Assembly: GCF_017876575.1 (NCBI RefSeq)
Contig: NZ_JAGIOE010000001.1
Coordinates: 1,612,001-1,676,000 of the forward strand
Direction: 5' to 3'
Source of the DNA: Paeniglutamicibacter psychrophenolicus
GTDB lineage: Bacteria > Actinomycetota > Actinomycetes > Actinomycetales > Micrococcaceae
Length of the DNA: 64,000 bases
Part shown: piece by piece, positions 1 through 64,000 of the stretch
How the letters are laid out: every line of letters starts with the position of its first letter
How positions within the stretch are numbered: the stretch's first letter is position 1
Made by a program: the position numbers and the translations under genes
Notes under the pieces: generated by a model
What the model was told of the DNA's origin: nothing
Database searches by the model: none
Seen by the model: the letters and a program-made list of their open reading frames with translations, nothing else

Positions 1-934
1 CATAGACCTTGCGCCGGCCGATTTTGTCGGACAGGTGACCAAAGAACAGGGTCATGCCGAACGAGAAGAGCATCGAGAGCATGACACCGGCAAGCAAGAT
101 GCCCCTGTCGACGCCAACGTGCACACCGTAGACGATTGAGAACGAAAGGAAGAGGTATGAACCACCATTCTCGGCAACGCGCAGTCCCATTCCCACGAGG
201 ATTTCTTTGGGGTGGGTTTTGATGGCTTCGATGAACGGGAGCCGGTGGCTAGTTGCCTGGGCATCGCCTTTCTTGAAGTCCTGGTTATCAGGCAATCGGA
301 ATCGAATGTACATCCCAACACCGAAGATCAGCACGGAAAGCAGGAATGGGAGACGCCAACCCCAGCTAAGGAACTGTTCCTCTGGCAACAGCTGAACCAG
401 GAAGAACGCACCCGCTGATAAGACGAAGCCGAGCGAGACGCCGGACTGGCTGAAGGCAGAGAGCAGCCCCCGGCGGCTGCTGCCCGTGTTCTCGCTAATC
501 AGCAGGACACCTCCGCCCCATTCGCCGCCGGCAGCGATGCCTTGCACTACGCGGAGGACAAGGAGAAGGATCGGGGCAAAGATTCCGATTTGGGCGTAGG
601 TCGGCAGCAATCCCATGATGAATGTCGCAGCACCCATGATTGAAAGAGTGAGGACCAATGAGGTCTTGCGGCTAATCTTGTCCCCAATGTGGCCGAAAAT
701 GATTCCGCCAATTGGCCGGGCCGCGAAGCCGACGGCAAATCCTGCGAAAGCGCCCATCGTGGCGACGAGTGGATCTGTGTCAGGGGGAAAGAAGAGCTTG
801 CCTAGGACGAGCGAGGCGGCTGTTGCATAGAGAAAGAAGTCATACCATTCAAGGGCACTGCCGAACAATGAAGCCACAACGTACTGCTTGACGCTTTTCT
901 GGCCGCTGACGGCCGAAACTTTTGAGAAAGTCAT
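1..934 (-). CDS. MHS-family MFS transporter (organic/aromatic acid:H+ symporter), 3' end outside window
   Basis: The gene runs off the left edge, so about 311 N-terminal residues are visible. The start ATG at 934 is preceded by AGAGGAG at 9 nt. The protein begins MTFSKVSAVSGQKSVKQYVV and then shows the classic metabolite:H+ symporter features: SALEWYDFFLY in the first helix, the GHIGDKISRK loop after helix 2, and RVVQGIAAGGEWGG near helix 4. These mark the MHS branch (ShiA/ProP/KgtP type) that imports small organic acids across the inner membrane. It lies 48 bp downstream of the acyl-CoA ligase on the same strand and so probably shares its promoter and TGACGNNCGTCA operator. I infer uptake of an aromatic acid or indole derivative; the substrate cannot be read from the sequence. 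Confidence 0.85.
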   Translation of the reverse strand, partial: MTFSKVSAVSGQKSVKQYVVASLFGSALEWYDFFLYATAASLVLGKLFFPPDTDPLVATMGAFAGFAVGFAARPIGGIIFGHIGDKISRKTSLVLTLSIMGAATFIMGLLPTYAQIGIFAPILLLVLRVVQGIAAGGEWGGGVLLISENTGSSRRGLLSAFSQSGVSLGFVLSAGAFFLVQLLPEEQFLSWGWRLPFLLSVLIFGVGMYIRFRLPDNQDFKKGDAQATSHRLPFIEAIKTHPKEILVGMGLRVAENGGSYLFLSFSIVYGVHVGVDRGILLAGVMLSMLFSFGMTLFFGHLSDKIGRRKVY

Positions 935-982
935 GAGAATTCTCCTCTAAGGGTGGTTGCTTAAAGTGGTAGGGGGCCAGGT

Positions 983-2617
983 CTAGCGGACCAGTACGTA
1001 GCCTGAGTGCTCGCGGTCCCACGTGTTAGGCGTAATACCTGTCTCGCGCAGTTTGAACTTTCGGATTTTGCCGTTCTCAGTTGTAGGCAATGTGTTCACG
1101 AAATCGATAAATCGTGGCACGGCGAAATATGCGATGAGGGGCTGGCAGTGATCCATGAGCTCCGATGGCGTCAAGGTCGCATTGTCGTGCAGTATGACCG
1201 AGGCCATCACTTCATCTTCTGCGAGTTCCGATTTCACCGGGTAGACAGCGACGTTTTTCACTGCCGGATGTGTGCCAATAGCCTGCTCGACTTCATACGA
1301 CGAGATGTTCTCTCCGCGGCGTCGGATTACGTCCTTGATCCGGTCCATGAACCTGAAGTATCCGTCGACGTCTTGGATAACACGGTCGCCAGTATGGAGC
1401 CAGAGGTTCCTCCAACTTTCAACCGTCTTGTCGGGCATTCCGAAGTATCCGGTTGCGAATGCAAAACTGTCGCTGGCGCGAAGCAGCAACTCGCCAGGTG
1501 TGCCAATGGACACTTCAACGTCGAGTTCGTCGACAATTCTTGCTTCGAAGCCCGGGCGGAGCTTCCCCATCGTGCCGCGCTTTCGCTCGGACTGGGGGGA
1601 ACCAATCACGAAGTTCGATTCTGTGGAGGCAAATCCGTCGAGTAGGACGGTCCCAAATCTTTCTTCGAACTCGCTGGCCGCTTCGGCCGGAACACCAGGT
1701 GCAAGAATGACCCGCAGGCCATGATCGTTGTCGTTCTCCGTTTTCGGTGTAGACAACAGAATTGGAACCATCGCACCTAAAAGATACGTCACCGTGGCAC
1801 CCGAATTCTGGATGGAGCGCAGAAACCCCGAGGCAGAGAATTTCGTTTCAACGAAAATCGAAGATCCAGTTAGCAGTGCTTGGAAGAAGGTGCTCAAGGC
1901 ATTCGTGTGGAACAACGGGAGCGTGGTGAGCAACTTATCGCCTTGAACAATCTCCAGGATGTTGGCGTTGTGGAATGCCCACCAGAAATATTGGGCGTGC
2001 GCACAGATTACGCCCTTGGAAACCCCGGTGGTCCCGGACGTGTACAAGATGGCCAGGGGGTCGCTTGGAGCTAGCAGCGGTCTTGGCGCAGCCGATGATG
2101 CAAGCTGCCACGCTGCGGATCGGGTTGAATTGATAAGCAGATCCGGCTGTTCTTCCTTTTCCCCGATGGAAAGGACCGCAGTCAACTGAATCCGAGACTG
2201 GTCAATAAGTTCAAGTCTCGAGAGAAACGTCGCCTCGGCCACGAGAAGTTCTGCCCCGCTGTTTTCGAGCATGTGCTGGAGTTGGGTACCTCTGATCGCG
2301 GTATTCAACGGCACTGTAATGGCTCCCAGCCAGGCGGCGCCCAAGAAAACCTCGAAGAATTCGGGGCGATTACCGCAAACTAATGCGACTCTATCGCCCT
2401 TTGATACACCGGCAAGATGCAATGTTTGCGCGCCGCGTGAGGCAATCGAGATGGCTTCCGAGTAGGTGACTCGTTTCCCATGAAATTCATAGAGCACGCG
2501 ATCGCCAAATCGAAGAGCTTGCGCCTGCAACATCACCGGCAGCGTTCGATCTTCCACTGCAAATTCACGTGTGAGCGCGTCCCAGGGAAGCGGTGTTGAG
2601 ATCGTATTGTGGGGCAT
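983..2617 (-). CDS. AMP-forming acyl-CoA synthetase (CaiC/fatty-acid--CoA ligase-like)
   Basis: ANL-superfamily adenylating enzyme of 544 residues. The P-loop-like signature LYTSGTTGVSKGV sits near residue 200, followed by the acceptor region TTLPLFHTNALS, the A5 motif DGFASTE, LHTGD and the C-terminal RIKDVIRRRGENIS hinge with the catalytic-lysine region TTENGKIRK. It should form an acyl-adenylate and then a CoA thioester in the cytoplasm. The spacing PLNTAIRG and the GMPDKT region resemble CaiC (crotonobetaine/carnitine-CoA ligase), so the acid need not be aromatic. I chose ATG 2617, which has GGAG 9 nt upstream, over an in-frame TTG at 2638. GC content and codon bias are visibly lower than in the genes after 3.1 kb. 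It is first in a two-gene unit with the MHS transporter. Confidence 0.85.
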   Translation of the reverse strand: MPHNTISTPLPWDALTREFAVEDRTLPVMLQAQALRFGDRVLYEFHGKRVTYSEAISIASRGAQTLHLAGVSKGDRVALVCGNRPEFFEVFLGAAWLGAITVPLNTAIRGTQLQHMLENSGAELLVAEATFLSRLELIDQSRIQLTAVLSIGEKEEQPDLLINSTRSAAWQLASSAAPRPLLAPSDPLAILYTSGTTGVSKGVICAHAQYFWWAFHNANILEIVQGDKLLTTLPLFHTNALSTFFQALLTGSSIFVETKFSASGFLRSIQNSGATVTYLLGAMVPILLSTPKTENDNDHGLRVILAPGVPAEAASEFEERFGTVLLDGFASTESNFVIGSPQSERKRGTMGKLRPGFEARIVDELDVEVSIGTPGELLLRASDSFAFATGYFGMPDKTVESWRNLWLHTGDRVIQDVDGYFRFMDRIKDVIRRRGENISSYEVEQAIGTHPAVKNVAVYPVKSELAEDEVMASVILHDNATLTPSELMDHCQPLIAYFAVPRFIDFVNTLPTTENGKIRKFKLRETGITPNTWDREHSGYVLVR

Positions 2618-2660
2618 CGGTGGTAACTCCGTTTCCAAATGAGGCTTGCGTCACAGCGAA

Positions 2661-2688
2661 GCTATAGCAACGGCTTGACGGTCGTCAA
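2661..2688 (-). promoter_or_regulatory. Promoter and PaaX-type operator upstream of the acyl-CoA ligase
   Basis: On the minus strand TTGACG (2688-2683), a 16-nt spacer and TATAGC (2666-2661) form a good sigma-70-type promoter, predicting a start near 2654 and a leader of about 37 nt. The palindrome TGACGGTCGTCA at 2676-2687 includes most of the -35 hexamer, so a bound protein would block RNA polymerase. The same core is found at 3046-3057 and, with one mismatch, at 12228-12239. Confidence 0.7.
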
Positions 2689-3044
2689 TGAGGCGGGATC
2701 GATTCCGTGTCTTTGGCCGTCGGTGGGGGCTTGGGCCTGGGGCGGCGATGGGGAGGGTGCTCGCCCCTGAATTCGTCGCCCTAGGGTCGATATGGGCGTT
2801 GGCGGGAGAGCTTGTCATGGCCTAAATAGGCAATCTGATTTGGAATGATGCAAAAATATGCGAATCACGCGAGTGCGTTGGCGGGCGACGGCGGAGAGTG
2901 ATTTTGGGCGCGAAGCTCCAGACTGTGGGGTTAGCATTTTCGTTACCGATAGGCCGAAAGTGTAATGGCTCTCCGTTGCCGCAGGCTTCATTTTCACTTG
3001 TCGAATTCCAGTGCGCTGATAGATTGAATCCCAAGCGAAGAGTG

Positions 3045-3074
3045 GTGACGATCGTCACTCATCTTCGATATATA
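3045..3074 (+). promoter_or_regulatory. Promoter and PaaX-type operator upstream of the isatin hydrolase-like operon
   Basis: GTGACGATCGTCAC at 3045-3058 is a perfect 14-bp palindrome. Its first six bases can act as the -35 element, with TATATA at 3069-3074 as the -10 (spacer 18). Seven bases after the -10 gives a predicted start at 3081, which puts the palindrome core (3046-3057) at -35 to -24. This is the position I recall for MeqR2 on upper-pathway promoters of an Arthrobacter quinaldine plasmid. The transcription start itself is predicted, not measured. Confidence 0.7.
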
Positions 3075-3123
3075 TTCCTTATCGGGCACGAAGCTGCCCT
3101 CACGCCTGAACACTGGAGATTCG

Positions 3124-3900
3124 ATGAGTCCTGTACATGAAGTCCTGGCATCGCTGGCTACCGGCGCCGTTGAAGTCCTTGACCTGACGGCGCCACTATC
3201 CGCCGATACCCCGACGTTGGTGCTGCCCGAGCCGTTCGCCAACCTGATCGATTTCCGCATCGACGAGGTCTCTGCCTACAACGAGCCCGGCCCGTACTGG
3301 AAGCACCACAACATCCACACCGGTGAGCACATCGGCACGCACATCGATGCCCCAATCCACTGGATCTCCGGCCGCGAGGGCAAGGACGTCTCCCAGCTCG
3401 ATCCAGCACGCCTGGTCGGCCCCGCGGTGGTCCTGGACTTCAGCGAGCAATCATCCGCGGACCCCGATTTCCTGATCGACGTCGAGCACCTGGTGACCTG
3501 GCAGGAGGAGCACGGAGCCTTCCCCGCCAATGCGTGGTTGCTCTTCCGCACCGGGTGGGACCAGTACGGGCACGACAAGCAGGCATTTCTGAATCTGGAC
3601 GAGACCGGATCCCACACCCCGGGCTTCACCGCCGAGTGCGCGAAATGGATCGCTGAGGAACTCGATATCTCCGGCGTCGGGGTGGAAACCGTGGGCATCG
3701 ACGCCGGGAACGCCGGGGCGCTGAACCCGCCGTTCCCGATGCACTACTTCCTGCTGGGCGCCGACAAATACGGGATCACCTCGCTGAAGAACCTGGACAA
3801 GCTGCCCACCCACGGGGCCATGATCATGGTGGCCCCGCTGCCGATCGTCGGCGGAACCGGCGCCCCGACCCGCGTGCTGGCCATGGTCGGAAGGAGCTGA
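3124..3900 (+). CDS. Cyclase-family metal hydrolase, likely isatin hydrolase
   Basis: A 258-residue protein of the cyclase family (PF04199), which includes kynurenine formamidase and isatin hydrolase. The metal motif is clear at about residues 66-79: HTGEHIGTHIDAPIHW, the HxGTHxDxPxH signature. The N-terminal LPEPFAN segment and the C-terminal PPFPMHYFLLGADKYGI segment look to me more like bacterial isatin hydrolases than formamidases. Isatin hydrolase opens the lactam ring of isatin to isatinate (2-aminophenylglyoxylate). The ATG has GGAG 5 nt upstream. The next gene starts 2 nt after this stop and encodes a ThDP enzyme that could decarboxylate an arylglyoxylate, and anthranilate genes follow. 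The family call is firm; isatin as substrate is inferred from residue pattern and context. Confidence 0.8.
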   Translation: MSPVHEVLASLATGAVEVLDLTAPLSADTPTLVLPEPFANLIDFRIDEVSAYNEPGPYWKHHNIHTGEHIGTHIDAPIHWISGREGKDVSQLDPARLVGPAVVLDFSEQSSADPDFLIDVEHLVTWQEEHGAFPANAWLLFRTGWDQYGHDKQAFLNLDETGSHTPGFTAECAKWIAEELDISGVGVETVGIDAGNAGALNPPFPMHYFLLGADKYGITSLKNLDKLPTHGAMIMVAPLPIVGGTGAPTRVLAMVGRS

Positions 3901-3902
3901 CC

Positions 3903-5561
3903 ATGAACGTTGCACAACTTGTCGGCAAGACCCTGGCCGAGCTCGGCGTCGGCCACTGCTTCGGAGTGGTGGGCTCGGGCAACTTCACCATCACCAACAC
4001 CCTGGTCGAACACGGGGTTCCCTTCACCGCGGCCCGGCACGAGGGCGGGGCCGCCACCATGGCCGATGCCTACTCCCGGGCCAGCGGGCAGGTGGCCCTG
4101 CTCTCGGTGCACCAGGGCTGCGGGCTGACCAACGCGGCAACCGGCATCGGGGAGGCGGCCAAGTCCCGCACCCCGATGATCGTGCTGGCTGCCGAGGCGG
4201 CGCCATCCGCGGTTTACTCGAACTTCGCCATGGACCAGGACGCCTTCGCTGCCTCGGTCTACGCCATCCCGGAACGGGTCCACAGCGCAGCAAGCGCGGT
4301 GGCGGACACGGTGCGTGCCTACCGCCGCGCGGTGAACGACCGCCGCACCGTCGTGTTGAACCTGCCGTTGAATGTCCAGGCACAAGAAGCCACGGACGAG
4401 CAGTCCCGTGCGTCGGCGTCCATGGCACCGGCCGAACCGATCCGGCCCTCGCGCGCCTCGGTGGAGGCCCTCACGGAGCTGATCGGCAAGGCCACGCGCC
4501 CGGTGTTCGTCGCCGGCCGCGGCGGGCGCGGGGCCCGGGACGAGATCCTGGACCTGGCGAAGCACGCCGGTGCCCTGGTGGCGACCTCCGCGGTGGCCAA
4601 GGGCCTGTTCAACGAGGACGAGTTCAACCTGGGCATCTCCGGCGGGTTCTCCTCGCCGCTCGCGGCCGAGCTGATCACCGACGCGGATCTCATCATCGGC
4701 TTCGGCTGCGCGCTGAACATGTGGACCATGCGCCACGGGCACCTGATCGGCACCGGCACCAGGGTCGTCCAGGTCGACCTCGAGGAACAAGCGCTGGGTG
4801 CCAACCGGCCCATCGACCTGGGAATCGTGGGGGACTCGGCGCAGTGCGCGGCAGACGTGCTCGAAGAGCTCGTCGGTCGAAACATTCAGGCCCGCGAGGG
4901 CTACCGCACCGTCGCCGTTGCCGCGCGCATCAAGGAATCCATCGACTGGAACCAGGTTGACTTCGATGACCTGTCCGACGCTCGGCTCATCGACCCGCGC
5001 GCGCTGACCAAGCGCCTTGACGAGATGCTTCCGGCCGAGCGCATCGTCAGCGTGGACTCGGGGAACTTCATGGGCTACCCCAGCCAGTACCTCTCCGTGC
5101 CCGACGAATTCGGCTTCTGCTTCACCCAGGCGTTCCAGTCCATCGGGCTGGGCCTGTACACGGCCATCGGCGCGGGCCTGGCGCAGCCCGGACGCATGCC
5201 GGTGCTGGGCACCGGTGACGGCGGTTTCCACATGGCCATCGCCGAGCTGGACACCGCGGTGCGGCTGGGCATGCCGCTGGTCTGCATCGTCTACAACGAC
5301 GCGGCCTACGGCGCCGAAGTGCACCACTTCGGGACCGGGAACCCGGAAGCGGACATGGGCATCGTGCAATTCCCGGACACCGACTTCGCCGCCATCGGCC
5401 GCGGCTTCGGCGCCGACGGGATCACGGTGCGCACGCTCGCGGACCTGGACGCGGTGCAGGCATGGCTGGATTCGGGCCCGGGCAGGCCGCTGGTCATCGA
5501 CGCGAAGATCGCCTCGGACTCGGGCGCCTGGTGGCTCGCGGAGGCCTTCAAGGGGCACTAA
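3903..5561 (+). CDS. Thiamine diphosphate-dependent decarboxylase-like enzyme, candidate isatinate decarboxylase
   Basis: A 552-residue ThDP enzyme of the acetolactate synthase/benzoylformate decarboxylase superfamily. The N-terminal Pyr domain carries the cofactor-activating glutamate region in RHEGGAATMADAYSRAS (about residues 41-57). A central Rossmann-like domain covers about 190-330. The C-terminal PP domain has GTGDGGFHMAIAELDTA and then YNDAAYG, the GDG-N metal-diphosphate motif. AAGGAG lies 6 nt before the ATG and 2 nt separate it from the isatin hydrolase-like gene, so the two are co-transcribed. Isatinate is 2-aminophenylglyoxylate, an analogue of benzoylformate, so decarboxylation towards anthranilate (or 2-aminobenzaldehyde) fits. 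The specific substrate is inference; other 2-oxo acids remain possible. Confidence 0.8.
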   Translation: MNVAQLVGKTLAELGVGHCFGVVGSGNFTITNTLVEHGVPFTAARHEGGAATMADAYSRASGQVALLSVHQGCGLTNAATGIGEAAKSRTPMIVLAAEAAPSAVYSNFAMDQDAFAASVYAIPERVHSAASAVADTVRAYRRAVNDRRTVVLNLPLNVQAQEATDEQSRASASMAPAEPIRPSRASVEALTELIGKATRPVFVAGRGGRGARDEILDLAKHAGALVATSAVAKGLFNEDEFNLGISGGFSSPLAAELITDADLIIGFGCALNMWTMRHGHLIGTGTRVVQVDLEEQALGANRPIDLGIVGDSAQCAADVLEELVGRNIQAREGYRTVAVAARIKESIDWNQVDFDDLSDARLIDPRALTKRLDEMLPAERIVSVDSGNFMGYPSQYLSVPDEFGFCFTQAFQSIGLGLYTAIGAGLAQPGRMPVLGTGDGGFHMAIAELDTAVRLGMPLVCIVYNDAAYGAEVHHFGTGNPEADMGIVQFPDTDFAAIGRGFGADGITVRTLADLDAVQAWLDSGPGRPLVIDAKIASDSGAWWLAEAFKGH

Positions 5562-5582
5562 GGCAATCGCCCGGAATCACCG

Positions 5583-5627
5583 GCGCGGAGTGCCGGGTGG
5601 GAAACGTTCCCCGCCGGCACTCCGCGC
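5583..5627 (+). terminator. Strong hairpin terminator after the ThDP enzyme
   Basis: Arms GCGCGGAGTGCCGG (5583-5596) and CCGGCACTCCGCGC (5614-5627) pair perfectly over 14 bp with a 17-nt loop, followed by ATTTCGG. It lies 21 bp past the stop of the plus-strand operon. The U-tract is short, as is common in high-GC actinobacteria. Confidence 0.75.
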
Positions 5628-5680
5628 ATTTCGGTGTCTTCTGCATGGCGCCGCTCCGGATCTTGGCGGGAATGCACAGA

Positions 5681-5721
5681 GGGAGCGGCTCGACCCGCTC
5701 CACGCGAATCGAGCCACTCCC
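5681..5721 (-). terminator. Hairpin terminator of the anthranilate operon
   Basis: GGGAGCGGCTCGA (5681-5693) pairs with TCGAGCCACTCCC (5709-5721) over 13 bp with one mismatch. It sits 15 bp beyond the stop of the minus-strand oxygenase gene and faces the plus-strand terminator at 5583-5627, separating two convergent units. Confidence 0.6.
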
Positions 5722-5736
5722 GCCCTGCTTCCGATG

Positions 5737-8133
5737 CTAGACGCTCGGCACCAGGTTCTTAGTTGCCTTGTCCTTGGCCGGGGTCCAGCGCAGATGGACC
5801 TGCTCGTCGATCTGCTCTTCCTTCAGCAGCGAGAGGCGCGGGCGGACCGCGTCGGTGCGGGCGCTGGGCGGCTTGCGGCGCCCGGCCTTGAACGGCAGCG
5901 GCCAGGTGGCACCGGCACCGACGTAGTCCTGCTCGGCCGCTGCCTGCAGCGTCCACTGCGGGTTGTACAGGTGTGTGCGGCCCAGAGCGACCAGGTCCGC
6001 GCGTCCCGCCAGCAGGATCGAGTTCACGTCGTCGTAGGAGGAGATCGCCCCGACCGCGATGACCGCGACGCCCGCCGCCGCCGCGACCTGGTTGCGGATC
6101 TTGTCCGCGAACGGGGTCTGGTAGCTGCGCCCGAACGCGGGGCGTTCATTGCGCACGATCTGACCGGAGGACACGTCGATGGACTTGACCCCGTGCTCGA
6201 TGAACGCCTGGGCGATGACCAGCGCGTCGTCCTCGGTGTTCCCGCCCTCGGTCCAGTCGGTGGCGGAGATGCGCACGCCGATGGGCTTGTGCGCCGGCCA
6301 CGCCTCGCGCACCGCATCGAGCACCTCGAGCGGGTAGCGCAGGCGGTTCTGAAGCGATCCGCCGTACTCGTCGGGGCGCTTGTTCGACAGCGGGGAAAGG
6401 AAGGAGGAAAGCAGGTAGCCGTGGGCCGCGTGCAGCTCCAGCAGGTCGAAGCCCGCCGCATCGGCCCGGCGCGCGGCGGCCACAAACTCATCGCGGACCG
6501 TATCCATCGCGGCGCGGTCCATTTCCACCGGGACGTGGCAGCCCTCGCCGTAGGGGATCGCGCTGGGTGCCAGCACCTCCCAGTTGCCGGTCTCCAGGGG
6601 CTCGTCGATGCCCTCCCACATGAGCCTGGTGGAGCCCTTGCGGCCGGAGTGGCCGATCTGCGCGCCGATCTTGGCGTTGGAGTTGGAGTGCACGTACTCG
6701 GTGATGCGCTTCCACGCGCTGCCCTGTTCGTCGGTGTACAGGCCGGTGCAGCCCGGGGTGATGCGCCCGATGTCCGAGACGCAGACCATTTCGGTCATGA
6801 CCAAACCGGCGCCGCCCATGGCCTTGGAGCCCAGGTGCACCAGGTGGAAATCCCCGGGGACGCCGTCGGTCGCGGAGTACATGTCCATGGGGGAGACGAC
6901 CACGCGGTTGGCTAGTTCCAGCTCGCCGATCTTGTACGGCTGGAACATGGCCGGTGCGGTCTCCGCGGAGCCGGCCAGGCGGGCGAAGTCGGCATCGACC
7001 TTCGCGGCGAAGCCGGTGTCGCGCAGCTTCAGGTTCTCGTAGGTGATGCGGCGGGAGCGGGTGAGCAGGTTGAAACAGAACTGCACCGGGTCCTGGTCCT
7101 TGTACTGCCCGATGTTCTCGAACCACTCCAGCGAGGCCTGGGCCGCACGCTGGGTCGATGCCACCACCGGGCGGCGCTCGGTCTCGTAGGCGGCAAGGGC
7201 GGCCGCGACGGAAACGTGTTCGTGCAGGCAGGCGGCCAGGGCCAGGGAGTCCTCCATGGCCAGTTTGGTGCCCGAGCCGATGGAGAAGTGTGCGGTGTGC
7301 GCGGCATCCCCGAGCAGCACGATGTTCTCGTGGCGCCAGTTTTCGTTCCGCACGGTGGTGAAGTTGATCCACTTCGAGTTGTTGGTCAGCACGTTGTAGC
7401 CGGCCAGTTCCTCGGCGAAGATCTCCTTGACCTTGGCCACCGCCTTTTCGTCGCTCACCCCGGGGGCGAAGACCTCGTGCTGGGTCTCGTCGAAGCCGGC
7501 GGCGCGCCAGACGTCCTCGTGCATTTCCACGATGAAGGTCGAGCCCGTCTCCGAGTAGGGGTAGCCATGGATCTGCATGGTCCCGGCGTCGGTTTCCTTG
7601 ACGAAGAACTTGAACGCCTCGAAGACCTGGTCGGTGCCCAGCCACATGTACTTGGAGGTGCGCGCATCGAGGGATGGCTTGAAGGACCCGGCGAAGCGGG
7701 TGCGGATCGCGGAGTTCAACCCGTCCGCGGCCAGCACCAGGTCATGGTTTGCCGACAGCTCTTCGACGTCCGGGGCGATGGTGGAGAAGCGCACGTCGAC
7801 GCCCAGTTCGATGGCGCGGCGCTGCAGCAGCTGAAGCAGTTCCTTGCGGCTCATGGCGGCAAAGCCCTGACCGCCCACGGTGTGCATCTGCCCGCGGAAG
7901 TGGATGTCGATGTCACTCCAGCGGGCGAAGCGCCGGGACATGTAGTCGGCAATGACGGTGTCGGCGTTGCCGATGCCGCCAAGGGTTTCGTCCGAGAAAA
8001 CGACGCCGAAGCCGAAGGTGTCCGATGCCGCGTTGCGCTCCCAGACGGTGACCTCGTGGGAGGGATCAAGCTGCTTCATCAGGGACGCGAAGTACAGGCC
8101 GCCGGGGCCGCCGCCAACAACTGCAATTTTCAT
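5737..8133 (-). CDS. Bifunctional anthraniloyl-CoA monooxygenase/reductase (salicylyl-CoA 5-hydroxylase-like fused to old yellow enzyme)
   Basis: A 798-residue fusion. Residues 1 to about 370 form a class-A flavoprotein hydroxylase with the FAD motif VVGGGPGG at the N-terminus and the GDAAHTAHFSIGSG flavin motif near 290. From about 395 an NADH:flavin oxidoreductase (OYE) barrel starts at FQPYKIGELELANRVV, with LHAAHGYLLSSFLSP and RPDEYGGS typical of that family. This architecture is known from 2-aminobenzoyl-CoA monooxygenase/reductase and salicylyl-CoA 5-hydroxylase, which act on ring position 5 of the CoA thioester using O2 and NAD(P)H. It is last in the operon, 100 bp after the CoA ligase, with GAAAGGA about 8 nt before the ATG. 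Anthraniloyl-CoA as substrate follows from the regulator motif, RidA and isatin genes; salicylyl-CoA is the main alternative. Confidence 0.88.
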   Translation of the reverse strand: MKIAVVGGGPGGLYFASLMKQLDPSHEVTVWERNAASDTFGFGVVFSDETLGGIGNADTVIADYMSRRFARWSDIDIHFRGQMHTVGGQGFAAMSRKELLQLLQRRAIELGVDVRFSTIAPDVEELSANHDLVLAADGLNSAIRTRFAGSFKPSLDARTSKYMWLGTDQVFEAFKFFVKETDAGTMQIHGYPYSETGSTFIVEMHEDVWRAAGFDETQHEVFAPGVSDEKAVAKVKEIFAEELAGYNVLTNNSKWINFTTVRNENWRHENIVLLGDAAHTAHFSIGSGTKLAMEDSLALAACLHEHVSVAAALAAYETERRPVVASTQRAAQASLEWFENIGQYKDQDPVQFCFNLLTRSRRITYENLKLRDTGFAAKVDADFARLAGSAETAPAMFQPYKIGELELANRVVVSPMDMYSATDGVPGDFHLVHLGSKAMGGAGLVMTEMVCVSDIGRITPGCTGLYTDEQGSAWKRITEYVHSNSNAKIGAQIGHSGRKGSTRLMWEGIDEPLETGNWEVLAPSAIPYGEGCHVPVEMDRAAMDTVRDEFVAAARRADAAGFDLLELHAAHGYLLSSFLSPLSNKRPDEYGGSLQNRLRYPLEVLDAVREAWPAHKPIGVRISATDWTEGGNTEDDALVIAQAFIEHGVKSIDVSSGQIVRNERPAFGRSYQTPFADKIRNQVAAAAGVAVIAVGAISSYDDVNSILLAGRADLVALGRTHLYNPQWTLQAAAEQDYVGAGATWPLPFKAGRRKPPSARTDAVRPRLSLLKEEQIDEQVHLRWTPAKDKATKNLVPSV

Positions 8134-8233
8134 GTCTGGGTCCTTTCAGGGGTCGGCAGGGCTGCGGCGGCCGGGGCTGATCCCGGGGCCGTGCGGTGCT
8201 GACAGGGGGGGTGGGGAAGAATAGGGAAAGTGG

Positions 8234-9865
8234 TTAGGAGGCCGGGGATTGGGCCAATGCCTCGCGCAGCTTGAAGTGCTGGAGCTTGCCGCTGGGGTTG
8301 CGGGGCAGCTCATCGACGAAGCGGACCTCGCGCGGGTACTTGTACGGTGCGATGACGGTCTTGACGAAGTCCTGGAGTTCCTTGGCCTTCTCGGGCGAAC
8401 CGGTGACCCCGTCGACCAGCACCACGAAGGCGCAGACCACCGAGCCGCGGTGTTCGTCGGGCCGTGCGACGACGGCGGTTTCCATCACGTCTGGGTGCTG
8501 GATGATGGCTTCCTCGACCTCGGGCCCGCCGATGTTGTAGCCGGAGGAAATGATCATGTTGTCGCTGCGTGCCTGGTAGGTGAAGTAGCCGTCGGCGTCG
8601 CGCACGAAGGTGTCCCCGGTGACGTTCCAGCCGTTGGAAACGTAGGCGTGCTGGCGCTCGTCATCGAGGTACCGGCAGCCCGTGGGGCCGATGACCGCGA
8701 GGCGCCCGACCTCGTCCGGCCCGAGTTCGTTGCCGTCAAGGTCAAGAATCGTTGCGCGGTAGCCGGGGACCGCCGTCCCGGTGGTGCCGGGGCGGATGTC
8801 CGCCCCGGCGGCGGAGATGAACACGTGCAGCAGCTCGGTCGAACCGATCCCGTCGATCAGCTCCAGACCGGTGGCGTCCTTGACAGCCTCCCAGGTGGCC
8901 GCCGGAAGGTGTTCGCCGGCCGAGACGGCGATGCGCAGCGGGCGCAGCAACTCGGCCTTGCCCTCCTTGAGGATGGCGCGGTAGGCGGTGGGTGCCGTGA
9001 AGAGGATCGTGGCACCGGCGTCGTGGGAGAACTGCGCCAGCTCCACCGGGGTGGTGCGCTCGGTGAGCAGGGTGCTGGCGCCGAAGCGCAGCGGGAAGAC
9101 GACCAGCCCGCCCAGGCCAAAGGTGAAGGCCAGGGGAGGAGAGCCTGCGAATACGTCGTCGGGCGTCGGGGCCAGGATGTGCCGGGCGAAGGTGTCCGCG
9201 TTGGCCAGGATGTCGCGGTGGAAGTGCATGGTGATCTTCGGGACCCCGGTGGTCCCGGAGGTCGGGCCCAGCAGGGCCACGTCGTCGGCCGCGGTGTCGA
9301 CGTTGGCGAACTCGCCGGACCTGGAGCCGGAGAGCGCCACCAGATCCGCCGGGTCCTGGGATCCGACTGCCACGACGGGGTAGGAGGAACCCGCGGCGTC
9401 GCGGGCGTCATCCAGGAAGCGGTGGTCGCACAGCATCAGGGCGGGTTTGGTCAGCTGGGCCAGCTTGGCGATTTCCGGGGCGCGCAGGGCAGGCATGGTG
9501 GTGACCACCACGGCGCCGGCCTTCAGAACCCCGAGCCAGCATGCCACGAGCCAGGCATTGTTGGGGGCCCGGAGCATGACCCGGTTTCCGGGGACGATCC
9601 CGAAGTCCTCGACCAGCACCTGGGCGACCTGGTTGGAACGGGTGAGCAGCTCCCCGTAGCTTTGCACGGTTCCGTCGGGAGCCAGCAGTGCCGGGGATTC
9701 GGCCCCGAACTTTGCCACGGCGTCGTCGATCAGCACCGTCGCGGCGTTGAGCCTTTCGGGGTATTGCAGCTCGGGCAGCGTGAACTCCAGGGTTGGCCAC
9801 AGCTCGTGTGGCGGCAGGTGGTCGCGCGTGAAGGTGTCTTGATGGGACGAAAGCGATAATTCCAT
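8234..9865 (-). CDS. Aromatic acid--CoA ligase, likely 2-aminobenzoate (anthranilate)-CoA ligase
   Basis: A 543-residue AMP-forming ligase of the benzoate/2-aminobenzoate-CoA ligase group. The adenylation signature is GPTSGTTGVPKITMHFHRDI near residues 190-210, followed by SAGEHLPAATW, the A5 motif GIGSTE, NVTGDTF, and the C-terminal SDNMIISSGYNIGGPEVE hinge and RNPSGKLQHFKLRE lysine region. The order and wording of these motifs are those of benzoate-type ligases rather than fatty-acyl ligases. It would activate anthranilate to the CoA thioester used by the downstream oxygenase. ATG 9865 is favoured; upstream in-frame sequence overlaps the thioesterase gene and lacks a ribosome site. It is fourth in the five-gene operon, 59 bp after the thioesterase. 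Confidence 0.87.
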   Translation of the reverse strand: MELSLSSHQDTFTRDHLPPHELWPTLEFTLPELQYPERLNAATVLIDDAVAKFGAESPALLAPDGTVQSYGELLTRSNQVAQVLVEDFGIVPGNRVMLRAPNNAWLVACWLGVLKAGAVVVTTMPALRAPEIAKLAQLTKPALMLCDHRFLDDARDAAGSSYPVVAVGSQDPADLVALSGSRSGEFANVDTAADDVALLGPTSGTTGVPKITMHFHRDILANADTFARHILAPTPDDVFAGSPPLAFTFGLGGLVVFPLRFGASTLLTERTTPVELAQFSHDAGATILFTAPTAYRAILKEGKAELLRPLRIAVSAGEHLPAATWEAVKDATGLELIDGIGSTELLHVFISAAGADIRPGTTGTAVPGYRATILDLDGNELGPDEVGRLAVIGPTGCRYLDDERQHAYVSNGWNVTGDTFVRDADGYFTYQARSDNMIISSGYNIGGPEVEEAIIQHPDVMETAVVARPDEHRGSVVCAFVVLVDGVTGSPEKAKELQDFVKTVIAPYKYPREVRFVDELPRNPSGKLQHFKLREALAQSPAS

Positions 9866-9924
9866 GAACTTGCCGTCTCTTTCCAGGAGTCGATTTTCAA
9901 GATTGCAATGGTGCTTGTGGTGCC

Positions 9925-10791
9925 TTAGCGCGGTCCGCGGATCATGCCCTCCTGGGCAACGGTGGCCAGCAGCCGGCCATCCCGGGTGTAGAAGCGGCCG
10001 ATGGCCAGGCCGCGGTTGTTTTGGCTGGAGATGGCTTCCTGGACGTAGAGCACCCAGTCGTCCACGCGCCCGCTGCGGTGGAACCACATGGAGTGGTCAA
10101 GGCTTGCGGTGACGAGCCCTTCGGTGCTCCAGGACAGGTTCTGGGTCCGCAACAGCGGTTCCAGGATGGTGTAGTCGCACACGTAGGCCAGGGCCGCGCG
10201 CTGGGTGATCTGGTCATCGGGAAGTTCGGTGAACGCCTTGACCCAGACCGCTTGGTGGGCCGAGGGCCTGCCGTCTACCTCGAGGTACAGGGCCCCGGGA
10301 ACGTGGCGCATGTCGAAAGACCGGCCGGTGGACCAGTACTCGGCGGCAGGGCCCTCGGCCGAGGCGAGGACGCTGGCCGCGCTGGCCAGGGTTTCGGGAT
10401 CCAGATCCAGGAATTCGGCCGGTGCCGTGGAGGACTGTTCGGGACCGGTTTCGGGTACGTGGAAGGAGCCCAGGGCGGTGTAGACGGCCTTGCCGTTCTG
10501 GAAGCCGCGGACCTGGCGGGTGGAGTAGCCGCGGCCATCGCGCATCAGCTCGACCTCGTAGCGGACCGGCACGTGCATGTCCACGGGGCGCAGGAAGTAG
10601 GAATGCATGGAATGCAGTTCCCGGTCCCCGTCGACCGAGCGCATCATGGCCGAGGCGCCCTGGGCCACCATGTCCCCGCCGTAGGCCTTGGGCCACGGAA
10701 CGTACTGGGGGATGGCGGTGAAAGCCGTGTCAAAGACCTCGGCTTCGCAAGCGGTCAAGTCAATGGCATCAAGGAAAATTTGTGAGCTCAT
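9925..10791 (-). CDS. TesB-type acyl-CoA thioesterase II
   Basis: A 288-residue double-hotdog thioesterase. YGGDMVAQGASAMMRSV near residue 37 and LHSMHSYFLRPVDMHVPV are typical of the first hotdog. In the second, LDHSMWFHRSGRVDDWVLY contains the conserved aspartate/serine region, and RGLAIGRFYTRDGRLLATVAQEG is the TesB C-terminal signature. It hydrolyses acyl-CoA to free acid and CoA. Its start codon overlaps the cupin stop (ATGA), so the two are translationally coupled. Inside an anthraniloyl-CoA operon the natural reading is release of the hydroxylated aromatic acid from CoA before ring cleavage; that role is inference. Confidence 0.85.
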   Translation of the reverse strand: MSSQIFLDAIDLTACEAEVFDTAFTAIPQYVPWPKAYGGDMVAQGASAMMRSVDGDRELHSMHSYFLRPVDMHVPVRYEVELMRDGRGYSTRQVRGFQNGKAVYTALGSFHVPETGPEQSSTAPAEFLDLDPETLASAASVLASAEGPAAEYWSTGRSFDMRHVPGALYLEVDGRPSAHQAVWVKAFTELPDDQITQRAALAYVCDYTILEPLLRTQNLSWSTEGLVTASLDHSMWFHRSGRVDDWVLYVQEAISSQNNRGLAIGRFYTRDGRLLATVAQEGMIRGPR

Positions 10792-11273
10792 GCCCGGCGG
10801 TATCCTTCCAGGGTTTCGTCGGCGACTTCTTCGAGGTTCACCACGATGTTTTCCGGGGTGCGGGCGGTGAGCCAGACGAGGTCCTCGGTGATCGACATGT
10901 TGGCCTCGACGTGCGGCATGAACGGAGGGACAAAGACCCAGTCGCCGGCGGTCATGTCCAGGAACTGCTCGTAGTTCTCGCCGAAGTAGATCCGGCCGTG
11001 GCCGCGCAGCACGTAGCCGCCGGTCTCCGCTTCGCCGTGGTGGTGGGGGAGGGACCGGTATCCGGGGGTGTTGGAGACCTGGCCGAACCAGAGCTTCGTG
11101 GCCGGTGTGTGCTGGATGCTGACCCCGGAGACGCGGATGCAGTCCCCGGATTGCGCGGTGTTGGTGTCTTCTTCGCCCTTGCGGGTGACCACGGGCACGA
11201 CGACTCCGTCGGAGTTGGCGTAGACGGTGTTCTCACCCTCGGTGCGGTAGATGGTGGGGGTCGGGTTGTTCAT
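10788..11273 (-). CDS. Single-domain cupin protein, candidate ring-cleavage dioxygenase
   Basis: A 161-residue cupin. Motif 1 reads LPHHHGEAETGGYVLRGHG (three consecutive histidines, then Glu), and motif 2 is GDWVFVPPFMPHVEAN with the fourth ligand histidine, so a mononuclear metal site looks complete. I chose ATG 11273 because AAGGAG lies 8 nt upstream; a longer frame from 11324 has no ribosome site. Gentisate dioxygenases are bicupins of about 350 residues, so this is not a standard one. It lies between the FAH hydrolase and the thioesterase, which suggests that it cleaves the ring of the hydroxylated aminobenzoate or binds an intermediate. The fold is certain, the catalytic role is inferred. 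Confidence 0.75.
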   Translation of the reverse strand: MNNPTPTIYRTEGENTVYANSDGVVVPVVTRKGEEDTNTAQSGDCIRVSGVSIQHTPATKLWFGQVSNTPGYRSLPHHHGEAETGGYVLRGHGRIYFGENYEQFLDMTAGDWVFVPPFMPHVEANMSITEDLVWLTARTPENIVVNLEEVADETLEGYRRA

Positions 11274-11329
11274 GGGCTTGGCTCCTTGGTCTGTGGCTGG
11301 ATGCATGGATGAGGTGGTTGTCATGTTGT

Positions 11330-12181
11330 CTAGAGTGAAGCGTTGATTCGCAGGCTGATGCGGTTGGACAGGGTTCCGATTCCGGGGATCTCGGTGACAA
11401 GCTCGTCCCCGTCCTTCAGGAAGCGCGGCGGGACCATGCCCATGCCGACCCCGCCGGGGGTTCCGGTGAGAACGACGTCGCCGGGGCGCAGCACGGTGAA
11501 GGTGGAGATGTAGGACAGGAGTTTGGCGGCGGAGAAGACCAGGGTCTTGGTGTTGCCGCGCTGGACCTCTTCGCCGTTGAGGGTGCAGATGACCTCGAGG
11601 CCGGCCTCCGGGTCCAGCGCGTCGGCGGTGACCAACACGGGGCCCAGTGGCGTTGTGCGGTCAAAGGCCTTGCCCTGGAACCACTGCAGTGTGCGGCGCT
11701 GCCAGTCGCGCATGGAAATGTCGTTGGCCACGGTGTAACCGGCGATGGCGGCTGCCGCCTCGTCCTCGGAGGCGTCCTTCAGGGTGGATCCGACAACCAC
11801 GGCCAGCTCGGCCTCCCAGTCCAGGTCCACCGATTCGTCGGCGACGATCGGGGCATCGGGGTCGGTGAGGGTGTCGGCGAACTTTGCAAAGAGCGTGGGG
11901 AATGAGGGGAGCTCGCGTCCCATTTCCAGGATGTGCTCCGAATAGTTCAGGCCGCAGCAAATGACCTTCGCCGGGCTCGGCACCGGGTTCAACAGCTCGA
12001 CCTCGGATGCGGGCAGGACATCGGGACCACAGTGGCCGGAAGAAGCTTCCTTGAGGATCGCCTTCCACCCGGGAAGGGCAAGCAACTCGCTGAGATTGCG
12101 TGCGGGCAGCGGCTGGTATCCGCCTGCCACCACCAATGCGGCGGTGGTGCGCCCACCATGTCGAACCGTTGCGAGTTTCAT
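11330..12181 (-). CDS. Fumarylacetoacetate hydrolase-family protein
   Basis: A 283-residue FAH-family enzyme. The N-terminal lid is followed by VICCGLNYSEHILEMGRELP and the metal-binding acidic residues in DLDWEAELAVVVG and GYTVANDISMRDWQ. TGTPGGVGMG is the conserved C-terminal substrate loop. The family cleaves C-C bonds in acylpyruvates such as fumarylpyruvate, maleylpyruvate or fumarylacetoacetate. ATG 12181 has GAAGGAG 8 nt upstream; a longer frame to 12301 would run through the promoter region. It is the first gene of the anthranilate operon, and its place suggests hydrolysis of the ring-cleaved keto acid to pyruvate and a C4 acid. Confidence 0.88.
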   Translation of the reverse strand: MKLATVRHGGRTTAALVVAGGYQPLPARNLSELLALPGWKAILKEASSGHCGPDVLPASEVELLNPVPSPAKVICCGLNYSEHILEMGRELPSFPTLFAKFADTLTDPDAPIVADESVDLDWEAELAVVVGSTLKDASEDEAAAAIAGYTVANDISMRDWQRRTLQWFQGKAFDRTTPLGPVLVTADALDPEAGLEVICTLNGEEVQRGNTKTLVFSAAKLLSYISTFTVLRPGDVVLTGTPGGVGMGMVPPRFLKDGDELVTEIPGIGTLSNRISLRINASL

Positions 12182-12226
12182 TCCTTGGGCTCCTTCGCCA
12201 TTCATCAAATCTACTGTGTCGACTTT

Positions 12227-12256
12227 TTGACTGCCGTCACGTATCCTCAATGTAAC
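12227..12256. promoter_or_regulatory. Divergent promoter region with a PaaX-type operator between the anthranilate operon and ridA
   Basis: TGACTGCCGTCA at 12228-12239 matches TGACGNNCGTCA at 9 of the 10 defined positions. Rightwards, TTGACT (12227-12232), 18 nt and TGTAAC (12251-12256) could serve ridA, with the operator on the -35. Leftwards, TACATT on the minus strand (12254-12249) would give a start near 12242, putting the operator at about +4 to +15. I recall that position for MeqR2 on its lower-pathway promoter. Promoter elements are predicted by eye. Confidence 0.6.
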
Positions 12257-12322
12257 ACGCATCACTAACCTGCGCCAGAGCGGAAGCCGCTCAACCGCCA
12301 CAAGAACCCACAGGAGAGCACG

Positions 12323-12742
12323 ATGACCGAAACCACCCTCATTCAGAACCTCACCATCAACCCCGATTCATTGGGCAAGCCCTCCGGATTTGCCCACGGC
12401 GTGCTCGCCGGCAAGACCGTGTACCTGGGTGGCCAGACGGCCCTGGACAAGGACATGAAGATCGTCCCGGGCAACATCGTGGACCAGTTCAAGCAGGCGT
12501 TCTCCAACGTCCTGGCAACACTCGTCGAGGCCGGCGGACAGCCCGAGGACCTGGTGTCGGTGACCATCTACCTCACCGATGTCGATGACTACCTGGCCAA
12601 CGGCCGCGAGATCGGCCGGCTCTGGCGCGAAATGGCAGGCAGCAAGTACCCGGCGCTCGCCGGCATCGGTGTCAGCCGCCTGTGGCAGCCGGAGGCACTC
12701 ATTGAGATCCAGGGCGTTGCGGTGATCCAGGACCGCGCCTAG
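12323..12742 (+). CDS. ridA: RidA-family enamine/imine deaminase
   Basis: A 139-residue RidA (YjgF/YER057c/UK114) protein. FAHGVLAGKTVYLGGQTALD is the N-terminal signature, and GVSRLWQPEALIEIQGVAV holds the arginine equivalent to the catalytic Arg of active deaminases. The family hydrolyses reactive enamines and imines to ketones and ammonia, usually as a trimer in the cytoplasm. CAGGAG lies 8 nt before the ATG. It is divergent from the anthranilate operon and shares its operator region, so a pathway-specific job is likely: removing the amino group from an enamine formed when an aminophenol ring is opened. It is unlikely to be only the housekeeping copy. Confidence 0.88.
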   Translation: MTETTLIQNLTINPDSLGKPSGFAHGVLAGKTVYLGGQTALDKDMKIVPGNIVDQFKQAFSNVLATLVEAGGQPEDLVSVTIYLTDVDDYLANGREIGRLWREMAGSKYPALAGIGVSRLWQPEALIEIQGVAVIQDRA

Positions 12743-12773
12743 ATAATCGGGCAGGCAAGAAGAGCAGATAGCC

Positions 12774-12837
12774 AAGGAAGCCGTGCTGCGCAACCATTTC
12801 CCCGCAAGGGGACGGTTGCACGGCACGGCTTCCTTTT
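12774..12837. terminator. Bidirectional terminator between ridA and the PaaX gene
   Basis: AAGGAAGCCGTGC (12774-12786) pairs with GCACGGCTTCCTT (12823-12835), and an inner CGCAACC/GGTTGC stem extends it. It is followed by TTTT on the plus strand. It lies between the convergent ridA and paaX-like genes. Confidence 0.75.
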
Positions 12838-12852
12838 GATGTGGGGGAGCAA

Positions 12853-13734
12853 CTAAGCGGTGACCGCGTGGTCGGCAATGGCGCGGTCGGCATGGCGCTG
12901 AGCACGTGGGGCCAGCAGGGTGTGGAGCTGCTGGAAGAGGTGCTCGGCCTCCAGGGCGTTCCAATTATCGGGCAGGAACTCGGTGGGTAGTCCCGGGTCG
13001 AGGTAGGGCAGGCGCCGCCACTGGGTGACCAGGACCAGGTAGTCGCCGAAGGCCCTGGCGTCGGAATCGGGATCGGCGTCGAACCCGTCGCGCTGGACCC
13101 ATGACTCCAGCAGCTCCCGGTTGTGCTCGAGGAAGTCCGAGTAAAGGGAATCCAGTGCCGGCAGGTCCCACCAGGATCCGATGTTCTTGTGCAGGTCGGC
13201 CCCGCCGACATGGTCGGCCATGAAGAATTCGAGGTACTCGTTCAGCCCGCGGGTGTCGAAATAGGCCAGCACTGCGTCGCGGAGGTGGCCCGGAGCGATC
13301 CACAGTCCCGGGGTCACCGAGCCGAAGCCCATACGCACCAGCGAGGAACGGATCTTGTGACGGATGTTGCGCTGGGACTCGGGGACCGTGAAGGTCGCCA
13401 GCAACCATTGATCGCCCTTCTTGGCCCGCCTGGGGTGGAAGATGCGTTCGTCGCCCTCGATGAACGTGGCGATGACCGAAGACGCCAAGGCATACCCGTT
13501 GCGGCCGTTGACCTGCACGCTGTCGATGACACCTCGCTTCTTCAGGCGGGAGATCGAGGACCTGGTACCAGTGGATTCGACCCCGATATCACGCATCAGG
13601 TCAATGATGGTGGCCACGGCCAAGGCACCGCCATGTTGGCGTGCGTACAGACCGAACAAAGAGACGATGAGCTGGTGGTGCCGAGGTACCGGGGTCTCAC
13701 TGGGGCCCTTGCGGTCACCTACGTGTGTGGTCAT
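12853..13734 (-). CDS. PaaX-family transcriptional repressor (MeqR2-like)
   Basis: A 293-residue PaaX-type regulator. The N-terminal winged helix covers LIVSLFGLYARQ through TRSSISRLKKRGVIDSV (about residues 22-75). The central PaaX domain includes ERIFHPRRAKKGDQWLLATF and MGFGSVTPGLWIAP, and the C-terminal domain ends with QWRRLPYLDPGLPTEFLP. PaaX proteins repress aromatic catabolic operons and are released by aryl-CoA ligands. The nearby palindromes match the site I recall for MeqR2, whose effector is anthraniloyl-CoA. I see no such palindrome in the 144 bp upstream of this gene, so autoregulation of the MeqR2 kind is not evident. Effector identity is inferred. Confidence 0.9.
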   Translation of the reverse strand: MTTHVGDRKGPSETPVPRHHQLIVSLFGLYARQHGGALAVATIIDLMRDIGVESTGTRSSISRLKKRGVIDSVQVNGRNGYALASSVIATFIEGDERIFHPRRAKKGDQWLLATFTVPESQRNIRHKIRSSLVRMGFGSVTPGLWIAPGHLRDAVLAYFDTRGLNEYLEFFMADHVGGADLHKNIGSWWDLPALDSLYSDFLEHNRELLESWVQRDGFDADPDSDARAFGDYLVLVTQWRRLPYLDPGLPTEFLPDNWNALEAEHLFQQLHTLLAPRAQRHADRAIADHAVTA

Positions 13735-13878
13735 GCGCTCACCTTATCGAATCACCCAAGGTAGCCTGTCCGAGGGGCCCGGTTTTCTTGTCGTGTCGTT
13801 CTCGTGACGCCGGAGACCACAACAGATGAGTCGCGCCCCGTTCGTCCCGCCACTCAATGAAAGAGGTCCCGGAGCTCC

Positions 13879-14895
13879 ATGCGCCCACAGGTCTTGATTT
13901 GTTCGTATCTCCAGGAAGAGCTGGTTGGCCGGCTGATCGATGCCACTCCCGAGGTCGAGGTCATTTACCGGCCCGAACTGTTGCCGGTCCCGCAATTCGA
14001 GGCTGACCACTGGGGCAAGCCTCGTGAACTCACCGAAGGACAGTTGGCCGAGTGGCAGAGGCACCTGGCCAATGCCACCATCATGTTCGACTTCGACTGG
14101 TGGCAACCGCGCGATTGGCAAGAACACAGCCCACGGCTCGAATGGATCCAGGCTTCGCAGGCCGGAGTCGGTGCCCGGGCAGCAGCGATGGGGCACACCG
14201 ACGACAAGGTTCGCATCACCACGGCTGCGGGCGTGCATGCCAAGCCCTTGGCGGAATTTGCCTTGGCCGGGCTGCTTTATTTCATCCGAGAACTTCCACG
14301 CCTCGAATCCCAGCGAAAGGCACACCGTTGGACAAACGGTGCGTCGAAGACCCTTCACGGACTTCGTGCCCTGATCATCGGGGCGGGCAGCATTGGTAGC
14401 GAAGTAGCCAAGACCTTGAGCTTCATGGGAGTCAGCTGCGACGGGACCACCCGAGCGGGCAGACTGCTGGACAAGCCATTTGAACGCTCCGTCGGCCTGC
14501 AGGAATGTCAGCTGGGGGAGTACGACATCGTGGTTCTTGCCTGCCCGCTGACAGAAGAAACCGCGGGGCTCATGGACAAACGGAGGCTGTCCGACATGAA
14601 GCAAGGGGCATTTCTCGTAAATCTGGCCCGCGGCCCGGTCATCGACCAGGAAGCCCTTCTCGATGTGCTCGCCACAGGGCACCTTGGCGGGGCCGTTCTT
14701 GACGTGGCAAATCCGGAACCACTGCCAGCCGGGCACCCCTTGTGGGACGCCCCGAACCTGATTCTCTCCCCTCATACCGCCGCAAACGTGGACGCGGAGA
14801 ATTCACGCCTGGTGGAACTCTTCACGAAAAACCTGCGCCGCTACCTGGACGGAGAGGCATTGTTCAATACCTATGACCCGTTGCAGGGGTATTAG
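13879..14895 (+). CDS. D-isomer-specific 2-hydroxyacid dehydrogenase
   Basis: A 338-residue NAD(P)-dependent dehydrogenase. The Rossmann motif GAGSIGSEVAKTL starts near residue 171. Catalytic residues are seen in NLARGPVID (Arg), VLDVANPEPLP (Glu) and LSPHTAANVD (His). It reduces a 2-oxo acid to the D-2-hydroxy acid, or the reverse. The start has GGAG a few bases upstream. It is divergent from the PaaX gene, so it could be linked to the aromatic pathway, but it shows no operator palindrome and may be independent. Confidence 0.85.
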   Translation: MRPQVLICSYLQEELVGRLIDATPEVEVIYRPELLPVPQFEADHWGKPRELTEGQLAEWQRHLANATIMFDFDWWQPRDWQEHSPRLEWIQASQAGVGARAAAMGHTDDKVRITTAAGVHAKPLAEFALAGLLYFIRELPRLESQRKAHRWTNGASKTLHGLRALIIGAGSIGSEVAKTLSFMGVSCDGTTRAGRLLDKPFERSVGLQECQLGEYDIVVLACPLTEETAGLMDKRRLSDMKQGAFLVNLARGPVIDQEALLDVLATGHLGGAVLDVANPEPLPAGHPLWDAPNLILSPHTAANVDAENSRLVELFTKNLRRYLDGEALFNTYDPLQGY

Positions 14896-14908
14896 TTCTG
14901 GCCAAGAT

Positions 14909-15620
14909 TTAGGCTCGGGGCGTTGCATGACGCAAGCGGCCGACACCCAGTGGCACGGTCGTGCGCAATTCTTCGAGTAGCCCGGCCTGAACGGCCAAGA
15001 CAGCGAGCTGGACACGGTTGCTGACGCCAAGTGGCTCCATGATTTTTTGCCAGTTGCGCCTTGACCGTGCCCTCACTGACATGGAGCAATGCGGCGATTT
15101 GGACGTTGGTGAGGCCTTCTGACAGTGCTTGAAGTATGCGTCGATCTCGAGGTCCGGTCTGACGCAATAGTTGCGATTTCAAGTCATACTTGCTCGTGGA
15201 GTGGGGCGGGAACTGGTCCGCATCCGTGGGCTTGGAGAAAATCATGTTTCCCGAGTGGATCATTCGAAGCGCGGAGCCCAGGTCTGTTGAAATCGAATTC
15301 TTGGCCAGGTAGCTACAGGCACCCGCCGAATGGGCCCTGGCCATGGTCTCGATATCGTGGGTCGCCGAAAGCATCACCACTTTCGTCTCAGGGGCCGCCG
15401 ACACGATCCGCCGGGTAGCTTCCACGCTGCACATGTTGCTGAGACTGCTTTCCATGAGAACCAAGTCGGGTCTCTTCTCGAGTGCCGCGTCAACTGCGTC
15501 GTTGCCGGTGCCGGTAACCTGTTCAAGTTGGACATCCGGGCTTGCAGCCAAAAGACTTTCCAGGCCAAGTCGAAGAAAGTAGTCACTATCTGCAAGATGG
15601 ACTCGTATTTGGGGCTACAT
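14909..15620 (-). pseudogene. Broken LuxR/NarL-type response regulator
   Basis: Two lesions are visible. The natural start ATG (15620-15618), with AGGAG 7 nt upstream, is followed at once by the amber codon TAG (15617-15615); the frame beyond reads PQIRVHLADSDYFLRLGLES, a normal receiver-domain start. A second lesion is a frameshift at a run of six T (15043-15048). Deleting one base restores AQLAKIMEPLGVSNRVQLAV, the end of the LuxR helix-turn-helix that begins LTNVQIAALLHVSEGTVKA. The receiver's phospho-acceptor position reads LVLMESSLS, Glu where Asp is expected. Together these indicate a decaying NarL-family regulator; sequencing error could explain the homopolymer change but not easily the codon-2 stop. 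Confidence 0.75.
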
Positions 15621-15863
15621 CAGGGATCTCCTATAGATTCTGCGAATGCCTCTGGAATAACTCAATAACTCACGAACAGAAACATCGACCAAAGCCCAAA
15701 AACTCTATTCCTCGATGTATTCTTTTCCATACTAGCTAGTTGGTCTAACCGGTTGGCGAGCCGAGACGGCCGAAAGCGTGCACATTACGGTAAACGGACG
15801 GAATCATAGACAAGCGGCCATTCCCTCGTGCTGGAGCAGCGATGGAAGCTGAGGCCTTGATGC

Positions 15864-16614
15864 GTGGCGACAATCGTTCGATGGCCGGAGCCTGTCCGTG
15901 CGGGGCAAGGCAAACATCCGATTGCTTTCCCAAGGTCACGATTCGGGATATTGATTGCCGATACTTCCAGCTGCTGGTCCGTCTACGCGACGCGACGGGA
16001 ACGTGATGTCCCCGTACCGAACTTTTTGGTCCGGTTGTGGAGAGGCAACGCCGTCTTGCTGCAACCGTTGGTGAACATGGCACACAACCTCGTCATCGTG
16101 ACGTTGATTTGCCACGTTGTATTCATTTACGTTTCCGGTGCACTATGGAAGGCTGTCGGAACGCCTTGGCCAAATGGAACTGTCGCTTACGCGCCACTCC
16201 AAATCACGAGGCTTGTCCCTTGGCTGGAACTTAGCAATTTGGCCACTGCGTGCCCACCGGCAGTTGCAGCGGTGACCACTGGTTCCCTCTTGGTTCAGCT
16301 TTTCCCCGGGAACATTGTGCTTCCGTCGGACACGGATCCCAACCTTCTTCGCGATGCCTGGTTCACGTGCAGGCAACGGGCAGCTTATGGGATTGCCATG
16401 TTTTTCTCTTGGCTTGGTCGCCGTCTACTCGATATTTGTCCGAGTTCTCACTTGGCAACGAATAGAGAACTGGTTCAAGAAGGTAACCGCCGGCAAGCCT
16501 CACGTGGAACCTGTCGATTCCGAAGATGCTGGAGCTCCCATGGAGGAATTGTCACCATCAGCAGGTGGCTCCGCCAGCCTGGCATCAGACCTGTTGGAGG
16601 TTGGGCGTCGCTAA
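15864..16614 (+). pseudogene. Remnant of a multi-pass membrane protein (unknown family)
   Basis: The frame through 16066-16360 reads hydrophobic segments (VIVTLICHVVFIYVSGALW, LELSNLATACPPAVAAVTTG), and the third frame from about 16365 continues with MGLPCFSLGLVAVYSIFVRV and a plausible charged tail, EDAGAPMEELSPSAGG, ending at 16614. No single frame carries both halves, so one or more frameshifts have split the gene; the N-terminal part before 16040 also looks scrambled. Base composition is less GC-rich than the surroundings. The interval 15621-15863 before it is AT-rich and I see no gene there. The family is not recognised, and the boundaries are approximate. Confidence 0.4.
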
Positions 16615-16696
16615 CGTCGGGATAGACAGCGGTTCGGAGTGCCGTGAACCGAAGGGCAATGATCTGGCAGACACCCAACGAGCGTTGGCCGGATCA

Positions 16697-16921
16697 TTAC
16701 TTTTTGATGTGCCGGCCGAAAACCAGGTAAGCGACGGGGCCCAGGAAATTAATGAACGATGCGGCAGCCCAGGCACCCTTGGCCCCCCGAACATCGGAGG
16801 CTGGGCGCTTGACCAGATCGCGCAAGGCGACGAACTGCAAGGCCAGCTGGATGATGCCCAAGACAACGATGCGCCAGCGTGAAACTACAGAAAGTTCGTT
16901 CCAGCGTTTCTTCTGCGCCAT
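16697..16921 (-). CDS. Small PLDc_N-like membrane protein
   Basis: A 74-residue protein with two hydrophobic segments. The C-terminal WAAASFINFLGPVAYLVFGR is the hallmark of the short phospholipase-D-nuclease N-terminal (PLDc_N) domain found as a free-standing small membrane protein in actinobacteria. The start at MAQKKRW (16921) is preferred over a frame four residues longer. Function of the stand-alone domain is unknown. The neighbouring S4 gene upstream is on the same strand. Confidence 0.7.
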   Translation of the reverse strand: MAQKKRWNELSVVSRWRIVVLGIIQLALQFVALRDLVKRPASDVRGAKGAWAAASFINFLGPVAYLVFGRHIKK

Positions 16922-17001
16922 GTTTCTCCTCAATCAGGGGTTCGGGTACAACGACTTCAATGCACGTATCCAATGACTTACTATTCATCGTAGTCGCGGG
17001 G

Positions 17002-17379
17002 CTAACGGAAATTGTCGCGAAGCCGTTCCATCTCACGCCGATCCTTCTTCGTCGGTCGACCCGCGCCCCTGTCCCTGATCGGGACCTGGGGGATGACTTC
17101 CTTGGGCCGGACAGGTGTGTGGTCAACGTAGCAGCGTGCTGCGATGTCGGCACCGACCCTTTTGGCAATCACTGCCGTAACTTCCACGATCCGGTCGAAA
17201 CCTGCCTGCCTGACCCTGATGGTGTCGCCCGGAACAACAATTTGTGCCGCTTTCGCTGGCTTGTCGTTCAGGCGTACGTGGCCGGCTCTGCACGCCGTGG
17301 TCGCCGCCGAGCGGGTCTTGTAGATTCGAATCGACCATAGCCAGGCGTCGATTCTGACGGCTCTTGATTCTTGCTTCAC
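17002..17379 (-). CDS. S4-domain RNA-binding protein (Hsp15-like)
   Basis: A 125-residue protein with an S4 domain at about residues 8-70: VRIDAWLWSIRIYKTRSAAT followed by GHVRLNDKPAKAAQIVVPGD. A basic tail follows (RPTKKDRREMERLRDNFR). This is the size and layout of Hsp15-type proteins, which bind 50S-nascent-chain complexes under stress. The start is a GTG with weak Shine-Dalgarno. A role in ribosome rescue is known for the E. coli family member and is only inferred here. Confidence 0.8.
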   Translation of the reverse strand: MKQESRAVRIDAWLWSIRIYKTRSAATTACRAGHVRLNDKPAKAAQIVVPGDTIRVRQAGFDRIVEVTAVIAKRVGADIAARCYVDHTPVRPKEVIPQVPIRDRGAGRPTKKDRREMERLRDNFR

Positions 17380-17472
17380 CTCGCCAGTCTAGCCATCTAA
17401 GTACGAACGGTCAGGCCATGTTGCGCCAGGCCGGGACCGCCAACTGTGGCATGGACCCATTCGAACGCGGTC

Positions 17473-18036
17473 TTAGTTGCAACCGTTGGCAGGATTGAAC
17501 ATTCCTGCGTTGTCTCGTTGCGCCTGCTTTTGTGCCGTGAGCAGCTGGGCATAGAACTGCACGTTTGGTTCCACCTTCATCGCCTTGGCATGGCCCGAGG
17601 CGACCAACGACCCGTTGATGGATTCGCCTTTGTAATTCACCAAGGCAAGGGTGCGCCCGTAACAGTCGTATCGCTCGACGTCGAATGCAAGCTGGATCGT
17701 TGAACCCTTGGGCAGCTTCTTGGAAAGATACCGAGAGGCCTCCTGGCCGAAGCACTGTCCGGGCTGATCACCGTGGGTGAGCTCCGGCGCATCCACATTG
17801 AGCAGTCGGACCTTGGTTCGTTCCCCGCCCAGCAGGACGTACAAGGTATCGCCATCAACGACATGTTGAACCGTTGCGCTGCTCGACAGATGGCCGGGGT
17901 CGTCGTTCTTCGGCATGAACAGCCAGTAACCGACGATGACGGCTGCGCAAAGAAGCACGCCGATCACTGCAAACCCGCTGCGGTTTCCTCTTCCCAAGGC
18001 TGCGGCCCGTTCGCCTAGACCAAAGCGTTGTCGCAA
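17473..18036 (-). CDS. Membrane-anchored or secreted thermonuclease (SNase family)
   Basis: A 187-residue staphylococcal-nuclease homologue. One hydrophobic segment (SGFAVIGVLLCAAVIVGYW, about 20-40) acts as a signal or anchor. The SNase domain begins VQHVVDGDTLYVLLGG and has the catalytic set Arg in KVRLLNVDAPE, Glu in APEL and Arg in YGRTLAL. It should cut DNA and RNA outside the membrane, with Ca2+. The TTG start at 18036 overlaps the lipoprotein stop by 22 bp; a shorter start is possible. It is probably co-transcribed with that lipoprotein. Confidence 0.8.
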   Translation of the reverse strand: MRQRFGLGERAAALGRGNRSGFAVIGVLLCAAVIVGYWLFMPKNDDPGHLSSSATVQHVVDGDTLYVLLGGERTKVRLLNVDAPELTHGDQPGQCFGQEASRYLSKKLPKGSTIQLAFDVERYDCYGRTLALVNYKGESINGSLVASGHAKAMKVEPNVQFYAQLLTAQKQAQRDNAGMFNPANGCN

Positions 18037-18371
18037 GCGGTGACGAGCCTGGCCTGGACATCGGCGGGAACCTTGTCGCCCGAGGCAGCAACGTCGTCAA
18101 GGGCGCTGACGATCTCCTGGGGCAAGCCGCCCTCGCGGACAGCATCCACCATGGACGAGACGACCTTGAGGTCGGAGGCGTTGATGCTGCCGTCCTTGAT
18201 AGGTGCGCACACCTTCTTGATGAGTTCCTTCTTTGCCCCATCGGCCAGCTGAGTAGCCGCCGAGGATGCGGCGGAGGAAGCGGTGTCGGCGATGGTCGCG
18301 CAACCGCTCACCGAGAGCAGCAAGATGGCAGCGGAAAGGAGCACGGCATTTTTGGAACGTGAAAATCTCAT
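18015..18371 (-). CDS. Small secreted lipoprotein of unknown function
   Basis: About 118 residues. A basic N-terminus and a hydrophobic stretch end in the lipobox LSVSGC (cysteine near residue 24), so the protein should be lipid-anchored outside the membrane. The mature part is helical and carries two cysteines (KKVCAPI, VTACDNAL) that could form a disulphide. No known domain is evident. The start at 18371 or 18380 cannot be decided. The gene lies just upstream of the thermonuclease on the same strand. Confidence 0.65.
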   Translation of the reverse strand: MRFSRSKNAVLLSAAILLLSVSGCATIADTASSAASSAATQLADGAKKELIKKVCAPIKDGSINASDLKVVSSMVDAVREGGLPQEIVSALDDVAASGDKVPADVQARLVTACDNALV

Positions 18372-18445
18372 GCGTTCCATCGTAGTGGCTCGAAGGTGGG
18401 AGAACGCCGGGAACTCCGAGGCCCCCCACCCGCGGGCGCTGGCGA

Positions 18446-19780
18446 CTATCCCGAAACCGGTACGTCCTCCAAGCGTGCTGGCCTGGACAAGCCCAGGGTC
18501 TCGCGCAGGGTGCTGCCCGGGTATGAGGAGCGGAACAGGCCCCGTGTCTGCAGGATCGGAACCACGAGTTCCACGAAGTCATCCAATCCCGCCGGGAAGC
18601 TTGGGCACATGAGATTGAAGCCGTCGCAGGCGCCGGAGGTGAACCACTCCTCGATCTCGTCGGCGACCTCGGTGGGAGTGCCAATCATGGTGGCATGTCC
18701 GCCGCCGGCCGCCAGGAATCCCAGCAGCTCGCGAAGCGTGGGCTGCTTCGTTTCGATGATGCGCTGCACCGTGAGGTAACGGCCCTGCGGACCCGAGAAT
18801 CCCTCGACCGGGGGCAACTGCGCCACCGGATCATCCAGCGGATGCGAGGTGTAGTCCTGGCCAGTGAACATGTTCAGCTGGGCAATGGCCGAGTCGATAT
18901 CCAAGTAGGCATCCAATGCGGCCTTCTTTTCCCGAGCTTCCTCCCGGGTTGCCCCGATGTAGGTGACCAGCCCGGGAAGGATGGGAACCGAATGCCCGTC
19001 CCGTCCCACACCTTCCAGACGCCTCCGGATGTCCGCGGCGTACTCCAAGGCCGATTCCCGGTCCCAGGAAACCGAGTAGATGGCTTCGGCGTGCCGGGCG
19101 GCAAAACTACGCCCGGCCTCCGAGGACCCGGCCTGGAAGAGCACCGGCCGTCCCTGCGGGCACCGCGGGACCGTCAGCGGGCCGGAAACCGAGAAATGCT
19201 TGCCGTCATGGTTGATCGGGCGGATCTGTGAGGGATCGAGGTACTGCCCGGCCTCGCGGTCGACCACCAGCGCCGAATCCGACCACGAATCCCACAGTCC
19301 CTGCATCGCGTCAACGAACTCCTCGGCGCGTTCGTAGCGTTGTGCGTGCCCGGGCAAGGCATCCATCCCGTGGTTGCGGGCCTCGGCGTCAAACATGGAG
19401 GTCACCACGTTGATGCCCGCACGACCCGCACTGATGTGGTCGAGGGACGCCAGCAGCCGGGCGGCATGGAACGGGGTGTAGAAGCTCGCAGAGATCGTGG
19501 TGACCAAACCAATGTGCTTGGTGGCCCGTGCCATGGCGCTCAGCGCCGTCACCGGTTCCAGGAACCAGGGGATCCCCGCAGCGTACTCGTGGTTGACGCT
19601 TTGCCCGTCGGCAAAGAACACCGCATCCAGGCAGCCGGACTCGGCCAGCCGGGCCAGTTCGTCGTAGTAGGCGATGTCGCCGACGCGGTCGGCACTGGAG
19701 TCGGGGTGGCGCCACCCCATGGTGTGGTGGCCGGCGCCGTAGATGAAGGCGTTCAGGTGCAATTGGCGTGTCGAATCCAT
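18446..19780 (-). CDS. LLM-class FMN-dependent monooxygenase (NtaA/SnaA/DszA/SoxA group)
   Basis: A 444-residue flavin-dependent oxidoreductase of the bacterial-luciferase superfamily. Typical segments are LAESGCLDAVFFADGQ, LEPVTALSAMARATKHIGLV, SASFYTPFHAARLLASLDH, SAGRAGINVVTS and WYTSGACDGFN-like EEWFTSGACDGFNLM near the C-terminus. Members use reduced FMN from a partner reductase to oxidise C-S, C-N or ring positions. It lies 19 bp after an SDR gene and downstream of a TPP riboswitch, so thiamine status controls the pair. A role in processing thiamine, its thiazole part or a precursor is suggested by this but unproven; no canonical thi gene is next to it. Confidence 0.87.
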   Translation of the reverse strand: MDSTRQLHLNAFIYGAGHHTMGWRHPDSSADRVGDIAYYDELARLAESGCLDAVFFADGQSVNHEYAAGIPWFLEPVTALSAMARATKHIGLVTTISASFYTPFHAARLLASLDHISAGRAGINVVTSMFDAEARNHGMDALPGHAQRYERAEEFVDAMQGLWDSWSDSALVVDREAGQYLDPSQIRPINHDGKHFSVSGPLTVPRCPQGRPVLFQAGSSEAGRSFAARHAEAIYSVSWDRESALEYAADIRRRLEGVGRDGHSVPILPGLVTYIGATREEAREKKAALDAYLDIDSAIAQLNMFTGQDYTSHPLDDPVAQLPPVEGFSGPQGRYLTVQRIIETKQPTLRELLGFLAAGGGHATMIGTPTEVADEIEEWFTSGACDGFNLMCPSFPAGLDDFVELVVPILQTRGLFRSSYPGSTLRETLGLSRPARLEDVPVSG

Positions 19781-19799
19781 GGTTGTTCCGTCCCGGTTC

Positions 19800-20564
19800 C
19801 TAGTTCATTACCAGGCCGCCGTCGACAACCAGGTTCTGCCCGGTCACCGCCCGCGACCACGGGGAGGCAAACAGCAGGGCAGCATCGGCGAACTCGGTCG
19901 GAGTGGTGACGCGGCGCAGGGGAGTGGATCCGGCGATCAGGTCAAAGACCTCTTCCGGGGTGGCGGCCGAGGCATCGGTGGTGCGCAGCAGTCCGCCGGA
20001 GATCATGTTGACGCGGATGTTCTCCGGGCCCAGGTCCGAGGCGAACGTGCGGGTCAGGGACAACAAGGCTGCCTTGGCCGCGGTGTAGTCGTGGTACGGG
20101 ACCACGGGGTTTTGGAAGAGGTTGGTGCCGATGTTGACGATGTTGCCGAAGCCCGCGGATTTCATGCCCGGCAAGGTCGCTTGGATGGTGTTCAGGGCAC
20201 CACCGATGATGCCGGTGAATTGTGCCCCGAATTCCGTGTAGCCGATCCCGTCCGCCTTGGAGCGGGCATCGCCGTTGAACGAAAAGTCCGGCAGGGCATT
20301 GTTGATCACCGTGGTGATCGGGGCGCCAAAGTGTGCCTGTGCCGTGGCAACCATCCCGGCGACCTGCTTCGGGTCAGAGACGTCGGCGCGGACCGCGATC
20401 GCGCGATCCGCCCCGATTTCGGTGGCCAGTTCCTGGGCCGCGGATTCACTGGAGCGGTAGTTCAGCACGAGGCGTGCGCCCTCGCGGGCGAAGGCGCGGG
20501 CCAGGTCGGTCCCCAGCCCGCGGCCGGAACCGGTGATAAGTACGATTTGGTCCTTGATGAGCAT
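19800..20564 (-). CDS. SDR-family oxidoreductase under TPP riboswitch control
   Basis: A 254-residue classical short-chain dehydrogenase. The nucleotide motif TGSGRGLGTDLARAF starts near residue 10, the NAG-type motif is replaced by INNALPDF, and the catalytic pair is in YHDYTAAKAAL (YxxxK). It ends NLVVDGGLVMN as many 3-oxoacyl reductase-like SDRs do. ATG 20564 is set by the AAAGGTG ribosome site, which is also the element sequestered by the riboswitch. It is the first gene of the unit with the LLM monooxygenase. Substrate is unknown. Confidence 0.85.
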   Translation of the reverse strand: MLIKDQIVLITGSGRGLGTDLARAFAREGARLVLNYRSSESAAQELATEIGADRAIAVRADVSDPKQVAGMVATAQAHFGAPITTVINNALPDFSFNGDARSKADGIGYTEFGAQFTGIIGGALNTIQATLPGMKSAGFGNIVNIGTNLFQNPVVPYHDYTAAKAALLSLTRTFASDLGPENIRVNMISGGLLRTTDASAATPEEVFDLIAGSTPLRRVTTPTEFADAALLFASPWSRAVTGQNLVVDGGLVMN

Positions 20565-20732
20565 TCTCTTGCACCTTTCGTTGGAGCGAAAGGATGCCAT
20601 GGAACCGCCCAATGGTACCCAAAAGCGAGGTGCCACAATGCGACATGCCGGACCGGCATCCCTTCGCTCGGATTATCGAGATCAGGTTCAACGGGTCTAT
20701 CTCTCAGCCGCCAGGCGGCACCCCGTGTCGAG
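20565..20732 (-). promoter_or_regulatory. TPP (thi-box) riboswitch with translational switch
   Basis: Read on the minus strand, the aptamer (about 20732-20655) has GGGGTGCC, GGCTGAGA (CTGAGAG at 20707-20701), ACCCGTTGAACCTGATC (GAACCTGATC at 20689-20680) and AGCGAAGGGATGCC, the standard thi-box order. Downstream, CCTTTCG (20593-20587) can pair with CGAAAGG (20580-20574), which contains the ribosome site of the SDR gene. The same downstream strand, 20598-20585, can instead pair over 14 nt with the aptamer's 3' strand (20668-20655), with one G-U. The two pairings exclude each other, predicting that TPP switches translation off. Confidence 0.9.
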
Positions 20733-20802
20733 TCCTACGGCCAACCTAACATCGGTCCAAGTCATCCGGGAAACCTATGAACACCTAGCCAGCCCAATAA
20801 GA

Positions 20803-20849
20803 CCGAGAAGCCCCGGTTCCCCACCAACGGGGGAACCGAAGCTCCTCGG
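20803..20849 (-). terminator. Terminator of the peptidase operon
   Basis: CGGTTCCCC (20814-20822) pairs with GGGGAACCG (20830-20838), with an outer CCGAG/CTCGG pairing. It lies about 40 bp past the minus-strand stop at 20888. Confidence 0.6.
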
Positions 20850-20887
20850 CTTGGTGCGCGGCCACGAGGGCGGGTGCGGCCCGGGCG

Positions 20888-22177
20888 CTAAGCCTCCAAC
20901 GGCCCGCCCAGCTCGTCAACGATCTCGAAAAGGCGCGGCAGCACGGTTCCCGAACCGATGCCGTCATGCTCGAATTCGTTGGTGACCCAGGCCTTCAGGT
21001 TGCCCACCCGCGAGGCGGTGTCCAGCGACAGACCGGCATCCACATACATGTCGTCGTGGTAGACGATCGCTGCCATGGGAACCGTGTTGGCGGCGAGCTT
21101 CTCGACGTCGTAGAGGGACGACCATTCGGTCTTCCGGGCCATGACGTCAACCGCGTCCTTGAAGGGGCGCAACAGCTTCGTCTCCTCGAACATCCACGGG
21201 TACATCATTTCCCCGGTGAACATGAGCGGGCGGGCAGTCGGGTTGAACTCCGGGTGAAGTTCGAGCTGTGCCTGAGCCGCCCATGCCGTGGCTCCGTTGT
21301 CGCCATGTCCGTAGATGCTCTCCTGCATCACGGCAAAGAGCGGGTTCCCGGCAAAGGAGGTCCGGGCCTGCACCTCGGCCAGGAACACGTCGCTCAAGCC
21401 TTCGCCGGTGAGCGCCTCGTCGAGCAGCCAGTTCAGCCGCTCGAAGCCAGGCTTCATCCCGAAGTCGATGCCCAGGGACTGGAAGCGGCGCACGGTGAGC
21501 CTGTCCCCGTCCGGGAGCCTCACATCGCTGGCATCCAGCAGGTCGGCGATCTTCGCGGTCGTGTCAACGTGGTGCGGGTAGAGCGCATAGAATTCGGCGG
21601 TCTTGGCTGCCGTGCGCGGGTATGTGCGGGCGTAGACCCCGGCTGCACTGGGCTCCAGGGCGGGCAAGCCCCCGGTGATGTGGCAGGCGGTGAGCGCTTC
21701 GGGGTACATGGACAGGTAGCCCAGGGTCAGGAAGCCGCCGTAGCTTTGGCCCAGGGTTGCCCAGCGGACGGACCCGTAGATTTCCTTGCGCACCTGCTCG
21801 GCGTCCCTGACGATCGAGTCGGCACGGAACTTCAGCAGGTAATCGGCACCCTCGTCGGCGCCGGCGAAGCGTTCCATGGTGGCGGCGCTGACCGGGGTGG
21901 AGCGTCCGGTGCCGCGCTGGTCGAGCAGCACCACACGGTAGCGTTCCAGGGCAGCATCGAGCCAGCCGGCCGATCCCACCGGGCGCGGACCCTTGCCGCC
22001 GGGGCCGCCCTGCAGGAAGAGCAACAGCGGAAGCTCCCGGTTGCGGTCCTTGGCCAGGGAGACCTCGCGCACAAAGACGCTGATCCGTTCCGATGACTCG
22101 GGGTTCTCCCAGTCCAACGGAACATCCAGGGTGTGGTCGCGGAAGAACTTGCCGGCCGCAATGTACTCGGTGCTCAA
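20888..22177 (-). CDS. Alpha/beta-hydrolase, proline iminopeptidase-like (S33)
   Basis: A 429-residue S33-type peptidase. LLLFLQGGPGGKG holds the oxyanion region (HGGPG type), VVLLDQRGTGRSTP is the conserved loop, and LGQSYGGFLTLGYL contains the nucleophile Ser in GQSYG. The C-terminal segment ends with NEFEHDGIG, likely giving the catalytic histidine. It removes N-terminal proline or other residues from short peptides. The start is most likely TTG 22177, overlapping the upstream stop as TTGA; sequence further upstream belongs to the amidohydrolase. Third gene of a peptide-degradation operon. Confidence 0.85.
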   Translation of the reverse strand: MSTEYIAAGKFFRDHTLDVPLDWENPESSERISVFVREVSLAKDRNRELPLLLFLQGGPGGKGPRPVGSAGWLDAALERYRVVLLDQRGTGRSTPVSAATMERFAGADEGADYLLKFRADSIVRDAEQVRKEIYGSVRWATLGQSYGGFLTLGYLSMYPEALTACHITGGLPALEPSAAGVYARTYPRTAAKTAEFYALYPHHVDTTAKIADLLDASDVRLPDGDRLTVRRFQSLGIDFGMKPGFERLNWLLDEALTGEGLSDVFLAEVQARTSFAGNPLFAVMQESIYGHGDNGATAWAAQAQLELHPEFNPTARPLMFTGEMMYPWMFEETKLLRPFKDAVDVMARKTEWSSLYDVEKLAANTVPMAAIVYHDDMYVDAGLSLDTASRVGNLKAWVTNEFEHDGIGSGTVLPRLFEIVDELGGPLEA

Positions 22178-23394
22178 TTGGTGTCCCTTGAAACGGCGGT
22201 CGGCAGCACGCGGCCGCCCTGGATGATCGTGCGGGGGCGGGACTCGTCGAAGAGCACCGACGGGTCCTCGAATGGATTCCCGTCCAGCAGCAGCGCATCC
22301 CCGGCCATGCCCGGTGCAAGCCTGCCCAGCGTCGGTTCCTGCAGCAGGGCAGCATTCACGCTCGTGGCCGAGCGCAGCGTCTCGAAGACGCCGACGGCCT
22401 CGATCTGCAGTGCCAGACCGTTGAGCTGCTCGTCGGCCAAATCTCCCATCAGGTCCGAACCGAAGCCCACCTTGATCCCGGCCTTCAAGGCAATCTTGAT
22501 GGCTTCGCGCCCGGCGGTGAGGACCTCGAGGTTCTTGGCCTTGGAAACCTCGGGCAACCCGACCTCGTCCCCTCGTCGGTCCATGGCGGCGTAGGCGGCC
22601 AGCGTGGGCACCAGGAATGCGCTGTGCTCGGCCATCAGCGTTGCGGTGGGCGTATCGAGCAGGTTGCCGTGCTCGATGGAACGCACGCCGTTGCGCACCG
22701 AGTGGGCGATGGCCTCGGGGGAGTACGCGTGGGCGGCCACGTAGGAGCCGCGGCGGGCCGCCTCCGCGACAACCACGGAGATTTCCTCGTCCGAGTACTG
22801 CGGGATGGCCAGCGGGTCGGTCAGCGAGACCACGCCGCCGCTGGCCATGATCTTGATCGCGTGGGCCCCGGTGCGCAGGCGCTCGCGCACGGCGATGCGC
22901 AAAGGCTCGGGCCCGTCCACGACCTCGCACATGTGGCCGTGGCCGAAGCAGACATCCACGTCGGCCTCGCGCGGGTCGCCGTGTCCGCCGGTCTGGCTCA
23001 GGGCAGGGCCGGTGTAAAAGTAGCGCGGGGATTCCAGCAGACCGGCCTTGATGGCGGAGGACAGGCCGATGTCCCCGCCTGCAACGTCGCGCACGGTGGT
23101 GAAGCCGCGGGCCAGGGCCTGCCCCAGGCGCTTGGCCCCGGCCAGGGCCGCGAAGGAGAGCGGGCCGCGTTCGTTGCGGAAGCCGTCAAGCGAGATGGCG
23201 TAGGCGTGGAAGTGGGCATCGATGAGCCCGGGGACCAGGACCTTGCCGTTGGCCGGGAGCAGTTTCCCCTCTTCCTGGGCGCCGATGGCCGCGACCATTC
23301 CGTCCTTGAAGGTCACGTTGCCGCGGAGAAGCTCGGGGTTTTCGCCGTCAAAGACCAGCGCGTCGGTGACGGTCAGGACAGGTGCGTGGCTCAT
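22174..23394 (-). CDS. Amidohydrolase-family protein (Xaa-Pro dipeptidase/imidazolonepropionase-like)
   Basis: A 406-residue metal-dependent amidohydrolase. The first metal motif is GLIDAHFHAY near residue 60; other metal ligands are in KIMASGGVVS, AHAYSPEAI and SIEHGNLLD; GFGSDLMGD carries the catalytic aspartate. The domain layout (N-terminal beta sandwich, TIM barrel, return to sandwich) matches the imidazolonepropionase-like group, several of which are carboxypeptidases on Xaa-Pro or Xaa-Arg dipeptides. Its start overlaps the upstream Xaa-Pro peptidase stop by ATGA, and its stop overlaps the next start, so the three genes are tightly coupled. Confidence 0.82.
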   Translation of the reverse strand: MSHAPVLTVTDALVFDGENPELLRGNVTFKDGMVAAIGAQEEGKLLPANGKVLVPGLIDAHFHAYAISLDGFRNERGPLSFAALAGAKRLGQALARGFTTVRDVAGGDIGLSSAIKAGLLESPRYFYTGPALSQTGGHGDPREADVDVCFGHGHMCEVVDGPEPLRIAVRERLRTGAHAIKIMASGGVVSLTDPLAIPQYSDEEISVVVAEAARRGSYVAAHAYSPEAIAHSVRNGVRSIEHGNLLDTPTATLMAEHSAFLVPTLAAYAAMDRRGDEVGLPEVSKAKNLEVLTAGREAIKIALKAGIKVGFGSDLMGDLADEQLNGLALQIEAVGVFETLRSATSVNAALLQEPTLGRLAPGMAGDALLLDGNPFEDPSVLFDESRPRTIIQGGRVLPTAVSRDTN

Positions 23395-24848
23395 GCCTTT
23401 GCCCCTGCCTGTGCTGCCATCCAGGCCTCGATGCCCGCGGCATCGATGGGCAGCGGGTCGGAGAGGTTCTCGTAGCCGTCGGCGGTGATCAGCAGGTCGT
23501 CCTCGAGGCGCACGCCCATGCCGCGCAGTTCCGGCGGGACCATGGTGTCGTGCTTGTGGAAGTAGAGGCCCGGTTCCACGGTGAGGACCATGTTCTCCTG
23601 CAGCACCGCGCCCTGGTATTCCTCGTAGGAGGCCGAGGAGCAGTCGTGCACGTCAAGGCCCAGGTGGTGGCCGACGCCGCAGACCAGCCAGCGGCGGTGG
23701 TGCTGGCCAGCGGGGGAGAGCGCCTCGTCGACGGAGACCGGGAGCATGCCCCAGTCGCTCAGGCCGTTGGCGATGACCTCCATGATGGAGGTGTGGAAGG
23801 CGGTGAAGTTCTTGCCGGGGGCCAGCTCGGCCAGGCCGGCGCGGTGCGCCTTCTCGACCAGGTCGTGGACCTCGCGCTGGGCGGTGGTGAAGCGGCCGTT
23901 GGCCGGGAAGGTGCGGGTGACGTCCGCGGTGTAGAAACTGCTTTCCTCCACGCCCATGTCCAGCAGGAGCAACTCGGATTCCTGGACCGGTCCGTCGCAA
24001 CGGACCCAGTGCAGGGTGGGGGCGTGGTGGCCGGAGCCGATGATGGTGGCGTAGCCGGGGCCGTGGCCGTGGGTGCGGGCCACCCGGTCGAAGGTGCCCT
24101 GCAGCCAGCGTTCGCCGCCGCCTGCGATGGCGGTGGGGATCTCGTTGATGACCTGGGAGAAGCCCTCGATGGTGTGGATGACCGAGTTGCGCAGCTCGGT
24201 GATTTCCCATTCGTCCTTGAGCAGGCGCAGTTCGCCCAGGGTGCGGCGCAGGGTGGCGGAGGGGTTCAGCCCGTGCGTGGAGACCATGGAGGAATCCAGG
24301 TTGCCGGCTGCCTCGGCGCCGGAGAGCCGTGCCAGCGCCTCGTCCAGCGCACCGAGCGGGGATGTCGGCAGACCGAGTGCCTGTTCCCAGTGGGTGGGGC
24401 CGTGGGCGGCTCCGACCCAGAGTTCGCCGTGCGCGGCGCTGGTGAAGAACGCGGGATCCCCGGGCAGTGCCGGGGCCGGAACAAAGAGGCGGTAGTCGTG
24501 CCCGCCGGAGGACGGGGTGCCCACCAGCACCGCGCCCTCGGCGTGGCAATTGGTCAGCCACAGGAAGTCCGAGTGGGGTCGGAAGTCGTAGAAGCAGTCG
24601 TTGCTGCGCACCGGCGCCCAGCCCGCGGCCACGACGAAGGCCACCCCGGGCAGCGCTGCGGAGAGCTTGGCACGGTGGGCAGCTGCGGCGCCCGCGGCAT
24701 CGGGTGTGGCGGCGGGGGTGCGCTCAGGCTCTGCCCACCCCTGGGACATCCACTGCGTGAAGGCCGGCACTTCGGCCAGCCTTGGCAGCTTCGGGTCGGC
24801 CTCGGTGGGTGCGGGCATGGAGGCTGTTTTTTGCTCGGAAGTGTTCAC
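23391..24848 (-). CDS. M24 aminopeptidase P family protein (Xaa-Pro aminopeptidase)
   Basis: About 485 residues with the pita-bread fold. An N-terminal creatinase-like domain (SNDCFYDFRPHSDFLWLT) is followed by the M24 domain: LLLLDMGVEESSFYTADVTR (two metal Asp), GVGHHLGLDVHD (His), LTVEPGLYFHK and GVRLEDDLL (Glu ligands). It releases N-terminal residues preceding proline, using Mn2+. The GTG at 24848 is the most natural start, as sequence upstream is out of family. Together with the dipeptidase-like and prolyl-peptidase-like genes behind it, the unit looks dedicated to proline-containing peptides. Confidence 0.87.
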   Translation of the reverse strand: MNTSEQKTASMPAPTEADPKLPRLAEVPAFTQWMSQGWAEPERTPAATPDAAGAAAAHRAKLSAALPGVAFVVAAGWAPVRSNDCFYDFRPHSDFLWLTNCHAEGAVLVGTPSSGGHDYRLFVPAPALPGDPAFFTSAAHGELWVGAAHGPTHWEQALGLPTSPLGALDEALARLSGAEAAGNLDSSMVSTHGLNPSATLRRTLGELRLLKDEWEITELRNSVIHTIEGFSQVINEIPTAIAGGGERWLQGTFDRVARTHGHGPGYATIIGSGHHAPTLHWVRCDGPVQESELLLLDMGVEESSFYTADVTRTFPANGRFTTAQREVHDLVEKAHRAGLAELAPGKNFTAFHTSIMEVIANGLSDWGMLPVSVDEALSPAGQHHRRWLVCGVGHHLGLDVHDCSSASYEEYQGAVLQENMVLTVEPGLYFHKHDTMVPPELRGMGVRLEDDLLITADGYENLSDPLPIDAAGIEAWMAAQAGAKA

Positions 24849-25064
24849 GACTGCTCTGGCTTTCGGTTCAAGGGTGCCGGTGGTGAATAGGTGGCGCGGG
24901 TCTCGACGCACACCCCATGCCTTCCAGCATCACATATCGGCGGTGTTTGGTGGGCCCCGGCACCTTGTCGTCTTGGCGACACGGTGCCGTGCGCCTTGTG
25001 AAACATCCACGGCACGCGGCGGCGACGGTGGGGCCAGCCGGCATGGATGCGGCAAACTGGAGGG

Positions 25065-27434
25065 GTGAGCCAGAGCCGAATAATCCAGACCATTGCCGCA
25101 GAACTTTCCAAAGCCGGGGCACCCGTTGCCCCTTGGCAAGTCAAGGCCGCCATTGAGCTGCTTGACGCCGGATCCACCGTTCCCTTTATCGCCAGGTACC
25201 GCAAGGAAGTCACCGGGACCCTTGACGATGCGCAATTGCGCATGCTCGAGGAACGACTGCGTTACCTGCGCGAACTCGAGGAACGCCGGGCCGCCATCCT
25301 CAAGGCCATCGCGGAAGCCGGCAAGCTCACCGAGGAGCTGGAAGCCGCAATCGGGGCCGCAACCACCAAGGCGGAACTCGAAGACCTCTACCTGCCCTAC
25401 AAGTCCAAGCGGCGCACCAAGGCCCAGATCGCCCGCGAGGCGGGCCTTGAACCTCTGGCCGATTCGCTCATCAAGGATCCGTCCCAGGATCCGGAGGCGC
25501 TGGGGGCAAGGTTCCTGAACCCGGAGCACGAGGTCAACGCAGCCACCGAGGCGCTCGCCGGTGCCCGCGCCATCCTCACCGAGCGGGCCTCCCAGGACGC
25601 TGTGCTGGTCTCCGAACTGCGCGAGCGCTTGTGGACCCGGGGCAAGATCGCCTCGAAGACCGCGGCAGGTGCCCCGGCCGCGGACGCCGCGAAGTTCTCC
25701 GACTACGAGGACTTCGTCCAGCCCGTGGCCACCCAGCCCTCGCACCGAATCCTGGCACTGTTGCGCGGGGAACGCGAGGGCGTGCTGGACCTGGAACTTG
25801 CCGAGGCGGACCCGCGCGACGACGCGGCACTGGCCGAGGCGCGTGCCTCCTACGAGGCTGCGGTCGCCAAGTCCCTGGGCATCACCGCTGCCGTGGATGC
25901 GCCGGCCGGAAAATGGCTGGCCCAGACCGTGCGGCTGGCCTGGCGCGGCCGCCTGCTGGCCCGGCTCGAATCCGACCTGCGCACCCGCCTCTTCGAAGCC
26001 GCGGAGGAAGCATCCGTGAAGGTCTTCGCCGCGAACCTGCGCGACGTGCTGCTCGCGGCCCCGGCAGGGAACCGCGCGGTGCTGGGGCTGGACCCGGGGC
26101 TGCGCACCGGGGTGAAGGTCGCTGTCGTTGATGCCACCGGGAAGGTCGTGGACATCGCCACGATCTACCCGCACGCCCCGGCCAACAAGTGGAACCAATC
26201 CGTTGACACATTGGTGGCCCTGGCCGCCAAGCACGGCACCGAGCTCATCGCCGTGGGCAACGGAACGGCCAGCCGGGAAACCGACAAGCTCGCCGGCGAG
26301 GTCATCGCCAAGCTGACCAACAAGCCCGCCAAGGTCATCGTCTCCGAGGCGGGTGCCTCGGTGTATTCGGCCTCCGCGCTGGCCAGTGCGGAACTTCCGG
26401 AGCTGGACGTGTCCATCCGCGGGGCGGTCTCGATAGCCCGACGCCTGCAAGACCCGCTGGCCGAGCTGGTGAAGATCGAACCCAAATCCATCGGCGTGGG
26501 CCAGTACCAGCACGATTTGACCCCGGCGAAGCTGGACCGCTCGCTGGATGCGGTGGTCGAGGACTGCGTGAACGCGGTGGGTGTGGACGTGAACACCGCA
26601 TCCCCTGCGCTGCTGGCCCGGGTCGCCGGCGTCGGCGCGCTGCTGAGCCGCAACATCGTCGAGCACCGCAACGCCAACGGCCCCTTTGCCAGCCGCAAGG
26701 CGCTGCTGAAGGTCCCGCGCCTGGGCGCCAAGGCATTCGAGCAGTGCGCCGGGTTCCTGCGCGTCACCGGCGGCAAGCAGCCGTTGGATGCCTCGGCCGT
26801 GCACCCCGAGGCCTACGGCCTGGCAGAGACCCTGCTGGCCGCGGCCACCGCCAAGAACCAGTCCGTGGATTCGTTGGATGCCAGGGAATTTGTCTCCGAG
26901 CAATTCGGGTTGCCCACCGTCAAGGACGTCATTTCCGAGCTGGTGCGCCCGGCCCGGGATCCGCGCCCCGACTTCAAGACCGCGAACCTCAAGGAGGGCG
27001 TGGAGAAGATCGGGGACCTGGAAGTCGGCATGATCCTTGAGGGCACCGTCTCCAATGTGGCCGCCTTTGGCGCCTTCGTCGACGTGGGCGTCCACCAGGA
27101 CGGGCTGGTGCACGTCTCGGCCATGAGCAACAAGTTCATTTCCGATCCGCGCGAGGTCGTCACCTCCGGGCAGGTCGTGAGGGTCAAGGTCCTCGAGGTG
27201 GATCCGGCGCGCAAGCGCATCTCCCTGACCCTGCGCCTGGACGACGAGCCAGGTGCCAAGGCGGAGAAGCCCGAGCGCGGGCCGCGGGGCCCTCGCGATG
27301 GCGGGTCCCGTGCCCCGCGCGAGGCCCACGGTGCTCCGCGCGGCAACAAACCGGCAGCTTCCCGCGAGGCCAAGCCTGCCGGTGGCAACACGGCCATGGC
27401 CGAGGCCCTGCGCCGCGCCGGGCTGAGCGGCTAG
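25065..27434 (+). CDS. tex: Tex-family S1 RNA-binding transcription accessory protein
   Basis: About 789 residues with the full Tex layout. STVPFIARYRKEVTGTLDD is the N-terminal signature. The YqgF-like domain contains LGLDPGLRTGVKVAVVDATG near residue 340. A helix-hairpin-helix segment covers VNTASPALLARVAGVGALL and KALLKVPRLGAKAFEQCAGF. The S1 domain is GMILEGTVSNVAAFGAFVDV near 665. A basic, low-complexity tail follows. Tex acts in the cytoplasm on transcription complexes and RNA. The start is GTG 25065 or an ATG six codons earlier; GGAGG directly precedes the GTG, so the choice is open. Confidence 0.93.
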   Translation: MSQSRIIQTIAAELSKAGAPVAPWQVKAAIELLDAGSTVPFIARYRKEVTGTLDDAQLRMLEERLRYLRELEERRAAILKAIAEAGKLTEELEAAIGAATTKAELEDLYLPYKSKRRTKAQIAREAGLEPLADSLIKDPSQDPEALGARFLNPEHEVNAATEALAGARAILTERASQDAVLVSELRERLWTRGKIASKTAAGAPAADAAKFSDYEDFVQPVATQPSHRILALLRGEREGVLDLELAEADPRDDAALAEARASYEAAVAKSLGITAAVDAPAGKWLAQTVRLAWRGRLLARLESDLRTRLFEAAEEASVKVFAANLRDVLLAAPAGNRAVLGLDPGLRTGVKVAVVDATGKVVDIATIYPHAPANKWNQSVDTLVALAAKHGTELIAVGNGTASRETDKLAGEVIAKLTNKPAKVIVSEAGASVYSASALASAELPELDVSIRGAVSIARRLQDPLAELVKIEPKSIGVGQYQHDLTPAKLDRSLDAVVEDCVNAVGVDVNTASPALLARVAGVGALLSRNIVEHRNANGPFASRKALLKVPRLGAKAFEQCAGFLRVTGGKQPLDASAVHPEAYGLAETLLAAATAKNQSVDSLDAREFVSEQFGLPTVKDVISELVRPARDPRPDFKTANLKEGVEKIGDLEVGMILEGTVSNVAAFGAFVDVGVHQDGLVHVSAMSNKFISDPREVVTSGQVVRVKVLEVDPARKRISLTLRLDDEPGAKAEKPERGPRGPRDGGSRAPREAHGAPRGNKPAASREAKPAGGNTAMAEALRRAGLSG

Positions 27435-27585
27435 GGACTGCCAACCACTCCATCAACACGCTGGAGGCCCTCCAGATAGCGGACCGCCGACGACCCCTCC
27501 CGGAGGGCCATGGACACCGACTTTCGCCCACGTGGCGTAGCGTTGAGTGCAAATGTCGGCGAGGCACAAGGAGCGAACCACACCC

Positions 27586-27981
27586 ATGGACGGCGAGACG
27601 TTGACGGATTTGATCATGACGGTGTTCATGGTGCTGCTGATGGCGGGATTGGCCTGGACGATGAAGGCCGCGGCCACGGGACAGATCAAGCGCAATTCCT
27701 GGGTGGGGATCCGCACCCCCGCCTTGATGCACTGCGACGAATGCTGGCTGCTGGGCCACCACGCCGCCGCCCAGAAGGGCACCATCGGCTGCTTGCTTGC
27801 CGCGGTGGTCATGGCGGCCGGCGGCGTCGCCGCGCTGCTGGTCCCGGGCGCGGACTACCTCCAGCCCGTGTCCCTGATGATTGGGGTGCTGGTCATGGTC
27901 GGCGGCCTGCTGCTGGGCCTGCGCGATGCGAACACCATGCTGGCCAAGATGCACGGAGGCGATCGGGCAACCCGCCCGTGA
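27586..27981 (+). CDS. SdpI-family membrane protein (first of two tandem copies)
   Basis: A 131-residue protein with three hydrophobic helices. After the first helix it reads KRNSWVGIRTPALMHCDECW, the SdpI/YhfL signature (RNxxxGIRTPxxxxxxxxW). SdpI in Bacillus gives immunity to the SDP toxin; most actinobacterial relatives have no known role. The ATG at 27586 precedes the first helix directly. Its stop overlaps the GTG start of a second, related gene (GTGA), so they are co-translated. Confidence 0.7.
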   Translation: MDGETLTDLIMTVFMVLLMAGLAWTMKAAATGQIKRNSWVGIRTPALMHCDECWLLGHHAAAQKGTIGCLLAAVVMAAGGVAALLVPGADYLQPVSLMIGVLVMVGGLLLGLRDANTMLAKMHGGDRATRP

Positions 27982-28388
27982 GCGAAAACCAGGTTGCGGT
28001 CCTGCTCTGCGCCGCACTGGCGGTGGCCTTCGCCTGGGCCGTGCGAGCCGCCAACGGGACCGTCGAGCGCGGGAGTTCCGGCGTCGACCCGGCCATGGGC
28101 ATCCGCACCACCGCCACCATGCACTGCGAGGAATGCTGGGACACAGGCCACCGTGCCGCGGCGGAACCGCTGCGCCGGATGCGCCTTCCCGTGGCTCTGT
28201 TTGGCCTCGCCGCGCTGCCCGCAGCCCTCCTCGAACCGGTGATCGGGCCGGCGCCGGCTTGGATCGCGGTGATTGCCGGATGGATTTGGGCCATGGCCGC
28301 AGTGTTCGCCGCCTTGAGGGCGGCCAACGCCGCAGCGCGGGAGTTGCACCCGCCAAGTTCGCCCTCCGAGGTCCATCGACCAAGGTGA
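27978..28388 (+). CDS. SdpI-like membrane protein (second tandem copy)
   Basis: A 136-residue protein starting at GTG 27978. GIRTTATMHCEECWDTGHRA repeats the same signature as the preceding gene, which has GIRTPALMHCDECWLLGHHA, so the pair arose by duplication. Three hydrophobic helices are seen, as in its neighbour, followed by a proline/serine-rich tail. This gene is easy to miss because it overlaps the first copy by four bases and starts with GTG. Confidence 0.65.
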   Translation: MSENQVAVLLCAALAVAFAWAVRAANGTVERGSSGVDPAMGIRTTATMHCEECWDTGHRAAAEPLRRMRLPVALFGLAALPAALLEPVIGPAPAWIAVIAGWIWAMAAVFAALRAANAAARELHPPSSPSEVHRPR

Positions 28389-28499
28389 GCATCACCTTGG
28401 TCGGCCCGCATCTTGGCCCAAGGCATGCCATATTTATGGCGAGGTAAGTGCGGCCATACTTCGGTGACAAGGCACAAAAGAGTCGGTAGCGTGTGTGCC

Positions 28500-28994
28500 A
28501 TGGAACTTAAAGGAAAGCTTGCAGACGCATTCAACGACCAAATCACCCTGGAACTTGCGGCCTCGACCGTTTATCGCCAGCTGGCCATTGAAATGGATGT
28601 GTTGAGCCTGCCCGGCGTTGCCGGCTGGTTCCGCGCCCAGGCCGCAGAGGAACTGGTGCACGCGGAAAAGTTCATCACGCACATGACCGACCGCGGCGCA
28701 CACCCGGCGATCGGCGACATCTCGGCCCCAGCGCTGCGGGTCTCCACCGTGGATGGTGCCTTCCAGGCCTCGCTGGACCACGAGAAGAAGGTCTCCGAGT
28801 CCATCCGCGACCTCTACCGCCTGGCGCACAACGAGGGCGACATCGACTCGGTGCCGCTGCTGAACTGGTTCATCGAGGAGCAGGTCGAAGAGGAAGCCAC
28901 CGTTGGCGAGATCCTTGACCGCGTGAAGATGATCAACAACGACGGCAACGGACTGCTGCGCCTCGACAGCGAACTGGCCGCCCGCCAGGTGTGA
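28500..28994 (+). CDS. Ferritin (non-haem, bacterial type)
   Basis: A 164-residue four-helix ferritin. Di-iron centre residues are visible: LELAASTVYRQLA (Glu), AEELVHAEKFITHM (Glu and His of ExxH), and NWFIEEQVEEEATV (Glu). It stores iron as a 24-mer in the cytoplasm. I use ATG 28500, since upstream in-frame sequence lacks coding character. I do not see an IdeR/DtxR-type iron box directly upstream. Confidence 0.93.
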   Translation: MELKGKLADAFNDQITLELAASTVYRQLAIEMDVLSLPGVAGWFRAQAAEELVHAEKFITHMTDRGAHPAIGDISAPALRVSTVDGAFQASLDHEKKVSESIRDLYRLAHNEGDIDSVPLLNWFIEEQVEEEATVGEILDRVKMINNDGNGLLRLDSELAARQV

Positions 28995-29048
28995 CCGCTT
29001 CGGGTCCTGGGTCGCTGCGGCACCCAACGGCCCGACACCATGATGTGA

Positions 29049-29081
29049 CCAAGGCCCCCGGACGTAGACTGGGGGCCTTGG
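29049..29081 (+). terminator. Hairpin terminator after ferritin
   Basis: CCAAGGCCCCC (29049-29059) pairs perfectly with GGGGGCCTTGG (29071-29081) around an 11-nt loop. The rest of the 318-bp gap to 29313 shows no gene or further structure that I can support. Confidence 0.65.
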
Positions 29082-29312
29082 CCGTCTGTGCAATAACATG
29101 GGGTGTAGGCATGTCCAAGTGCCCGCACCCCGGCACGAGGTTGTTGCCAACGGTCCGGGTGGGGCATCGCGCCGTGCAATGAGTTGCCGCCGCGCATGCC
29201 AGTCTCCGGTCAACCACTTTCCCAGTGAGGTCATCCAAACGTGCTCCACGTCCGTGCATGCCTCGCCATGGCCGTTCCCGATGCCCCCATGCCGCCGCGG
29301 GGTGATGCCTGA

Positions 29313-30254
29313 ATGAAGAAATTCGACTTTGCACGCACGAATCCCGTACCCGTGCCGGTGGAGGTCCCCGGACCGACACACCGCACGACGGCCGAGCTCA
29401 AGCTGCGCAAGGGCGCCGGCCGGCACTACGCCACCCAGTACCTGATCGCGGAAAACACCCCCGTGTACCTGCTGCGCGTCAGCGGCCTGTGGGCCAGCGT
29501 GCAGCACGGGCAGACCTTCGGCTGGCTTCCGACCCAATGCCTCGAGCGGCTCGAGGCACCCAGGCAACGCACGCAGGTCCCGGTGCGTCCGGTGGCCAGC
29601 CAGGCAGCTGCCATGGCCGGAGGAGCCTCCGGCGCCCCTGAAGTTCCCAATGAGGAATTCGTCCCCACCCACCGCAGCACCGCGGACCTGAACCTGCGCA
29701 AGGGCTCGGGCACCAACTACCCGGTGCTTCGCGTGCTGGCGGCAAACCTCCAGGTCCGGAAGCTGGAGGAGCTGGGCACATGGGCCAAGGTATCCACCGG
29801 CAAGGACATCGGCTGGGTTCCCAGCGCCTACCTTGCCCGCATCAATGTGCGGCGCCCGGCAACGGGCATCCAGCCCATGGCACCGACGGAGTACACCACC
29901 ACCGTGCGCCTGAATGTCCGCAAGGATGCCGGGGATCATTTCCCTGTCATGCGCATCATGCAAGCCGGGACCCTGGTGAGGGTCAACGGGAAGCTCGGTC
30001 CGTGGTGCCGGATCATGCTGGAGCAGGATGCCGGGTGGGTGCCGGCCAGCCAATTGCAATTGCGCTACCTGGCGTCCACCACACCTGTCACGATCGCGGA
30101 GACCACCCTGTACCAGGGAGCATCCGCCAACTACCGGGCCGTGGCGCAGCTCGGGGCCGGCCAACAGGTCGAGGTCCTGGCCAGCAGGGGACAGTGGACG
30201 AAGGTCCGTGCCGGACGGCTTGAAGGCTGGGTCCACAGCACCCACCTGGGCTGA
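29313..30254 (+). CDS. Protein of four bacterial SH3 (SH3b) domains without a signal peptide
   Basis: A 313-residue protein made almost wholly of SH3b units: about 21-78 (TTAELKLRKGAG to FGWLPTQCL), 117-175 (STADLNLRKGSG to IGWVPSAYL), 186-245 (TTVRLNVRKDAG to AGWVPASQL) and 250-313 (VTIAETTLYQGASA to EGWVHSTHL). SH3b domains bind cell-wall peptides, yet no signal peptide or membrane segment is present at the N-terminus (MKKFDFARTNPVPVPV), so export by Sec is not expected. The upstream ribosome site is weak. It is followed by two exported SH3b peptidases, suggesting a shared origin or job at the envelope. Confidence 0.75.
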   Translation: MKKFDFARTNPVPVPVEVPGPTHRTTAELKLRKGAGRHYATQYLIAENTPVYLLRVSGLWASVQHGQTFGWLPTQCLERLEAPRQRTQVPVRPVASQAAAMAGGASGAPEVPNEEFVPTHRSTADLNLRKGSGTNYPVLRVLAANLQVRKLEELGTWAKVSTGKDIGWVPSAYLARINVRRPATGIQPMAPTEYTTTVRLNVRKDAGDHFPVMRIMQAGTLVRVNGKLGPWCRIMLEQDAGWVPASQLQLRYLASTTPVTIAETTLYQGASANYRAVAQLGAGQQVEVLASRGQWTKVRAGRLEGWVHSTHLG

Positions 30255-30408
30255 CACGCGAAGCAAGAATTGCCGTTTCCCGGCACAGGCGGTGGATTTT
30301 GCATAGGGTAGTGACTTGGGGGCGATGCTTGGGTGACGCTCCCGACCACTCGCACATCGCGTTGCTCCCTTTCGGGGCGACACACCCCTTAGAGGAAGAC
30401 CACTGACA

Positions 30409-32616
30409 ATGGCCATACCGAAATCCATTCGCGCCCTTTTCTCGGGGGTGTTGGCGGCAGGGCTGGTGTTCACGGCTTTGCCTTCCACCGCACTGCCTGC
30501 CACGACGCTGCCTGTCACCTCGCAGGGGCGCACAGACTTCCCAGAGACCAGTCCTGTACGCGCCGGGGCGTTCTCCCTGCCGCTTGTCCCGAAAACCTAC
30601 CGAATGACCTCGCCCATGGGGCCGCGCTGCATGCCTGTGGTTGGCGGATCGACCCACCACCTGGGCCAGGACATGGGCACCAAGGACAACAACCCGATCT
30701 ATGCGGTGGCCGACGGCACCGTGCGCAAGATCGTCCGGGGCACCGGCTCGACCTCGGGCCAGGTGATTGTCACCCACCGGTTCGGCAAGGACACCTACGA
30801 ATCGGCCTACATGCACATGTGGCCCAATGACGTCTTGGTCAGGGAGGGCCAGAAGGTCAAGTCCGGGCAGAAGATCGCCCTGGTGGGCTCATCCGGTCCC
30901 TCGACGGGCCCGCACCTGCACTTGGAGATCTGGAAGGATCGCTTCTATTCCAAGGACGGGAACGTGCGCAATCCAGCGGCGTTCCTCAAGGCCCGCGGGC
31001 TCAACCTGGGTTCCCACGCCACCGCAAGTTATTCCGAGTCGCAGAAGACCTGCACGTACTTTGCTCGCGGCAAAGCGGAGCTTTTTGCCTCCGCATCCGC
31101 TACCTCGAAGGTCCTGGCCAGGCCGTCGCGCAGCGCCAAGGTCACCAGCCAGCCAGGTGCCATCAACGGACTGCTCAACGGCTCATTCATCAAGGTCAGG
31201 TACGGCTCCACGACCGGCTGGATGAACCGTTTTGCCGTCACGCCCAACCCGATGGCCGCGGCGCCCGAGTGGGCGCTGACGCCCACCGGCACTGTCACCA
31301 ACGGCGTCCGGGTGCCCTTCGCCAAGTACACCAACCCCAACGGCCTGAACATGCGCTCTGGGGCCGCCACCTGGTATTCGAAGCTCCTGATGATTCCCGC
31401 CGGAGCCACCTTCGAAGCCTATGAGAGCTCCGCCGGCTGGCTGCGGGTCAAGTACAAGGGAACCGACGGCTGGGTCTCGGCGGGCCTGACGCGCAAGGTC
31501 GCCACCGTCAACCAGACGACACTGCCAGCGACGCACGAGGTCCTTCGCAACCTGAAGTTGCGTTCCGGAGCTGGAACGACCTACAAGGAAACCCAGACAC
31601 TGGGCCGCGGCGCCAAGGTTGCCCTGCGACAGGTACGGGGCACCTGGTCCCAGATCCAGGCGGGGAAGCACGCGGGGTGGATCAGCTCGGCGGACATGAA
31701 GAAGATCGGTTCCATCACGCCCCAGACATCGAAGCCGCCGGTCGCCAAGCCCGCGCCGACCAAGCCGACCCATGAGGCCACGGCGAACCTGAACATGCGC
31801 AGCGGGCCCGGCACCAACACCAAGATCGTCAAGGTCCTGCGCAAGGGCACCGACGTCATCGAGCTGAAGCGCCAAGGCACCTGGAGCCAGGTCAAGGTCG
31901 GGAACTCCACCGGCTGGGTCAGCAACCGCTACCTGCGCGTGGTCAAGGCCGGTGCAGCCCCGGCCAAACCCAAGCCGACGGCGAAGCCGAAGCCCCCGGC
32001 GATCCAGTCGGTGAAGAAGACCACGTACCAAACCAAGTCGAAGGTCGTGGCCCGCAAGTCGGCCGATGCGAAGTCGACTTCGGTGGTGGGCATTGCGGCG
32101 AAGAAGCAGGTTGTCGTCGATGCCAAGAGCGGGTCGTGGCTGCGCGTGCGCTACGCCGGGAAGACCGGCTGGGTGCCGGCGAACCAGCTGGCCCTCTACA
32201 AGGCCCCGGCCAAGCCGAAGCCCTCGGCAATCCAGTCGGTGAAGAAGACCACGTACCAAACCAAGTCGAAGGTCGTGGCCCGCAAGTCGGCCGATGCGAA
32301 GTCGGCTTCGGTGGTGGGCATTGCGGCGAAGAAGCAGGTCGTCGTTGATGCCAAGAGCGGGTCGTGGCTGCGCGTGCGCTACGGGGGGAAGACCGGATGG
32401 GTGCCGGCGAAGCAACTTGCCGTATACAAGGCCCCGGCCAAGGTGAAGACGACCACCGCCCGGCTTAACCTGCGCACCGGAACCAGCACGTCGACACGAT
32501 CCTTGCTGGTTATCCCCAAGGGCAAGAAGGTCACCGTCAAGGCCACGCGCAGCGGCTGGACACAGACCAGCCATGGCGGGAAGACCGGCTGGGTCAGCTC
32601 GAAGTACCTGCGTTAA
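30409..32616 (+). CDS. Secreted M23 (LytM) metallopeptidase with a long SH3b repeat tail
   Basis: A 735-residue exported protein. Signal peptide at about 1-30. The M23 domain (about 65-185) shows HHLGQDMG (H-x(3)-D) and PHLHLEIW (HxH), the zinc-ligand set of active LytM endopeptidases that cut peptidoglycan cross-links. Six to seven SH3b units follow, with linkers rich in Lys, Pro and Ala (AKPKPTAKPKP). Two of the units are nearly identical, from a 228-bp tandem duplication. The stretch 30310-30395 upstream can fold into several stems; I cannot assign it to a known riboswitch. The protein likely remodels the cell wall and stays bound to it. Confidence 0.88.
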   Translation: MAIPKSIRALFSGVLAAGLVFTALPSTALPATTLPVTSQGRTDFPETSPVRAGAFSLPLVPKTYRMTSPMGPRCMPVVGGSTHHLGQDMGTKDNNPIYAVADGTVRKIVRGTGSTSGQVIVTHRFGKDTYESAYMHMWPNDVLVREGQKVKSGQKIALVGSSGPSTGPHLHLEIWKDRFYSKDGNVRNPAAFLKARGLNLGSHATASYSESQKTCTYFARGKAELFASASATSKVLARPSRSAKVTSQPGAINGLLNGSFIKVRYGSTTGWMNRFAVTPNPMAAAPEWALTPTGTVTNGVRVPFAKYTNPNGLNMRSGAATWYSKLLMIPAGATFEAYESSAGWLRVKYKGTDGWVSAGLTRKVATVNQTTLPATHEVLRNLKLRSGAGTTYKETQTLGRGAKVALRQVRGTWSQIQAGKHAGWISSADMKKIGSITPQTSKPPVAKPAPTKPTHEATANLNMRSGPGTNTKIVKVLRKGTDVIELKRQGTWSQVKVGNSTGWVSNRYLRVVKAGAAPAKPKPTAKPKPPAIQSVKKTTYQTKSKVVARKSADAKSTSVVGIAAKKQVVVDAKSGSWLRVRYAGKTGWVPANQLALYKAPAKPKPSAIQSVKKTTYQTKSKVVARKSADAKSASVVGIAAKKQVVVDAKSGSWLRVRYGGKTGWVPAKQLAVYKAPAKVKTTTARLNLRTGTSTSTRSLLVIPKGKKVTVKATRSGWTQTSHGGKTGWVSSKYLR
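31986..32441 (+). repeat. Tandem 228-bp duplication inside the M23 gene
   Basis: Two near-identical copies (31986-32213 and 32214-32441) each encode 76 residues beginning near AIQSVKKTTYQTKSKVVARK. They differ by a handful of bases, for example ACTTCG against GCTTCG and GCCGGG against GGGGGG, so the duplication is recent or kept alike by gene conversion. Confidence 0.85.
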
Positions 32617-32654
32617 CACCATTACGTCCCGGGGGCTACGTCCCGACGTGAAAC

Positions 32655-32692
32655 GGGCCGTGGATCCAACCAAAAGGTTGGTTCCACGGCCC
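32655..32692. terminator. Bidirectional terminator between the M23 and AI-2E genes
   Basis: GGGCCGTGGATCCAACC (32655-32671) and GGTTGGTTCCACGGCCC (32676-32692) pair over 17 bp with one mismatch around an AAAA loop, followed by AATATTTT. It stands between convergent genes. Confidence 0.85.
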
Positions 32693-32715
32693 GCAATATT
32701 TTGCGAAGCTCGCGG

Positions 32716-34014
32716 TCAGGAACGCTTGGTGCGCAGACCCGGGGACGGGGAACCGGTCTCGCGCTCGGCGTCGGCATCCTGCGCCCGCTCGGCCGCACCG
32801 ACCTCGGCATGGGCCAGGACCTGCTCCTCGGTGGGCTCCTGCGCGGCATCGTCATTCTTGGAATCGGCGCCGGGATCCAGCCCCGGAAGGTCGCGGCCGG
32901 ACCAGATCTTCACGATCGCCCAGGCCACGGCCGTCAGCGGCACGGCCAGCACCGCACCCACCAACCCGCCGAGCACCGTGCCGGCGGCCAGCGACAGCAG
33001 GATCACCAGCGCGTGCAGGTTCAGGGCGTGGGCCATGACCACCGGCTGCAGGAAGTTGCCCTCCAGCTGGTTCACCACGATCACCGCACCCAGGACAATC
33101 AGGGCAACCACGGGGCCATTGGTCACCAGGGCGATCAAGGTCGCCAGGATCCCGGCAAAGGTCGCACCCACCAAGGGGATGAACGAGCTCATGAACACCA
33201 CGACGCCAAGCGGGATGGCCAGCGGGACCCGCAACACGAGCAATGCCACGGTGATGCCAATGGCATCCACCGCAGCCACTGTGGCGGTGCCACGCATGTA
33301 ACCGCCGAGGGTTTCCACGGTGCGGCCTCCGGTGGAAAGCCAGCGGTGCATCTGGTGGTCGGGCATCCAGGAGAGGAAGAAGGCCCAGATCTTGTCGCCG
33401 TCCTTCAGGAAGAAGAACAGGATCACCAGCAGCAAGGCCAAGCCGGTAAAGAAATTGCCCGCTGCGGAGAGCCCGTTCAGGGCTCCGGCACCAAACTGGG
33501 AGCTGGTCAGGAAACCGGTGACCTGGCTGACTGCCTGGTCGATCTGTTCGCTGGATATGCTCCACGGCAGCTGGTTCAGCATTTCCTGGAGCTTGTTGAA
33601 GCCTTCAACGCCCTTGTCCACCAGCGTGGACCATTCGGCAAGCACCGAATAGACCAAGGCGGTCCCGATGCCGCCGAGCACGAGCAGCGAACCCAGGAAC
33701 ACAGACCAGGCTGCCAGCAGGGCCGACATGACCTTGCGCAGCAGGCGCACCAGCGGCCACAACGCGCAGGAAAGAATCAAGGCAATCAGGATCGGCAGCG
33801 CGATCACGCTCAAGCGCAGGAGGCTGAAGACGACAGCCGAGGCCAACACCAGTACCACCAACAATTGGACCGATCGCGTGGCCACCCGTCCCAGGGGATC
33901 GATCCACATCCCGGACACGCTGTGGGCCGGTGGAGCCACGACGGCAGCCGCAGCGGGGGCTTCCTCTGGCGGGATCGTGCGCGGCTTTCTCTTGAAACCT
34001 AGTTTCGCTGACAT
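32716..34014 (-). CDS. AI-2E family transporter (permease)
   Basis: A 432-residue membrane protein of the AI-2E (PerM/TqsA, PF01594) family. It has about eight hydrophobic helices, the long soluble loop after helix 3 (LNQLPWSISSEQIDQAV), LLLVILFFFLKDGDKIW, and the conserved IPLVGATFAGILATLIAL and QPVVMAHALNLHALVIL segments. A charged tail of about 65 residues ends the protein. Members export autoinducer-2 or act as Na+/H+-linked exporters. ATG 34014 has GAGGAG 8 nt upstream. Confidence 0.88.
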   Translation of the reverse strand: MSAKLGFKRKPRTIPPEEAPAAAAVVAPPAHSVSGMWIDPLGRVATRSVQLLVVLVLASAVVFSLLRLSVIALPILIALILSCALWPLVRLLRKVMSALLAAWSVFLGSLLVLGGIGTALVYSVLAEWSTLVDKGVEGFNKLQEMLNQLPWSISSEQIDQAVSQVTGFLTSSQFGAGALNGLSAAGNFFTGLALLLVILFFFLKDGDKIWAFFLSWMPDHQMHRWLSTGGRTVETLGGYMRGTATVAAVDAIGITVALLVLRVPLAIPLGVVVFMSSFIPLVGATFAGILATLIALVTNGPVVALIVLGAVIVVNQLEGNFLQPVVMAHALNLHALVILLSLAAGTVLGGLVGAVLAVPLTAVAWAIVKIWSGRDLPGLDPGADSKNDDAAQEPTEEQVLAHAEVGAAERAQDADAERETGSPSPGLRTKRS

Positions 34015-34177
34015 CCAGTGACTCCTCGCAATTGGCAACGGCTCCACCCCGGGCACGGAACGTGCGGGGCGGGCGCCGGAAAAACCTCTTAGCAAAAAGG
34101 TTAGTCTAATAGTGCACTAGTGGGCGCCGCATGCCCCGTGTTAGGTATGTCGCGTGAACGTGGATGGTGGGGGAGCT

Positions 34178-35503
34178 ATGCAGGGCAAAGGCAAACGGGA
34201 TGGCTCATGGCCACCCAACAGGGTTTCTACGGCATTGTTCATGGGAGCCGCGCTCGTGCTGGCCACCCTGAGCCCGGCGCAGGCACAGCAGGCTCCGTCG
34301 GCATCCATGCAGGGTTCGTTCGTGTCCGCCGCTGCATCGTCGCACCCGGCATTGTGGCTGCCGGGCAGGATCAGCGCGGCCGCCGTGAAGACCGTCCAAA
34401 CGACGGCAAACCTGAACCTGCGCGCGAAGCCCGCCACCTCGGGGAAGAAGCTGGCGGTCATTCCCAAGGGCACCAAGCTGACCGTGGGCTCGACGAAGCC
34501 AGGCTGGAGCCAGGTCCGTTACGCCGGGAAAACCGGTTGGGCCTCGAGCACCTATTTGCGTGCAGTTCCCACGAAGGCCTCGCCGGCAATCAAGCGCGGG
34601 GACCTGGGCAAGAGCACCGTCGCGCTGAAGCTGCGCCGGCAAGCGAACACCACCTCCAAGGCCTTGGCCACGGTGCCCAAGGCCGGGATCTACACGGTCA
34701 AGAAGGTATCGGCGGGATTCAGCCAGATCACCAGCCGGGGAAAAACCGGATGGGTGCAGAGCAAATACCTGAAGGTTGTTGCGAAAAAGCCCGGCCGCGA
34801 GATCTACATCGACAAGAAATACACCTCCAACCGTGCCGGTCTGACCGACCGGTACTGGACCAGGGTCTCCGGCAGCGACCTCTATGAGAGCGTGAAGGGC
34901 AAGATCCGCATCGGCGACATCCCACGCAACTCGGTGGTGTACCGCGACAAGAAGATGGAAAAAACCGCAGGCTCGGTCAAGGGGTGGATTTTCGTCCGGA
35001 CGCAGGGGATGAGTGGCTGGATGAAGACCATCCAGCTGGCCCGGAAAACCACTGCGACAACCAATCCCGGAAAATATTCGGCCAAGACCGTGCTGGCACA
35101 GATAAACGGCAAGGTCCCGGAACGGATGCTAGTGGCCATCGGGTGGGACAAGGAAAAGACCCTCATCGCCGCTCCCGCGGTGAAGGACCTGAACCGGCTC
35201 AACGCCGCCTTCAAGAAGAAGTTCGGCCACAATCTCGACATCGACCTGGCCTACCGGACCCGCGCTACCCAGGATGCGTACTGGGTCGAACTCGGACCCT
35301 ATGTCGCGGCGCGCCCCGGAACCTCCAACCACGGTTGGGGCACAGCCATCGACGTGCCCGAGACCTACAACTATTCCTTCCGCGGCAAATACCACAAGTG
35401 GTTGAAAGCCAACTCCAAGAAGTTCAACTGGGTTCACCGCAAGATCCTTGAAGAAGGCTCGCCCTATGCCGAGGCCTGGCACTTCGACTACGTGGGGAAG
35501 TAG
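34178..35503 (+). CDS. Secreted M15 (VanY-type) D-Ala-D-Ala carboxypeptidase with SH3b domains
   Basis: About 441 residues. Signal peptide ending near SPAQAQQ, then two SH3b units (LNLRAKPATSGKK to TGWASSTYL; VALKLRRQANTTSK to TGWVQSKYL), a less clear third unit, and a C-terminal M15 domain with SNHGWGTAIDV (SxHxxGxAxD) and EAWHFDYVG (ExxxH/WH), the zinc and catalytic residues. It trims peptidoglycan stem peptides outside the cell. ATG 34178 has GGGGAG only 2 nt upstream; GTG 34154 is an alternative. It is 3 nt from the following lipoprotein gene. Confidence 0.85.
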   Translation: MQGKGKRDGSWPPNRVSTALFMGAALVLATLSPAQAQQAPSASMQGSFVSAAASSHPALWLPGRISAAAVKTVQTTANLNLRAKPATSGKKLAVIPKGTKLTVGSTKPGWSQVRYAGKTGWASSTYLRAVPTKASPAIKRGDLGKSTVALKLRRQANTTSKALATVPKAGIYTVKKVSAGFSQITSRGKTGWVQSKYLKVVAKKPGREIYIDKKYTSNRAGLTDRYWTRVSGSDLYESVKGKIRIGDIPRNSVVYRDKKMEKTAGSVKGWIFVRTQGMSGWMKTIQLARKTTATTNPGKYSAKTVLAQINGKVPERMLVAIGWDKEKTLIAAPAVKDLNRLNAAFKKKFGHNLDIDLAYRTRATQDAYWVELGPYVAARPGTSNHGWGTAIDVPETYNYSFRGKYHKWLKANSKKFNWVHRKILEEGSPYAEAWHFDYVGK

Positions 35504-35506
35504 GCA

Positions 35507-35872
35507 ATGACGAGGAAGATTTCCGCACTCGCCCTGCTGGGAACGATCCTGCTGCTGTCCTCCTGCGCTTCCTCGGCGCGCGTGCCGCCCGATCCGGTGG
35601 GCGGCTGGGGAACCGATGGGCCCGGGCAACCGAACCTGGTGCTCGAAGCCAACGGAAAACTGCACGGCACGGACGGCTGCAACCGCTTGGTGGGCAGCTA
35701 CGAGGCATCCGGCACGGACATCACCTTCGGCCCCTTGGGAGGAACCAGGATGTTCTGCGAGGGCGTCGACACCTGGCTGTCGAATGCCGCCGGCGGCACG
35801 CTCGGGGCCGACACGCTCGAGATCACTGACGCGCAGGGCCAGCGGATCGGCACGCTGGAACGCATGCCGTAA
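35507..35872 (+). CDS. META-domain lipoprotein (HslJ-like)
   Basis: A 121-residue lipoprotein. The signal peptide ends in the lipobox LLSSC (cysteine at about residue 20). The mature part carries the META/HslJ signature: GTDGCNRLVGSYEASGTDI followed by FGPLGGTRMFC, with two cysteines likely in a disulphide. HslJ-type proteins are linked to envelope stress and resistance in other bacteria; the function here is unknown. It starts 3 nt after the M15 peptidase stop and is almost certainly co-transcribed. Confidence 0.82.
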   Translation: MTRKISALALLGTILLLSSCASSARVPPDPVGGWGTDGPGQPNLVLEANGKLHGTDGCNRLVGSYEASGTDITFGPLGGTRMFCEGVDTWLSNAAGGTLGADTLEITDAQGQRIGTLERMP

Positions 35873-35893
35873 CGGGCCCCTGCAGAGAACAAA

Positions 35894-35942
35894 AAGCGAG
35901 GCTTCGTGCAATCCCCCAGGGGGATCGCACGAAGCCTCGCTT
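35894..35942. terminator. Bidirectional terminator
   Basis: AAGCGAGGCTTCGTGC (35894-35909) pairs perfectly with GCACGAAGCCTCGCTT (35927-35942) over 16 bp. An A5 run at 35891-35895 gives the minus strand a U-tract. It separates the META lipoprotein from the convergent aldehyde dehydrogenase. Confidence 0.85.
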
Positions 35943-35964
35943 CATGTCGCGGTGGTGCGTGTGG

Positions 35965-37377
35965 TTAGTCGGCCACGTAGAAGAGGCGCTTGTTGACGAA
36001 CTCCTCCATGCCCAGCGGGCCCAGCTCGCGGCCGAAGCCCGAGCGCTTCACGCCGCCGAAGGGCATGTCTGCGCCTTCGGCTGCCGGGGCGTTGACGTTG
36101 GCCATGCCGACCTGAAGGCCGGCGGCAACCTTTGCCGCACGGGCCGGATCGGTGGAGAACACCGCGCCGCCCAAGCCGTACTGGGTGTCGTTTGCCATTT
36201 CCAGGGCTTCCTCGTCGGAGGACACCTTGTAGACGATCGCCACCGGGCCGAAGAGCTCTTCGTAGTAGGCGCGCATGCCCTTGGTGATCCCGGAAAGGAT
36301 CGTCGGGGCCAGGTAGGCTCCCGGGCCCTCGTGCAGCACGCCGCCGGCGTGCAGCGTTGCACCCTTGTCGATGGCGTCCTGGACCTGTGCGGCAACGCCT
36401 TCAGCGGCGCCACGGGTGGAGAGCGGCCCGAAGGTGCCTTCCTCTTCCTTGGCAGGATCGCCCGGTACCAGGTCGACGGCAAGCTTGGTCAGTTCGCCGA
36501 CGAAGTCATCGAAGATGTCCTCCATGACGATCATGCGCTTGTTGGAGTTGCAGGCCTGGCCGGTGTTCTCCATGCGGGTGGCCCACGCGGTGGCCGCGTC
36601 CCCGGCGATGTCCGCCGAGTCCAGGATCACGTACGGGTCCGAGCCGCCCAGTTCCAGCACGGCCTTCTTCAGGTTGCGGCCGGCCTGCTCGCCGATGATG
36701 GCCCCGGCGCGTTCCGAACCGGTCAGCGAGACGCCCTGGATCCGGTCGTCCGCGATGATGGTGGAGATCTGCTCGTGGCTGGCGAAGACGTTGTTGTACA
36801 CGCCGGCCGGTACGCCTGCATCGTCCATGATCTGCGCGATGGCCAGGGCCGAACGAGGGCAGGTCTCGGCGTGCTTAAGCACGATGGTGTTGCCCAGCAT
36901 CAGGTTCGGGGCCACAAAGCGGGCGACCTGGTAGTACGGGTAGTTCCACGGCATGATGCCCAGCAGCGGGCCGACGGGCAGGCGCTGGATGATGGCCTTG
37001 CCACCGCCGATGGTCTTGATTTCCGTGTCCGCGGCCAGGGTCGGGCCCTCGGTGGCGAAGTACTCGAAGATGTCCTTGCAGAACTCGGCCTCGCCCTTGG
37101 ACTCGGACAGTGCCTTGCCCATTTCCTGGGTGATGATCGCGGCAAGCTCGTCGGCGCGTTCGGCAAAGAGCTCGCCGACGCGGGAAACGATCTTGGCGCG
37201 TTCGTTGATGTCGACATCCTTCCACACCTGGTAGCCGGATTCGGCCGCGGCAATGGCTTCCTGGACCTCGGCGTCTGTGGCGGTGGCGAATTCCTCGACC
37301 ACGGCGCCGGTGGCGGGGTTGAGGACTCGGTATCCGGTGGCGGTTGGCGTCGTCTGGGCGTTGGCGGTCAAGGCCAT
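35965..37377 (-). CDS. NAD(P)-dependent aldehyde dehydrogenase (succinate-semialdehyde dehydrogenase type)
   Basis: A 470-residue ALDH-superfamily enzyme. The cofactor region IMPWNYPYYQVARFVAPNL, the Rossmann segment SLTGSERAGAIIGEQAG, the catalytic Glu in VLELGGSDPYV, the nucleophile Cys in NTGQACNSNKR and the C-terminal PFGGVKRSGFGRELG are all present. The wording is closest to the GabD/YneI short form of succinate-semialdehyde dehydrogenase. The ATG at 37377 begins a normal family N-terminus; AAGGAG is close upstream. A GTG at 37425 would add residues without homology. Confidence 0.88.
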   Translation of the reverse strand: MALTANAQTTPTATGYRVLNPATGAVVEEFATATDAEVQEAIAAAESGYQVWKDVDINERAKIVSRVGELFAERADELAAIITQEMGKALSESKGEAEFCKDIFEYFATEGPTLAADTEIKTIGGGKAIIQRLPVGPLLGIMPWNYPYYQVARFVAPNLMLGNTIVLKHAETCPRSALAIAQIMDDAGVPAGVYNNVFASHEQISTIIADDRIQGVSLTGSERAGAIIGEQAGRNLKKAVLELGGSDPYVILDSADIAGDAATAWATRMENTGQACNSNKRMIVMEDIFDDFVGELTKLAVDLVPGDPAKEEEGTFGPLSTRGAAEGVAAQVQDAIDKGATLHAGGVLHEGPGAYLAPTILSGITKGMRAYYEELFGPVAIVYKVSSDEEALEMANDTQYGLGGAVFSTDPARAAKVAAGLQVGMANVNAPAAEGADMPFGGVKRSGFGRELGPLGMEEFVNKRLFYVAD

Positions 37378-37539
37378 GCTCCTTCTGGTAGTCACTGGGC
37401 GGCGAAAATCTGCGTTGCGCGCCACGTACGTTTACATCATGTCGCGAAAACTGCGATTTGTGAAGCCGGTCACGCGGGATCGGTGGCGATATCCGCCGTC
37501 AGCGAATTGTTCGCCTGCGGTATCCGTTGTTAACGACGA

Positions 37540-37572
37540 GAAACCCTGCGGAATACGTATTCGCAGGGTTTC
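37540..37572 (-). terminator. Terminator of the aldo/keto reductase gene
   Basis: GAAACCCTGCG (37540-37550) and CGCAGGGTTTC (37562-37572) pair perfectly; the 11-nt loop GAATACGTATT is itself nearly palindromic. It lies 22 bp past the minus-strand stop at 37594. Confidence 0.7.
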
Positions 37573-37593
37573 AAGTCAGGGCGCTTTGGCTGC

Positions 37594-38658
37594 TCAGCTC
37601 GTGGCTGCCGCGCGCCAGTGGTCGATGCCGGCATCGCCGGCGGCGATCCTGTCGATCAGTTCCAGTTCCGCGGGGCTGAAGGCGGTGTTGCCCAGGGCCC
37701 CGAGGTTCTCATCCAGCTGGGCGGTCGAGGACGCCCCGAGCAGCACCGAGGTCACCCCGCCCTCGCGCAGCAGCCAAGCGATGGCCAGCTGGGCCAGGGA
37801 CTGGCCGCGCGCTTCGGCGACCTTGGACAGGTCGCGGGCCTTGGACAGGTTCTCCTCGGTCAGGTGCCCGGCCAGCGAGTTCCGTCCGCCGGACGGGATG
37901 GCCGACTCGTTCTTGAGGTACTTTCCGGTCAACAGCCCCTGGGCCAGCGGGGTGAAGGCGATCGAGCCCATGCCGTGTTCCTGCAGGGTGTCCAGCAATC
38001 CGTCTTCCACCCAGCGGTTGAGCATCGAGTAGGAGGGCTGGTGGATGACCAGCGGGGTGCCCATGTCCTTGGCGACCTTCGCGGCCTCGGCCGTGCGCTC
38101 GGGGGAATAGGAGGAGATGCCCACGTAGAGGGCCTTGCCCTGGCGGACCAGCGTGTCCAGCGCGCCGATGGTTTCCTCGATCGGGGTGTCGGGGTCCGGG
38201 CGGTGCGAGTAGAAGATGTCCACGTAGTCAAGGTTCATGCGGGCCAGGGACTCGTCGGCCGAGGCCATGATGTACTTGCGCGAGCCAAGGTTTCCGTACG
38301 GGCCCGGCCACATGTCCCAGCCGGCCTTGGAGGAAATGATGAGCTCGTTGCGGTAGGCCTTGAAGTCGCCGCGCATCATGCGGCCAAAGTTTTCCTCGGC
38401 CGAGCCGTAGGGCGGGCCGTAGTTGTTGGCCAGGTCGAAGTGCGTGATGCCGTGGTCGAAGGCGTGGCGCAGCACTTCGCGCTGGGTGTCGAAGGGTCGG
38501 TTGTCTCCGAAGTTCCACCACAGGCCCAAGGAGATCGGGGGAAGGACCAGGCCGGAGTTGCCGACGCGGCGGTAGCCGGTGGACTCGTAGCGATCCGCGG
38601 CGGCCACATAGGGTGCGTGGGTTTCGGGGACGGGGGCATACCGGAGCTCTTCGGCCAT
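37594..38658 (-). CDS. Aldo/keto reductase (YghZ/L-glyceraldehyde-3-phosphate reductase type)
   Basis: A 354-residue TIM-barrel NADPH-dependent reductase. Catalytic residues are Asp in HFDLANNYGPPYGSAE with the Tyr in NNYG, Lys in ELIISSKAGW and His in IFYSHRPDPDTP. The long YGPPYGSAEENFG segment and AGWDMWPGPYG match the YghZ/KCNAB-like branch, which reduces methylglyoxal and other aldehydes. CAGGAG lies about 11 nt before the ATG. The stretch from 38659 to 38848 upstream shows no gene. Confidence 0.87.
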   Translation of the reverse strand: MAEELRYAPVPETHAPYVAAADRYESTGYRRVGNSGLVLPPISLGLWWNFGDNRPFDTQREVLRHAFDHGITHFDLANNYGPPYGSAEENFGRMMRGDFKAYRNELIISSKAGWDMWPGPYGNLGSRKYIMASADESLARMNLDYVDIFYSHRPDPDTPIEETIGALDTLVRQGKALYVGISSYSPERTAEAAKVAKDMGTPLVIHQPSYSMLNRWVEDGLLDTLQEHGMGSIAFTPLAQGLLTGKYLKNESAIPSGGRNSLAGHLTEENLSKARDLSKVAEARGQSLAQLAIAWLLREGGVTSVLLGASSTAQLDENLGALGNTAFSPAELELIDRIAAGDAGIDHWRAAATS

Positions 38659-38848
38659 GGTGGTGGTGTTCTCCTGAAAATAGGTGGGACGGAAAAATCC
38701 TCTGAAGCCTTCTTGGCTTCATCCGTTTCCATTCTTGTCCCCCGGGGCGTCGATAGTCCACGGCGGCGGGCTCGGCACGCTGGGGAGAAAAGAAATCCCC
38801 TGCTTTGTGACCCGTGGAGGCTCGTTTTGGGACCTGCGTTATTAAAGT

Positions 38849-38960
38849 GAAGAACCGGTCGTGACGGCTAAGGAGGTGAGACTCCGCCGCGACCGGTTCT
38901 TCTGATCACTCGCACCTTGAGAAGGTAGCTTCAGCCTAAGAGGCCAAGCTGAGTGTGGGC
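38849..38960. repeat. Intergenic hairpin element, copy A
   Basis: GAAGAACCGGTCG (38849-38861) pairs perfectly with CGACCGGTTCTTC (38890-38902). It is followed by ATCACTCGCACCTT (38905-38918) and the small hairpin ACCTTGAGAAGGT. A related copy with the same layout lies at 39289-39398. Both start about 70 bp beyond the stop of a minus-strand gene, so they may be terminators or 3'-UTR structures. Type of element not recognised. Confidence 0.6.
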
Positions 38961-38988
38961 TGAGGATTGGTTGTCAGTCAGCCGAGAG

Positions 38989-39141
38989 TCAGTAATTCGA
39001 TGGGGGATCGGAAGCGGGGAAGGACTCGTCTTCCCATTCCTCGACCAGCGCCTCGTCGTGGGCGCTGGCAACATGTTCCGGTTCTGCGGCAGTTTCTTCC
39101 GCATTGACATCTTCTTCGTCGCCGATTGGTTTTTCACTCAT
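38989..39141 (-). CDS. Small acidic protein with a SFPASDPPS tail
   Basis: A 50-residue, strongly acidic protein (MSEKPIGDEEDVNAEETAAE at the start). It ends EEWEDESFPASDPPSNY; the SFPASDPPS motif recurs at the C-terminus of many small hypothetical proteins in diverse bacteria, function unknown. AAGGAG lies 8 nt before ATG 39141, a strong ribosome site that supports expression and rules out the longer frame. It is flanked on both sides by the two hairpin elements. Confidence 0.75.
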   Translation of the reverse strand: MSEKPIGDEEDVNAEETAAEPEHVASAHDEALVEEWEDESFPASDPPSNY

Positions 39142-39288
39142 CACGCGTGCTCCTTGGTCCGTAGAACATGTCGCCCGATTCACCGGCGCGACCGGTATCT
39201 TCAGTTTGGTCCGAAGTTCCGTCGTTGTCGAGGGCGCTGCATGCCACCTCGCGGCGCCGTGACAGGGCGCAGCCGAGTTTAAATGGTT

Positions 39289-39398
39289 GAGCACCGGTCG
39301 GAAGGCTGGGGGGAATCTGCCTTGTATCCGACCGGTGCTCTCATCACTCGCACCTTCATGAGGTAGTTATTACTCTAGGAACCCAACCTATGTGCAGG
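39289..39398. repeat. Intergenic hairpin element, copy B
   Basis: GAGCACCGGTCG (39289-39300) pairs perfectly with CGACCGGTGCTC (39329-39340), then ATCACTCGCACCTT (39343-39356) and AGGTAG follow at the same spacing as in copy A. The loops differ fully in sequence while stems and the ATCACTCGCACCTT block are kept. It lies just beyond the 3' end of the thiolase gene. Confidence 0.6.
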
Positions 39399-39428
39399 CT
39401 GTACAGGGCCCGGCAACCACGTGTGAAC

Positions 39429-40616
39429 TCAGGCCCGAAGCACCAGCGCATCGCCCTGGCCACCGCCGCCGCACAGCGAGACGATCCCGGTTCCGCCGCC
39501 GCGCCGCGCCAGGTCCATGGCCATGTGCAACACCAGCCGTGCCCCGGAAGCACCCACCGGGTGGCCCAGTGCGATGGCCCCGCCCTCGGTGTTGACCTTG
39601 GCAGGATCCACGCCGAGGTCCTTGGCCGATTGCAGCACCACCGAGGCGAAGGCCTCGTTGATCTCGATCGCGTCAAGGTCCCCGGCCTTCAGCCCCTCCT
39701 TCTCCAAAGCCGCGAGGATCGAGGTGCTGGGCTGGGAATGCAGTTGCCCGTCGGGTCCGGCTGTCTGTCCGTGCGCACCGATCTCGCACAGCCATTTGAG
39801 CCCCGCCTTGCGGGCGGCTCCCTTGGAGGCCACGACCAACGCGGCGGCCCCGTCCGACAGCGGCGAGGAGGAACCTGCGGTGATGGTTGCCCCGGGGTCC
39901 TTGGAGAACGCCGGCCGCAGCGCCGCCAGCTTCTCCACCGTGGTCTCGGGGCGGATGCCCTCGTCGGTGGAGACGACCAGGTCCTCGCCGCGGCGCTGCG
40001 GGATGGAGATCGGTGCGATCTCCGCATCCAGGTGCTCCCGGGCGGCTGCCGCGCGCTGGTGCGAGGCCGCTGCGTATGCATCCTGTTCAGCCCGGCCGAA
40101 GCCCAGCTTGGCGTTGCCGCGTTCGGTGGTCGATCCCATGAGCTCGCCGGTCAGCGGGTCGGCCAGGGCATCGTGGTTCAGCGAGTCTTCCAGGCCGCGG
40201 TCCCCGATCGCCAGCCCCGTGCGCATGCCGCGAACCAGGTGCGGGGCGTTGGACATGGACTCCTGGCCGGCGGCGACGATGAAGTCGGCCTCCCCGGCCC
40301 GGATCATCCGTGCGGCGTCGATGACCGCGGTCAGCCCTGAAAGGCAGAGCTTGTTGATGGTCACCGTGGGCACGTCCCAGCCGATGCCGGCCTTCAAGGA
40401 GGCCTGGCGGGCCGGACCCTGTCCGGTGCCGGCCAGGATCACCTGGCCCATGATGACGTGGTTGATGTCGCTGGCCTTGACCCCGCTGCGTTCCAGTGCC
40501 GCCTTGATGGCATGGGCGCCGAGGTCGGTGGCCGGCACCGAAGAGATGGCCCCGCGGAACCTGCCAAAGGGCGTGCGCGCCCCGCCAATGATCACGGGGG
40601 TCAGATCGTCATTCAT
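39429..40616 (-). CDS. Thiolase (acetyl-CoA C-acetyltransferase/acyltransferase)
   Basis: A 395-residue thiolase. The acyl-accepting Cys lies in INKLCLSGLTAVIDA, the His in GGAIALGHPVGASGARLVLH and the second Cys in SLCGGGGQGDALVL; NEAFASVVL is also conserved. It condenses or cleaves acyl-CoA and acetyl-CoA, in beta-oxidation or in acetoacetyl-CoA synthesis. ATG 40616 gives the normal family N-terminus (TPVIIGGARTPFGRF). It is a single gene divergent from an alpha/beta hydrolase. Confidence 0.92.
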   Translation of the reverse strand: MNDDLTPVIIGGARTPFGRFRGAISSVPATDLGAHAIKAALERSGVKASDINHVIMGQVILAGTGQGPARQASLKAGIGWDVPTVTINKLCLSGLTAVIDAARMIRAGEADFIVAAGQESMSNAPHLVRGMRTGLAIGDRGLEDSLNHDALADPLTGELMGSTTERGNAKLGFGRAEQDAYAAASHQRAAAAREHLDAEIAPISIPQRRGEDLVVSTDEGIRPETTVEKLAALRPAFSKDPGATITAGSSSPLSDGAAALVVASKGAARKAGLKWLCEIGAHGQTAGPDGQLHSQPSTSILAALEKEGLKAGDLDAIEINEAFASVVLQSAKDLGVDPAKVNTEGGAIALGHPVGASGARLVLHMAMDLARRGGGTGIVSLCGGGGQGDALVLRA

Positions 40617-40671
40617 TGCTGCATCCTTAGCGCTTGGGAAAAGACCGGTTCGGTGCCATAGGCTCATTCAC

Positions 40672-41463
40672 ATGCCCCTTGCAGTGAACCCGATTGATGC
40701 CCAGACTATCTACTTCGACGCCAGCGACACAGGGGCCCCACCGGTCCTGCTGCTGCACGGCTCGGCACTCTCCCGTTCCATCTGGCGCGGACTGGGCTAC
40801 GTGAAGGCACTGGAGCCGGAGTTCGACACCATCCGCATGGACCTGCGCGGGCACGGGCGCTCGGGAAAGCCGCACGATCCGGCCGCCTACAACATGGACC
40901 TGGTCCTGGCGGACGTCAAGGCGGTGCTGGCGGCCACCGGCCACGAGTCGATCCACGTCGTGGGATATTCCTTCGGCTCGCGCGTGGGCCTCTCGCTGGC
41001 CATCAAGCACCCGTCGATGGTGCGCTCGCTGACCATGCTCGGCGGAACACACGCCATCGAGGCCCAGCACATCAGCACGCTCTTCTTCGACGGCTATCTC
41101 GAGGCCCTCAAGACCGGTGACATGGACGCCTTCATCACCGGGATGGAAGCCGACGGCGGGAAACTCGACCCCGCAACACGCCTGGCCTTCGCCTCCAACG
41201 ATGCGCTGGCGCTGGCGGCCTACTTCGAATCGACCGAGGCCGGAAACGCGGTCAGCGAGATGCTGCTGGCACAACTGGACACCCCGACGCTGCTGATGAC
41301 AGGAACCCGGGACAGGCCGCGCATCGAGCACTCACGGACCATGGCCTCGGTGATGCCGAACGCCCGGTTGGTTGAGCTGGAGGGCCGCACCCATGGAGGC
41401 ACTCTCTTCCCGCCACAGCCCATCCTGGAGCAGTTGCTGCCGTTCCTGCGGACCAATGCCTAG
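40672..41463 (+). CDS. Alpha/beta-fold hydrolase
   Basis: A 263-residue hydrolase. VLLLHGSALSRSIWRGL is the oxyanion region, DLRGHGRSGKP the conserved loop, and VVGYSFGSRVGLSLA has the nucleophile Ser. Asp in LLMTGTRDRP and His in LEGRTHGG complete the triad. The layout is that of the 3-oxoadipate enol-lactonase/haloperoxidase-like group, but substrate cannot be told. It is divergent from the thiolase across 55 bp. Confidence 0.78.
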   Translation: MPLAVNPIDAQTIYFDASDTGAPPVLLLHGSALSRSIWRGLGYVKALEPEFDTIRMDLRGHGRSGKPHDPAAYNMDLVLADVKAVLAATGHESIHVVGYSFGSRVGLSLAIKHPSMVRSLTMLGGTHAIEAQHISTLFFDGYLEALKTGDMDAFITGMEADGGKLDPATRLAFASNDALALAAYFESTEAGNAVSEMLLAQLDTPTLLMTGTRDRPRIEHSRTMASVMPNARLVELEGRTHGGTLFPPQPILEQLLPFLRTNA

Positions 41464-41475
41464 GATTCCTCGGCG

Positions 41476-42009
41476 TCAGGGCATGGGCAGATAGGGTGTA
41501 TCCGGTTTCCCCGGCGTGAACTCCGGCGGAACCACCAGCACCGGCACCGTACGGTGGGACAGCAACCGGGCCAGGGTAGAGGTGCGGAGCCGGGCGGAGG
41601 TGCTGCCGAAGAGCCGCCGCTTCGGGGAACCGAGGACCAGCAGCGAGGCGCCCAGTGCCGTGGCGTAGGCCTCGAGCGCACCCGCGGGAGCGCCCACCAG
41701 GATGCGCAGCATCCAGTGCACGGGAGAATCCTGCAACGTCGCTCCGAGGCCGGAGTGGAGCTCGCGGACAACCGTGACGCCGATTTCCTCCTGCTCGTCC
41801 CGACCCAGCGTCTCGAAATCGATGATTGCCTTCGCCTTCCACTCGGAAGATTCCAACCCCGTGACGGCGTAGGCACACACCAGATCCAGTTCCAGGGCCA
41901 CCGCCAGGCGTGCCGCGGTAGCCACCACCTCCGGATGCTGCTTCTGGCACACTCCCACGAGCACGGGATGAGGTGTGCGAATACTTCCTTCTCCGCGCAG
42001 CTCGTTCAT
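41476..42009 (-). CDS. Universal stress protein family (UspA)
   Basis: A 177-residue single USP domain. LVGVCQKQHPEVVATAARLA is the N-terminal strand-helix, and GSPKRRLFGSTSARL followed by LSHRTVPVLVVP is the G-2x-G-9x-type nucleotide loop of ATP-binding USPs, here with a basic insertion. AGGAG lies 7 nt before the ATG. Role in stress or dormancy is the family's general association. Confidence 0.78.
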   Translation of the reverse strand: MNELRGEGSIRTPHPVLVGVCQKQHPEVVATAARLAVALELDLVCAYAVTGLESSEWKAKAIIDFETLGRDEQEEIGVTVVRELHSGLGATLQDSPVHWMLRILVGAPAGALEAYATALGASLLVLGSPKRRLFGSTSARLRTSTLARLLSHRTVPVLVVPPEFTPGKPDTPYLPMP

Positions 42010-42160
42010 CGCGCGCTCCTGGTGGTGGTCGGTGGCAGCGGGCCGGGCGGCAGCCTTTCACCCAGTATGCCCGGACCTCGCCGGGCAAGGATAGGGCGGG
42101 GCCGTGCCCGGGCGCCGGGCCGCTCTTGACCGGGACCGCAACAGGGGCGAGACTCAAGAA

Positions 42161-42937
42161 ATGGATGCTGACACGGCGGCAATCTCGATCACCGGACTGA
42201 AGGTGTTGCGCGGGAAAAACCTCGTGCTGCCGGGCCTTGACCTGCTGGTTCCGCGCGGCGAGGTCGTGGGGCTGCTCGGTCCCAGCGGCTGCGGCAAATC
42301 CACCCTGATGCGTGCGATCGTGGGCACCCAGATCATCTCCGGCGGGGACGTGAAAGTGCTGGGGGACACCGCAGGTTCCGCGGCGCTGCGCCGCCGTGTG
42401 GGGTACATGACCCAGGAAGCGAGCATCTACGACGACCTGCCGGTCACCGCGAACCTGAACTACTTCGCCAAGATCATCGGCGCCCCGCCCGCGCAGGTCG
42501 CCGAGATCATCGAACGCACCGATCTGGGGTCGGTGGCCAGGGCCATGGCCGCGGACCTCTCCGGGGGGCAGCGCAGCAGGCTCTCGCTGGCCATCGCGCT
42601 GCTGGGTTCCCCCGAGCTGCTGGTGCTGGACGAGCCCACCGTCGGGCTGGATCCGGTGCTGCGCGTGGCCTTGTGGGAACTGTTCGCCGAGCTCGCCGCC
42701 GAGGGCGTGACGCTGCTGGTCTCCAGCCACGTCATGGACGAGGCGACGCGCTGCGACCGGCTGATCCTGATGCGCGAGGGGCAGATCATCGCCCAGGAAA
42801 CCCCCGGCTCACTTCTGGAGCGCACAGGAACCGACAATGCCGAGGACGCCTTCCTCGCCCTGATCCGCGGGGCGCAGGAGTCCGGGACCGACACGCCGCA
42901 CGTCCCCAAGCACCGCGCCGGGTCGGAGGAGCCATGA
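42161..42937 (+). CDS. ABC-2 type exporter, ATP-binding subunit
   Basis: A 258-residue ABC ATPase. Walker A GPSGCGKST near residue 40, the Q-loop in GYMTQEASIYDDLP, signature LSGGQRSRLSLA, Walker B LLVLDEPTVGLDP and the H-loop in VSSHVMDEATRCD. This wording is typical of CcmA/DrrA-like exporters of drugs or envelope components. ATG 42161 is used. Its stop overlaps the permease start by ATGA, so the two subunits are coupled. Confidence 0.9.
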   Translation: MDADTAAISITGLKVLRGKNLVLPGLDLLVPRGEVVGLLGPSGCGKSTLMRAIVGTQIISGGDVKVLGDTAGSAALRRRVGYMTQEASIYDDLPVTANLNYFAKIIGAPPAQVAEIIERTDLGSVARAMAADLSGGQRSRLSLAIALLGSPELLVLDEPTVGLDPVLRVALWELFAELAAEGVTLLVSSHVMDEATRCDRLILMREGQIIAQETPGSLLERTGTDNAEDAFLALIRGAQESGTDTPHVPKHRAGSEEP

Positions 42938-43668
42938 GCGCCACCCGCATCCTTGCCACCACCGCCCGGGTGCTGAACCAGGTGCGGCACGACCACCGCA
43001 CCCTGGGACTGCTGCTGCTGGTCCCCGCGCTGCTGGTGGGCCTGGTCGCCTGGATCTTCACCGACACCCCGGTGTTCGCGCAAATCGGCCCGGCGATGAT
43101 CGCGCTCTTCCCCTTCATCGTGATGTTCCTGGTCACCTCCATTGCCACGCTGCGCGAGCGGCGCAGCGGCACCCTGGAACGCCTGCTGTCCCTGCCGCTG
43201 GGCAAGGCCGACTTCATCCTGGGCTACGCGCTGGCCTTCGGGTTGCTGGCGATCGCGCAGACCGCGATCGCGGTGGGCTTCGCCGTGTGGGTCTGCGGGT
43301 TGGACGTGGGCGGGAACCTGGGACTGCTGTTCGCCGTGGCGATCGTCGACGCACTGCTGGGCACCTCGCTGGGTCTTTTGGCCAGCGCCTTTGCCCGCAG
43401 CGAGTTCCAGGTCGTCCAATTCATGCCGGCCTTCATCTTCCCGCAGGTGCTGCTCGGCGGAATTTTCCTGCCCCGGGGCCAGCTGCCCGAGGTCCTGGAG
43501 AAGATCGGCGACTGGCTGCCGCTGAGCCACGCCATCGATGCGCTGAACGCAGTGGCCCGCAACGACCAGGACGCCGGCTACATCTGGCTGCGCATCGGCT
43601 TCATTGCCGCATGGATCCTGGCCGCCATCGTCGTGGGCTCCATGACGCTGCGCCGCCGCACCCCCTGA
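42934..43668 (+). CDS. ABC-2 type exporter, permease subunit
   Basis: A 244-residue integral membrane protein with six hydrophobic helices and the ABC-2 signature: ERRSGTLERLLSLPLGKADF after helix 2 and PAFIFPQVLLGGIFLP before the last pair, then LPLSHAIDALNAV. It pairs with the ATPase in front (ATGA overlap). Substrate unknown; drug or lipid export is the usual role of such DrrB/YhgE-like permeases. Confidence 0.88.
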   Translation: MSATRILATTARVLNQVRHDHRTLGLLLLVPALLVGLVAWIFTDTPVFAQIGPAMIALFPFIVMFLVTSIATLRERRSGTLERLLSLPLGKADFILGYALAFGLLAIAQTAIAVGFAVWVCGLDVGGNLGLLFAVAIVDALLGTSLGLLASAFARSEFQVVQFMPAFIFPQVLLGGIFLPRGQLPEVLEKIGDWLPLSHAIDALNAVARNDQDAGYIWLRIGFIAAWILAAIVVGSMTLRRRTP

Positions 43669-43697
43669 TCGGCGGGACCCGGCGGCGACACTGGATA

Positions 43698-46349
43698 ATG
43701 GGGCGGGTGAGCACCCAGCAGATCCGGCAGGAAAACCCCCTACCCACCCACGACTTCGACCTGGCAGCCATCGGGCACGGGCTGGTCTTTGCCCATTCCC
43801 TGCCAGAACTTGCCCAGGTGATTGAGGCCGGCGGGGCCAGCGCCACCGCGGTCATCCAGGCACCCCCGGGCACCGGCAAGACCACCCTGGTCCCGCCGCT
43901 GGTCGCCAACGCAGTGGCCGCACGCACCGGGGCGCCCGCCCGCATCGTGGTCACCCAGCCGCGCCGTGTCGCCGCCCGTTCGGCCGCCCGCCGCCTGTCC
44001 TTCCTGGACGGCAGCAGCATGGGGGCCCGGGTGGGCTTCACGGTGCGCGGGGAACGCACCGCCGGGGACCACACGCTGGTGGAGTTCGTGACCCCCGGGA
44101 TCCTGCTGCGCCGGCTGCTGGCCGACCCCGGACTGGAAAACGTGGACGCGGTGATCATCGACGAGGTGCACGAACGCGGGCTGGAAACCGACCTGCTGCT
44201 GGGCATGCTGCGCGAGGTCCACGAACTGCGCGGGGACCTCACCCTGGTGGCCATGTCAGCCACGCTCGATGCCCCGCGCTTCGCGCAACTGCTGGGGGAT
44301 GCCACCGGCAGCAGGGAGGCGCCGCTGGTTGACTGTCCTTCCGCGCTGCACGAACTGGCCGTGCGCTGGGCACCGCAGGCCGCCCCAAGACTGACCGACC
44401 GCGGGGTCTCACGCACCTTCCTCACCCACGTGGCTGCCGTCGCCGCCGAGGCCCATGCCAAGGCACTGGAAACCGACCCGGGCATCGACGCGTTGGTGTT
44501 CCTGCCCGGGGCCTGGGAAGTTGCCGACGTCGCGGCCCAGCTGCGCACCAGGGCCGAAGGCACCGAGGTGCTCGAGCTGCACGGCCAGGTGCCCGCCAAT
44601 GAGCAGGACCGCGCGGTCTCCGGGCGCCAACCCGGTGGCAAACCGCGCATCATCGTCTCCACCTCGCTGGCCGAATCCTCGCTCACCGTCCCCGGGGTAC
44701 GGCTGGTCATCGACTCCGGGCTGGCCCGCGAACCGCGCCGCGACGCGGCCCGCGGCATGAGCGGACTGGTCACTGTCTCCGCCTCTCGGGCCTCGTGCAT
44801 CCAGCGCGCCGGGCGTGCCGCCCGCCTGGGCCCGGGCACCGTGGTGCGCTGCTTCGAGGAAAAGAGCTTCGCCGCGGCGCCGGCACACCCCCGCGCCGAG
44901 ATCACCGTGGCGGACCTCGCCTCCGCAGCCCTCATCCTGGCCTGCTGGGGCGCCCCCGGCGGGGAAGGGCTGGCGCTGCCCGAAGCGCCGCCTGCCTCCA
45001 GCCTGCAGGCCGCCACCACGGTGCTCGAACACCTCGGCGCGATCGAGCACACAGGGCACGCCACCGCGCTGGGCCGGCGCCTGGCCTCGATCCCGGCCGA
45101 CCCGCGGCTCGGGCGTGCCTTGCTTGACGGTGCGCCGCTGGCCGGGGCTGCCACCGCCGCACGCATCGTCGCGTTGCTGGCCGGTGACTACCGTGCCCAG
45201 GGTGCCGACCTCGGGGCGTTGCTGGCCTCCCTGCGCAGCGGCAAGCACCCCGGCTCCGGTGCCTGGAAGCGCGAAGCGGCCCGCCTCGAACGCATCGCCA
45301 AGCAGGCAGCAGGCAAGACGGACCGGTCCGCGGACCCGTTCCCCGGCGATCCGCTGGGCCTCATCACAGCGTTGGCCTTCCCTGGCCAGGTGGCCCGGCG
45401 GGTCGAAGGCGCCGCCGGGACCACGTACCTGCTGGCCTCCGGCACCCGGGCCGGGCTTCCGGCGTCAAGCCCCGTGGCGCACCACGCCTGGATCGCGGTG
45501 GCCGAGGTGGCCCGGGCCGCCGGACGCGATGCGGCGGGCACCGGCGCGCTGGTCCGCGCCGCGGCGCCGCTGGACGAGGCCACCGCGCTGCTTGCAGCAG
45601 CGCACCTGGAAACCCAGGACACTGCCACGGTCTTTGCCAACCGGAAGCTCACCGCCCGGGACGTGCACCGGCTCGGAGCCATCGAGCTGACCAGCACCCC
45701 CGTGGCACCCACCCGCGCCCAGGGCCGCACCGCGGTGCTCGACGCGCTGCGGGCCAACGGACTGGGCATGCTGAGGTTCTCCGTCTCCGCCACGGCGCTG
45801 CGCAACAGGCTGGCCATGGTGCACCGCGAGCTCGGGGACCCGTGGCCGTCGATGGATGACGCAGCGCTGCTGGAGGCTGCAGAGACCTGGCTGGCCCCGG
45901 AACTCGAGGCGCTCGCCGGGGGCAAGCCCGCCGGCTCCCTGCACCTGGCCGATGCGCTGCGCAGGATGCTGCCCTGGCCCGAGGCCAGCCACCTCGACGA
46001 GTTGGTCCCCGAGCGCCTCGCGGTGCCCAGCGGATCGAAGATCCGCATCGACTACCCGGGCGTCGATGACTCTGGAGCGCCGCCGGTGGTAGCGGTGAAG
46101 CTGCAGGAATGCTTCGGGCTCGCGACCTCCCCGGCGCTGGTGCGCGGCCGGGTCCCGGTGCTTTTCCACCTGCTCTCCCCGGCCGGACGCCCGCTGGCCG
46201 TCACCGACGACCTGGCCTCCTTCTGGTCAGGGCCCTACACGCAGGTGCGTGCGGAAAACCGCGGACGCTACCCCAAGCACCCGTGGCCCGAGGACCCGTG
46301 GACTGCCCCGGCGACCCGCCACGTGAAAAAGCGCATGGGCCAGCCCTAG
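43698..46349 (+). CDS. hrpB: ATP-dependent helicase HrpB
   Basis: An 883-residue DEAH-family RNA helicase. Motif I QAPPGTGKTTLVPPL near residue 55, motif Ia TQPRRVAARSAARRL, motif II IIDEVHERGLETDLL (DEVH), motif III AMSATLDAPRF, motif V STSLAESSLTVPGVR and motif VI QRAGRAARLGPG. The C-terminal region with the HrpB-specific tail PYTQVRAENRGRYPKHPWPE is complete. HrpB's cellular role is poorly known. The start is ATG 43698 or GTG 43707. Confidence 0.94.
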   Translation: MGRVSTQQIRQENPLPTHDFDLAAIGHGLVFAHSLPELAQVIEAGGASATAVIQAPPGTGKTTLVPPLVANAVAARTGAPARIVVTQPRRVAARSAARRLSFLDGSSMGARVGFTVRGERTAGDHTLVEFVTPGILLRRLLADPGLENVDAVIIDEVHERGLETDLLLGMLREVHELRGDLTLVAMSATLDAPRFAQLLGDATGSREAPLVDCPSALHELAVRWAPQAAPRLTDRGVSRTFLTHVAAVAAEAHAKALETDPGIDALVFLPGAWEVADVAAQLRTRAEGTEVLELHGQVPANEQDRAVSGRQPGGKPRIIVSTSLAESSLTVPGVRLVIDSGLAREPRRDAARGMSGLVTVSASRASCIQRAGRAARLGPGTVVRCFEEKSFAAAPAHPRAEITVADLASAALILACWGAPGGEGLALPEAPPASSLQAATTVLEHLGAIEHTGHATALGRRLASIPADPRLGRALLDGAPLAGAATAARIVALLAGDYRAQGADLGALLASLRSGKHPGSGAWKREAARLERIAKQAAGKTDRSADPFPGDPLGLITALAFPGQVARRVEGAAGTTYLLASGTRAGLPASSPVAHHAWIAVAEVARAAGRDAAGTGALVRAAAPLDEATALLAAAHLETQDTATVFANRKLTARDVHRLGAIELTSTPVAPTRAQGRTAVLDALRANGLGMLRFSVSATALRNRLAMVHRELGDPWPSMDDAALLEAAETWLAPELEALAGGKPAGSLHLADALRRMLPWPEASHLDELVPERLAVPSGSKIRIDYPGVDDSGAPPVVAVKLQECFGLATSPALVRGRVPVLFHLLSPAGRPLAVTDDLASFWSGPYTQVRAENRGRYPKHPWPEDPWTAPATRHVKKRMGQP

Positions 46350-46374
46350 GCACCTCCATGGCACACTGGTGGGC

Positions 46375-47358
46375 ATGAGCCCGCGCAGACCCATTCCCCT
46401 CGCCACCAGGCGCCGCCCGTCCGGGCTGCTGCTGATCTGCCTGGCCGGGATCGCCTGGGGCACCATCGGCCCGGCCGTCCAGCTCGCGCACCGGGCCTCG
46501 GGGCTTTCGCCCTCGCTGCTCGGCTCCTACCGGGCCGCCGCGGCCGCCCTCGCATTGCTGGTGGCGGCCTTGGTTGCAGGTCGGCTGCGCGAGTGCTGGG
46601 TGCTGGGCCGGGCAAACCCCGGGCGCGCGGTGGCCGTGGGGTCCTTGACGGCGGTCTTCCAGTTCTTCTTTTTCCTGGCTGTGGTGTGGGCAGGGGTCAG
46701 CGTCGGCACGGTGGTGGCCCTGGGCCTGGCACCGGTGTTGTTGCTCGTGCTCAAGTCCGTCCGCTCCAGGGCCCTGCCGCGGCCCGGGGCGCTGGCCACG
46801 GTCGCCGTGGCGCTGGCGGGGCTGTGCCTGGTGAGTCTTGCCGGTGCCGAGGTTTCCACCGCACCGCACCCGGTGCTGGGAATCCTGGCCGCGCTGGTCT
46901 CGGGGACGGGGTTTGCGCTGGCTGCCGATGCGGCCGTGCCGCTGGCCCGGGTGCTGGACCCCTTCGCGTTGACCGTCATCACCATGGTGCTGGCCGCCGT
47001 CTGCCTGGTCCCAGCAGGCCTGGTGCTGGCCTGGGTGAACACCGAGCCGCTTGGCACGACCGATGCCGGGTCCTGGTGGCTGGTCATCTATCTGGGTGTG
47101 GTGACCATGGCGCTGGCCTACGGCCTGTTCTATGCCGGGTTGCGCACCACCTCAAGCGCCAACGCGGTGGTTGCCACGCTGCTCGAACCTGCAACGGCGG
47201 TGCTGATCGCGGTGCTCTTTCTGGGCGATGAGCCCACGCCCGCCTCCGCGACCGGATTCTTCCTGATCATTGCGGCAATCGCCACGCTGGGCCGTGCGCC
47301 GAAGGACCCCGTACCTGGTGTTCGGCGCACAAGTATCGCCGTTCCGGACCCGGACTGA
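46375..47358 (+). CDS. EamA-family (DMT) transporter
   Basis: A 327-residue protein with ten predicted helices in two EamA repeats: LICLAGIAWGTIGPAVQLA and GILAALVSGTGFALAADAAV begin the repeats, and LEPATAVLIAVLFLGDEPTP is the typical second-repeat end. EamA members export amino acids and other metabolites. The start is taken at MSPRRP (46375). Its 3' end overlaps a minus-strand frame discussed under 47152-47760. Confidence 0.85.
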   Translation: MSPRRPIPLATRRRPSGLLLICLAGIAWGTIGPAVQLAHRASGLSPSLLGSYRAAAAALALLVAALVAGRLRECWVLGRANPGRAVAVGSLTAVFQFFFFLAVVWAGVSVGTVVALGLAPVLLLVLKSVRSRALPRPGALATVAVALAGLCLVSLAGAEVSTAPHPVLGILAALVSGTGFALAADAAVPLARVLDPFALTVITMVLAAVCLVPAGLVLAWVNTEPLGTTDAGSWWLVIYLGVVTMALAYGLFYAGLRTTSSANAVVATLLEPATAVLIAVLFLGDEPTPASATGFFLIIAAIATLGRAPKDPVPGVRRTSIAVPDPD

Positions 47359-47760
47359 CGGCGTTCGCCGGCATGCGGACCGGGCGGCGGTGCCACCGAT
47401 TTGACGCCCAACAGCCCTGAAAGGCACGGGCAGCAGGCCGGTCGGAGCGGAGTGCCATGGTGCGGTGATGGTGAACGGGGTGTGGTTTGCGATCCCGTTG
47501 ACCGCGTCGATTTCCCTGGTTTCGCCCTCGGCGAGGTTCACCCGGATCGGGGTGGTGCCGAGCACGGCCCGGGTGCCGCGGTAGCGCAAGCCGGCAGCCA
47601 CCTCGTGGGTGCCCGCAGGCAGCTGAACCGTGCAGGGTTTGCCCCATGCCCCGGGATGCTCGATGGCATCAACAACGACGACGGGCCGGGCCGCGGGGCG
47701 CAGGAACCACGCAGCCACCGGGTGCGGGCGGACGGTGAGGCTCAGATAGGCGGCAGGCAT
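47152..47760 (-). CDS. Hypothetical protein, reliable only in its first ~105 residues
   Basis: The N-terminal part (MPAAYLSLTVRPHPVAAWFL, then VVVVDAIEHPGAWGKPCTVQ and HTPFTITAPW, to about 47455) has steady coding bias and reads like a short conserved actinobacterial protein that normally ends near there. The frame continues without a stop through low-quality, arginine-rich sequence antisense to the last 207 bp of the EamA gene. A lost stop or a small frameshift near 47400-47450 could explain this. No function is recognised. Confidence 0.45.
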   Translation of the reverse strand: MPAAYLSLTVRPHPVAAWFLRPAARPVVVVDAIEHPGAWGKPCTVQLPAGTHEVAAGLRYRGTRAVLGTTPIRVNLAEGETREIDAVNGIANHTPFTITAPWHSAPTGLLPVPFRAVGRQIGGTAARSACRRTPSVRVRNGDTCAPNTRYGVLRRTAQRGDCRNDQEESGRGGGRGLIAQKEHRDQHRRCRFEQRGNHRVGA

Positions 47761-47924
47761 GACCGAAGCCTAGGTCCGGGATTGTCCGCGCATCGAACCC
47801 GCCGACCACATGGTCCGCTCTTGGCCGGGCCACAGCGGGGTCAAATCCGCCGGGCCTAGCGTGGGAAACCAACCCACCACGCGCCGGCATGCGGCGCACG
47901 AGCTGCCCCAAGGAGCACCCGACC

Positions 47925-48908
47925 ATGGAGAACCAGACCCGCCACCGCACACCGAGTTCCGGGCATCCCACGTACAAGGGCAGGGCCCTGCCGCGACCCG
48001 CGGAAGACCTCGAGGACCAGGGACTCGGCTTCGACGTCCAGACGCTGCTGGGGCGCCGCAGTGCATTGAAGGCGTTCGGGGTTGGGGCCCTGGCGCTGGG
48101 CCTGGCCGCCTGCAGCGCCACCGCGGATGCGGAAGCACCCGCCGGATCGGGTGGAACCTCCGCCGGGGAAATCCCCGATGAAACCGCCGGCCCCTACCCG
48201 GGTGACGGGTCCAACGGCCCGGACGTGCTGGAGCAAAGCGGCATCGTGCGCTCCGACATCCGCTCCAGCTTCGGGGACTCGACCACCACCGCGGCCGGCA
48301 TCCCGATGACCCTCGAGCTGAACATCAAGGACCTGGCCAACGCCTCGGCGCCCTTCGCCGGGGTCGCCGTCTACGTCTGGCATTGCGACCGCGAAGGCAA
48401 CTACTCCATGTACTCCGCCGCCGTGGAGAACGAGAACTACCTGCGCGGGGTGCAGGTCGCCGATGCACAGGGCACCGTGCGCTTCACCAGCATCTTCCCG
48501 GCCTGCTACACCGGCCGCTGGCCGCACATCCACTTCGAGGTCTACCCCGACGCGGCATCGATCACGGACACGGCCAACGCCATCGCCACCTCCCAGGTGG
48601 CGCTGCCCGAGGACGCCTCCGCGAAGGCCTATGCCACCGCCGGGTACGAGTCCTCGGTCAAGAACATGGCCCAGCTGTCCCTGGCCAGCGACAACGTCTT
48701 TGGCGACGACGGCGGTGCCAGCCAGCTGGGCACCGTCACCGGGGACGTGTCCGCCGGGTACAAGGTGGTGCTCGATGTCGGGGTGGACACCCGGACCACG
48801 CCCGCCGCAGGCGGCGGTGCCCCTGGTGGCGGCCAGGGCGGAACGCCACCCAGTGGCGGACCCGGCGGAACCCCTCCGAGCGGTGCACCCGGGGGCTCCG
48901 GCAGCTAG
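47925..48908 (+). CDS. Exported intradiol ring-cleavage dioxygenase-like lipoprotein
   Basis: A 327-residue protein. A long N-terminal region leads to RRSALKAFGVGALALGLAAC, a twin-arginine signal combined with a lipobox, so the protein should be folded in the cytoplasm, exported by Tat and lipid-anchored. The dioxygenase domain (about 90-230) shows the non-haem iron ligands: Tyr in AVYVWHCDREGNYSMYS, Tyr in FPACYTGRWPHIHFEVY and the two His of HIH. A Gly/Pro-rich tail follows (GGGQGGTPPSGGPGGTPP). AAGGAG lies 9 nt before the ATG. Cytoplasmic relatives cleave catechols; substrates of the exported branch are unknown. Confidence 0.83.
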   Translation: MENQTRHRTPSSGHPTYKGRALPRPAEDLEDQGLGFDVQTLLGRRSALKAFGVGALALGLAACSATADAEAPAGSGGTSAGEIPDETAGPYPGDGSNGPDVLEQSGIVRSDIRSSFGDSTTTAAGIPMTLELNIKDLANASAPFAGVAVYVWHCDREGNYSMYSAAVENENYLRGVQVADAQGTVRFTSIFPACYTGRWPHIHFEVYPDAASITDTANAIATSQVALPEDASAKAYATAGYESSVKNMAQLSLASDNVFGDDGGASQLGTVTGDVSAGYKVVLDVGVDTRTTPAAGGGAPGGGQGGTPPSGGPGGTPPSGAPGGSGS

Positions 48909-48919
48909 ATTGCCGGGGC

Positions 48920-49501
48920 TCAGGGGAGGGCAAGGCCTGCCGCATACACGGCGCAGCCGACCACAAGACCGGCCAGGACCTGTGTGGCTGTGTGGTCCTT
49001 CAGCTCGATCCGCGACCATCCCACGGTTGCCGCAAGGACCAGGGCCAACGCGGCGCCAACCTGCCCCACGGGCGTCAGGAGCTCCAACGACACATAGGCC
49101 GCCACCGCGCTGTGGACGGAAAGCTTCCAGACGAGGTTGGCCAGTAGACACACAAGCAGGCCCAGGAATATGGTGCCCACGGCACTGAAAAGACCTGGGG
49201 GAGCGTCAAGCACAAAGAGCAACAGGGCACCGACCAGCAGCGAAGTTCCGGCCATCGCCATCACCGGTGCCCGTTGCCGGCGATCTCCCACGTGGTGGTC
49301 GGTGACCTTGCCCCGGTGCTTCATCCACAGCAGCGCCGCAAATGGCAGCCCGGTCACGAACAAGAAGGCCACCAGGGCCTGGGGCCAAGTGGTTCCCGGC
49401 GTGAGAAACGGCTGCAGCAGCAACAGCACGCTCACCAGGATTGCCGGGGACAGGATTTCGGTCACGTACCGGGCTGGGCACAGCGTGGGGGTTTCGCTCA
49501 T
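48920..49501 (-). CDS. PAP2-like membrane protein
   Basis: A 193-residue protein with five to six hydrophobic helices. LSVHSAVAAYVSLE and GWSRIELKDHTATQVLAG resemble PAP2 motifs 2 and 3 (SGH; SRxxxxxHxxxD), and KVTDHHVGDRRQR resembles motif 1. The motif-2 Gly is lacking (VHSA), and the motif-3 Asp is replaced by Gln, so activity as a lipid phosphatase is uncertain. ATG 49501 precedes MSETPTLCPARY; longer frames are antisense to neighbours. Confidence 0.7.
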   Translation of the reverse strand: MSETPTLCPARYVTEILSPAILVSVLLLLQPFLTPGTTWPQALVAFLFVTGLPFAALLWMKHRGKVTDHHVGDRRQRAPVMAMAGTSLLVGALLLFVLDAPPGLFSAVGTIFLGLLVCLLANLVWKLSVHSAVAAYVSLELLTPVGQVGAALALVLAATVGWSRIELKDHTATQVLAGLVVGCAVYAAGLALP

Positions 49502-49599
49502 CCACTGATCATACGAAAGATCGCCGATCGGCCGCGGGCCGAGGCGGGCGGTGCCGGTGGCCGGGGTGCCGTCGTGGTGCCCCGGCCGTTCGCCCGTCC

Positions 49600-50832
49600 T
49601 TAGGCGAAGGCGGAGATCCCGGTGATCGAGCGGCCGATGATCAGTGCCTGCACGGTCTCGGTGCCCTCGTAGGTGTGGATCGCCTCGATGTCGGCGATGT
49701 GCCGGGCCACGCGGTTCTGAAGCAGGATGCCGTTGCCGCCGAGCAGGTCGCGGGCGTTGGACGCGATGGTGCGCGCGATCCTGGTGCAGGTGAACTTGGC
49801 CAGCGAGGCCTGCACCGGGGTCAGCGTGCCGGCTTCCTCGCGGCGGGTGGCCTGCATGACCATCAGCTGCATGGTGGACAGCTCCGAGTGCATGCGGGCC
49901 AGGCGTTCCTGGACGATCTGGCTGGCTGCCAGCGGGCGGCCGAACTGGATGCGCTGGGCAGCGTACTGCACCGCGGTCTCGTAGCAGGCGGTTGCGTGGC
50001 CCACCGCGGACCAGGCGACGCCCAGCCGGGTGGCGAAGAGGACCTTGGCGGTGTCCTTGAAGCTGTTGGCCCCGGGCAGCACGTGCGAGTCGGGGACGAA
50101 CACGTTTTCCATGCGGATGTGCGCCTGCCAGATGGCGCGCAGGGAAAGCTTGCCCTCGATCGTGGTGCCGGTGTAACCCTCCCACTCCTGCTGCACGATG
50201 AAGCCGCGGACCTTGTCGGCCTCGTCGCGGGCCCACACGATGGTGATCCCGCCGGTGGAGCCGTTGCCGATCCACTTCTTCTCGCCGTTGATCCGGTAGC
50301 CGCCCTCCACCTTGGTGGCGCGGGTTTCCAGCGACACCGAGTCCGAGCCATGGGTGGGTTCGGTCAGCGCGAAGGCGCCGAGCACCTCGGCGGTGGCAAG
50401 CTTCGGTGCCCACTGCTCGATCTGTTCGGGGGAGCCGCAGTAGACGATGGAGCGCAGCGCCAGCCCGGCCTGCACCGCGGCGATGGTGCCCACCGATCCG
50501 TCGGCGCGGGAGAGTTCCATGTTGACCAGCCCGGCGGCGAGCACGCTCATCCCGGGGTAGCCCTCGAGAGTGAGTCCGTCGCGCAGCAGGTCCAGATCGC
50601 CGAGGCGCTTGGCCAGGCCCAGCGGGTAGTCGGAGTTGTTCCAGTATTCGTCGATGACCGGGCGGACCTCATCGAGCCCGAACTTCCTCGCACGGTCCCA
50701 GTATTCGCGGTCGGCCGCATCGATGTCCTCGAAGAGGCCGGCAGGATCGACGTCCACCTCGCCCCAGAGTTCGTACTCGGGTTCAACGACCCCTGCGGGG
50801 AAATCGGTGCTGAGGCTGGCTTCGATGCTCAT
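49600..50832 (-). CDS. Acyl-CoA dehydrogenase (glutaryl-CoA dehydrogenase-like)
   Basis: A 410-residue flavoprotein. FALTEPTHGSDSVSLETRA and GEKKWIGNG are the FAD/substrate signatures, RIQFGRPLAASQIVQERLA the C-terminal domain start, and IHTYEGTETVQALIIGR contains the catalytic Glu. The sequence pattern resembles glutaryl-CoA and related dehydrogenases. A promoter with an inverted repeat lies just upstream and a TetR gene precedes it on the same strand, so local TetR control is likely. Confidence 0.9.
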   Translation of the reverse strand: MSIEASLSTDFPAGVVEPEYELWGEVDVDPAGLFEDIDAADREYWDRARKFGLDEVRPVIDEYWNNSDYPLGLAKRLGDLDLLRDGLTLEGYPGMSVLAAGLVNMELSRADGSVGTIAAVQAGLALRSIVYCGSPEQIEQWAPKLATAEVLGAFALTEPTHGSDSVSLETRATKVEGGYRINGEKKWIGNGSTGGITIVWARDEADKVRGFIVQQEWEGYTGTTIEGKLSLRAIWQAHIRMENVFVPDSHVLPGANSFKDTAKVLFATRLGVAWSAVGHATACYETAVQYAAQRIQFGRPLAASQIVQERLARMHSELSTMQLMVMQATRREEAGTLTPVQASLAKFTCTRIARTIASNARDLLGGNGILLQNRVARHIADIEAIHTYEGTETVQALIIGRSITGISAFA

Positions 50833-50880
50833 GGAAGGTGGTGCCCTTTCGTCGGCGGCGGGAATGTCGCTAGGGCACCA

Positions 50881-50908
50881 GCATACTGGAACTGAGTATC
50901 ACGTCAAG
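50881..50908 (-). promoter_or_regulatory. Promoter with inverted repeat for the acyl-CoA dehydrogenase
   Basis: On the minus strand TTGACG (50908-50903), a 16-nt spacer and TATGCT (50886-50881) form a promoter. The repeat ATACT-N7-AGTAT (50884-50900) fills the spacer and -10. A repressor bound here would block transcription; the adjacent TetR protein is the natural candidate. Confidence 0.55.
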
Positions 50909-50918
50909 AGACTGAGGT

Positions 50919-51602
50919 TCATCTTGGGTTGCGGTCCAGGGCCTCGCGCACCTGGGAGAGCACGGCCTCGGTGTCCGGGGTTCCGCCGGCAATGGTGATG
51001 ACCACCGTCGTCGGCTGGGGCGCCGGGGTCGATTCCTGCGGCTCGAGCACCGGGGCGAACAGCGTGCCCAGCGCGGTCAGCTCGCGCTCCAGCTCCGGGC
51101 GGCGGGTGTCCTCCGGATGGCGCAGCCAGCGCCGCAGGTGGTCGTTGTGCACCGAGACGATCCCGGAGGCGAAGGCGATGCACATCGCCCGCCCGTTGGG
51201 CAGCGAGTACAGCCCGCGGTCGCGCAGGTGGTTGCGGAAGACCCGCTCGTAGCGGTGGATGGAGACCAGTTCGCGGTCGCGCAGCGAGGGCACATCGAGC
51301 AGCAGGCGGTGGCGCAGGCCAGCGGCCTCGGGCCGGGCGGTGTGCTGGTCGAAGACCGTCAGCCCCGCATGGACCAGCGAGGCCACGGGCCCGGCCGAGG
51401 AGGTTGCAAGCACTGTTTCAAGGTGGTGGATGATCGTTTCCATGTCCGCGAAGACCATCTCTTCCTTGGAACCGAAGCGCCGGAAGAAGGTGGAACGCGA
51501 GATTCCCGCGGCCTGGGCCAGCGCATCGACGCTCGTGGCGTCGAAACCCTTTTCGACGAGCAGGCGCAGTGCGGCATCGGGAACCGCAGAGGAGGTGATC
51601 AT
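50919..51602 (-). CDS. TetR-family transcriptional regulator
   Basis: A 227-residue regulator. The N-terminal helix-turn-helix reads TSVDALAQAAGISRSTFFRR, then FGSKEEMVFADM, typical of TetR. The ligand domain is not of a recognised subclass. The start at 51602 gives a short N-terminus before the first helix; no better start is seen upstream. The gene precedes the acyl-CoA dehydrogenase on the same strand with an operator-like repeat between them. Confidence 0.85.
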   Translation of the reverse strand: MITSSAVPDAALRLLVEKGFDATSVDALAQAAGISRSTFFRRFGSKEEMVFADMETIIHHLETVLATSSAGPVASLVHAGLTVFDQHTARPEAAGLRHRLLLDVPSLRDRELVSIHRYERVFRNHLRDRGLYSLPNGRAMCIAFASGIVSVHNDHLRRWLRHPEDTRRPELERELTALGTLFAPVLEPQESTPAPQPTTVVITIAGGTPDTEAVLSQVREALDRNPR

Positions 51603-51803
51603 GCACGAGAATCTAGCACGCCGCCCGATTTCGGCGCCCCCTTGGTGACGCGTGATTTCGCGAATGTGCGACAAGCCACAGCCCGCGCGTGCGCCCGCAG
51701 CCGCCCCGCGCCACACCGGGGGAGCTATAGCCGTAGCGGAGGGCCAAACCATAGGGTGGGGTGAGAAGTAGCAAGACCGCGACCCACGACCAGGAGAAAA
51801 CAC

Positions 51804-52250
51804 ATGGGCTTCAACATCGCCAACGCCGCACTACGACTCGTCTCGGGTGCCTACATCCTCAACAGCGGCATCGGGAAGCTGCGGCTGCCGGCAGAATCCG
51901 CCCAGGGCCTGCACTCCATGACAGCCAACGCCATCCCGCAGGTCGAAAAGCTGGAACCCGCCGTCTTCGGCAAGGCCGTTGCCGTCGGCGAGATCGGCCT
52001 GGGCGCCGCCCTGCTGACCCCGTTCCTGCCCTCGCGCCTGGTGGGCCTGGGACTGGGAGCCTTCGCCGCGGGACTGGTGGCGGTCTACCTGAAGACCCCG
52101 GGGCTGACCGAGTCCGACGGCATCCGCCCCACCGCCAACGGAGGAGCGATGGCCAAGGACTTCTGGCTTGCCGGCATCGCCGCCGCACTGGTCTTCGGCC
52201 GCGGCAAGGCCAAGACCAAGATCAAGGAAGTCGCCAAGCCCGCCAAGTAG
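51804..52250 (+). CDS. DoxX-like small membrane protein
   Basis: A 148-residue protein with four hydrophobic segments. ALRLVSGAYILNSGIGKL at the N-terminus and VAVGEIGLGAALLTPFLPSR resemble DoxX/DoxD-type membrane proteins, and a basic tail (GRGKAKTKIKEVAKPAK) ends it. AGGAG lies 8 nt before the ATG. Function unknown. Confidence 0.65.
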   Translation: MGFNIANAALRLVSGAYILNSGIGKLRLPAESAQGLHSMTANAIPQVEKLEPAVFGKAVAVGEIGLGAALLTPFLPSRLVGLGLGAFAAGLVAVYLKTPGLTESDGIRPTANGGAMAKDFWLAGIAAALVFGRGKAKTKIKEVAKPAK

Positions 52251-52265
52251 CCCAAGGCACAAATA

Positions 52266-52312
52266 GCGCCGGGCCGTTGCGCACGATTTGATCGTGCACA
52301 ACGGCCCGGCGC
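52266..52312. terminator. Long hairpin terminator
   Basis: GCGCCGGGCCGTTG (52266-52279) pairs with CAACGGCCCGGCGC (52299-52312), and an inner GCACGAT/ATCGTGC stem (52281-52287, 52291-52297) extends it to about 21 bp around a three-base loop. It divides the convergent DoxX-like and DHA2 genes. Confidence 0.8.
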
Positions 52313-52339
52313 CGTGCGTCTGCGTGTGGGATGGGACGA

Positions 52340-53857
52340 CTACTTGGCCGCGGCGTGCGCACCCTTGCGGAACATCAAGGCCACCAGCGCCGCAGCCATC
52401 GCGACGATGCCTGGCAGCAGCAGCGCCTGGCCCAAGGCCAGCGAGAACGCCTGGTGCAGGAATTCGGGCACCTGTGCCCCGCTTCCGGGCTCCGCGCCGA
52501 CCCCGGCCGGCGCTCCGGAGGCACCGGCGGCCATGGAGGCCACGACCTTTTCGGACTCGACGGCAATGCGCGATTCCATCATCAGCGCGATCAACGCCGA
52601 GCCGAGCACCGCACCGACCTGCCGGGTGGTGTTGTAGACCCCGGACCCGGCGCCGGCATTTGCCTGGCCCAGGTCGCGGGTGGCGGTCAGCGAGACCGAG
52701 GGCCAGATCATGGCCGAGCCCAGCCCCATGAACACCGGCGGAAGCAGCAGCACCCAGAACGGGGTGTCGGCGCGCAGGATCAGCCCGTAGGCGGTGATCG
52801 CCGCGCCAAAGAGAAAGAACCCGGGGACCGCGAAGTACTTGGCCTCGATCTTCCCGACGCTCTTGCCGATGACCGGGGCCAGCACCCCGGCCACCACGGC
52901 CATCGGGGCGAGCATCAGCGCCGAGAGCGTGGGGGTCAGCCCGCGCACCGACTGCAGGTACAGGATCATCGGGAAGCTCATGGCGGTGATCGACAGGCCC
53001 ATGAAGGCGATCGCGATGTTGGCCAGCGAGAAGTTCTTGTCCTTGAACAACCCCAGCGGCACCAGCGGCTCGGCGCGGGTGGCGGCCTGCCACCAGATGA
53101 ACAGCCCCAGCAGCACCACGCCGCCGATGATCAGGTGCCAGGAACCGATGGGGCCGATGAACGGTCCCCAGTCGTGTCCGTTGCCTTCCTGGATGCCGAA
53201 GACCAGCGCAAACATCGCAGAAGCACTCAGGCCCACGCCGAGCCAGTCGAAGGAGTGCGAGTGGCGTTCGAGTTCGGGGACCTTCACCAGCACCCGCCAG
53301 ATGGCCAGCACGCCGACCGGAACGTTGACGAAGAAGATCCATTCCCAGCCCAGGGTGTCAACGAACACCCCGCCGAGGATCGGGCCCACCAGCGTGGCGA
53401 TGCCCGCGACGGCACCCCAGACGCCCATGGCCGCGCCGCGGCGGGCGTAGGGGAACATGCGGGTAATGAAGGTCATGGTCTGCGGGCTCATCATGGAGGC
53501 GCCCAGTCCCTGGACCACGCGCGCAATGATCAGCGTGCTGATGTCGCCGGAGAGCCCGCACCACAGCGAGGAGAGCGTGAAGACCACAAGCCCGATGAGG
53601 TAGATGGTGCGCGGGCCGAACCGGTCTCCCAGCCGCCCGGTGATCAGCAGCGGCACCGCGAAGGCCAGCAGGTAGGCGCTGTTGACCCAGATGACGCCGT
53701 TGATGTCGGTGTCCAGGCCGTTCATGATCGCCGGCATGGCGGTCGAAACGATGGTGGAGTCCACCAGGATCATGAAGAAGCCGATGACCAGCGCCCACAG
53801 GGCACCCCATGCGCGCTTGTCCTCGGCCGTTTTGGTATCTGTCTGGTTCGCACTCAC
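52340..53857 (-). CDS. DHA2-family MFS drug exporter (14 TM)
   Basis: A 505-residue transporter with 14 hydrophobic helices. Motif A GRLGDRFGPRTIYLIG, motif C-like VGPILGGVFVDTLGWEWIFF, and the first-helix signature VDSTIVSTAMPAIMNGL are typical of EmrB/QacA proton-driven drug exporters. The start is most likely GTG 53857; a TTG eleven codons upstream is also open. No regulator gene is adjacent. Confidence 0.88.
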   Translation of the reverse strand: MSANQTDTKTAEDKRAWGALWALVIGFFMILVDSTIVSTAMPAIMNGLDTDINGVIWVNSAYLLAFAVPLLITGRLGDRFGPRTIYLIGLVVFTLSSLWCGLSGDISTLIIARVVQGLGASMMSPQTMTFITRMFPYARRGAAMGVWGAVAGIATLVGPILGGVFVDTLGWEWIFFVNVPVGVLAIWRVLVKVPELERHSHSFDWLGVGLSASAMFALVFGIQEGNGHDWGPFIGPIGSWHLIIGGVVLLGLFIWWQAATRAEPLVPLGLFKDKNFSLANIAIAFMGLSITAMSFPMILYLQSVRGLTPTLSALMLAPMAVVAGVLAPVIGKSVGKIEAKYFAVPGFFLFGAAITAYGLILRADTPFWVLLLPPVFMGLGSAMIWPSVSLTATRDLGQANAGAGSGVYNTTRQVGAVLGSALIALMMESRIAVESEKVVASMAAGASGAPAGVGAEPGSGAQVPEFLHQAFSLALGQALLLPGIVAMAAALVALMFRKGAHAAAK

Positions 53858-53935
53858 CGCTTGAGTGTACGCGCGGCCCCGGTGCTTCAACAGGGTCCTG
53901 AGCCCAACCTCACAGCCGGGCGAAGGGTGCCGCCA

Positions 53936-54931
53936 CTAGGGCAGATTGACGAAGCCCTCGATGCAGGTGACCGACTGCCCGGCGATCCACACACCGGCCG
54001 GATCGCGGTCCACGTGCAGGATCGCGGAGCGGCCCAGCCGGGTGCCCTGGCGCACCGTGTAGGACTCCGGGGCCAGCCCGGAACCGGTCAGCCAGACCCC
54101 GAACCCGGCGTTCAGCGATCCGGTGGCCGGGTCCTCGGGAAGCCCCTCGCCGGGGCAGAATGCGCGGACCTCGTAGTCGGCCGGGATGCCGGTGACCACG
54201 TTGCGGAAGCGCTGGGAACCGCGGCGCTCGTCGGCCTCGGAGACCGGGCGCAACTCCTCGCGCGCCCCGGAGGGGCGGTCGGTGGGCACATTGGGGTCGT
54301 AGGAGCGTGTCGGGATGCCCGGGACGGTGTGCGGGCCGATGACCCCGACCTCCAGCCCGGCCAGGATCGAGTAGTCCGGTTCCAGGGCGAGCACCATTTC
54401 CGCGTCGCGCAGCAGCAGCCCGGCGAATTGCGGCCCGTTGGCCAGCCACTGGTGCCCGATGACGACCTCGCGCTTGATGCCCAGCCCGGTCAGGGCCCAC
54501 TCCAGCACGTCGTCCTCGAGCTCGCCGGTGCGCACCATGGGCGGTGCCTTGAACGCCAGGGACTCGGGATCGGACGGGTCCTCGCCCGGGACGCGGCGGA
54601 CCTCGATGAGCCCGGCGTCGCATTGCTGGATCAGCGCGGCGGGGTTCTTGGGCACCCCTCCGGCCTCGAGCCATGCGTGGGCCGCACCCAGGGTGGGGTG
54701 GCCGGCGAAGGGCAGCTCGGTGGTGGTGGTGAAGATGCGCACGCGGTAGTCGGCGTCGGGGTGCGTGGCCGGCAGCAGGAACGCGGTCTCGGCCAGGTTG
54801 GTCCAATTGGCGAAGTTCAGCATTTGCGCGTCGCTGAGCCCCTCGCCGTCCAGCACCACGGCCAGGCCGTTGCCGGTGTAGGGGGAGGAAGAGAAGACAT
54901 CGACTTGCTTGTACGGGCGGGCAATACTCAT
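53936..54931 (-). CDS. PhzF-family isomerase/epimerase
   Basis: A 331-residue PhzF-like protein. VDVFSSSPYTGNGLAVVLD is the N-terminal signature, NLAETAFLL carries the catalytic Glu, ELPFAGHPTLGAAH the conserved GHPT motif, and EDPATGSLNAGFG the second-domain copy of it. The family has a diaminopimelate-epimerase fold; substrates of most members are unknown. The start at MSIARPY (54931) has no clear ribosome site, so a leaderless message is possible. Confidence 0.87.
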   Translation of the reverse strand: MSIARPYKQVDVFSSSPYTGNGLAVVLDGEGLSDAQMLNFANWTNLAETAFLLPATHPDADYRVRIFTTTTELPFAGHPTLGAAHAWLEAGGVPKNPAALIQQCDAGLIEVRRVPGEDPSDPESLAFKAPPMVRTGELEDDVLEWALTGLGIKREVVIGHQWLANGPQFAGLLLRDAEMVLALEPDYSILAGLEVGVIGPHTVPGIPTRSYDPNVPTDRPSGAREELRPVSEADERRGSQRFRNVVTGIPADYEVRAFCPGEGLPEDPATGSLNAGFGVWLTGSGLAPESYTVRQGTRLGRSAILHVDRDPAGVWIAGQSVTCIEGFVNLP

Positions 54932-55030
54932 GAATGAATCGTGACACATCCGCCGGTGCGGCGCGCCGGATGACGCCGTTTTGTCATCCAGCGGCGCAAC
55001 AAACCCCGGAGGCAAGCAACCGACACCGGG

Positions 55031-55083
55031 GAAGGGCGTCGGCCGCACGCCACGAAACCCGTGGTGTGCGACCGGCGCCCTTC
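55031..55083 (-). terminator. Imperfect hairpin terminator
   Basis: GAAGGGCG (55031-55038) and CGCCCTTC (55076-55083) form the base of a long imperfect stem whose upper part is CGCCACG/CGTGGTG. It lies just past the minus-strand stop at 55103. Confidence 0.5.
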
Positions 55084-55102
55084 GTGCCGGGAACGAGGCG
55101 GC

Positions 55103-55666
55103 CTACCAGCGGTGGGCCACATCGATCACCAGGCGGCTGGTGTTGTCCGGGCCCACCAGCACGAAGGTCCGGAACGGCAGCCGGGCGCGGACGCCCAGGC
55201 CGAAGGAGCTCTGGCCCTCGAAGCTGCCCAGGAATGCCACCTGCCTGAAGGTGGTGTAGCCCGAAACATTGCGCACGTTCAGCCGGTTGGCCGGGTAGTA
55301 CGTCGGGGTCCCGGAGGTCGTGTAGGCAGGCGACTTGACGACGATGCGCAGGTCCGCGGCCCCGGCCAGCGGGACCAGCTTGCCCTGGCCCTCGGTGTAG
55401 ACGGCCGACACGTAGCGCACGTCGTAGCCCTTCACCTTGCCCTTGAGGTCGATGACCATCCGGTCGAAGCAGTCGTGGCGGCCGGTGCGGACGTTGGTGA
55501 CGGTGGCTGACGAGTGGCCGGCGACCGAGTCGGCCAGCGAGCCCCAGGTGATGCCGCAGTACGGTGCGCTCACCGCGGTGGGGGTTGCGGCGGGGGCGGC
55601 AGGTGCGATGCCGAGCCCCGCAATGAGCAGTGCGCCGGCCAGGCCGGCGGCGATCCTGGTTTTCAT
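55103..55666 (-). CDS. Secreted protein with an AMIN-like domain
   Basis: A 187-residue exported protein. The signal peptide ends about APAAPA (residues 1-27). The mature protein begins with YCGITWGSLADSVAG and TNVRTGRHDCFDRMVIDLKG, two cysteines likely bonded, and continues as beta strands to TSRLVIDVAHRW, resembling the AMIN-like domain family of actinobacteria. Role unknown. GAGGATC lies 6 nt before ATG 55666. Confidence 0.75.
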   Translation of the reverse strand: MKTRIAAGLAGALLIAGLGIAPAAPAATPTAVSAPYCGITWGSLADSVAGHSSATVTNVRTGRHDCFDRMVIDLKGKVKGYDVRYVSAVYTEGQGKLVPLAGAADLRIVVKSPAYTTSGTPTYYPANRLNVRNVSGYTTFRQVAFLGSFEGQSSFGLGVRARLPFRTFVLVGPDNTSRLVIDVAHRW

Positions 55667-55851
55667 GGTGATCCTCGCTTGGTGCGGAAAATCCGGGTGT
55701 GGGTGGATGGTGAAATCAGCATGCGCGCAGGAAAATCGGGCCGCAAGGGGGTATATCCACAATCCATTCCATTGCAATGCACAGGAGATATGCCTAACGT
55801 CGGGCGGTCATAACCAGCGTGCGCCCACGGGGGTATGACAACCTTGTTGAT

Positions 55852-56946
55852 ATGCAGATTTTTGCCACCGGAACACTTGACGACGCCCTGAACGAGGTAG
55901 TGGAGAACACGAACGCATTACCGGATCCCATCCGACCATGGGTTGTGGTTGCGATCGGGTTACTGGCCGCGGTGCTCATCACCGTGCTCGTCTCCTTCAT
56001 CCTCTCCCGCGCGCTGCGCCGGATCCCGACGCTTTCGCAACACCACACCCCCGGTCGCCTGCCGCTGCTGCTGACCCTGGCCTTCGCGTTCACCAAGATC
56101 GCCATCTCGCTGACCTTCACCCCGAACCAATGGGTCGCGCTGTGGCAATTCGTGCTGCTGCTGGGGTTGATCGCCGCCATCGCCTGGCTGCTGATCGTCT
56201 CGATGCGCGTCTTCGAGGACATCGTGCTGGCAAAGTACCGCGACGATGACGGGAACCCGCGGCGCCTGGCCAAGATCCAGACGCAGGTCGGGTTGCTGCG
56301 CCGGGTCGCCACCGCACTGATCGTCACCCTGGCGGTTGCGGGTGCCCTGCTCACGATTCCCGAGGTCAGGGCGCTGGGCGCCGGGCTGCTGGCCTCGGCC
56401 GGACTGATCTCCGTGGTGGCAGCGCTCGCCGTGCAGTCCTCGCTGGCCAACGTGTTTGCCGGGCTGCAGATCGCCTTCACCGACGCCATCCGGGTCAACG
56501 ACACCGTGGTGGTGGAGACCCAGCGCGGCAGCATCGAGGAAATCACCCTCACCTACGTGGTGGTGCTGCTGCTGGACGGGCGCCGGCTGATCATCCCCTC
56601 GACGCACTTCACCACGACGCCGTTCGAGAACTGGTCGCGCCGCAGCACCGAGATCAGCGGGTCGGTGCTGCTGGATTTGAACTGGAACGCGCCCATCGAG
56701 CACCTGCGCACGCGCACCGAGCAATTGCTCGCCTCCACGGATTTGTGGGACGGACGCACCGGGTCCCTGAACGTGACAGATGCCATCGGCGGCATCCTGA
56801 AGGTCACGATTGCGTTGTCCGCGCGCAACCCCGGCGACCTCTACGACCTGCGCAACTTCATCCGCGAGCACCTGATTGCGGAGCTGCGCAGGGATTACCC
56901 GGACGCGCTGCCCAAGCCCATGATGCCGGGCGCCGCCCCGGCCTAG
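55852..56946 (+). CDS. MscS-family mechanosensitive channel
   Basis: A 364-residue protein with four hydrophobic helices before the pore region. The MscS core reads ASAGLISVVAALAVQSSLAN then VFAGLQIAFTDAIRVNDTVV, with the beta domain VETQRGSIEEITLTYVVV behind. It should open under membrane tension and release solutes. The stop TAG (56944-56946) overlaps the convergent YqaJ stop in a shared CTAG. Confidence 0.87.
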   Translation: MQIFATGTLDDALNEVVENTNALPDPIRPWVVVAIGLLAAVLITVLVSFILSRALRRIPTLSQHHTPGRLPLLLTLAFAFTKIAISLTFTPNQWVALWQFVLLLGLIAAIAWLLIVSMRVFEDIVLAKYRDDDGNPRRLAKIQTQVGLLRRVATALIVTLAVAGALLTIPEVRALGAGLLASAGLISVVAALAVQSSLANVFAGLQIAFTDAIRVNDTVVVETQRGSIEEITLTYVVVLLLDGRRLIIPSTHFTTTPFENWSRRSTEISGSVLLDLNWNAPIEHLRTRTEQLLASTDLWDGRTGSLNVTDAIGGILKVTIALSARNPGDLYDLRNFIREHLIAELRRDYPDALPKPMMPGAAPA

Positions 56947-57602
56947 AGGCGCAGTGCCGCCGGCCCGTAGTCCTCGTAGGCCCGGGCCCGGGCGGTGCTT
57001 TCGCGCAGGATTGCCACCATCGCATCGGCCTTGGAGATCAGGTCGGCGATCTCGGCATCGTCACGGTCCACCCAGCGGGTCAGCGGCTCCCGGTGGACCG
57101 GGACGAAGTCCTTGTGCGGTTCCCACACAAAGAGCGTGCGCTCGGCCCCGAGCACGTATTGCTGCCAGAACACCTGGCGCAGGTAGTTGCGCGGGATGGT
57201 CTTGAACGGCTTGTTGGTGGTCTTGATTTCCGCCAGCTCCACCCGCCCGTGCTCCCGGATGCCCAACCCGTCGGGGGTGGCCAGGTGGATGTGGTTCTCC
57301 GCGGCGTGGAAGAGCTGGGTGGAGGGCACGATCCCGTAGTTCTGCTGCACCCACGCGGCGATCACCGGTTCGCGGGCCCGCCCGTGGTCGGTGTACGGGT
57401 TCCCGCCGAAGCCCGAGCCGTTCAGCTTGTCCCAGGCCGCGGACGCGATGGACTTCGGGGTGGAGAGCCTGGCCGCGTCCGTGGCCGTGATGCCCTGCGA
57501 TCGGGCCCGCAGCCACGCGATCCGGTCCGAGGAATCAGCGACGATGCGCTGCAGGCATGCGGCGGGGGCGGGGTCAAGCGGGGAGGGGATCACCTGACCC
57601 AT
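56943..57602 (-). CDS. YqaJ-type nuclease (phage-like recombination exonuclease)
   Basis: A 219-residue protein of the YqaJ/lambda-exonuclease fold. WLRARSQGITATDAARL is the family's N-terminal signature; the PD-(D/E)xK residues lie in GRAREPVIAAW, ATPDGLG and ELAEIKTTNKP. Such nucleases usually act in phage or plasmid recombination (5'-3' end resection), but here there are no other phage genes nearby, so it is a stand-alone chromosomal copy. It overlaps the mscS 3' end by four bases. Confidence 0.82.
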   Translation of the reverse strand: MGQVIPSPLDPAPAACLQRIVADSSDRIAWLRARSQGITATDAARLSTPKSIASAAWDKLNGSGFGGNPYTDHGRAREPVIAAWVQQNYGIVPSTQLFHAAENHIHLATPDGLGIREHGRVELAEIKTTNKPFKTIPRNYLRQVFWQQYVLGAERTLFVWEPHKDFVPVHREPLTRWVDRDDAEIADLISKADAMVAILRESTARARAYEDYGPAALRL

Positions 57603-57676
57603 TGTTCACAAAAAAACCGGGCACCGCGAACCCGCGGCGCGTCGGGCGCCGGTCCCCGCGGCCCGGCCGGGCGAGA

Positions 57677-58856
57677 ATGGATGCCATGAACGTCGAAGAA
57701 CTCTTGTCCCAGGTGGAACGACTCAAGAAGGACCTGGTCGCCTACGCCACCTCGCCGGGGTTCGCCAAGCGGACCAGGGCACTGCTGGCCGCCAAGCGTG
57801 CCCAGGGCCCGGCCACCGAGGGCGATGCCGTCATGGCCGTCGAATCGGTGATCTACGAACGCGATCGCCAGGGACGCGAATCGCTGCTCGAGAGGTTCCT
57901 GCGCGCCAACAAGAACCTGGCCCCCGCGGACCGCGAGATGTATGAGCAATGGCTCGGGCATTCTTTCCTCGGTGTGTTCAGCCTCCGGGGGTACGACGGC
58001 ACGCGGATGCGGTTGCACGGCCTCATCGACGACATGGACTACGACGTGTATCCCACCGTCGGCAGGCAGGAACTGGAGCCGCTGCACCGCGGCGACTTTG
58101 CGGTGGCCCGCCTGGTGCCCATGGGGGCAGGCCTGGACCATCAGCGGGAACATCACGAAATTTCCCGCCAAGCACCGTGCCGAGATCTTCTCCATGGCGG
58201 CCTCCCTGGCCACGGGCAACCCGTTGCTCGTGCTGGCCAACCCGGGCATCGCCGCCGAAAGCCGCGCACTGGTGGCCGACCAGCACCGGGTGTTCGTGAA
58301 ACTTTTCGGGTCCCACATCGTGCGGGGCACCGGTGCGCAGGTCATTGCCGCCTACCGGCTCTTCCTCACCACCTACGCCGCCGAGGCCTCGAACCGGAAC
58401 CCGGGGGATGCGGGCGGGGAACGGACCGGCGAGCAGCTGGCGCCGGACTCCATGTTCGCGTCGGAGCTGTTCGGGAACGACGACGTGGCGATGCTGCACC
58501 ACCGGTTGAAATCAGCGTCCTTCCTGCAGGGATACTCGGTGCTCGAAGACGCGCACCGTAACCCCGCGACGGACCGATGCGACCCGAAGGCCGAGGCCAT
58601 TCGTGCCTACGTCCAGGAGCCCGGCAGCATCCCCGACATCCTGGAGGAACTGGCCACACGCTTCCCCGGGACGGTCGACGCGGCCTACGAGGTGGCGTTC
58701 TCCCGGCCGGGCTTCTCCTGGGAACGGGACGGCGAAGCCCTCTTGCGCAGGTACAAGCCCGAGGAGTTCCGCACCCGGGACCTTCCCTCGATCGCGGTGC
58801 TGCCGCCCTGGCTGAAAGATGCCGTCCACGGCAGGGCCCGGGCCCCGCGGGCCTGA
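57677..58856 (+). pseudogene. Frameshifted gene for a ~390-residue protein of unknown function
   Basis: The first frame (MDAMNVEELLSQVERLKKDL to HRGDFAVARLVPMG) has good coding bias to about 58120. After that the next frame carries on as QAWTISGNITKFPAKHRAEI and runs well to the stop at 58856. The switch is at a run of five G (58123-58127); removing one G joins the frames as LVPMGQAWTISGN. The family is not recognised by me. Whether the shift is real or a homopolymer sequencing error cannot be told. No gene is seen from 58857 to 58979. Confidence 0.7.
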
Positions 58857-58979
58857 GGTCCCACCCGGAGCACGCCATTTGCGATCCGAACGACGTGGCT
58901 TGGCAGCCGATGGAACGCCCGCGGCACCAGCCGGTTGATGCGACCGGGCTGGATGCAGGGTTGGATGTCGGCCGAGGCC

Positions 58980-60167
58980 TCAGCGTCCGGCCAGCGCGTC
59001 GATGCCCTCGGGGGACAAGGCGTGGTGCACCGCCAGGGCGCTGGCACCGAGCACCCCGGCCCGGGCCGCCGAGGTGGAGGGAACAATATGCAGGTGTTCG
59101 GTGGCCAGCGGCATGGACCTGGAATAGACGACCTCGCGCACCCCGGCAATCAGGTGTTCGCCGGCCCTGGCCATGGAACCTCCGATGGCGATGACCGAGG
59201 GGTTCACCAGCGAGACGCAGGCGCTGAGCACCTCGCCGATGTCGCGGCCCGCCTGCCGCACGGCCTGGATCGCGAGCGTGTTGCCGGTCTTGACCAGCTC
59301 GATGACCTCCGTGCCGGAGCCGGCGTCGACGCCTTGGGCGCGCAGGGACGCGGCAATGGCCGGACCGGAGGCCAGCGCCTCGAGGCAACCGCGGTTCCCG
59401 CAATGGCACAGCGTGTCCCCGCCGCGTCCCACCCGGATGTGCCCGATGTCCCCGGCGATGCCCTGGGCTCCGCGTTGCAGCCTCCCGCCGGAAATGAGCC
59501 CGGCACCGATTCCTGTGGCGACCTTGACCAGCATGAAGTGTTCAACGGTCGGGAAATGCGTGGCGCGTTCGCCCAGCGCCATGATGTTCACGTCGTTGTC
59601 CACCAGCACCGGAACCGACAGGTGCTGGCGCACCCAGCCGGGCACGTCGAACCGGTCCCAGCCGGGCATGATCGGCGGATTCACCGGCTGTCCGGTGTCG
59701 AAGTGCACGGGCCCGGGAACCCCGATGCCGATGGCCACCAGGTCCCGCTCGCTCAGCGAGAGCCGGTTCAGCAACTCATGGGCGGTGTCCACCAGCCAGG
59801 AAAGGATCGGCACCGGACCTGCGGCGATGTCCAGCGGCTCGTTGTGCTCGGCCAGCACCGTGCCGGCCAGATCGGTGATGGCCACGGTGGCGTGGGAGGC
59901 TCCCAGGTCCGCGGCGAGCACCACGCGGGCCTGCGGGTTCAGGGCGAACTGGGACGGCGGACGCCCTCCGGTGGACAGCGCCTCGGAGACCGGAAGCACC
60001 AGGCCAAGGCCCATGAGTTCCTCCACGCGGGCGGTGATGGTGGAGCGGGCCAGTCCGGTCTCAAGCGCCAGCTGGGCCCGCGTGCGCGGGTTTCCGTCGC
60101 GCAGCAGCTGGAAAAGCTCCGAGGCTCCGGAAGCTCCAAGGGCCGACCCGCGGGTGTACTCGCTCAT
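58980..60167 (-). CDS. ROK-family transcriptional repressor
   Basis: A 395-residue ROK regulator. The N-terminal winged helix covers RTRAQLALETGLARSTITAR. The kinase-like part has VVLAADLGASHATVAITDLA (phosphate loop), GIGVPGPVHFDTG and the zinc motif CHCGNRGCLEALASG. Such proteins repress sugar loci and respond to sugars or sugar phosphates. It is divergent from the dehydrogenase and ABC genes across 115 bp, which contain GTTG-N7-CAAC at about 60194-60210, a possible operator. Confidence 0.9.
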   Translation of the reverse strand: MSEYTRGSALGASGASELFQLLRDGNPRTRAQLALETGLARSTITARVEELMGLGLVLPVSEALSTGGRPPSQFALNPQARVVLAADLGASHATVAITDLAGTVLAEHNEPLDIAAGPVPILSWLVDTAHELLNRLSLSERDLVAIGIGVPGPVHFDTGQPVNPPIMPGWDRFDVPGWVRQHLSVPVLVDNDVNIMALGERATHFPTVEHFMLVKVATGIGAGLISGGRLQRGAQGIAGDIGHIRVGRGGDTLCHCGNRGCLEALASGPAIAASLRAQGVDAGSGTEVIELVKTGNTLAIQAVRQAGRDIGEVLSACVSLVNPSVIAIGGSMARAGEHLIAGVREVVYSRSMPLATEHLHIVPSTSAARAGVLGASALAVHHALSPEGIDALAGR

Positions 60168-60245
60168 GGCTGTCAGTAAACCACAGCCACTTCGTTGAGT
60201 AAAACAACAGAAGATGATTTTGGGCAACATACTTTTGTTTGTCTC

Positions 60246-60276
60246 TTGACAGAAGTGGTGTGACCCATGCCACTAT
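60246..60276 (+). promoter_or_regulatory. Candidate promoter of the sugar locus, possibly giving a leaderless message
   Basis: TTGACA (60246-60251) is a perfect -35 box; CACTAT (60271-60276) follows at 19 bp as a weak -10. A start near 60283 would coincide with the ATG of the dehydrogenase, which has no ribosome site at normal spacing. This fits a leaderless transcript, common in actinobacteria. Confidence 0.45.
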
Positions 60277-60282
60277 GGGGGC

Positions 60283-61389
60283 ATGAGTCAGTCAGCGATG
60301 GCCCCACCGAGGATGTTGCAGGCAGCAGTGGTTGGCGCCGGTTTCATGGCAGCGGTCCATTCCCGTGCCATCCGCAACGCCGGCGGATTGCTGGCGGCGG
60401 GAACATCGTCCACCCCCGCAGGTGCCCGCGACGCGGCGGCACGGCTCGGCATCGCCACCGCCTACGACACGCTCGAAGACCTGCTGGCCGATGAATCCGT
60501 CGATGTCGTGCACATCTGCACGCCGAACACCACCCACCACGCGCTGGCCGCGGCCGCCCTGCGCGCCGGAAAACACGTCATCTGCGAAAAGCCGCTGACC
60601 ACCACCCTGGCCGACGCCCTGGAACTGGACAGGCTTGCCGCCGAACGCGGGCTGCACGGCTCGGTCCCGTTCATCTACCGCTTCCACCCCATGGTGCGCG
60701 AGGCCCGCGCCCGGATTGCCGCAGGAACCACCGGCCGGCTGCTGACCCTGCAGGCCAGCTACCTGCAGGACTGGCTGCTGGGCGTTTCCGACGACGACTG
60801 GCGCGTGGACCCCAAGCGCGGAGGGCCCTCGCGGGCCTTCGCCGACATCGGTTCCCACCTCTGCGACCTCATCGAATTCACCACAGGCCAGCGAATCACC
60901 CGGCTCAACGCCACCAAGCGCACCGTCCATGCCCAACGCGCCACGCACAGCAACATCGCCACCGAGGACGTGGTGGCGCTCGTGGCCGAATTCGACGGCG
61001 GGCTGCTGGGCACGCTGCTGGTCTCCCAGGTCGCCCCCGGCCACAAGAACGCCCTGGTCTTCGAGGTCGCCGGCACCGCAGAGTCGGTGCGCTTCGCCCA
61101 GGAAACGCCGGAAGAGCTATGGATCGGCACGAAGGCCGGAAACCGGCTCCTGCCCCGCGACGCGGCACTGCTCACCCCCGACGCCGCCCGGCTATCCCTG
61201 GTCCCGGCAGGACACCCGATGGGATACCAGGACGCATTCAACGCCTTTGTCGCCGATTCCTACGCGGCAATCGCCGGGGAAACCCCCGACGGCCTGCCCA
61301 CCTTCGCCGATGGGCTGCGCGCGGTGCGCCTGACCGAGGCGGTCCTGGAATCCGCGGCCACCGGGCACTGGGTCGAGGTGCCGTCATGA
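60283..61389 (+). CDS. Gfo/Idh/MocA-family oxidoreductase
   Basis: A 368-residue NAD(P)-dependent dehydrogenase. The Rossmann motif AAVVGAGFMAAVHSRAIRNA begins near residue 14, and the catalytic lysine lies in HVICEKPLTTTLADA. FADIGSHLCDLIEFTTG carries the conserved Asp/His region. Members oxidise sugars, inositols and related polyols. Its stop overlaps the transporter ATPase start (ATGA), so it probably acts on the substrate imported by that transporter. Confidence 0.9.
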   Translation: MSQSAMAPPRMLQAAVVGAGFMAAVHSRAIRNAGGLLAAGTSSTPAGARDAAARLGIATAYDTLEDLLADESVDVVHICTPNTTHHALAAAALRAGKHVICEKPLTTTLADALELDRLAAERGLHGSVPFIYRFHPMVREARARIAAGTTGRLLTLQASYLQDWLLGVSDDDWRVDPKRGGPSRAFADIGSHLCDLIEFTTGQRITRLNATKRTVHAQRATHSNIATEDVVALVAEFDGGLLGTLLVSQVAPGHKNALVFEVAGTAESVRFAQETPEELWIGTKAGNRLLPRDAALLTPDAARLSLVPAGHPMGYQDAFNAFVADSYAAIAGETPDGLPTFADGLRAVRLTEAVLESAATGHWVEVPS

Positions 61390-62924
61390 CCACCAACATC
61401 TTCGACGCCCCGGCACCCGGCACCTCCCCGAGCACCGCACCGGTGCTGCGCGCCACGGATCTGTCCAAGGAATTCTTCGGCGTGCGCGTGCTGCACGGGG
61501 TCTCCATCGACCTCTATCCCGGGCGGGTCCACGGACTGGTGGGGGAGAACGGCGCCGGGAAGTCCACGCTCATGAAGATCCTCGCCGGGGTCTACCAGCG
61601 CGACGGCGGCACCGTGGAATTCAACGGGGGCCCGGTCTCCTTCACCCACCCCGTCCAGGCCATGGACGCCGGGCTGGCCACCGTCTTCCAGGAATTCAAC
61701 CTGCTGCCCGAACGTACCGTGGCGCAGAACGTGTTCATCGGACGCGAACCCCGCCGCGGCGGATTCGTCGACCAAAAGGGCATGGTCACCCGCACCGCCG
61801 CGTTGCTCAAGGACCTGGGCATCGACTTCATCGACCCCACCGCGCGGGTCTCGCGGCTCTCGGTGGCCGAGCAGCAGATCGTGGAAATCACCAAGGCCCT
61901 GTCCCGCGACGCCAAGGTCATCTCCATGGACGAGCCCACCGCCGCGCTGGCCGGGCACGAGGTCGAGCTGCTCTACACGATCATCCGCAGGCTTGCCGCA
62001 CGCGGGGTCGCCATCCTCTACGTCTCGCACCGGTTGCGCGAGATCTTCGATTTGTGCGACGAGATCACCGTGCTCAAGGACGGCGCGTTCATCTCCCACA
62101 CCCCCGCCGCCGAGCTGGACACCGCCGAACTGGTCCGCCTGATGGTGGGCCGCTCCATCAGCACCTACTTTCCCGCCGCACTCGAGGGCACCGTGCCGGG
62201 GGACACCCGCCTGCGGATCCGCGGCGGCGGCAACGACTGGATCGACGGGATCGACCTGCAGCTGCATGCCGGGCACATCACCGGGCTCGCCGGGCTCCAG
62301 GGCGCCGGGCGCACCGAACTGGCCGAGGCGATCTTCGGCGCTGCCCCCTTCACCCGCGGGACCCTGGCCATCGACGGACGCGAAGCACGCATCACCTCCA
62401 TCCGCACGGCGGTTCGCTCCGGCATCGCGCTGATCACCGAGGACCGCAAGGCCCAGGGCCTTGCCCTGGGCCAGTCGGTGCTCAACAACGCGCTGCTGGC
62501 GGTCCGCTCGGTCTTCTCCCGGCGCTCCGCCGCCGCTGCCGCCGCGCTGCCCGGGGTGCTGAACACCCTTGAACTCTCCTCCCGCGGCACCGACCAGGAG
62601 GTCCAATTCCTCTCCGGCGGCAACCAGCAGAAGGTCGTGCTGGCCAAGTGGCTGCTCACCAAGCCCCGGATCGTGGTGCTCGACGAACCAACGCGCGGCA
62701 TCGACGTCGGCGCGAAGGTCGCCGTCTACCAGCTGATCCGCGAGCTCGCCCGCGAAGGGGTCGCGATCCTGCTGATCTCCTCCGAACTGCCCGAGGTCAT
62801 CGGCATGGCCGACACCATCCTGGCCATGCACGACGGGCGCATCGTCGCGCAGCTCCCGGCCGGCTCCAGCGAACAAGACGTGCTGGCCGCCGCCGTGGCC
62901 GCACCGGGCGGGGGAACGCCATGA
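61386..62924 (+). CDS. Sugar ABC transporter, ATP-binding subunit (RbsA/MglA type)
   Basis: A 512-residue protein with two fused ABC domains. Domain 1: Walker A GENGAGKSTLMKILAG, signature LSVAEQQ, Walker B KVISMDEPTAALAG. Domain 2: degenerate Walker A region GLQGAGRTELAEAIFGA, TEDRKAQGLAL, signature LSGGNQQKVVLAKWL and Walker B IVVLDEPTRGIDVG. This double architecture defines the ribose/galactose class of importers. It overlaps both neighbours by four bases. Confidence 0.93.
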   Translation: MTTNIFDAPAPGTSPSTAPVLRATDLSKEFFGVRVLHGVSIDLYPGRVHGLVGENGAGKSTLMKILAGVYQRDGGTVEFNGGPVSFTHPVQAMDAGLATVFQEFNLLPERTVAQNVFIGREPRRGGFVDQKGMVTRTAALLKDLGIDFIDPTARVSRLSVAEQQIVEITKALSRDAKVISMDEPTAALAGHEVELLYTIIRRLAARGVAILYVSHRLREIFDLCDEITVLKDGAFISHTPAAELDTAELVRLMVGRSISTYFPAALEGTVPGDTRLRIRGGGNDWIDGIDLQLHAGHITGLAGLQGAGRTELAEAIFGAAPFTRGTLAIDGREARITSIRTAVRSGIALITEDRKAQGLALGQSVLNNALLAVRSVFSRRSAAAAAALPGVLNTLELSSRGTDQEVQFLSGGNQQKVVLAKWLLTKPRIVVLDEPTRGIDVGAKVAVYQLIRELAREGVAILLISSELPEVIGMADTILAMHDGRIVAQLPAGSSEQDVLAAAVAAPGGGTP

Positions 62925-64000
62925 ACACCGCAACCGGCCGCGGACGCCGGCAACTGGACACCACCGCCATCGTCTTCATCGCCCTGGCCGCGGTCATGGC
63001 CATCGGCGCCATCCTGGTGGGAACCGTGGGACGGAACTTCCTGTCCCCGGGCAACATCCGCGACATCCTCACCTCCATGAGCGTGCTCGGATTCGTCGCC
63101 ATCGGCCAGACCCTGGTCATCCTCGGTTCCTCCCTGGACCTCTCGGTGCCCTACGTCGTCTCGCTCTCCTCGCTGATCGCCGCCGACACGATGGCCGGAT
63201 CCAACGCCAGGATCCTCCCGGCGGTGCTCGCCGCACTGGGGGCGTGCGCGCTGATTGGGCTGGCCAACGGGCTGATCGTCACCAAGCTCAAGGTCCACGG
63301 CTTCATGGCAACCCTGGGCATGGGCCTGGTCGTGAAGGGCTACCTCGATACCCAATACAAGGGCACCAGCGGAAACGTGCCCTGGAACTTCCAGCTCATC
63401 GGTGCCACAGGAATCGGCCCGGTGCCGATCTCCACGCTGCTGATGCTCGGCTTCGCCGCGCTGGTGGCGCTGTACCTGGCCCGGACGCGCACCGGAAACC
63501 ACCTCTTCGCCGTCGGCGACAACGTGGAGGTCTCCCGGCTCTCGGGCATCCGCACCGCCCGCCCGGTGATCGCCGCACACATGCTCTGCTCCGTCTTTGC
63601 GGGCCTGGCCGGGCTGCTGCTGGCCAGCCGGCTTGGCGTCGGCTCCCCGACCGTGGGCACCCAGGGCGGCTACGACCTGCTGTCCATCGCCGCGGTGGTG
63701 CTCGGCGGCACGCTGCTGATGGGCGGGCGCGGCTCGGTCTGGGGCACCATCGGCGGGGTTGCGATCTTCGCGGTGCTCGACAACGTCATGAGCGTGATGC
63801 AGCTGAACCCGTTCCTGAAGGAAGTGGTCCGCGGGGTGGTCATCGTGCTGGCCGTGGCCATCTACACCGGGCGAAGCATCGCCCGCCGGCGCGCCAGGTT
63901 CGGGCCCGACACCCCGCCGCCGGTGCCAGGGCCGAGCGATGCCGCGGCACCGGGACCCGCTTCCGCGAGCGCCCCAAGCACGAACCCCGGCGCGCGGGAG
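62921..64000 (+). CDS. Sugar ABC transporter permease (RbsC type), 3' end outside window
   Basis: The visible 360 residues carry eight or more hydrophobic helices and the ribose-type permease signatures GFVAIGQTLVILGSSLDLSV, GLANGLIVTKLKVHGFMATL, NHLFAVGDNVEVSRLSGIRT and GVGSPTVGTQGGYDLLSIAA. After GRSIARRRARF a Pro/Ala-rich tail starts and no stop is reached. The start overlaps the ATPase stop by ATGA. The binding protein and further subunits presumably lie to the right. Confidence 0.9.
   Translation, partial: MNTATGRGRRQLDTTAIVFIALAAVMAIGAILVGTVGRNFLSPGNIRDILTSMSVLGFVAIGQTLVILGSSLDLSVPYVVSLSSLIAADTMAGSNARILPAVLAALGACALIGLANGLIVTKLKVHGFMATLGMGLVVKGYLDTQYKGTSGNVPWNFQLIGATGIGPVPISTLLMLGFAALVALYLARTRTGNHLFAVGDNVEVSRLSGIRTARPVIAAHMLCSVFAGLAGLLLASRLGVGSPTVGTQGGYDLLSIAAVVLGGTLLMGGRGSVWGTIGGVAIFAVLDNVMSVMQLNPFLKEVVRGVVIVLAVAIYTGRSIARRRARFGPDTPPPVPGPSDAAAPGPASASAPSTNPGARE

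Follow-up and report, generated by a model that had tools for sequence, protein, structure and literature searches.

Anthraniloyl-CoA is the product of the CoA ligase encoded on plasmid pAL1 of Arthrobacter sp. Rue61a, and anthranilate-grown cells showed a mass that was presumed to represent hydroxyanthraniloyl-CoA (PMC3534580). Dioxindole-3-acetate, isatin, isatinate and anthranilate have been found together in auxin-degrading cells (PMC8383072). Isatin hydrolases are defined by the motif HxG[T/A]HxDxPxH, a WxW/FxW aromatic pocket and a GLQC or GLAS signature, with His69, His73 and Asp75 as metal ligands and His79, Asp193 and His207 in proton transfer (PMC6117287), and a mechanism has been described for aldolases made of a thiolase-fold protein and a DUF35 protein (PMC12329534). 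An indole review of 2018 raises the question of whether bacteria degrade indole by way of isatin at all, and states that no gene had been revealed for the gentisate route that starts from anthranilate (PMC6221969); the locus described here and its relatives supply candidate genes for both questions.

The window is the whole 64,000-nucleotide stretch of DNA that was analyzed from the soil bacterium Paeniglutamicibacter psychrophenolicus. The locus at its left end is, with reasonable probability, a two-part catabolic regulon under the control of PaaX, composed of an acquired side-chain operon and a resident hydrolase-ThDP enzyme pair and lower operon, and it probably breaks down isatin and oxidized remnants of the plant hormone auxin, first to anthranilate and from there to metabolites of central metabolism. 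The genes and families named in the original prediction were confirmed as intact open reading frames in their places, with the FAH-family and anthranilate ligase genes probably starting at 12181 and 9865 within longer open reading frames. The lower operon has the gene order of pAL1: a PaaX-family repressor (12853..13734, minus strand; TIGR02277 146 bits against a cut-off of 265; 53% and 50% identity to the two pAL1 PaaX proteins), a RidA family protein of the enamine/imine deaminase type (12323..12742, plus strand; 78%), and on the minus strand an FAH-family hydrolase (11330..12181; 61%), a cupin in which alignment shows a conserved His/Glu metal-site pattern (10788..11324; 82%), a TesB-type acyl-CoA thioesterase (9925..10791; 71%), a benzoate-CoA-ligase-like protein (8234..9865; 73%) and an FAD monooxygenase/OYE fusion protein of the anthraniloyl-CoA monooxygenase/reductase type (5737..8133; NF006101 above cut-off; 76%). 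Five enzymes and RidA are thus 61-82% identical to their pAL1 counterparts and PaaX 53%. This gene order, the identity of the ligases and the tested activity of the pAL1 ligase (PMC3534580) bear out the anthraniloyl-CoA operon that had been predicted, and the lower half of the cluster is already known as the Rue61a type. The tested gene, ARUE_113p00220, was equated with the AMP-binding gene of pAL1 by its place beside the FMO/OYE gene, and by homology to this enzyme the product of 8234..9865 is a predicted anthranilate-CoA ligase. Close by on pAL1 there are also operator-like sites and a hotdog gene (47%), but quinaldine feeds the pAL1 operon, its FMO/OYE gene is followed by a second PaaX gene and the hotdog gene, and the annotation of the 22 kb fetched shows neither a hydrolase-ThDP pair nor an iad-type module. 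A near-identity search in plasmids gave nine records, each with its best place at 60-80%. Anthranilate would be converted by the ligase to anthraniloyl-CoA, which the FMO/OYE protein would hydroxylate. For the steps that follow, we infer that TesB frees 5-hydroxyanthranilate, that the cupin acts as a ring-cleavage dioxygenase, a role that is only proposed because solved relatives gave no useful match, and that RidA and the FAH-family protein deaminate and hydrolyze the ring-cleavage products.

Anthranilate is predicted to be supplied by an isatin hydrolase-like cyclic amidohydrolase (3124..3900, plus strand), which would convert isatin to isatinate, and a ThDP enzyme (3903..5561, plus strand; Pfam TPP N/M/C). 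The hydrolase had been expected to be of the isatin hydrolase type rather than a kynurenine formamidase, and this assignment holds: isatin hydrolases in the PDB match it at E 4e-73 to 2e-65 and KynB at E 5e-5, its score with the NCBIfam arylformamidase model is 31 bits where the cut-off is 223, the I(L/I)E motif of KynB is absent, its position in the alignment being occupied by GITS, and identity to a Roseibium enzyme of the LaIHA type is 47%. By homology to tested enzymes, activity on isatin is predicted. The comparison with characterized isatin hydrolases that had been suggested as a check came out divided. In an alignment of 52 rows (the window protein included, Roseibium entered twice), the metal motif of the window protein reads HIGTHIDAPIH, and both the metal ligands and the Asp-His-His proton-transfer triad, shared with isatin hydrolases A/B of Labrenzia and Ralstonia, are invariant in all 52 rows. 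Both pocket signatures depart from those of the A/B enzymes: WKH replaces WxW/FxW, with His at the place of LaIHA Trp61 (His in 40 of the 52 rows), and GITS replaces GLQC/GLAS, with Thr for Gln/Ala in 45 of the 52. The window protein belongs to a third class by sequence, one that is linked to the ThDP enzyme. These two departures could mean that the substrate of the pair is some other cyclic amide, such as a substituted isatin, rather than isatin itself; with the ligands and triad invariant, forms intermediate between the classes (WAW plus TS in loci L072, L073 and L081) and neighboring genes that handle indoles and anthraniloyl-CoA, this is quite improbable, and isatin is retained as the predicted substrate.

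The pairing of the two genes is widespread. The starts of the hydrolase and ThDP genes lie at most about 4 kb apart in all 40 fetched family loci, which were drawn from 85 other places. Of 20 other loci in the phylum found by the ThDP protein alone, 19 have the hydrolase adjoining the ThDP gene, and in the remaining one the contig ends within the ThDP gene. This proximity exceeds chance, and the isatin-handling hydrolase-ThDP pair is found widely. In Tsukamurella and Alloyangia, an indolepyruvate-type ferredoxin oxidoreductase is near the hydrolase in place of the ThDP enzyme. Solved relatives of the ThDP enzyme are distant; from its pairing with the hydrolase, it may act as an isatinate decarboxylase or oxidase, removing CO2 from isatinate to give anthranilate directly or via 2-aminobenzaldehyde. 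No aldehyde dehydrogenase is present within the cluster, which counts against this route if the product is the aldehyde.

The cluster had been given a left end at base 1 of the window, and here the prediction fell short: its genes were right, but the cluster extends past base 1 because the ligase-MHS operon continues leftward into thiolase and DUF35 genes. (Features outside the window are given in coordinates of locus L002; the L002 position minus 15000 is the window position.) The operon begins with lig1, an ATP-dependent acyl-CoA ligase (983..2638, minus strand; NF004808 above cut-off), followed on the same strand by an MHS-family metabolite/H+ symporter (1..934, truncated at the edge of the window; full gene L002:14570-15934; TIGR00883 384 bits against a cut-off of 443), a thiolase-fold homolog of IadG (L002:13398-14573; 62.6% identity to IadG of Roseibium over 382 amino acids) and a DUF35 protein (L002:12781-13437; PF12172; 40% identity to the N-terminal part of IadH, the SDR part of which is absent). 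It is located between the hydrolase gene and a hotdog gene (L002:10702-11202, plus strand), with a LysR gene (L002:11568-12515, plus strand) also to the left, and an AAHS transporter gene (L002:9264-10607, minus strand) beyond. The operon is the side-chain part of the iad auxin loci, and it is probably acquired. With the iad loci of Variovorax, Bradyrhizobium and Roseibium the locus shares IadG, the DUF35 part of IadH, an isatin hydrolase in the position of IadI, a CoA ligase, and the proposed intermediates isatin, isatinate and anthranilate; it differs in having no IadCDE, no SDR part and no IadJ in the module, LysR and PaaX where iad has MarR, the ThDP enzyme where iad has an indolepyruvate-type oxidoreductase (22 of the 56 long IadG loci have it), and a different ligase. 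Lig1 belongs to another ligase subgroup than Roseibium IadF, to which it has only 30% identity, and is 54% identical to ligases from rhizobial plasmids on which IadG is encoded as well. This low identity to IadF and the missing SDR part, in view of the requirement for iadH in Variovorax (PMC12633357), count against the two-part reading. All 56 long IadG loci encode a DUF35 protein of the IadH type; an isatin hydrolase is encoded in 55 of them. The GC3 of the upper block is 0.60-0.69, compared to 0.79-0.91 for the nine genes from the hydrolase to PaaX, but GC3 alone fails to mark the block because low values are also seen in the hotdog gene (0.62) and in the gene at 13879 that encodes a 2-hydroxyacid dehydrogenase (0.71).

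We infer that lig1 forms the CoA ester of an oxidized auxin, most likely dioxindole-3-acetate, and that the thiolase-fold and DUF35 proteins split dioxindole-3-acetyl-CoA into isatin and acetyl-CoA by a retro-aldol reaction. Ibuprofen degradation similarly employs a CoA ligase and then a retro-aldolase encoded by ipfDE, of which IpfE is presumably the DUF35 protein. The best PDB match of the IadG homolog is the steroid aldolase CtSal (9myr), to which sequence profiles link IadG at 1.5e-70. Like Sal-Shy(DUF35) and Ltp2-ChsH2(DUF35), the IadG homolog combines a thiolase fold, the Tyr of YDxx and an adjoining DUF35 gene with the lack of a nucleophilic Cys; YDDYP and G86-G87, placed by alignment with CtSal, are invariant in 11 of 11 sequences. 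The general acid (Cys304 of Sal, Tyr344 of Ltp2) is not conserved: Asp285 stands at the place of Cys304 and Gln333 at that of Gln352/Tyr344. Asp replaces the acid Cys304 of Sal or the His of YDHF in Ltp2, and the predicted substrate is an oxindole, in contrast to those of the steroid aldolases and IpfDE. Proteins of the IadG type have otherwise been proposed, in Variovorax, to be thiolases that remove the side chain reductively with the SDR to give dioxindole, consistent with the accumulation of C8H7NO2 without IadI and the need for iadH (PMC12633357). The Gly-Gly that alignment with CtSal puts at the position of the thiolase nucleophilic Cys, the retention of the aldolase Tyr and both Gln, a substrate (dioxindole-3-acetyl-CoA) that is not a beta-keto ester and a copy of IadH at this locus without the SDR part make such a reductive thiolase unlikely. 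More tentatively than for the regulon itself, IadG together with the DUF35 portion of IadH may be a redox-neutral retro-aldolase in general, and loci with no recognized auxin oxygenase may use auxin pre-oxidized by plants or neighbors, not auxin itself; if true, the redox-neutral reading revises the published iad route.

Shared regulation, as originally predicted, is likely from the copies of an operator-like site at several promoters. Palindromes of the TGACGNNCGTCA type, none of which has a strand, are located before lig1 (TGACGGTCGTCA, 2676..2687, perfect), before the hydrolase gene (TGACGATCGTCA, 3046..3057, perfect), in the FAH/RidA gap (TGACTGCCGTCA, 12228..12239, one mismatch) and before the hotdog gene (TGACGTGCGTAA, L002:10684-10695). 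Eight perfect sites occur in the genome, and the Poisson chance that two of them, 370 bp apart, fall between lig1 and the hydrolase gene is about 3e-7, for a gap picked after the fact; one-mismatch matches are not in excess across the whole window. Sites before the hydrolase gene are similar in 13 of 40 relatives; the strict site is missing there in the other 27, 20 of which have no lower operon nearby. A stricter form of the operator is found in the FAH/RidA gap of 6 of 11 relatives. The hotdog-AAHS gap has the one-mismatch form only, counted from the hotdog side, and in 18 of 18 loci the 300 bp before the AAHS gene contain no strict operator. A shared regulator acting on these putative operators is therefore likely for lig1, the hydrolase, FAH/RidA and hotdog. 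We tentatively take TGACGNNCGTCA to be a PaaX/MeqR2 operator and anthraniloyl-CoA the releasing effector, in which case PaaX would keep the four promoters shut until anthraniloyl-CoA accumulates. The arrangement suggests a way for an imported module to be wired into a resident regulon. A literature search, with most subscription papers outside its reach, recognized no paper on the TGACGNNCGTCA-type operator, on an aldol route in iad or on isatinate decarboxylation by a ThDP enzyme.

The outside substrate had been predicted to be isatin, possibly formed from indole. Isatin keeps its place in the route, but it is more likely an intermediate formed from dioxindole-3-acetate, given an acquired upper operon that corresponds to the side-chain portion of the iad loci. 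Against this auxin-side reading, no oxygenase that makes dioxindole-3-acetate was recognized in the genome. For IadCDE-like oxygenases, three Rieske-alpha matches are found genome-wide, none in the window, with 25-32% identity to IadD in the aligned parts. The two-component flavin monooxygenase of a Caballeronia locus, which we suppose to be IacA-like, had no match in the genome at E 1e-20 (one query, in a search without a positive control). Isatin or indole could still be the outside substrate, with the ligase/thiolase block serving another purpose, as StyA-like proteins (18 in one cluster, 10 of 40 family loci) lie upstream of the same hydrolase pair. In L038, an SDR and a CrtO-like FAD protein accompany two such proteins, one of which carries a flavin reductase domain, and this set fits indole entry. 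We regard this as fairly unlikely, given that the StyA oxygenase part is unmatched in the window genome, where only the flavin reductase domain has matches, that lig1, the first gene of the block, bears an operator site of the same kind, and that isatin hydrolase is nearly constant in the long IadG loci. The locus also allows a sharp test of auxin side-chain removal in the iad bacteria that alter plant root growth. Loci L079 and L086 are Rieske-bearing.

The catabolic locus of P. psychrophenolicus combines known parts in a new way. All of the genes that the original prediction assigned to an isatin-to-anthranilate regulon are found in this stretch of the 4.9 Mb genome by ORF searches and domain/family model searches, in the families named. 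The core of that prediction holds and has gained a regulatory argument, but its upper boundary and its entry substrate change. The locus does not begin at the first base of the window but runs on leftward in the fetched stretch L002 (window position plus 15000), where the acyl-CoA ligase (983-2638, reverse strand) and the MHS transporter share their strand with the next two genes, those of a thiolase (L002:13398-14573, overlapping the transporter gene by 4 bp) and a DUF35/ChsH2 protein (L002:12781-13437); beyond these lie a LysR gene (L002:11568-12515), a hotdog gene (L002:10702-11202) and an AAHS transporter gene (L002:9264-10607). The GC3 of the LysR, DUF35, thiolase, MHS and ligase genes is 0.60-0.69, versus 0.79-0.91 for the nine genes from the hydrolase to PaaX, and low values also occur outside the block (0.62 for hotdog, 0.71 for the gene at 13879). 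The hotdog gene adjoins the hydrolase gene in close relatives (L035, L039, L044, L045, L049), so the block from LysR to the ligase sits as an insertion: the upper operon was acquired. At an E-value of 1e-60 the thiolase matches two of 396 genomes of the order, its own included, and a more distant copy in G226 (locus L060) falls outside this count.

The acquired genes resemble the iad loci for auxin degradation. The thiolase shares 62.6% identity with the Roseibium protein at the place of IadG. Identity is 40% between the DUF35 protein and the N-terminal part of IadH, which in the Roseibium locus is a fusion of DUF35 and SDR domains. That IadH gene (L079:14164-15420) is annotated as an SDR, and its DUF35 half goes unmentioned in the available part of the iad paper. 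A scan of named genomes for IadG, limited to the best 80 of 589 matches and thus favouring near relatives, yielded 80 loci; counts were made on the 56 that span at least 19 kb, leaving out the other 24. Within this set from the best 80 of 589, an IadH-type DUF35 protein is encoded in 56/56 loci, isatin hydrolase in 55/56, the Rieske protein IadD (at least 45% identity) in 28/56, an indolepyruvate-type oxidoreductase in 22/56, and the ThDP enzyme type of the window in 0/56. Thiolase, ligase, hydrolase and ThDP enzyme occur together, with no IadD match in the searched stretch, in two other genomes of the family (L060, L065) and in Rhodococcus R138, Nonomuraea and Agrobacterium pusense. A record titled Frankia sp. 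RB7 (L148, among the best 80 of 589) carries a rhizobia-like IadG locus with no IadD match and is possibly mislabelled or a mixed assembly.

The nearest solved proteins to the thiolase include CtSal-ShyDUF35 (9myr, the best) and Ltp2-ChsH2DUF35 (6ok1). The portion of the CtSal report available describes Tyr302 and Cys304 acting with Gln347 and Gln352, and glycine at the place of the thiolase nucleophilic cysteine (PMC12329534). Tyr283, Asp284, Asp285, Tyr286, Gln328, Gln333 and Gly86-Gly87 are invariant in 11/11 aligned IadG-type proteins, so by alignment with CtSal the base is kept and the thiolase nucleophile is missing, whereas the acid cysteine of CtSal is replaced by aspartate. From these residues, IadG-type proteins are predicted to be retro-aldolases: dioxindole-3-acetyl-CoA has the beta-hydroxy group that an aldolase needs and would be cleaved to isatin and acetyl-CoA. 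In the iad preprint IadG is named a ketothiolase, and no mention of aldol turned up in the main text as far as available (PMC12633357). Passages on ibuprofen degradation describe a retro-aldolase of thiolase type whose substrate is an aromatic CoA ester (PMC9195938), and according to the accessible text on another auxin degrader, dioxindole-3-acetate, isatin, isatinate and anthranilate were detected in it (PMC8383072). The predicted entry substrate, isatin, probably gives way to one upstream of it, the upper operon consisting of iad-type side-chain genes.

Searches of the genome for Rieske oxygenases and for StyA-like and two-component flavin monooxygenases revealed none of the known auxin or indole oxygenases. 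Either the genome has one of an unfamiliar type, or the strain imports auxin that is oxidised already. Among 79 IadG loci of at least 10 kb (from L087-L166, the best 80 of 589, plus L077, L079, L083, L084 and L086), an Asp/Glu racemase-family protein is encoded in 19/39 with no Rieske gene in the stretch versus 8/40 with one (p 0.009), and an OsmC-family protein in 14/39 versus 1/40 (p 1e-4), each family having been checked on one representative. These proteins perhaps handle oxindole-3-acetate and its hydroperoxide; neither gene lies beside the module of the window. Upstream of the hydrolase-ThDP pair at L038:3603-9170 are two StyA-like flavoproteins (one fused to flavin reductase), an SDR and a CrtO-like FAD protein, likely an indole-to-isatin entry module; StyA-like genes are present in nine other loci of the family, the families having been checked in L038 only. 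In Caballeronia (L085:5886-15349), ligase, MFS, thiolase and zinc ribbon genes lie near a two-component flavin monooxygenase (HsaA-like protein plus flavin reductase), a possible third entry step.

The hydrolase (3124-3900, forward strand) matches solved isatin hydrolases with E-values of 4e-73 to 2e-65 in a PDB sequence search, versus 5e-5 for kynurenine formamidases, and scores 31 bits against the NCBIfam arylformamidase model, whose cut-off is 223. With the hydrolase of the Roseibium aggregatum iad locus, the numbering of which agrees with LaIHA, it shares 47% identity. The ligands His69, His73 and Asp75, as well as His79, Asp193 and His207, are invariant across all 52 rows of an alignment that includes the Roseibium protein twice. 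The LaIHA structure paper, in the sections available, defines two isatin hydrolase signatures, WxW/FxW and GLQC/GLAS (PMC6117287), at which the hydrolase of the window has WKH and GITS; histidine occupies the WKH pocket place in 40/52 rows and threonine the GITS place in 45/52. The predicted function is supported by E-values, ligands and triad residues, but departure from both published signatures is a point against a simple isatin hydrolase reading. The protein is read as a putative third class of isatin hydrolase-like enzyme, to which the hydrolases of L072, L073 and L081, with WAW plus TS forms, would form a bridge from the published class. Three otherwise conserved hydrolase genes (G051:C18, G095:C19 and G001:C1; loci L052 and L054 for G051/G095) each contain one in-frame TAG, either as pseudogenes or through sequencing error.

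At an E-value of 1e-50 or better the hydrolase is found in 83/295 genomes of the family. The ThDP enzyme gene (3903-5561) starts within about 4 kb of it at all 40 family loci of the pair count, which comprises 40 of the 85 other hydrolase places. The ThDP protein alone, as a phylum query, matches 21/396 genomes, its own included, and a hydrolase gene lies within the 1.5-kb flanks at 19 of the 20 other loci; the twentieth (L198) has its ThDP gene cut off by the contig end. Because gene order and strand differ between loci, the link looks to be maintained by selection rather than by descent of a single arrangement. Deinococcus has the same pair with an acyl-CoA dehydrogenase/hydratase set in place of the lower operon. 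Tsukamurella and Alloyangia encode an indolepyruvate-type ferredoxin oxidoreductase near the hydrolase, which by analogy supports isatinate as the substrate of the ThDP enzyme; the product would be 2-aminobenzaldehyde or anthranilate. No ThDP enzyme match was found in the Tsukamurella locus (L080), where oxidoreductase and CoA ligase are both present, and the annotation of the Alloyangia stretch has neither ThDP enzyme nor CoA ligase, the latter absence being expected if the oxidoreductase yields anthraniloyl-CoA directly. The solved relatives of the ThDP enzyme are remote (best 1.6e-40). At L080:7925-13864, genes of the hydrolase, a nitrilase-like protein and the oxidoreductase stand above the same lower operon.

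The lower operon shares with plasmid pAL1 of Arthrobacter sp. Rue61a the order PaaX, RidA, FAH, cupin, TesB, ligase, FMO/OYE, with identities of 53%, 78%, 61%, 82%, 71%, 73% and 76%, respectively; pAL1 differs in that its FMO/OYE gene is followed by a second PaaX gene and by hotdog. According to the accessible text of the Rue61a study, the product of the pAL1 gene is active as an anthranilate-CoA ligase and cells grown on anthranilate contain anthraniloyl-CoA; masses corresponding to a presumed hydroxyanthraniloyl-CoA and to a C7H8O4 ester were recorded as well (PMC3534580). The TesB, cupin, RidA and FAH genes suggest a route like that of gentisate, in which 5-hydroxyanthranilate would be released, its ring cleaved and the product hydrolysed. 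The His/Glu pattern of the cupin is kept in 17/17 aligned sequences, and a search for solved relatives gave no useful match. Copies of trpC near ligase or thiolase genes (L077:27065-27856, L085:22354-23139) perhaps recycle anthranilate into tryptophan.

Perfect copies of a palindrome, TGACGNNCGTCA, lie at 2676 (before the first ligase gene) and 3046 (before the hydrolase gene), and copies with one mismatch at 12228 (between FAH and RidA) and L002:10684 (before hotdog). Matches with at most one mismatch number 5 in the 64-kb window versus 3.2 expected, so the case for an operator rests on place and conservation. Two of the 8 perfect palindromes in the genome are 370 bp apart in the ligase/hydrolase gap, the chance of which is about 3e-7 for a gap named beforehand, this one having been chosen afterwards. 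With a slightly wider pattern and a reach of 300 bp upstream (background, with these sites counted in, 0.01 per 300 bp), sites are found in relatives before the hydrolase in 13/40 loci, before RidA in 6/11 and before AAHS in 0/18. The hydrolase site is present in 12/19 loci with the lower operon nearby versus 1/21 others (Fisher p 1e-4). A one-mismatch site is present in 13 of the 14 hotdog promoters looked at, from 20 loci with a hotdog match, a count made without a shuffle control. The palindrome is present on pAL1 too, in perfect form between the second PaaX gene and hotdog and with one mismatch ahead of FAH. In work by Niewerth et al. of 2013, the PaaX-type MeqR2 of Rue61a reportedly recognises a motif of this kind, with anthraniloyl-CoA as its effector. 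Farther along the window, an NtaA/DmoA-type flavin monooxygenase gene adjoins a FabG-like SDR gene at 18446-20564, a small catabolic-looking pair.
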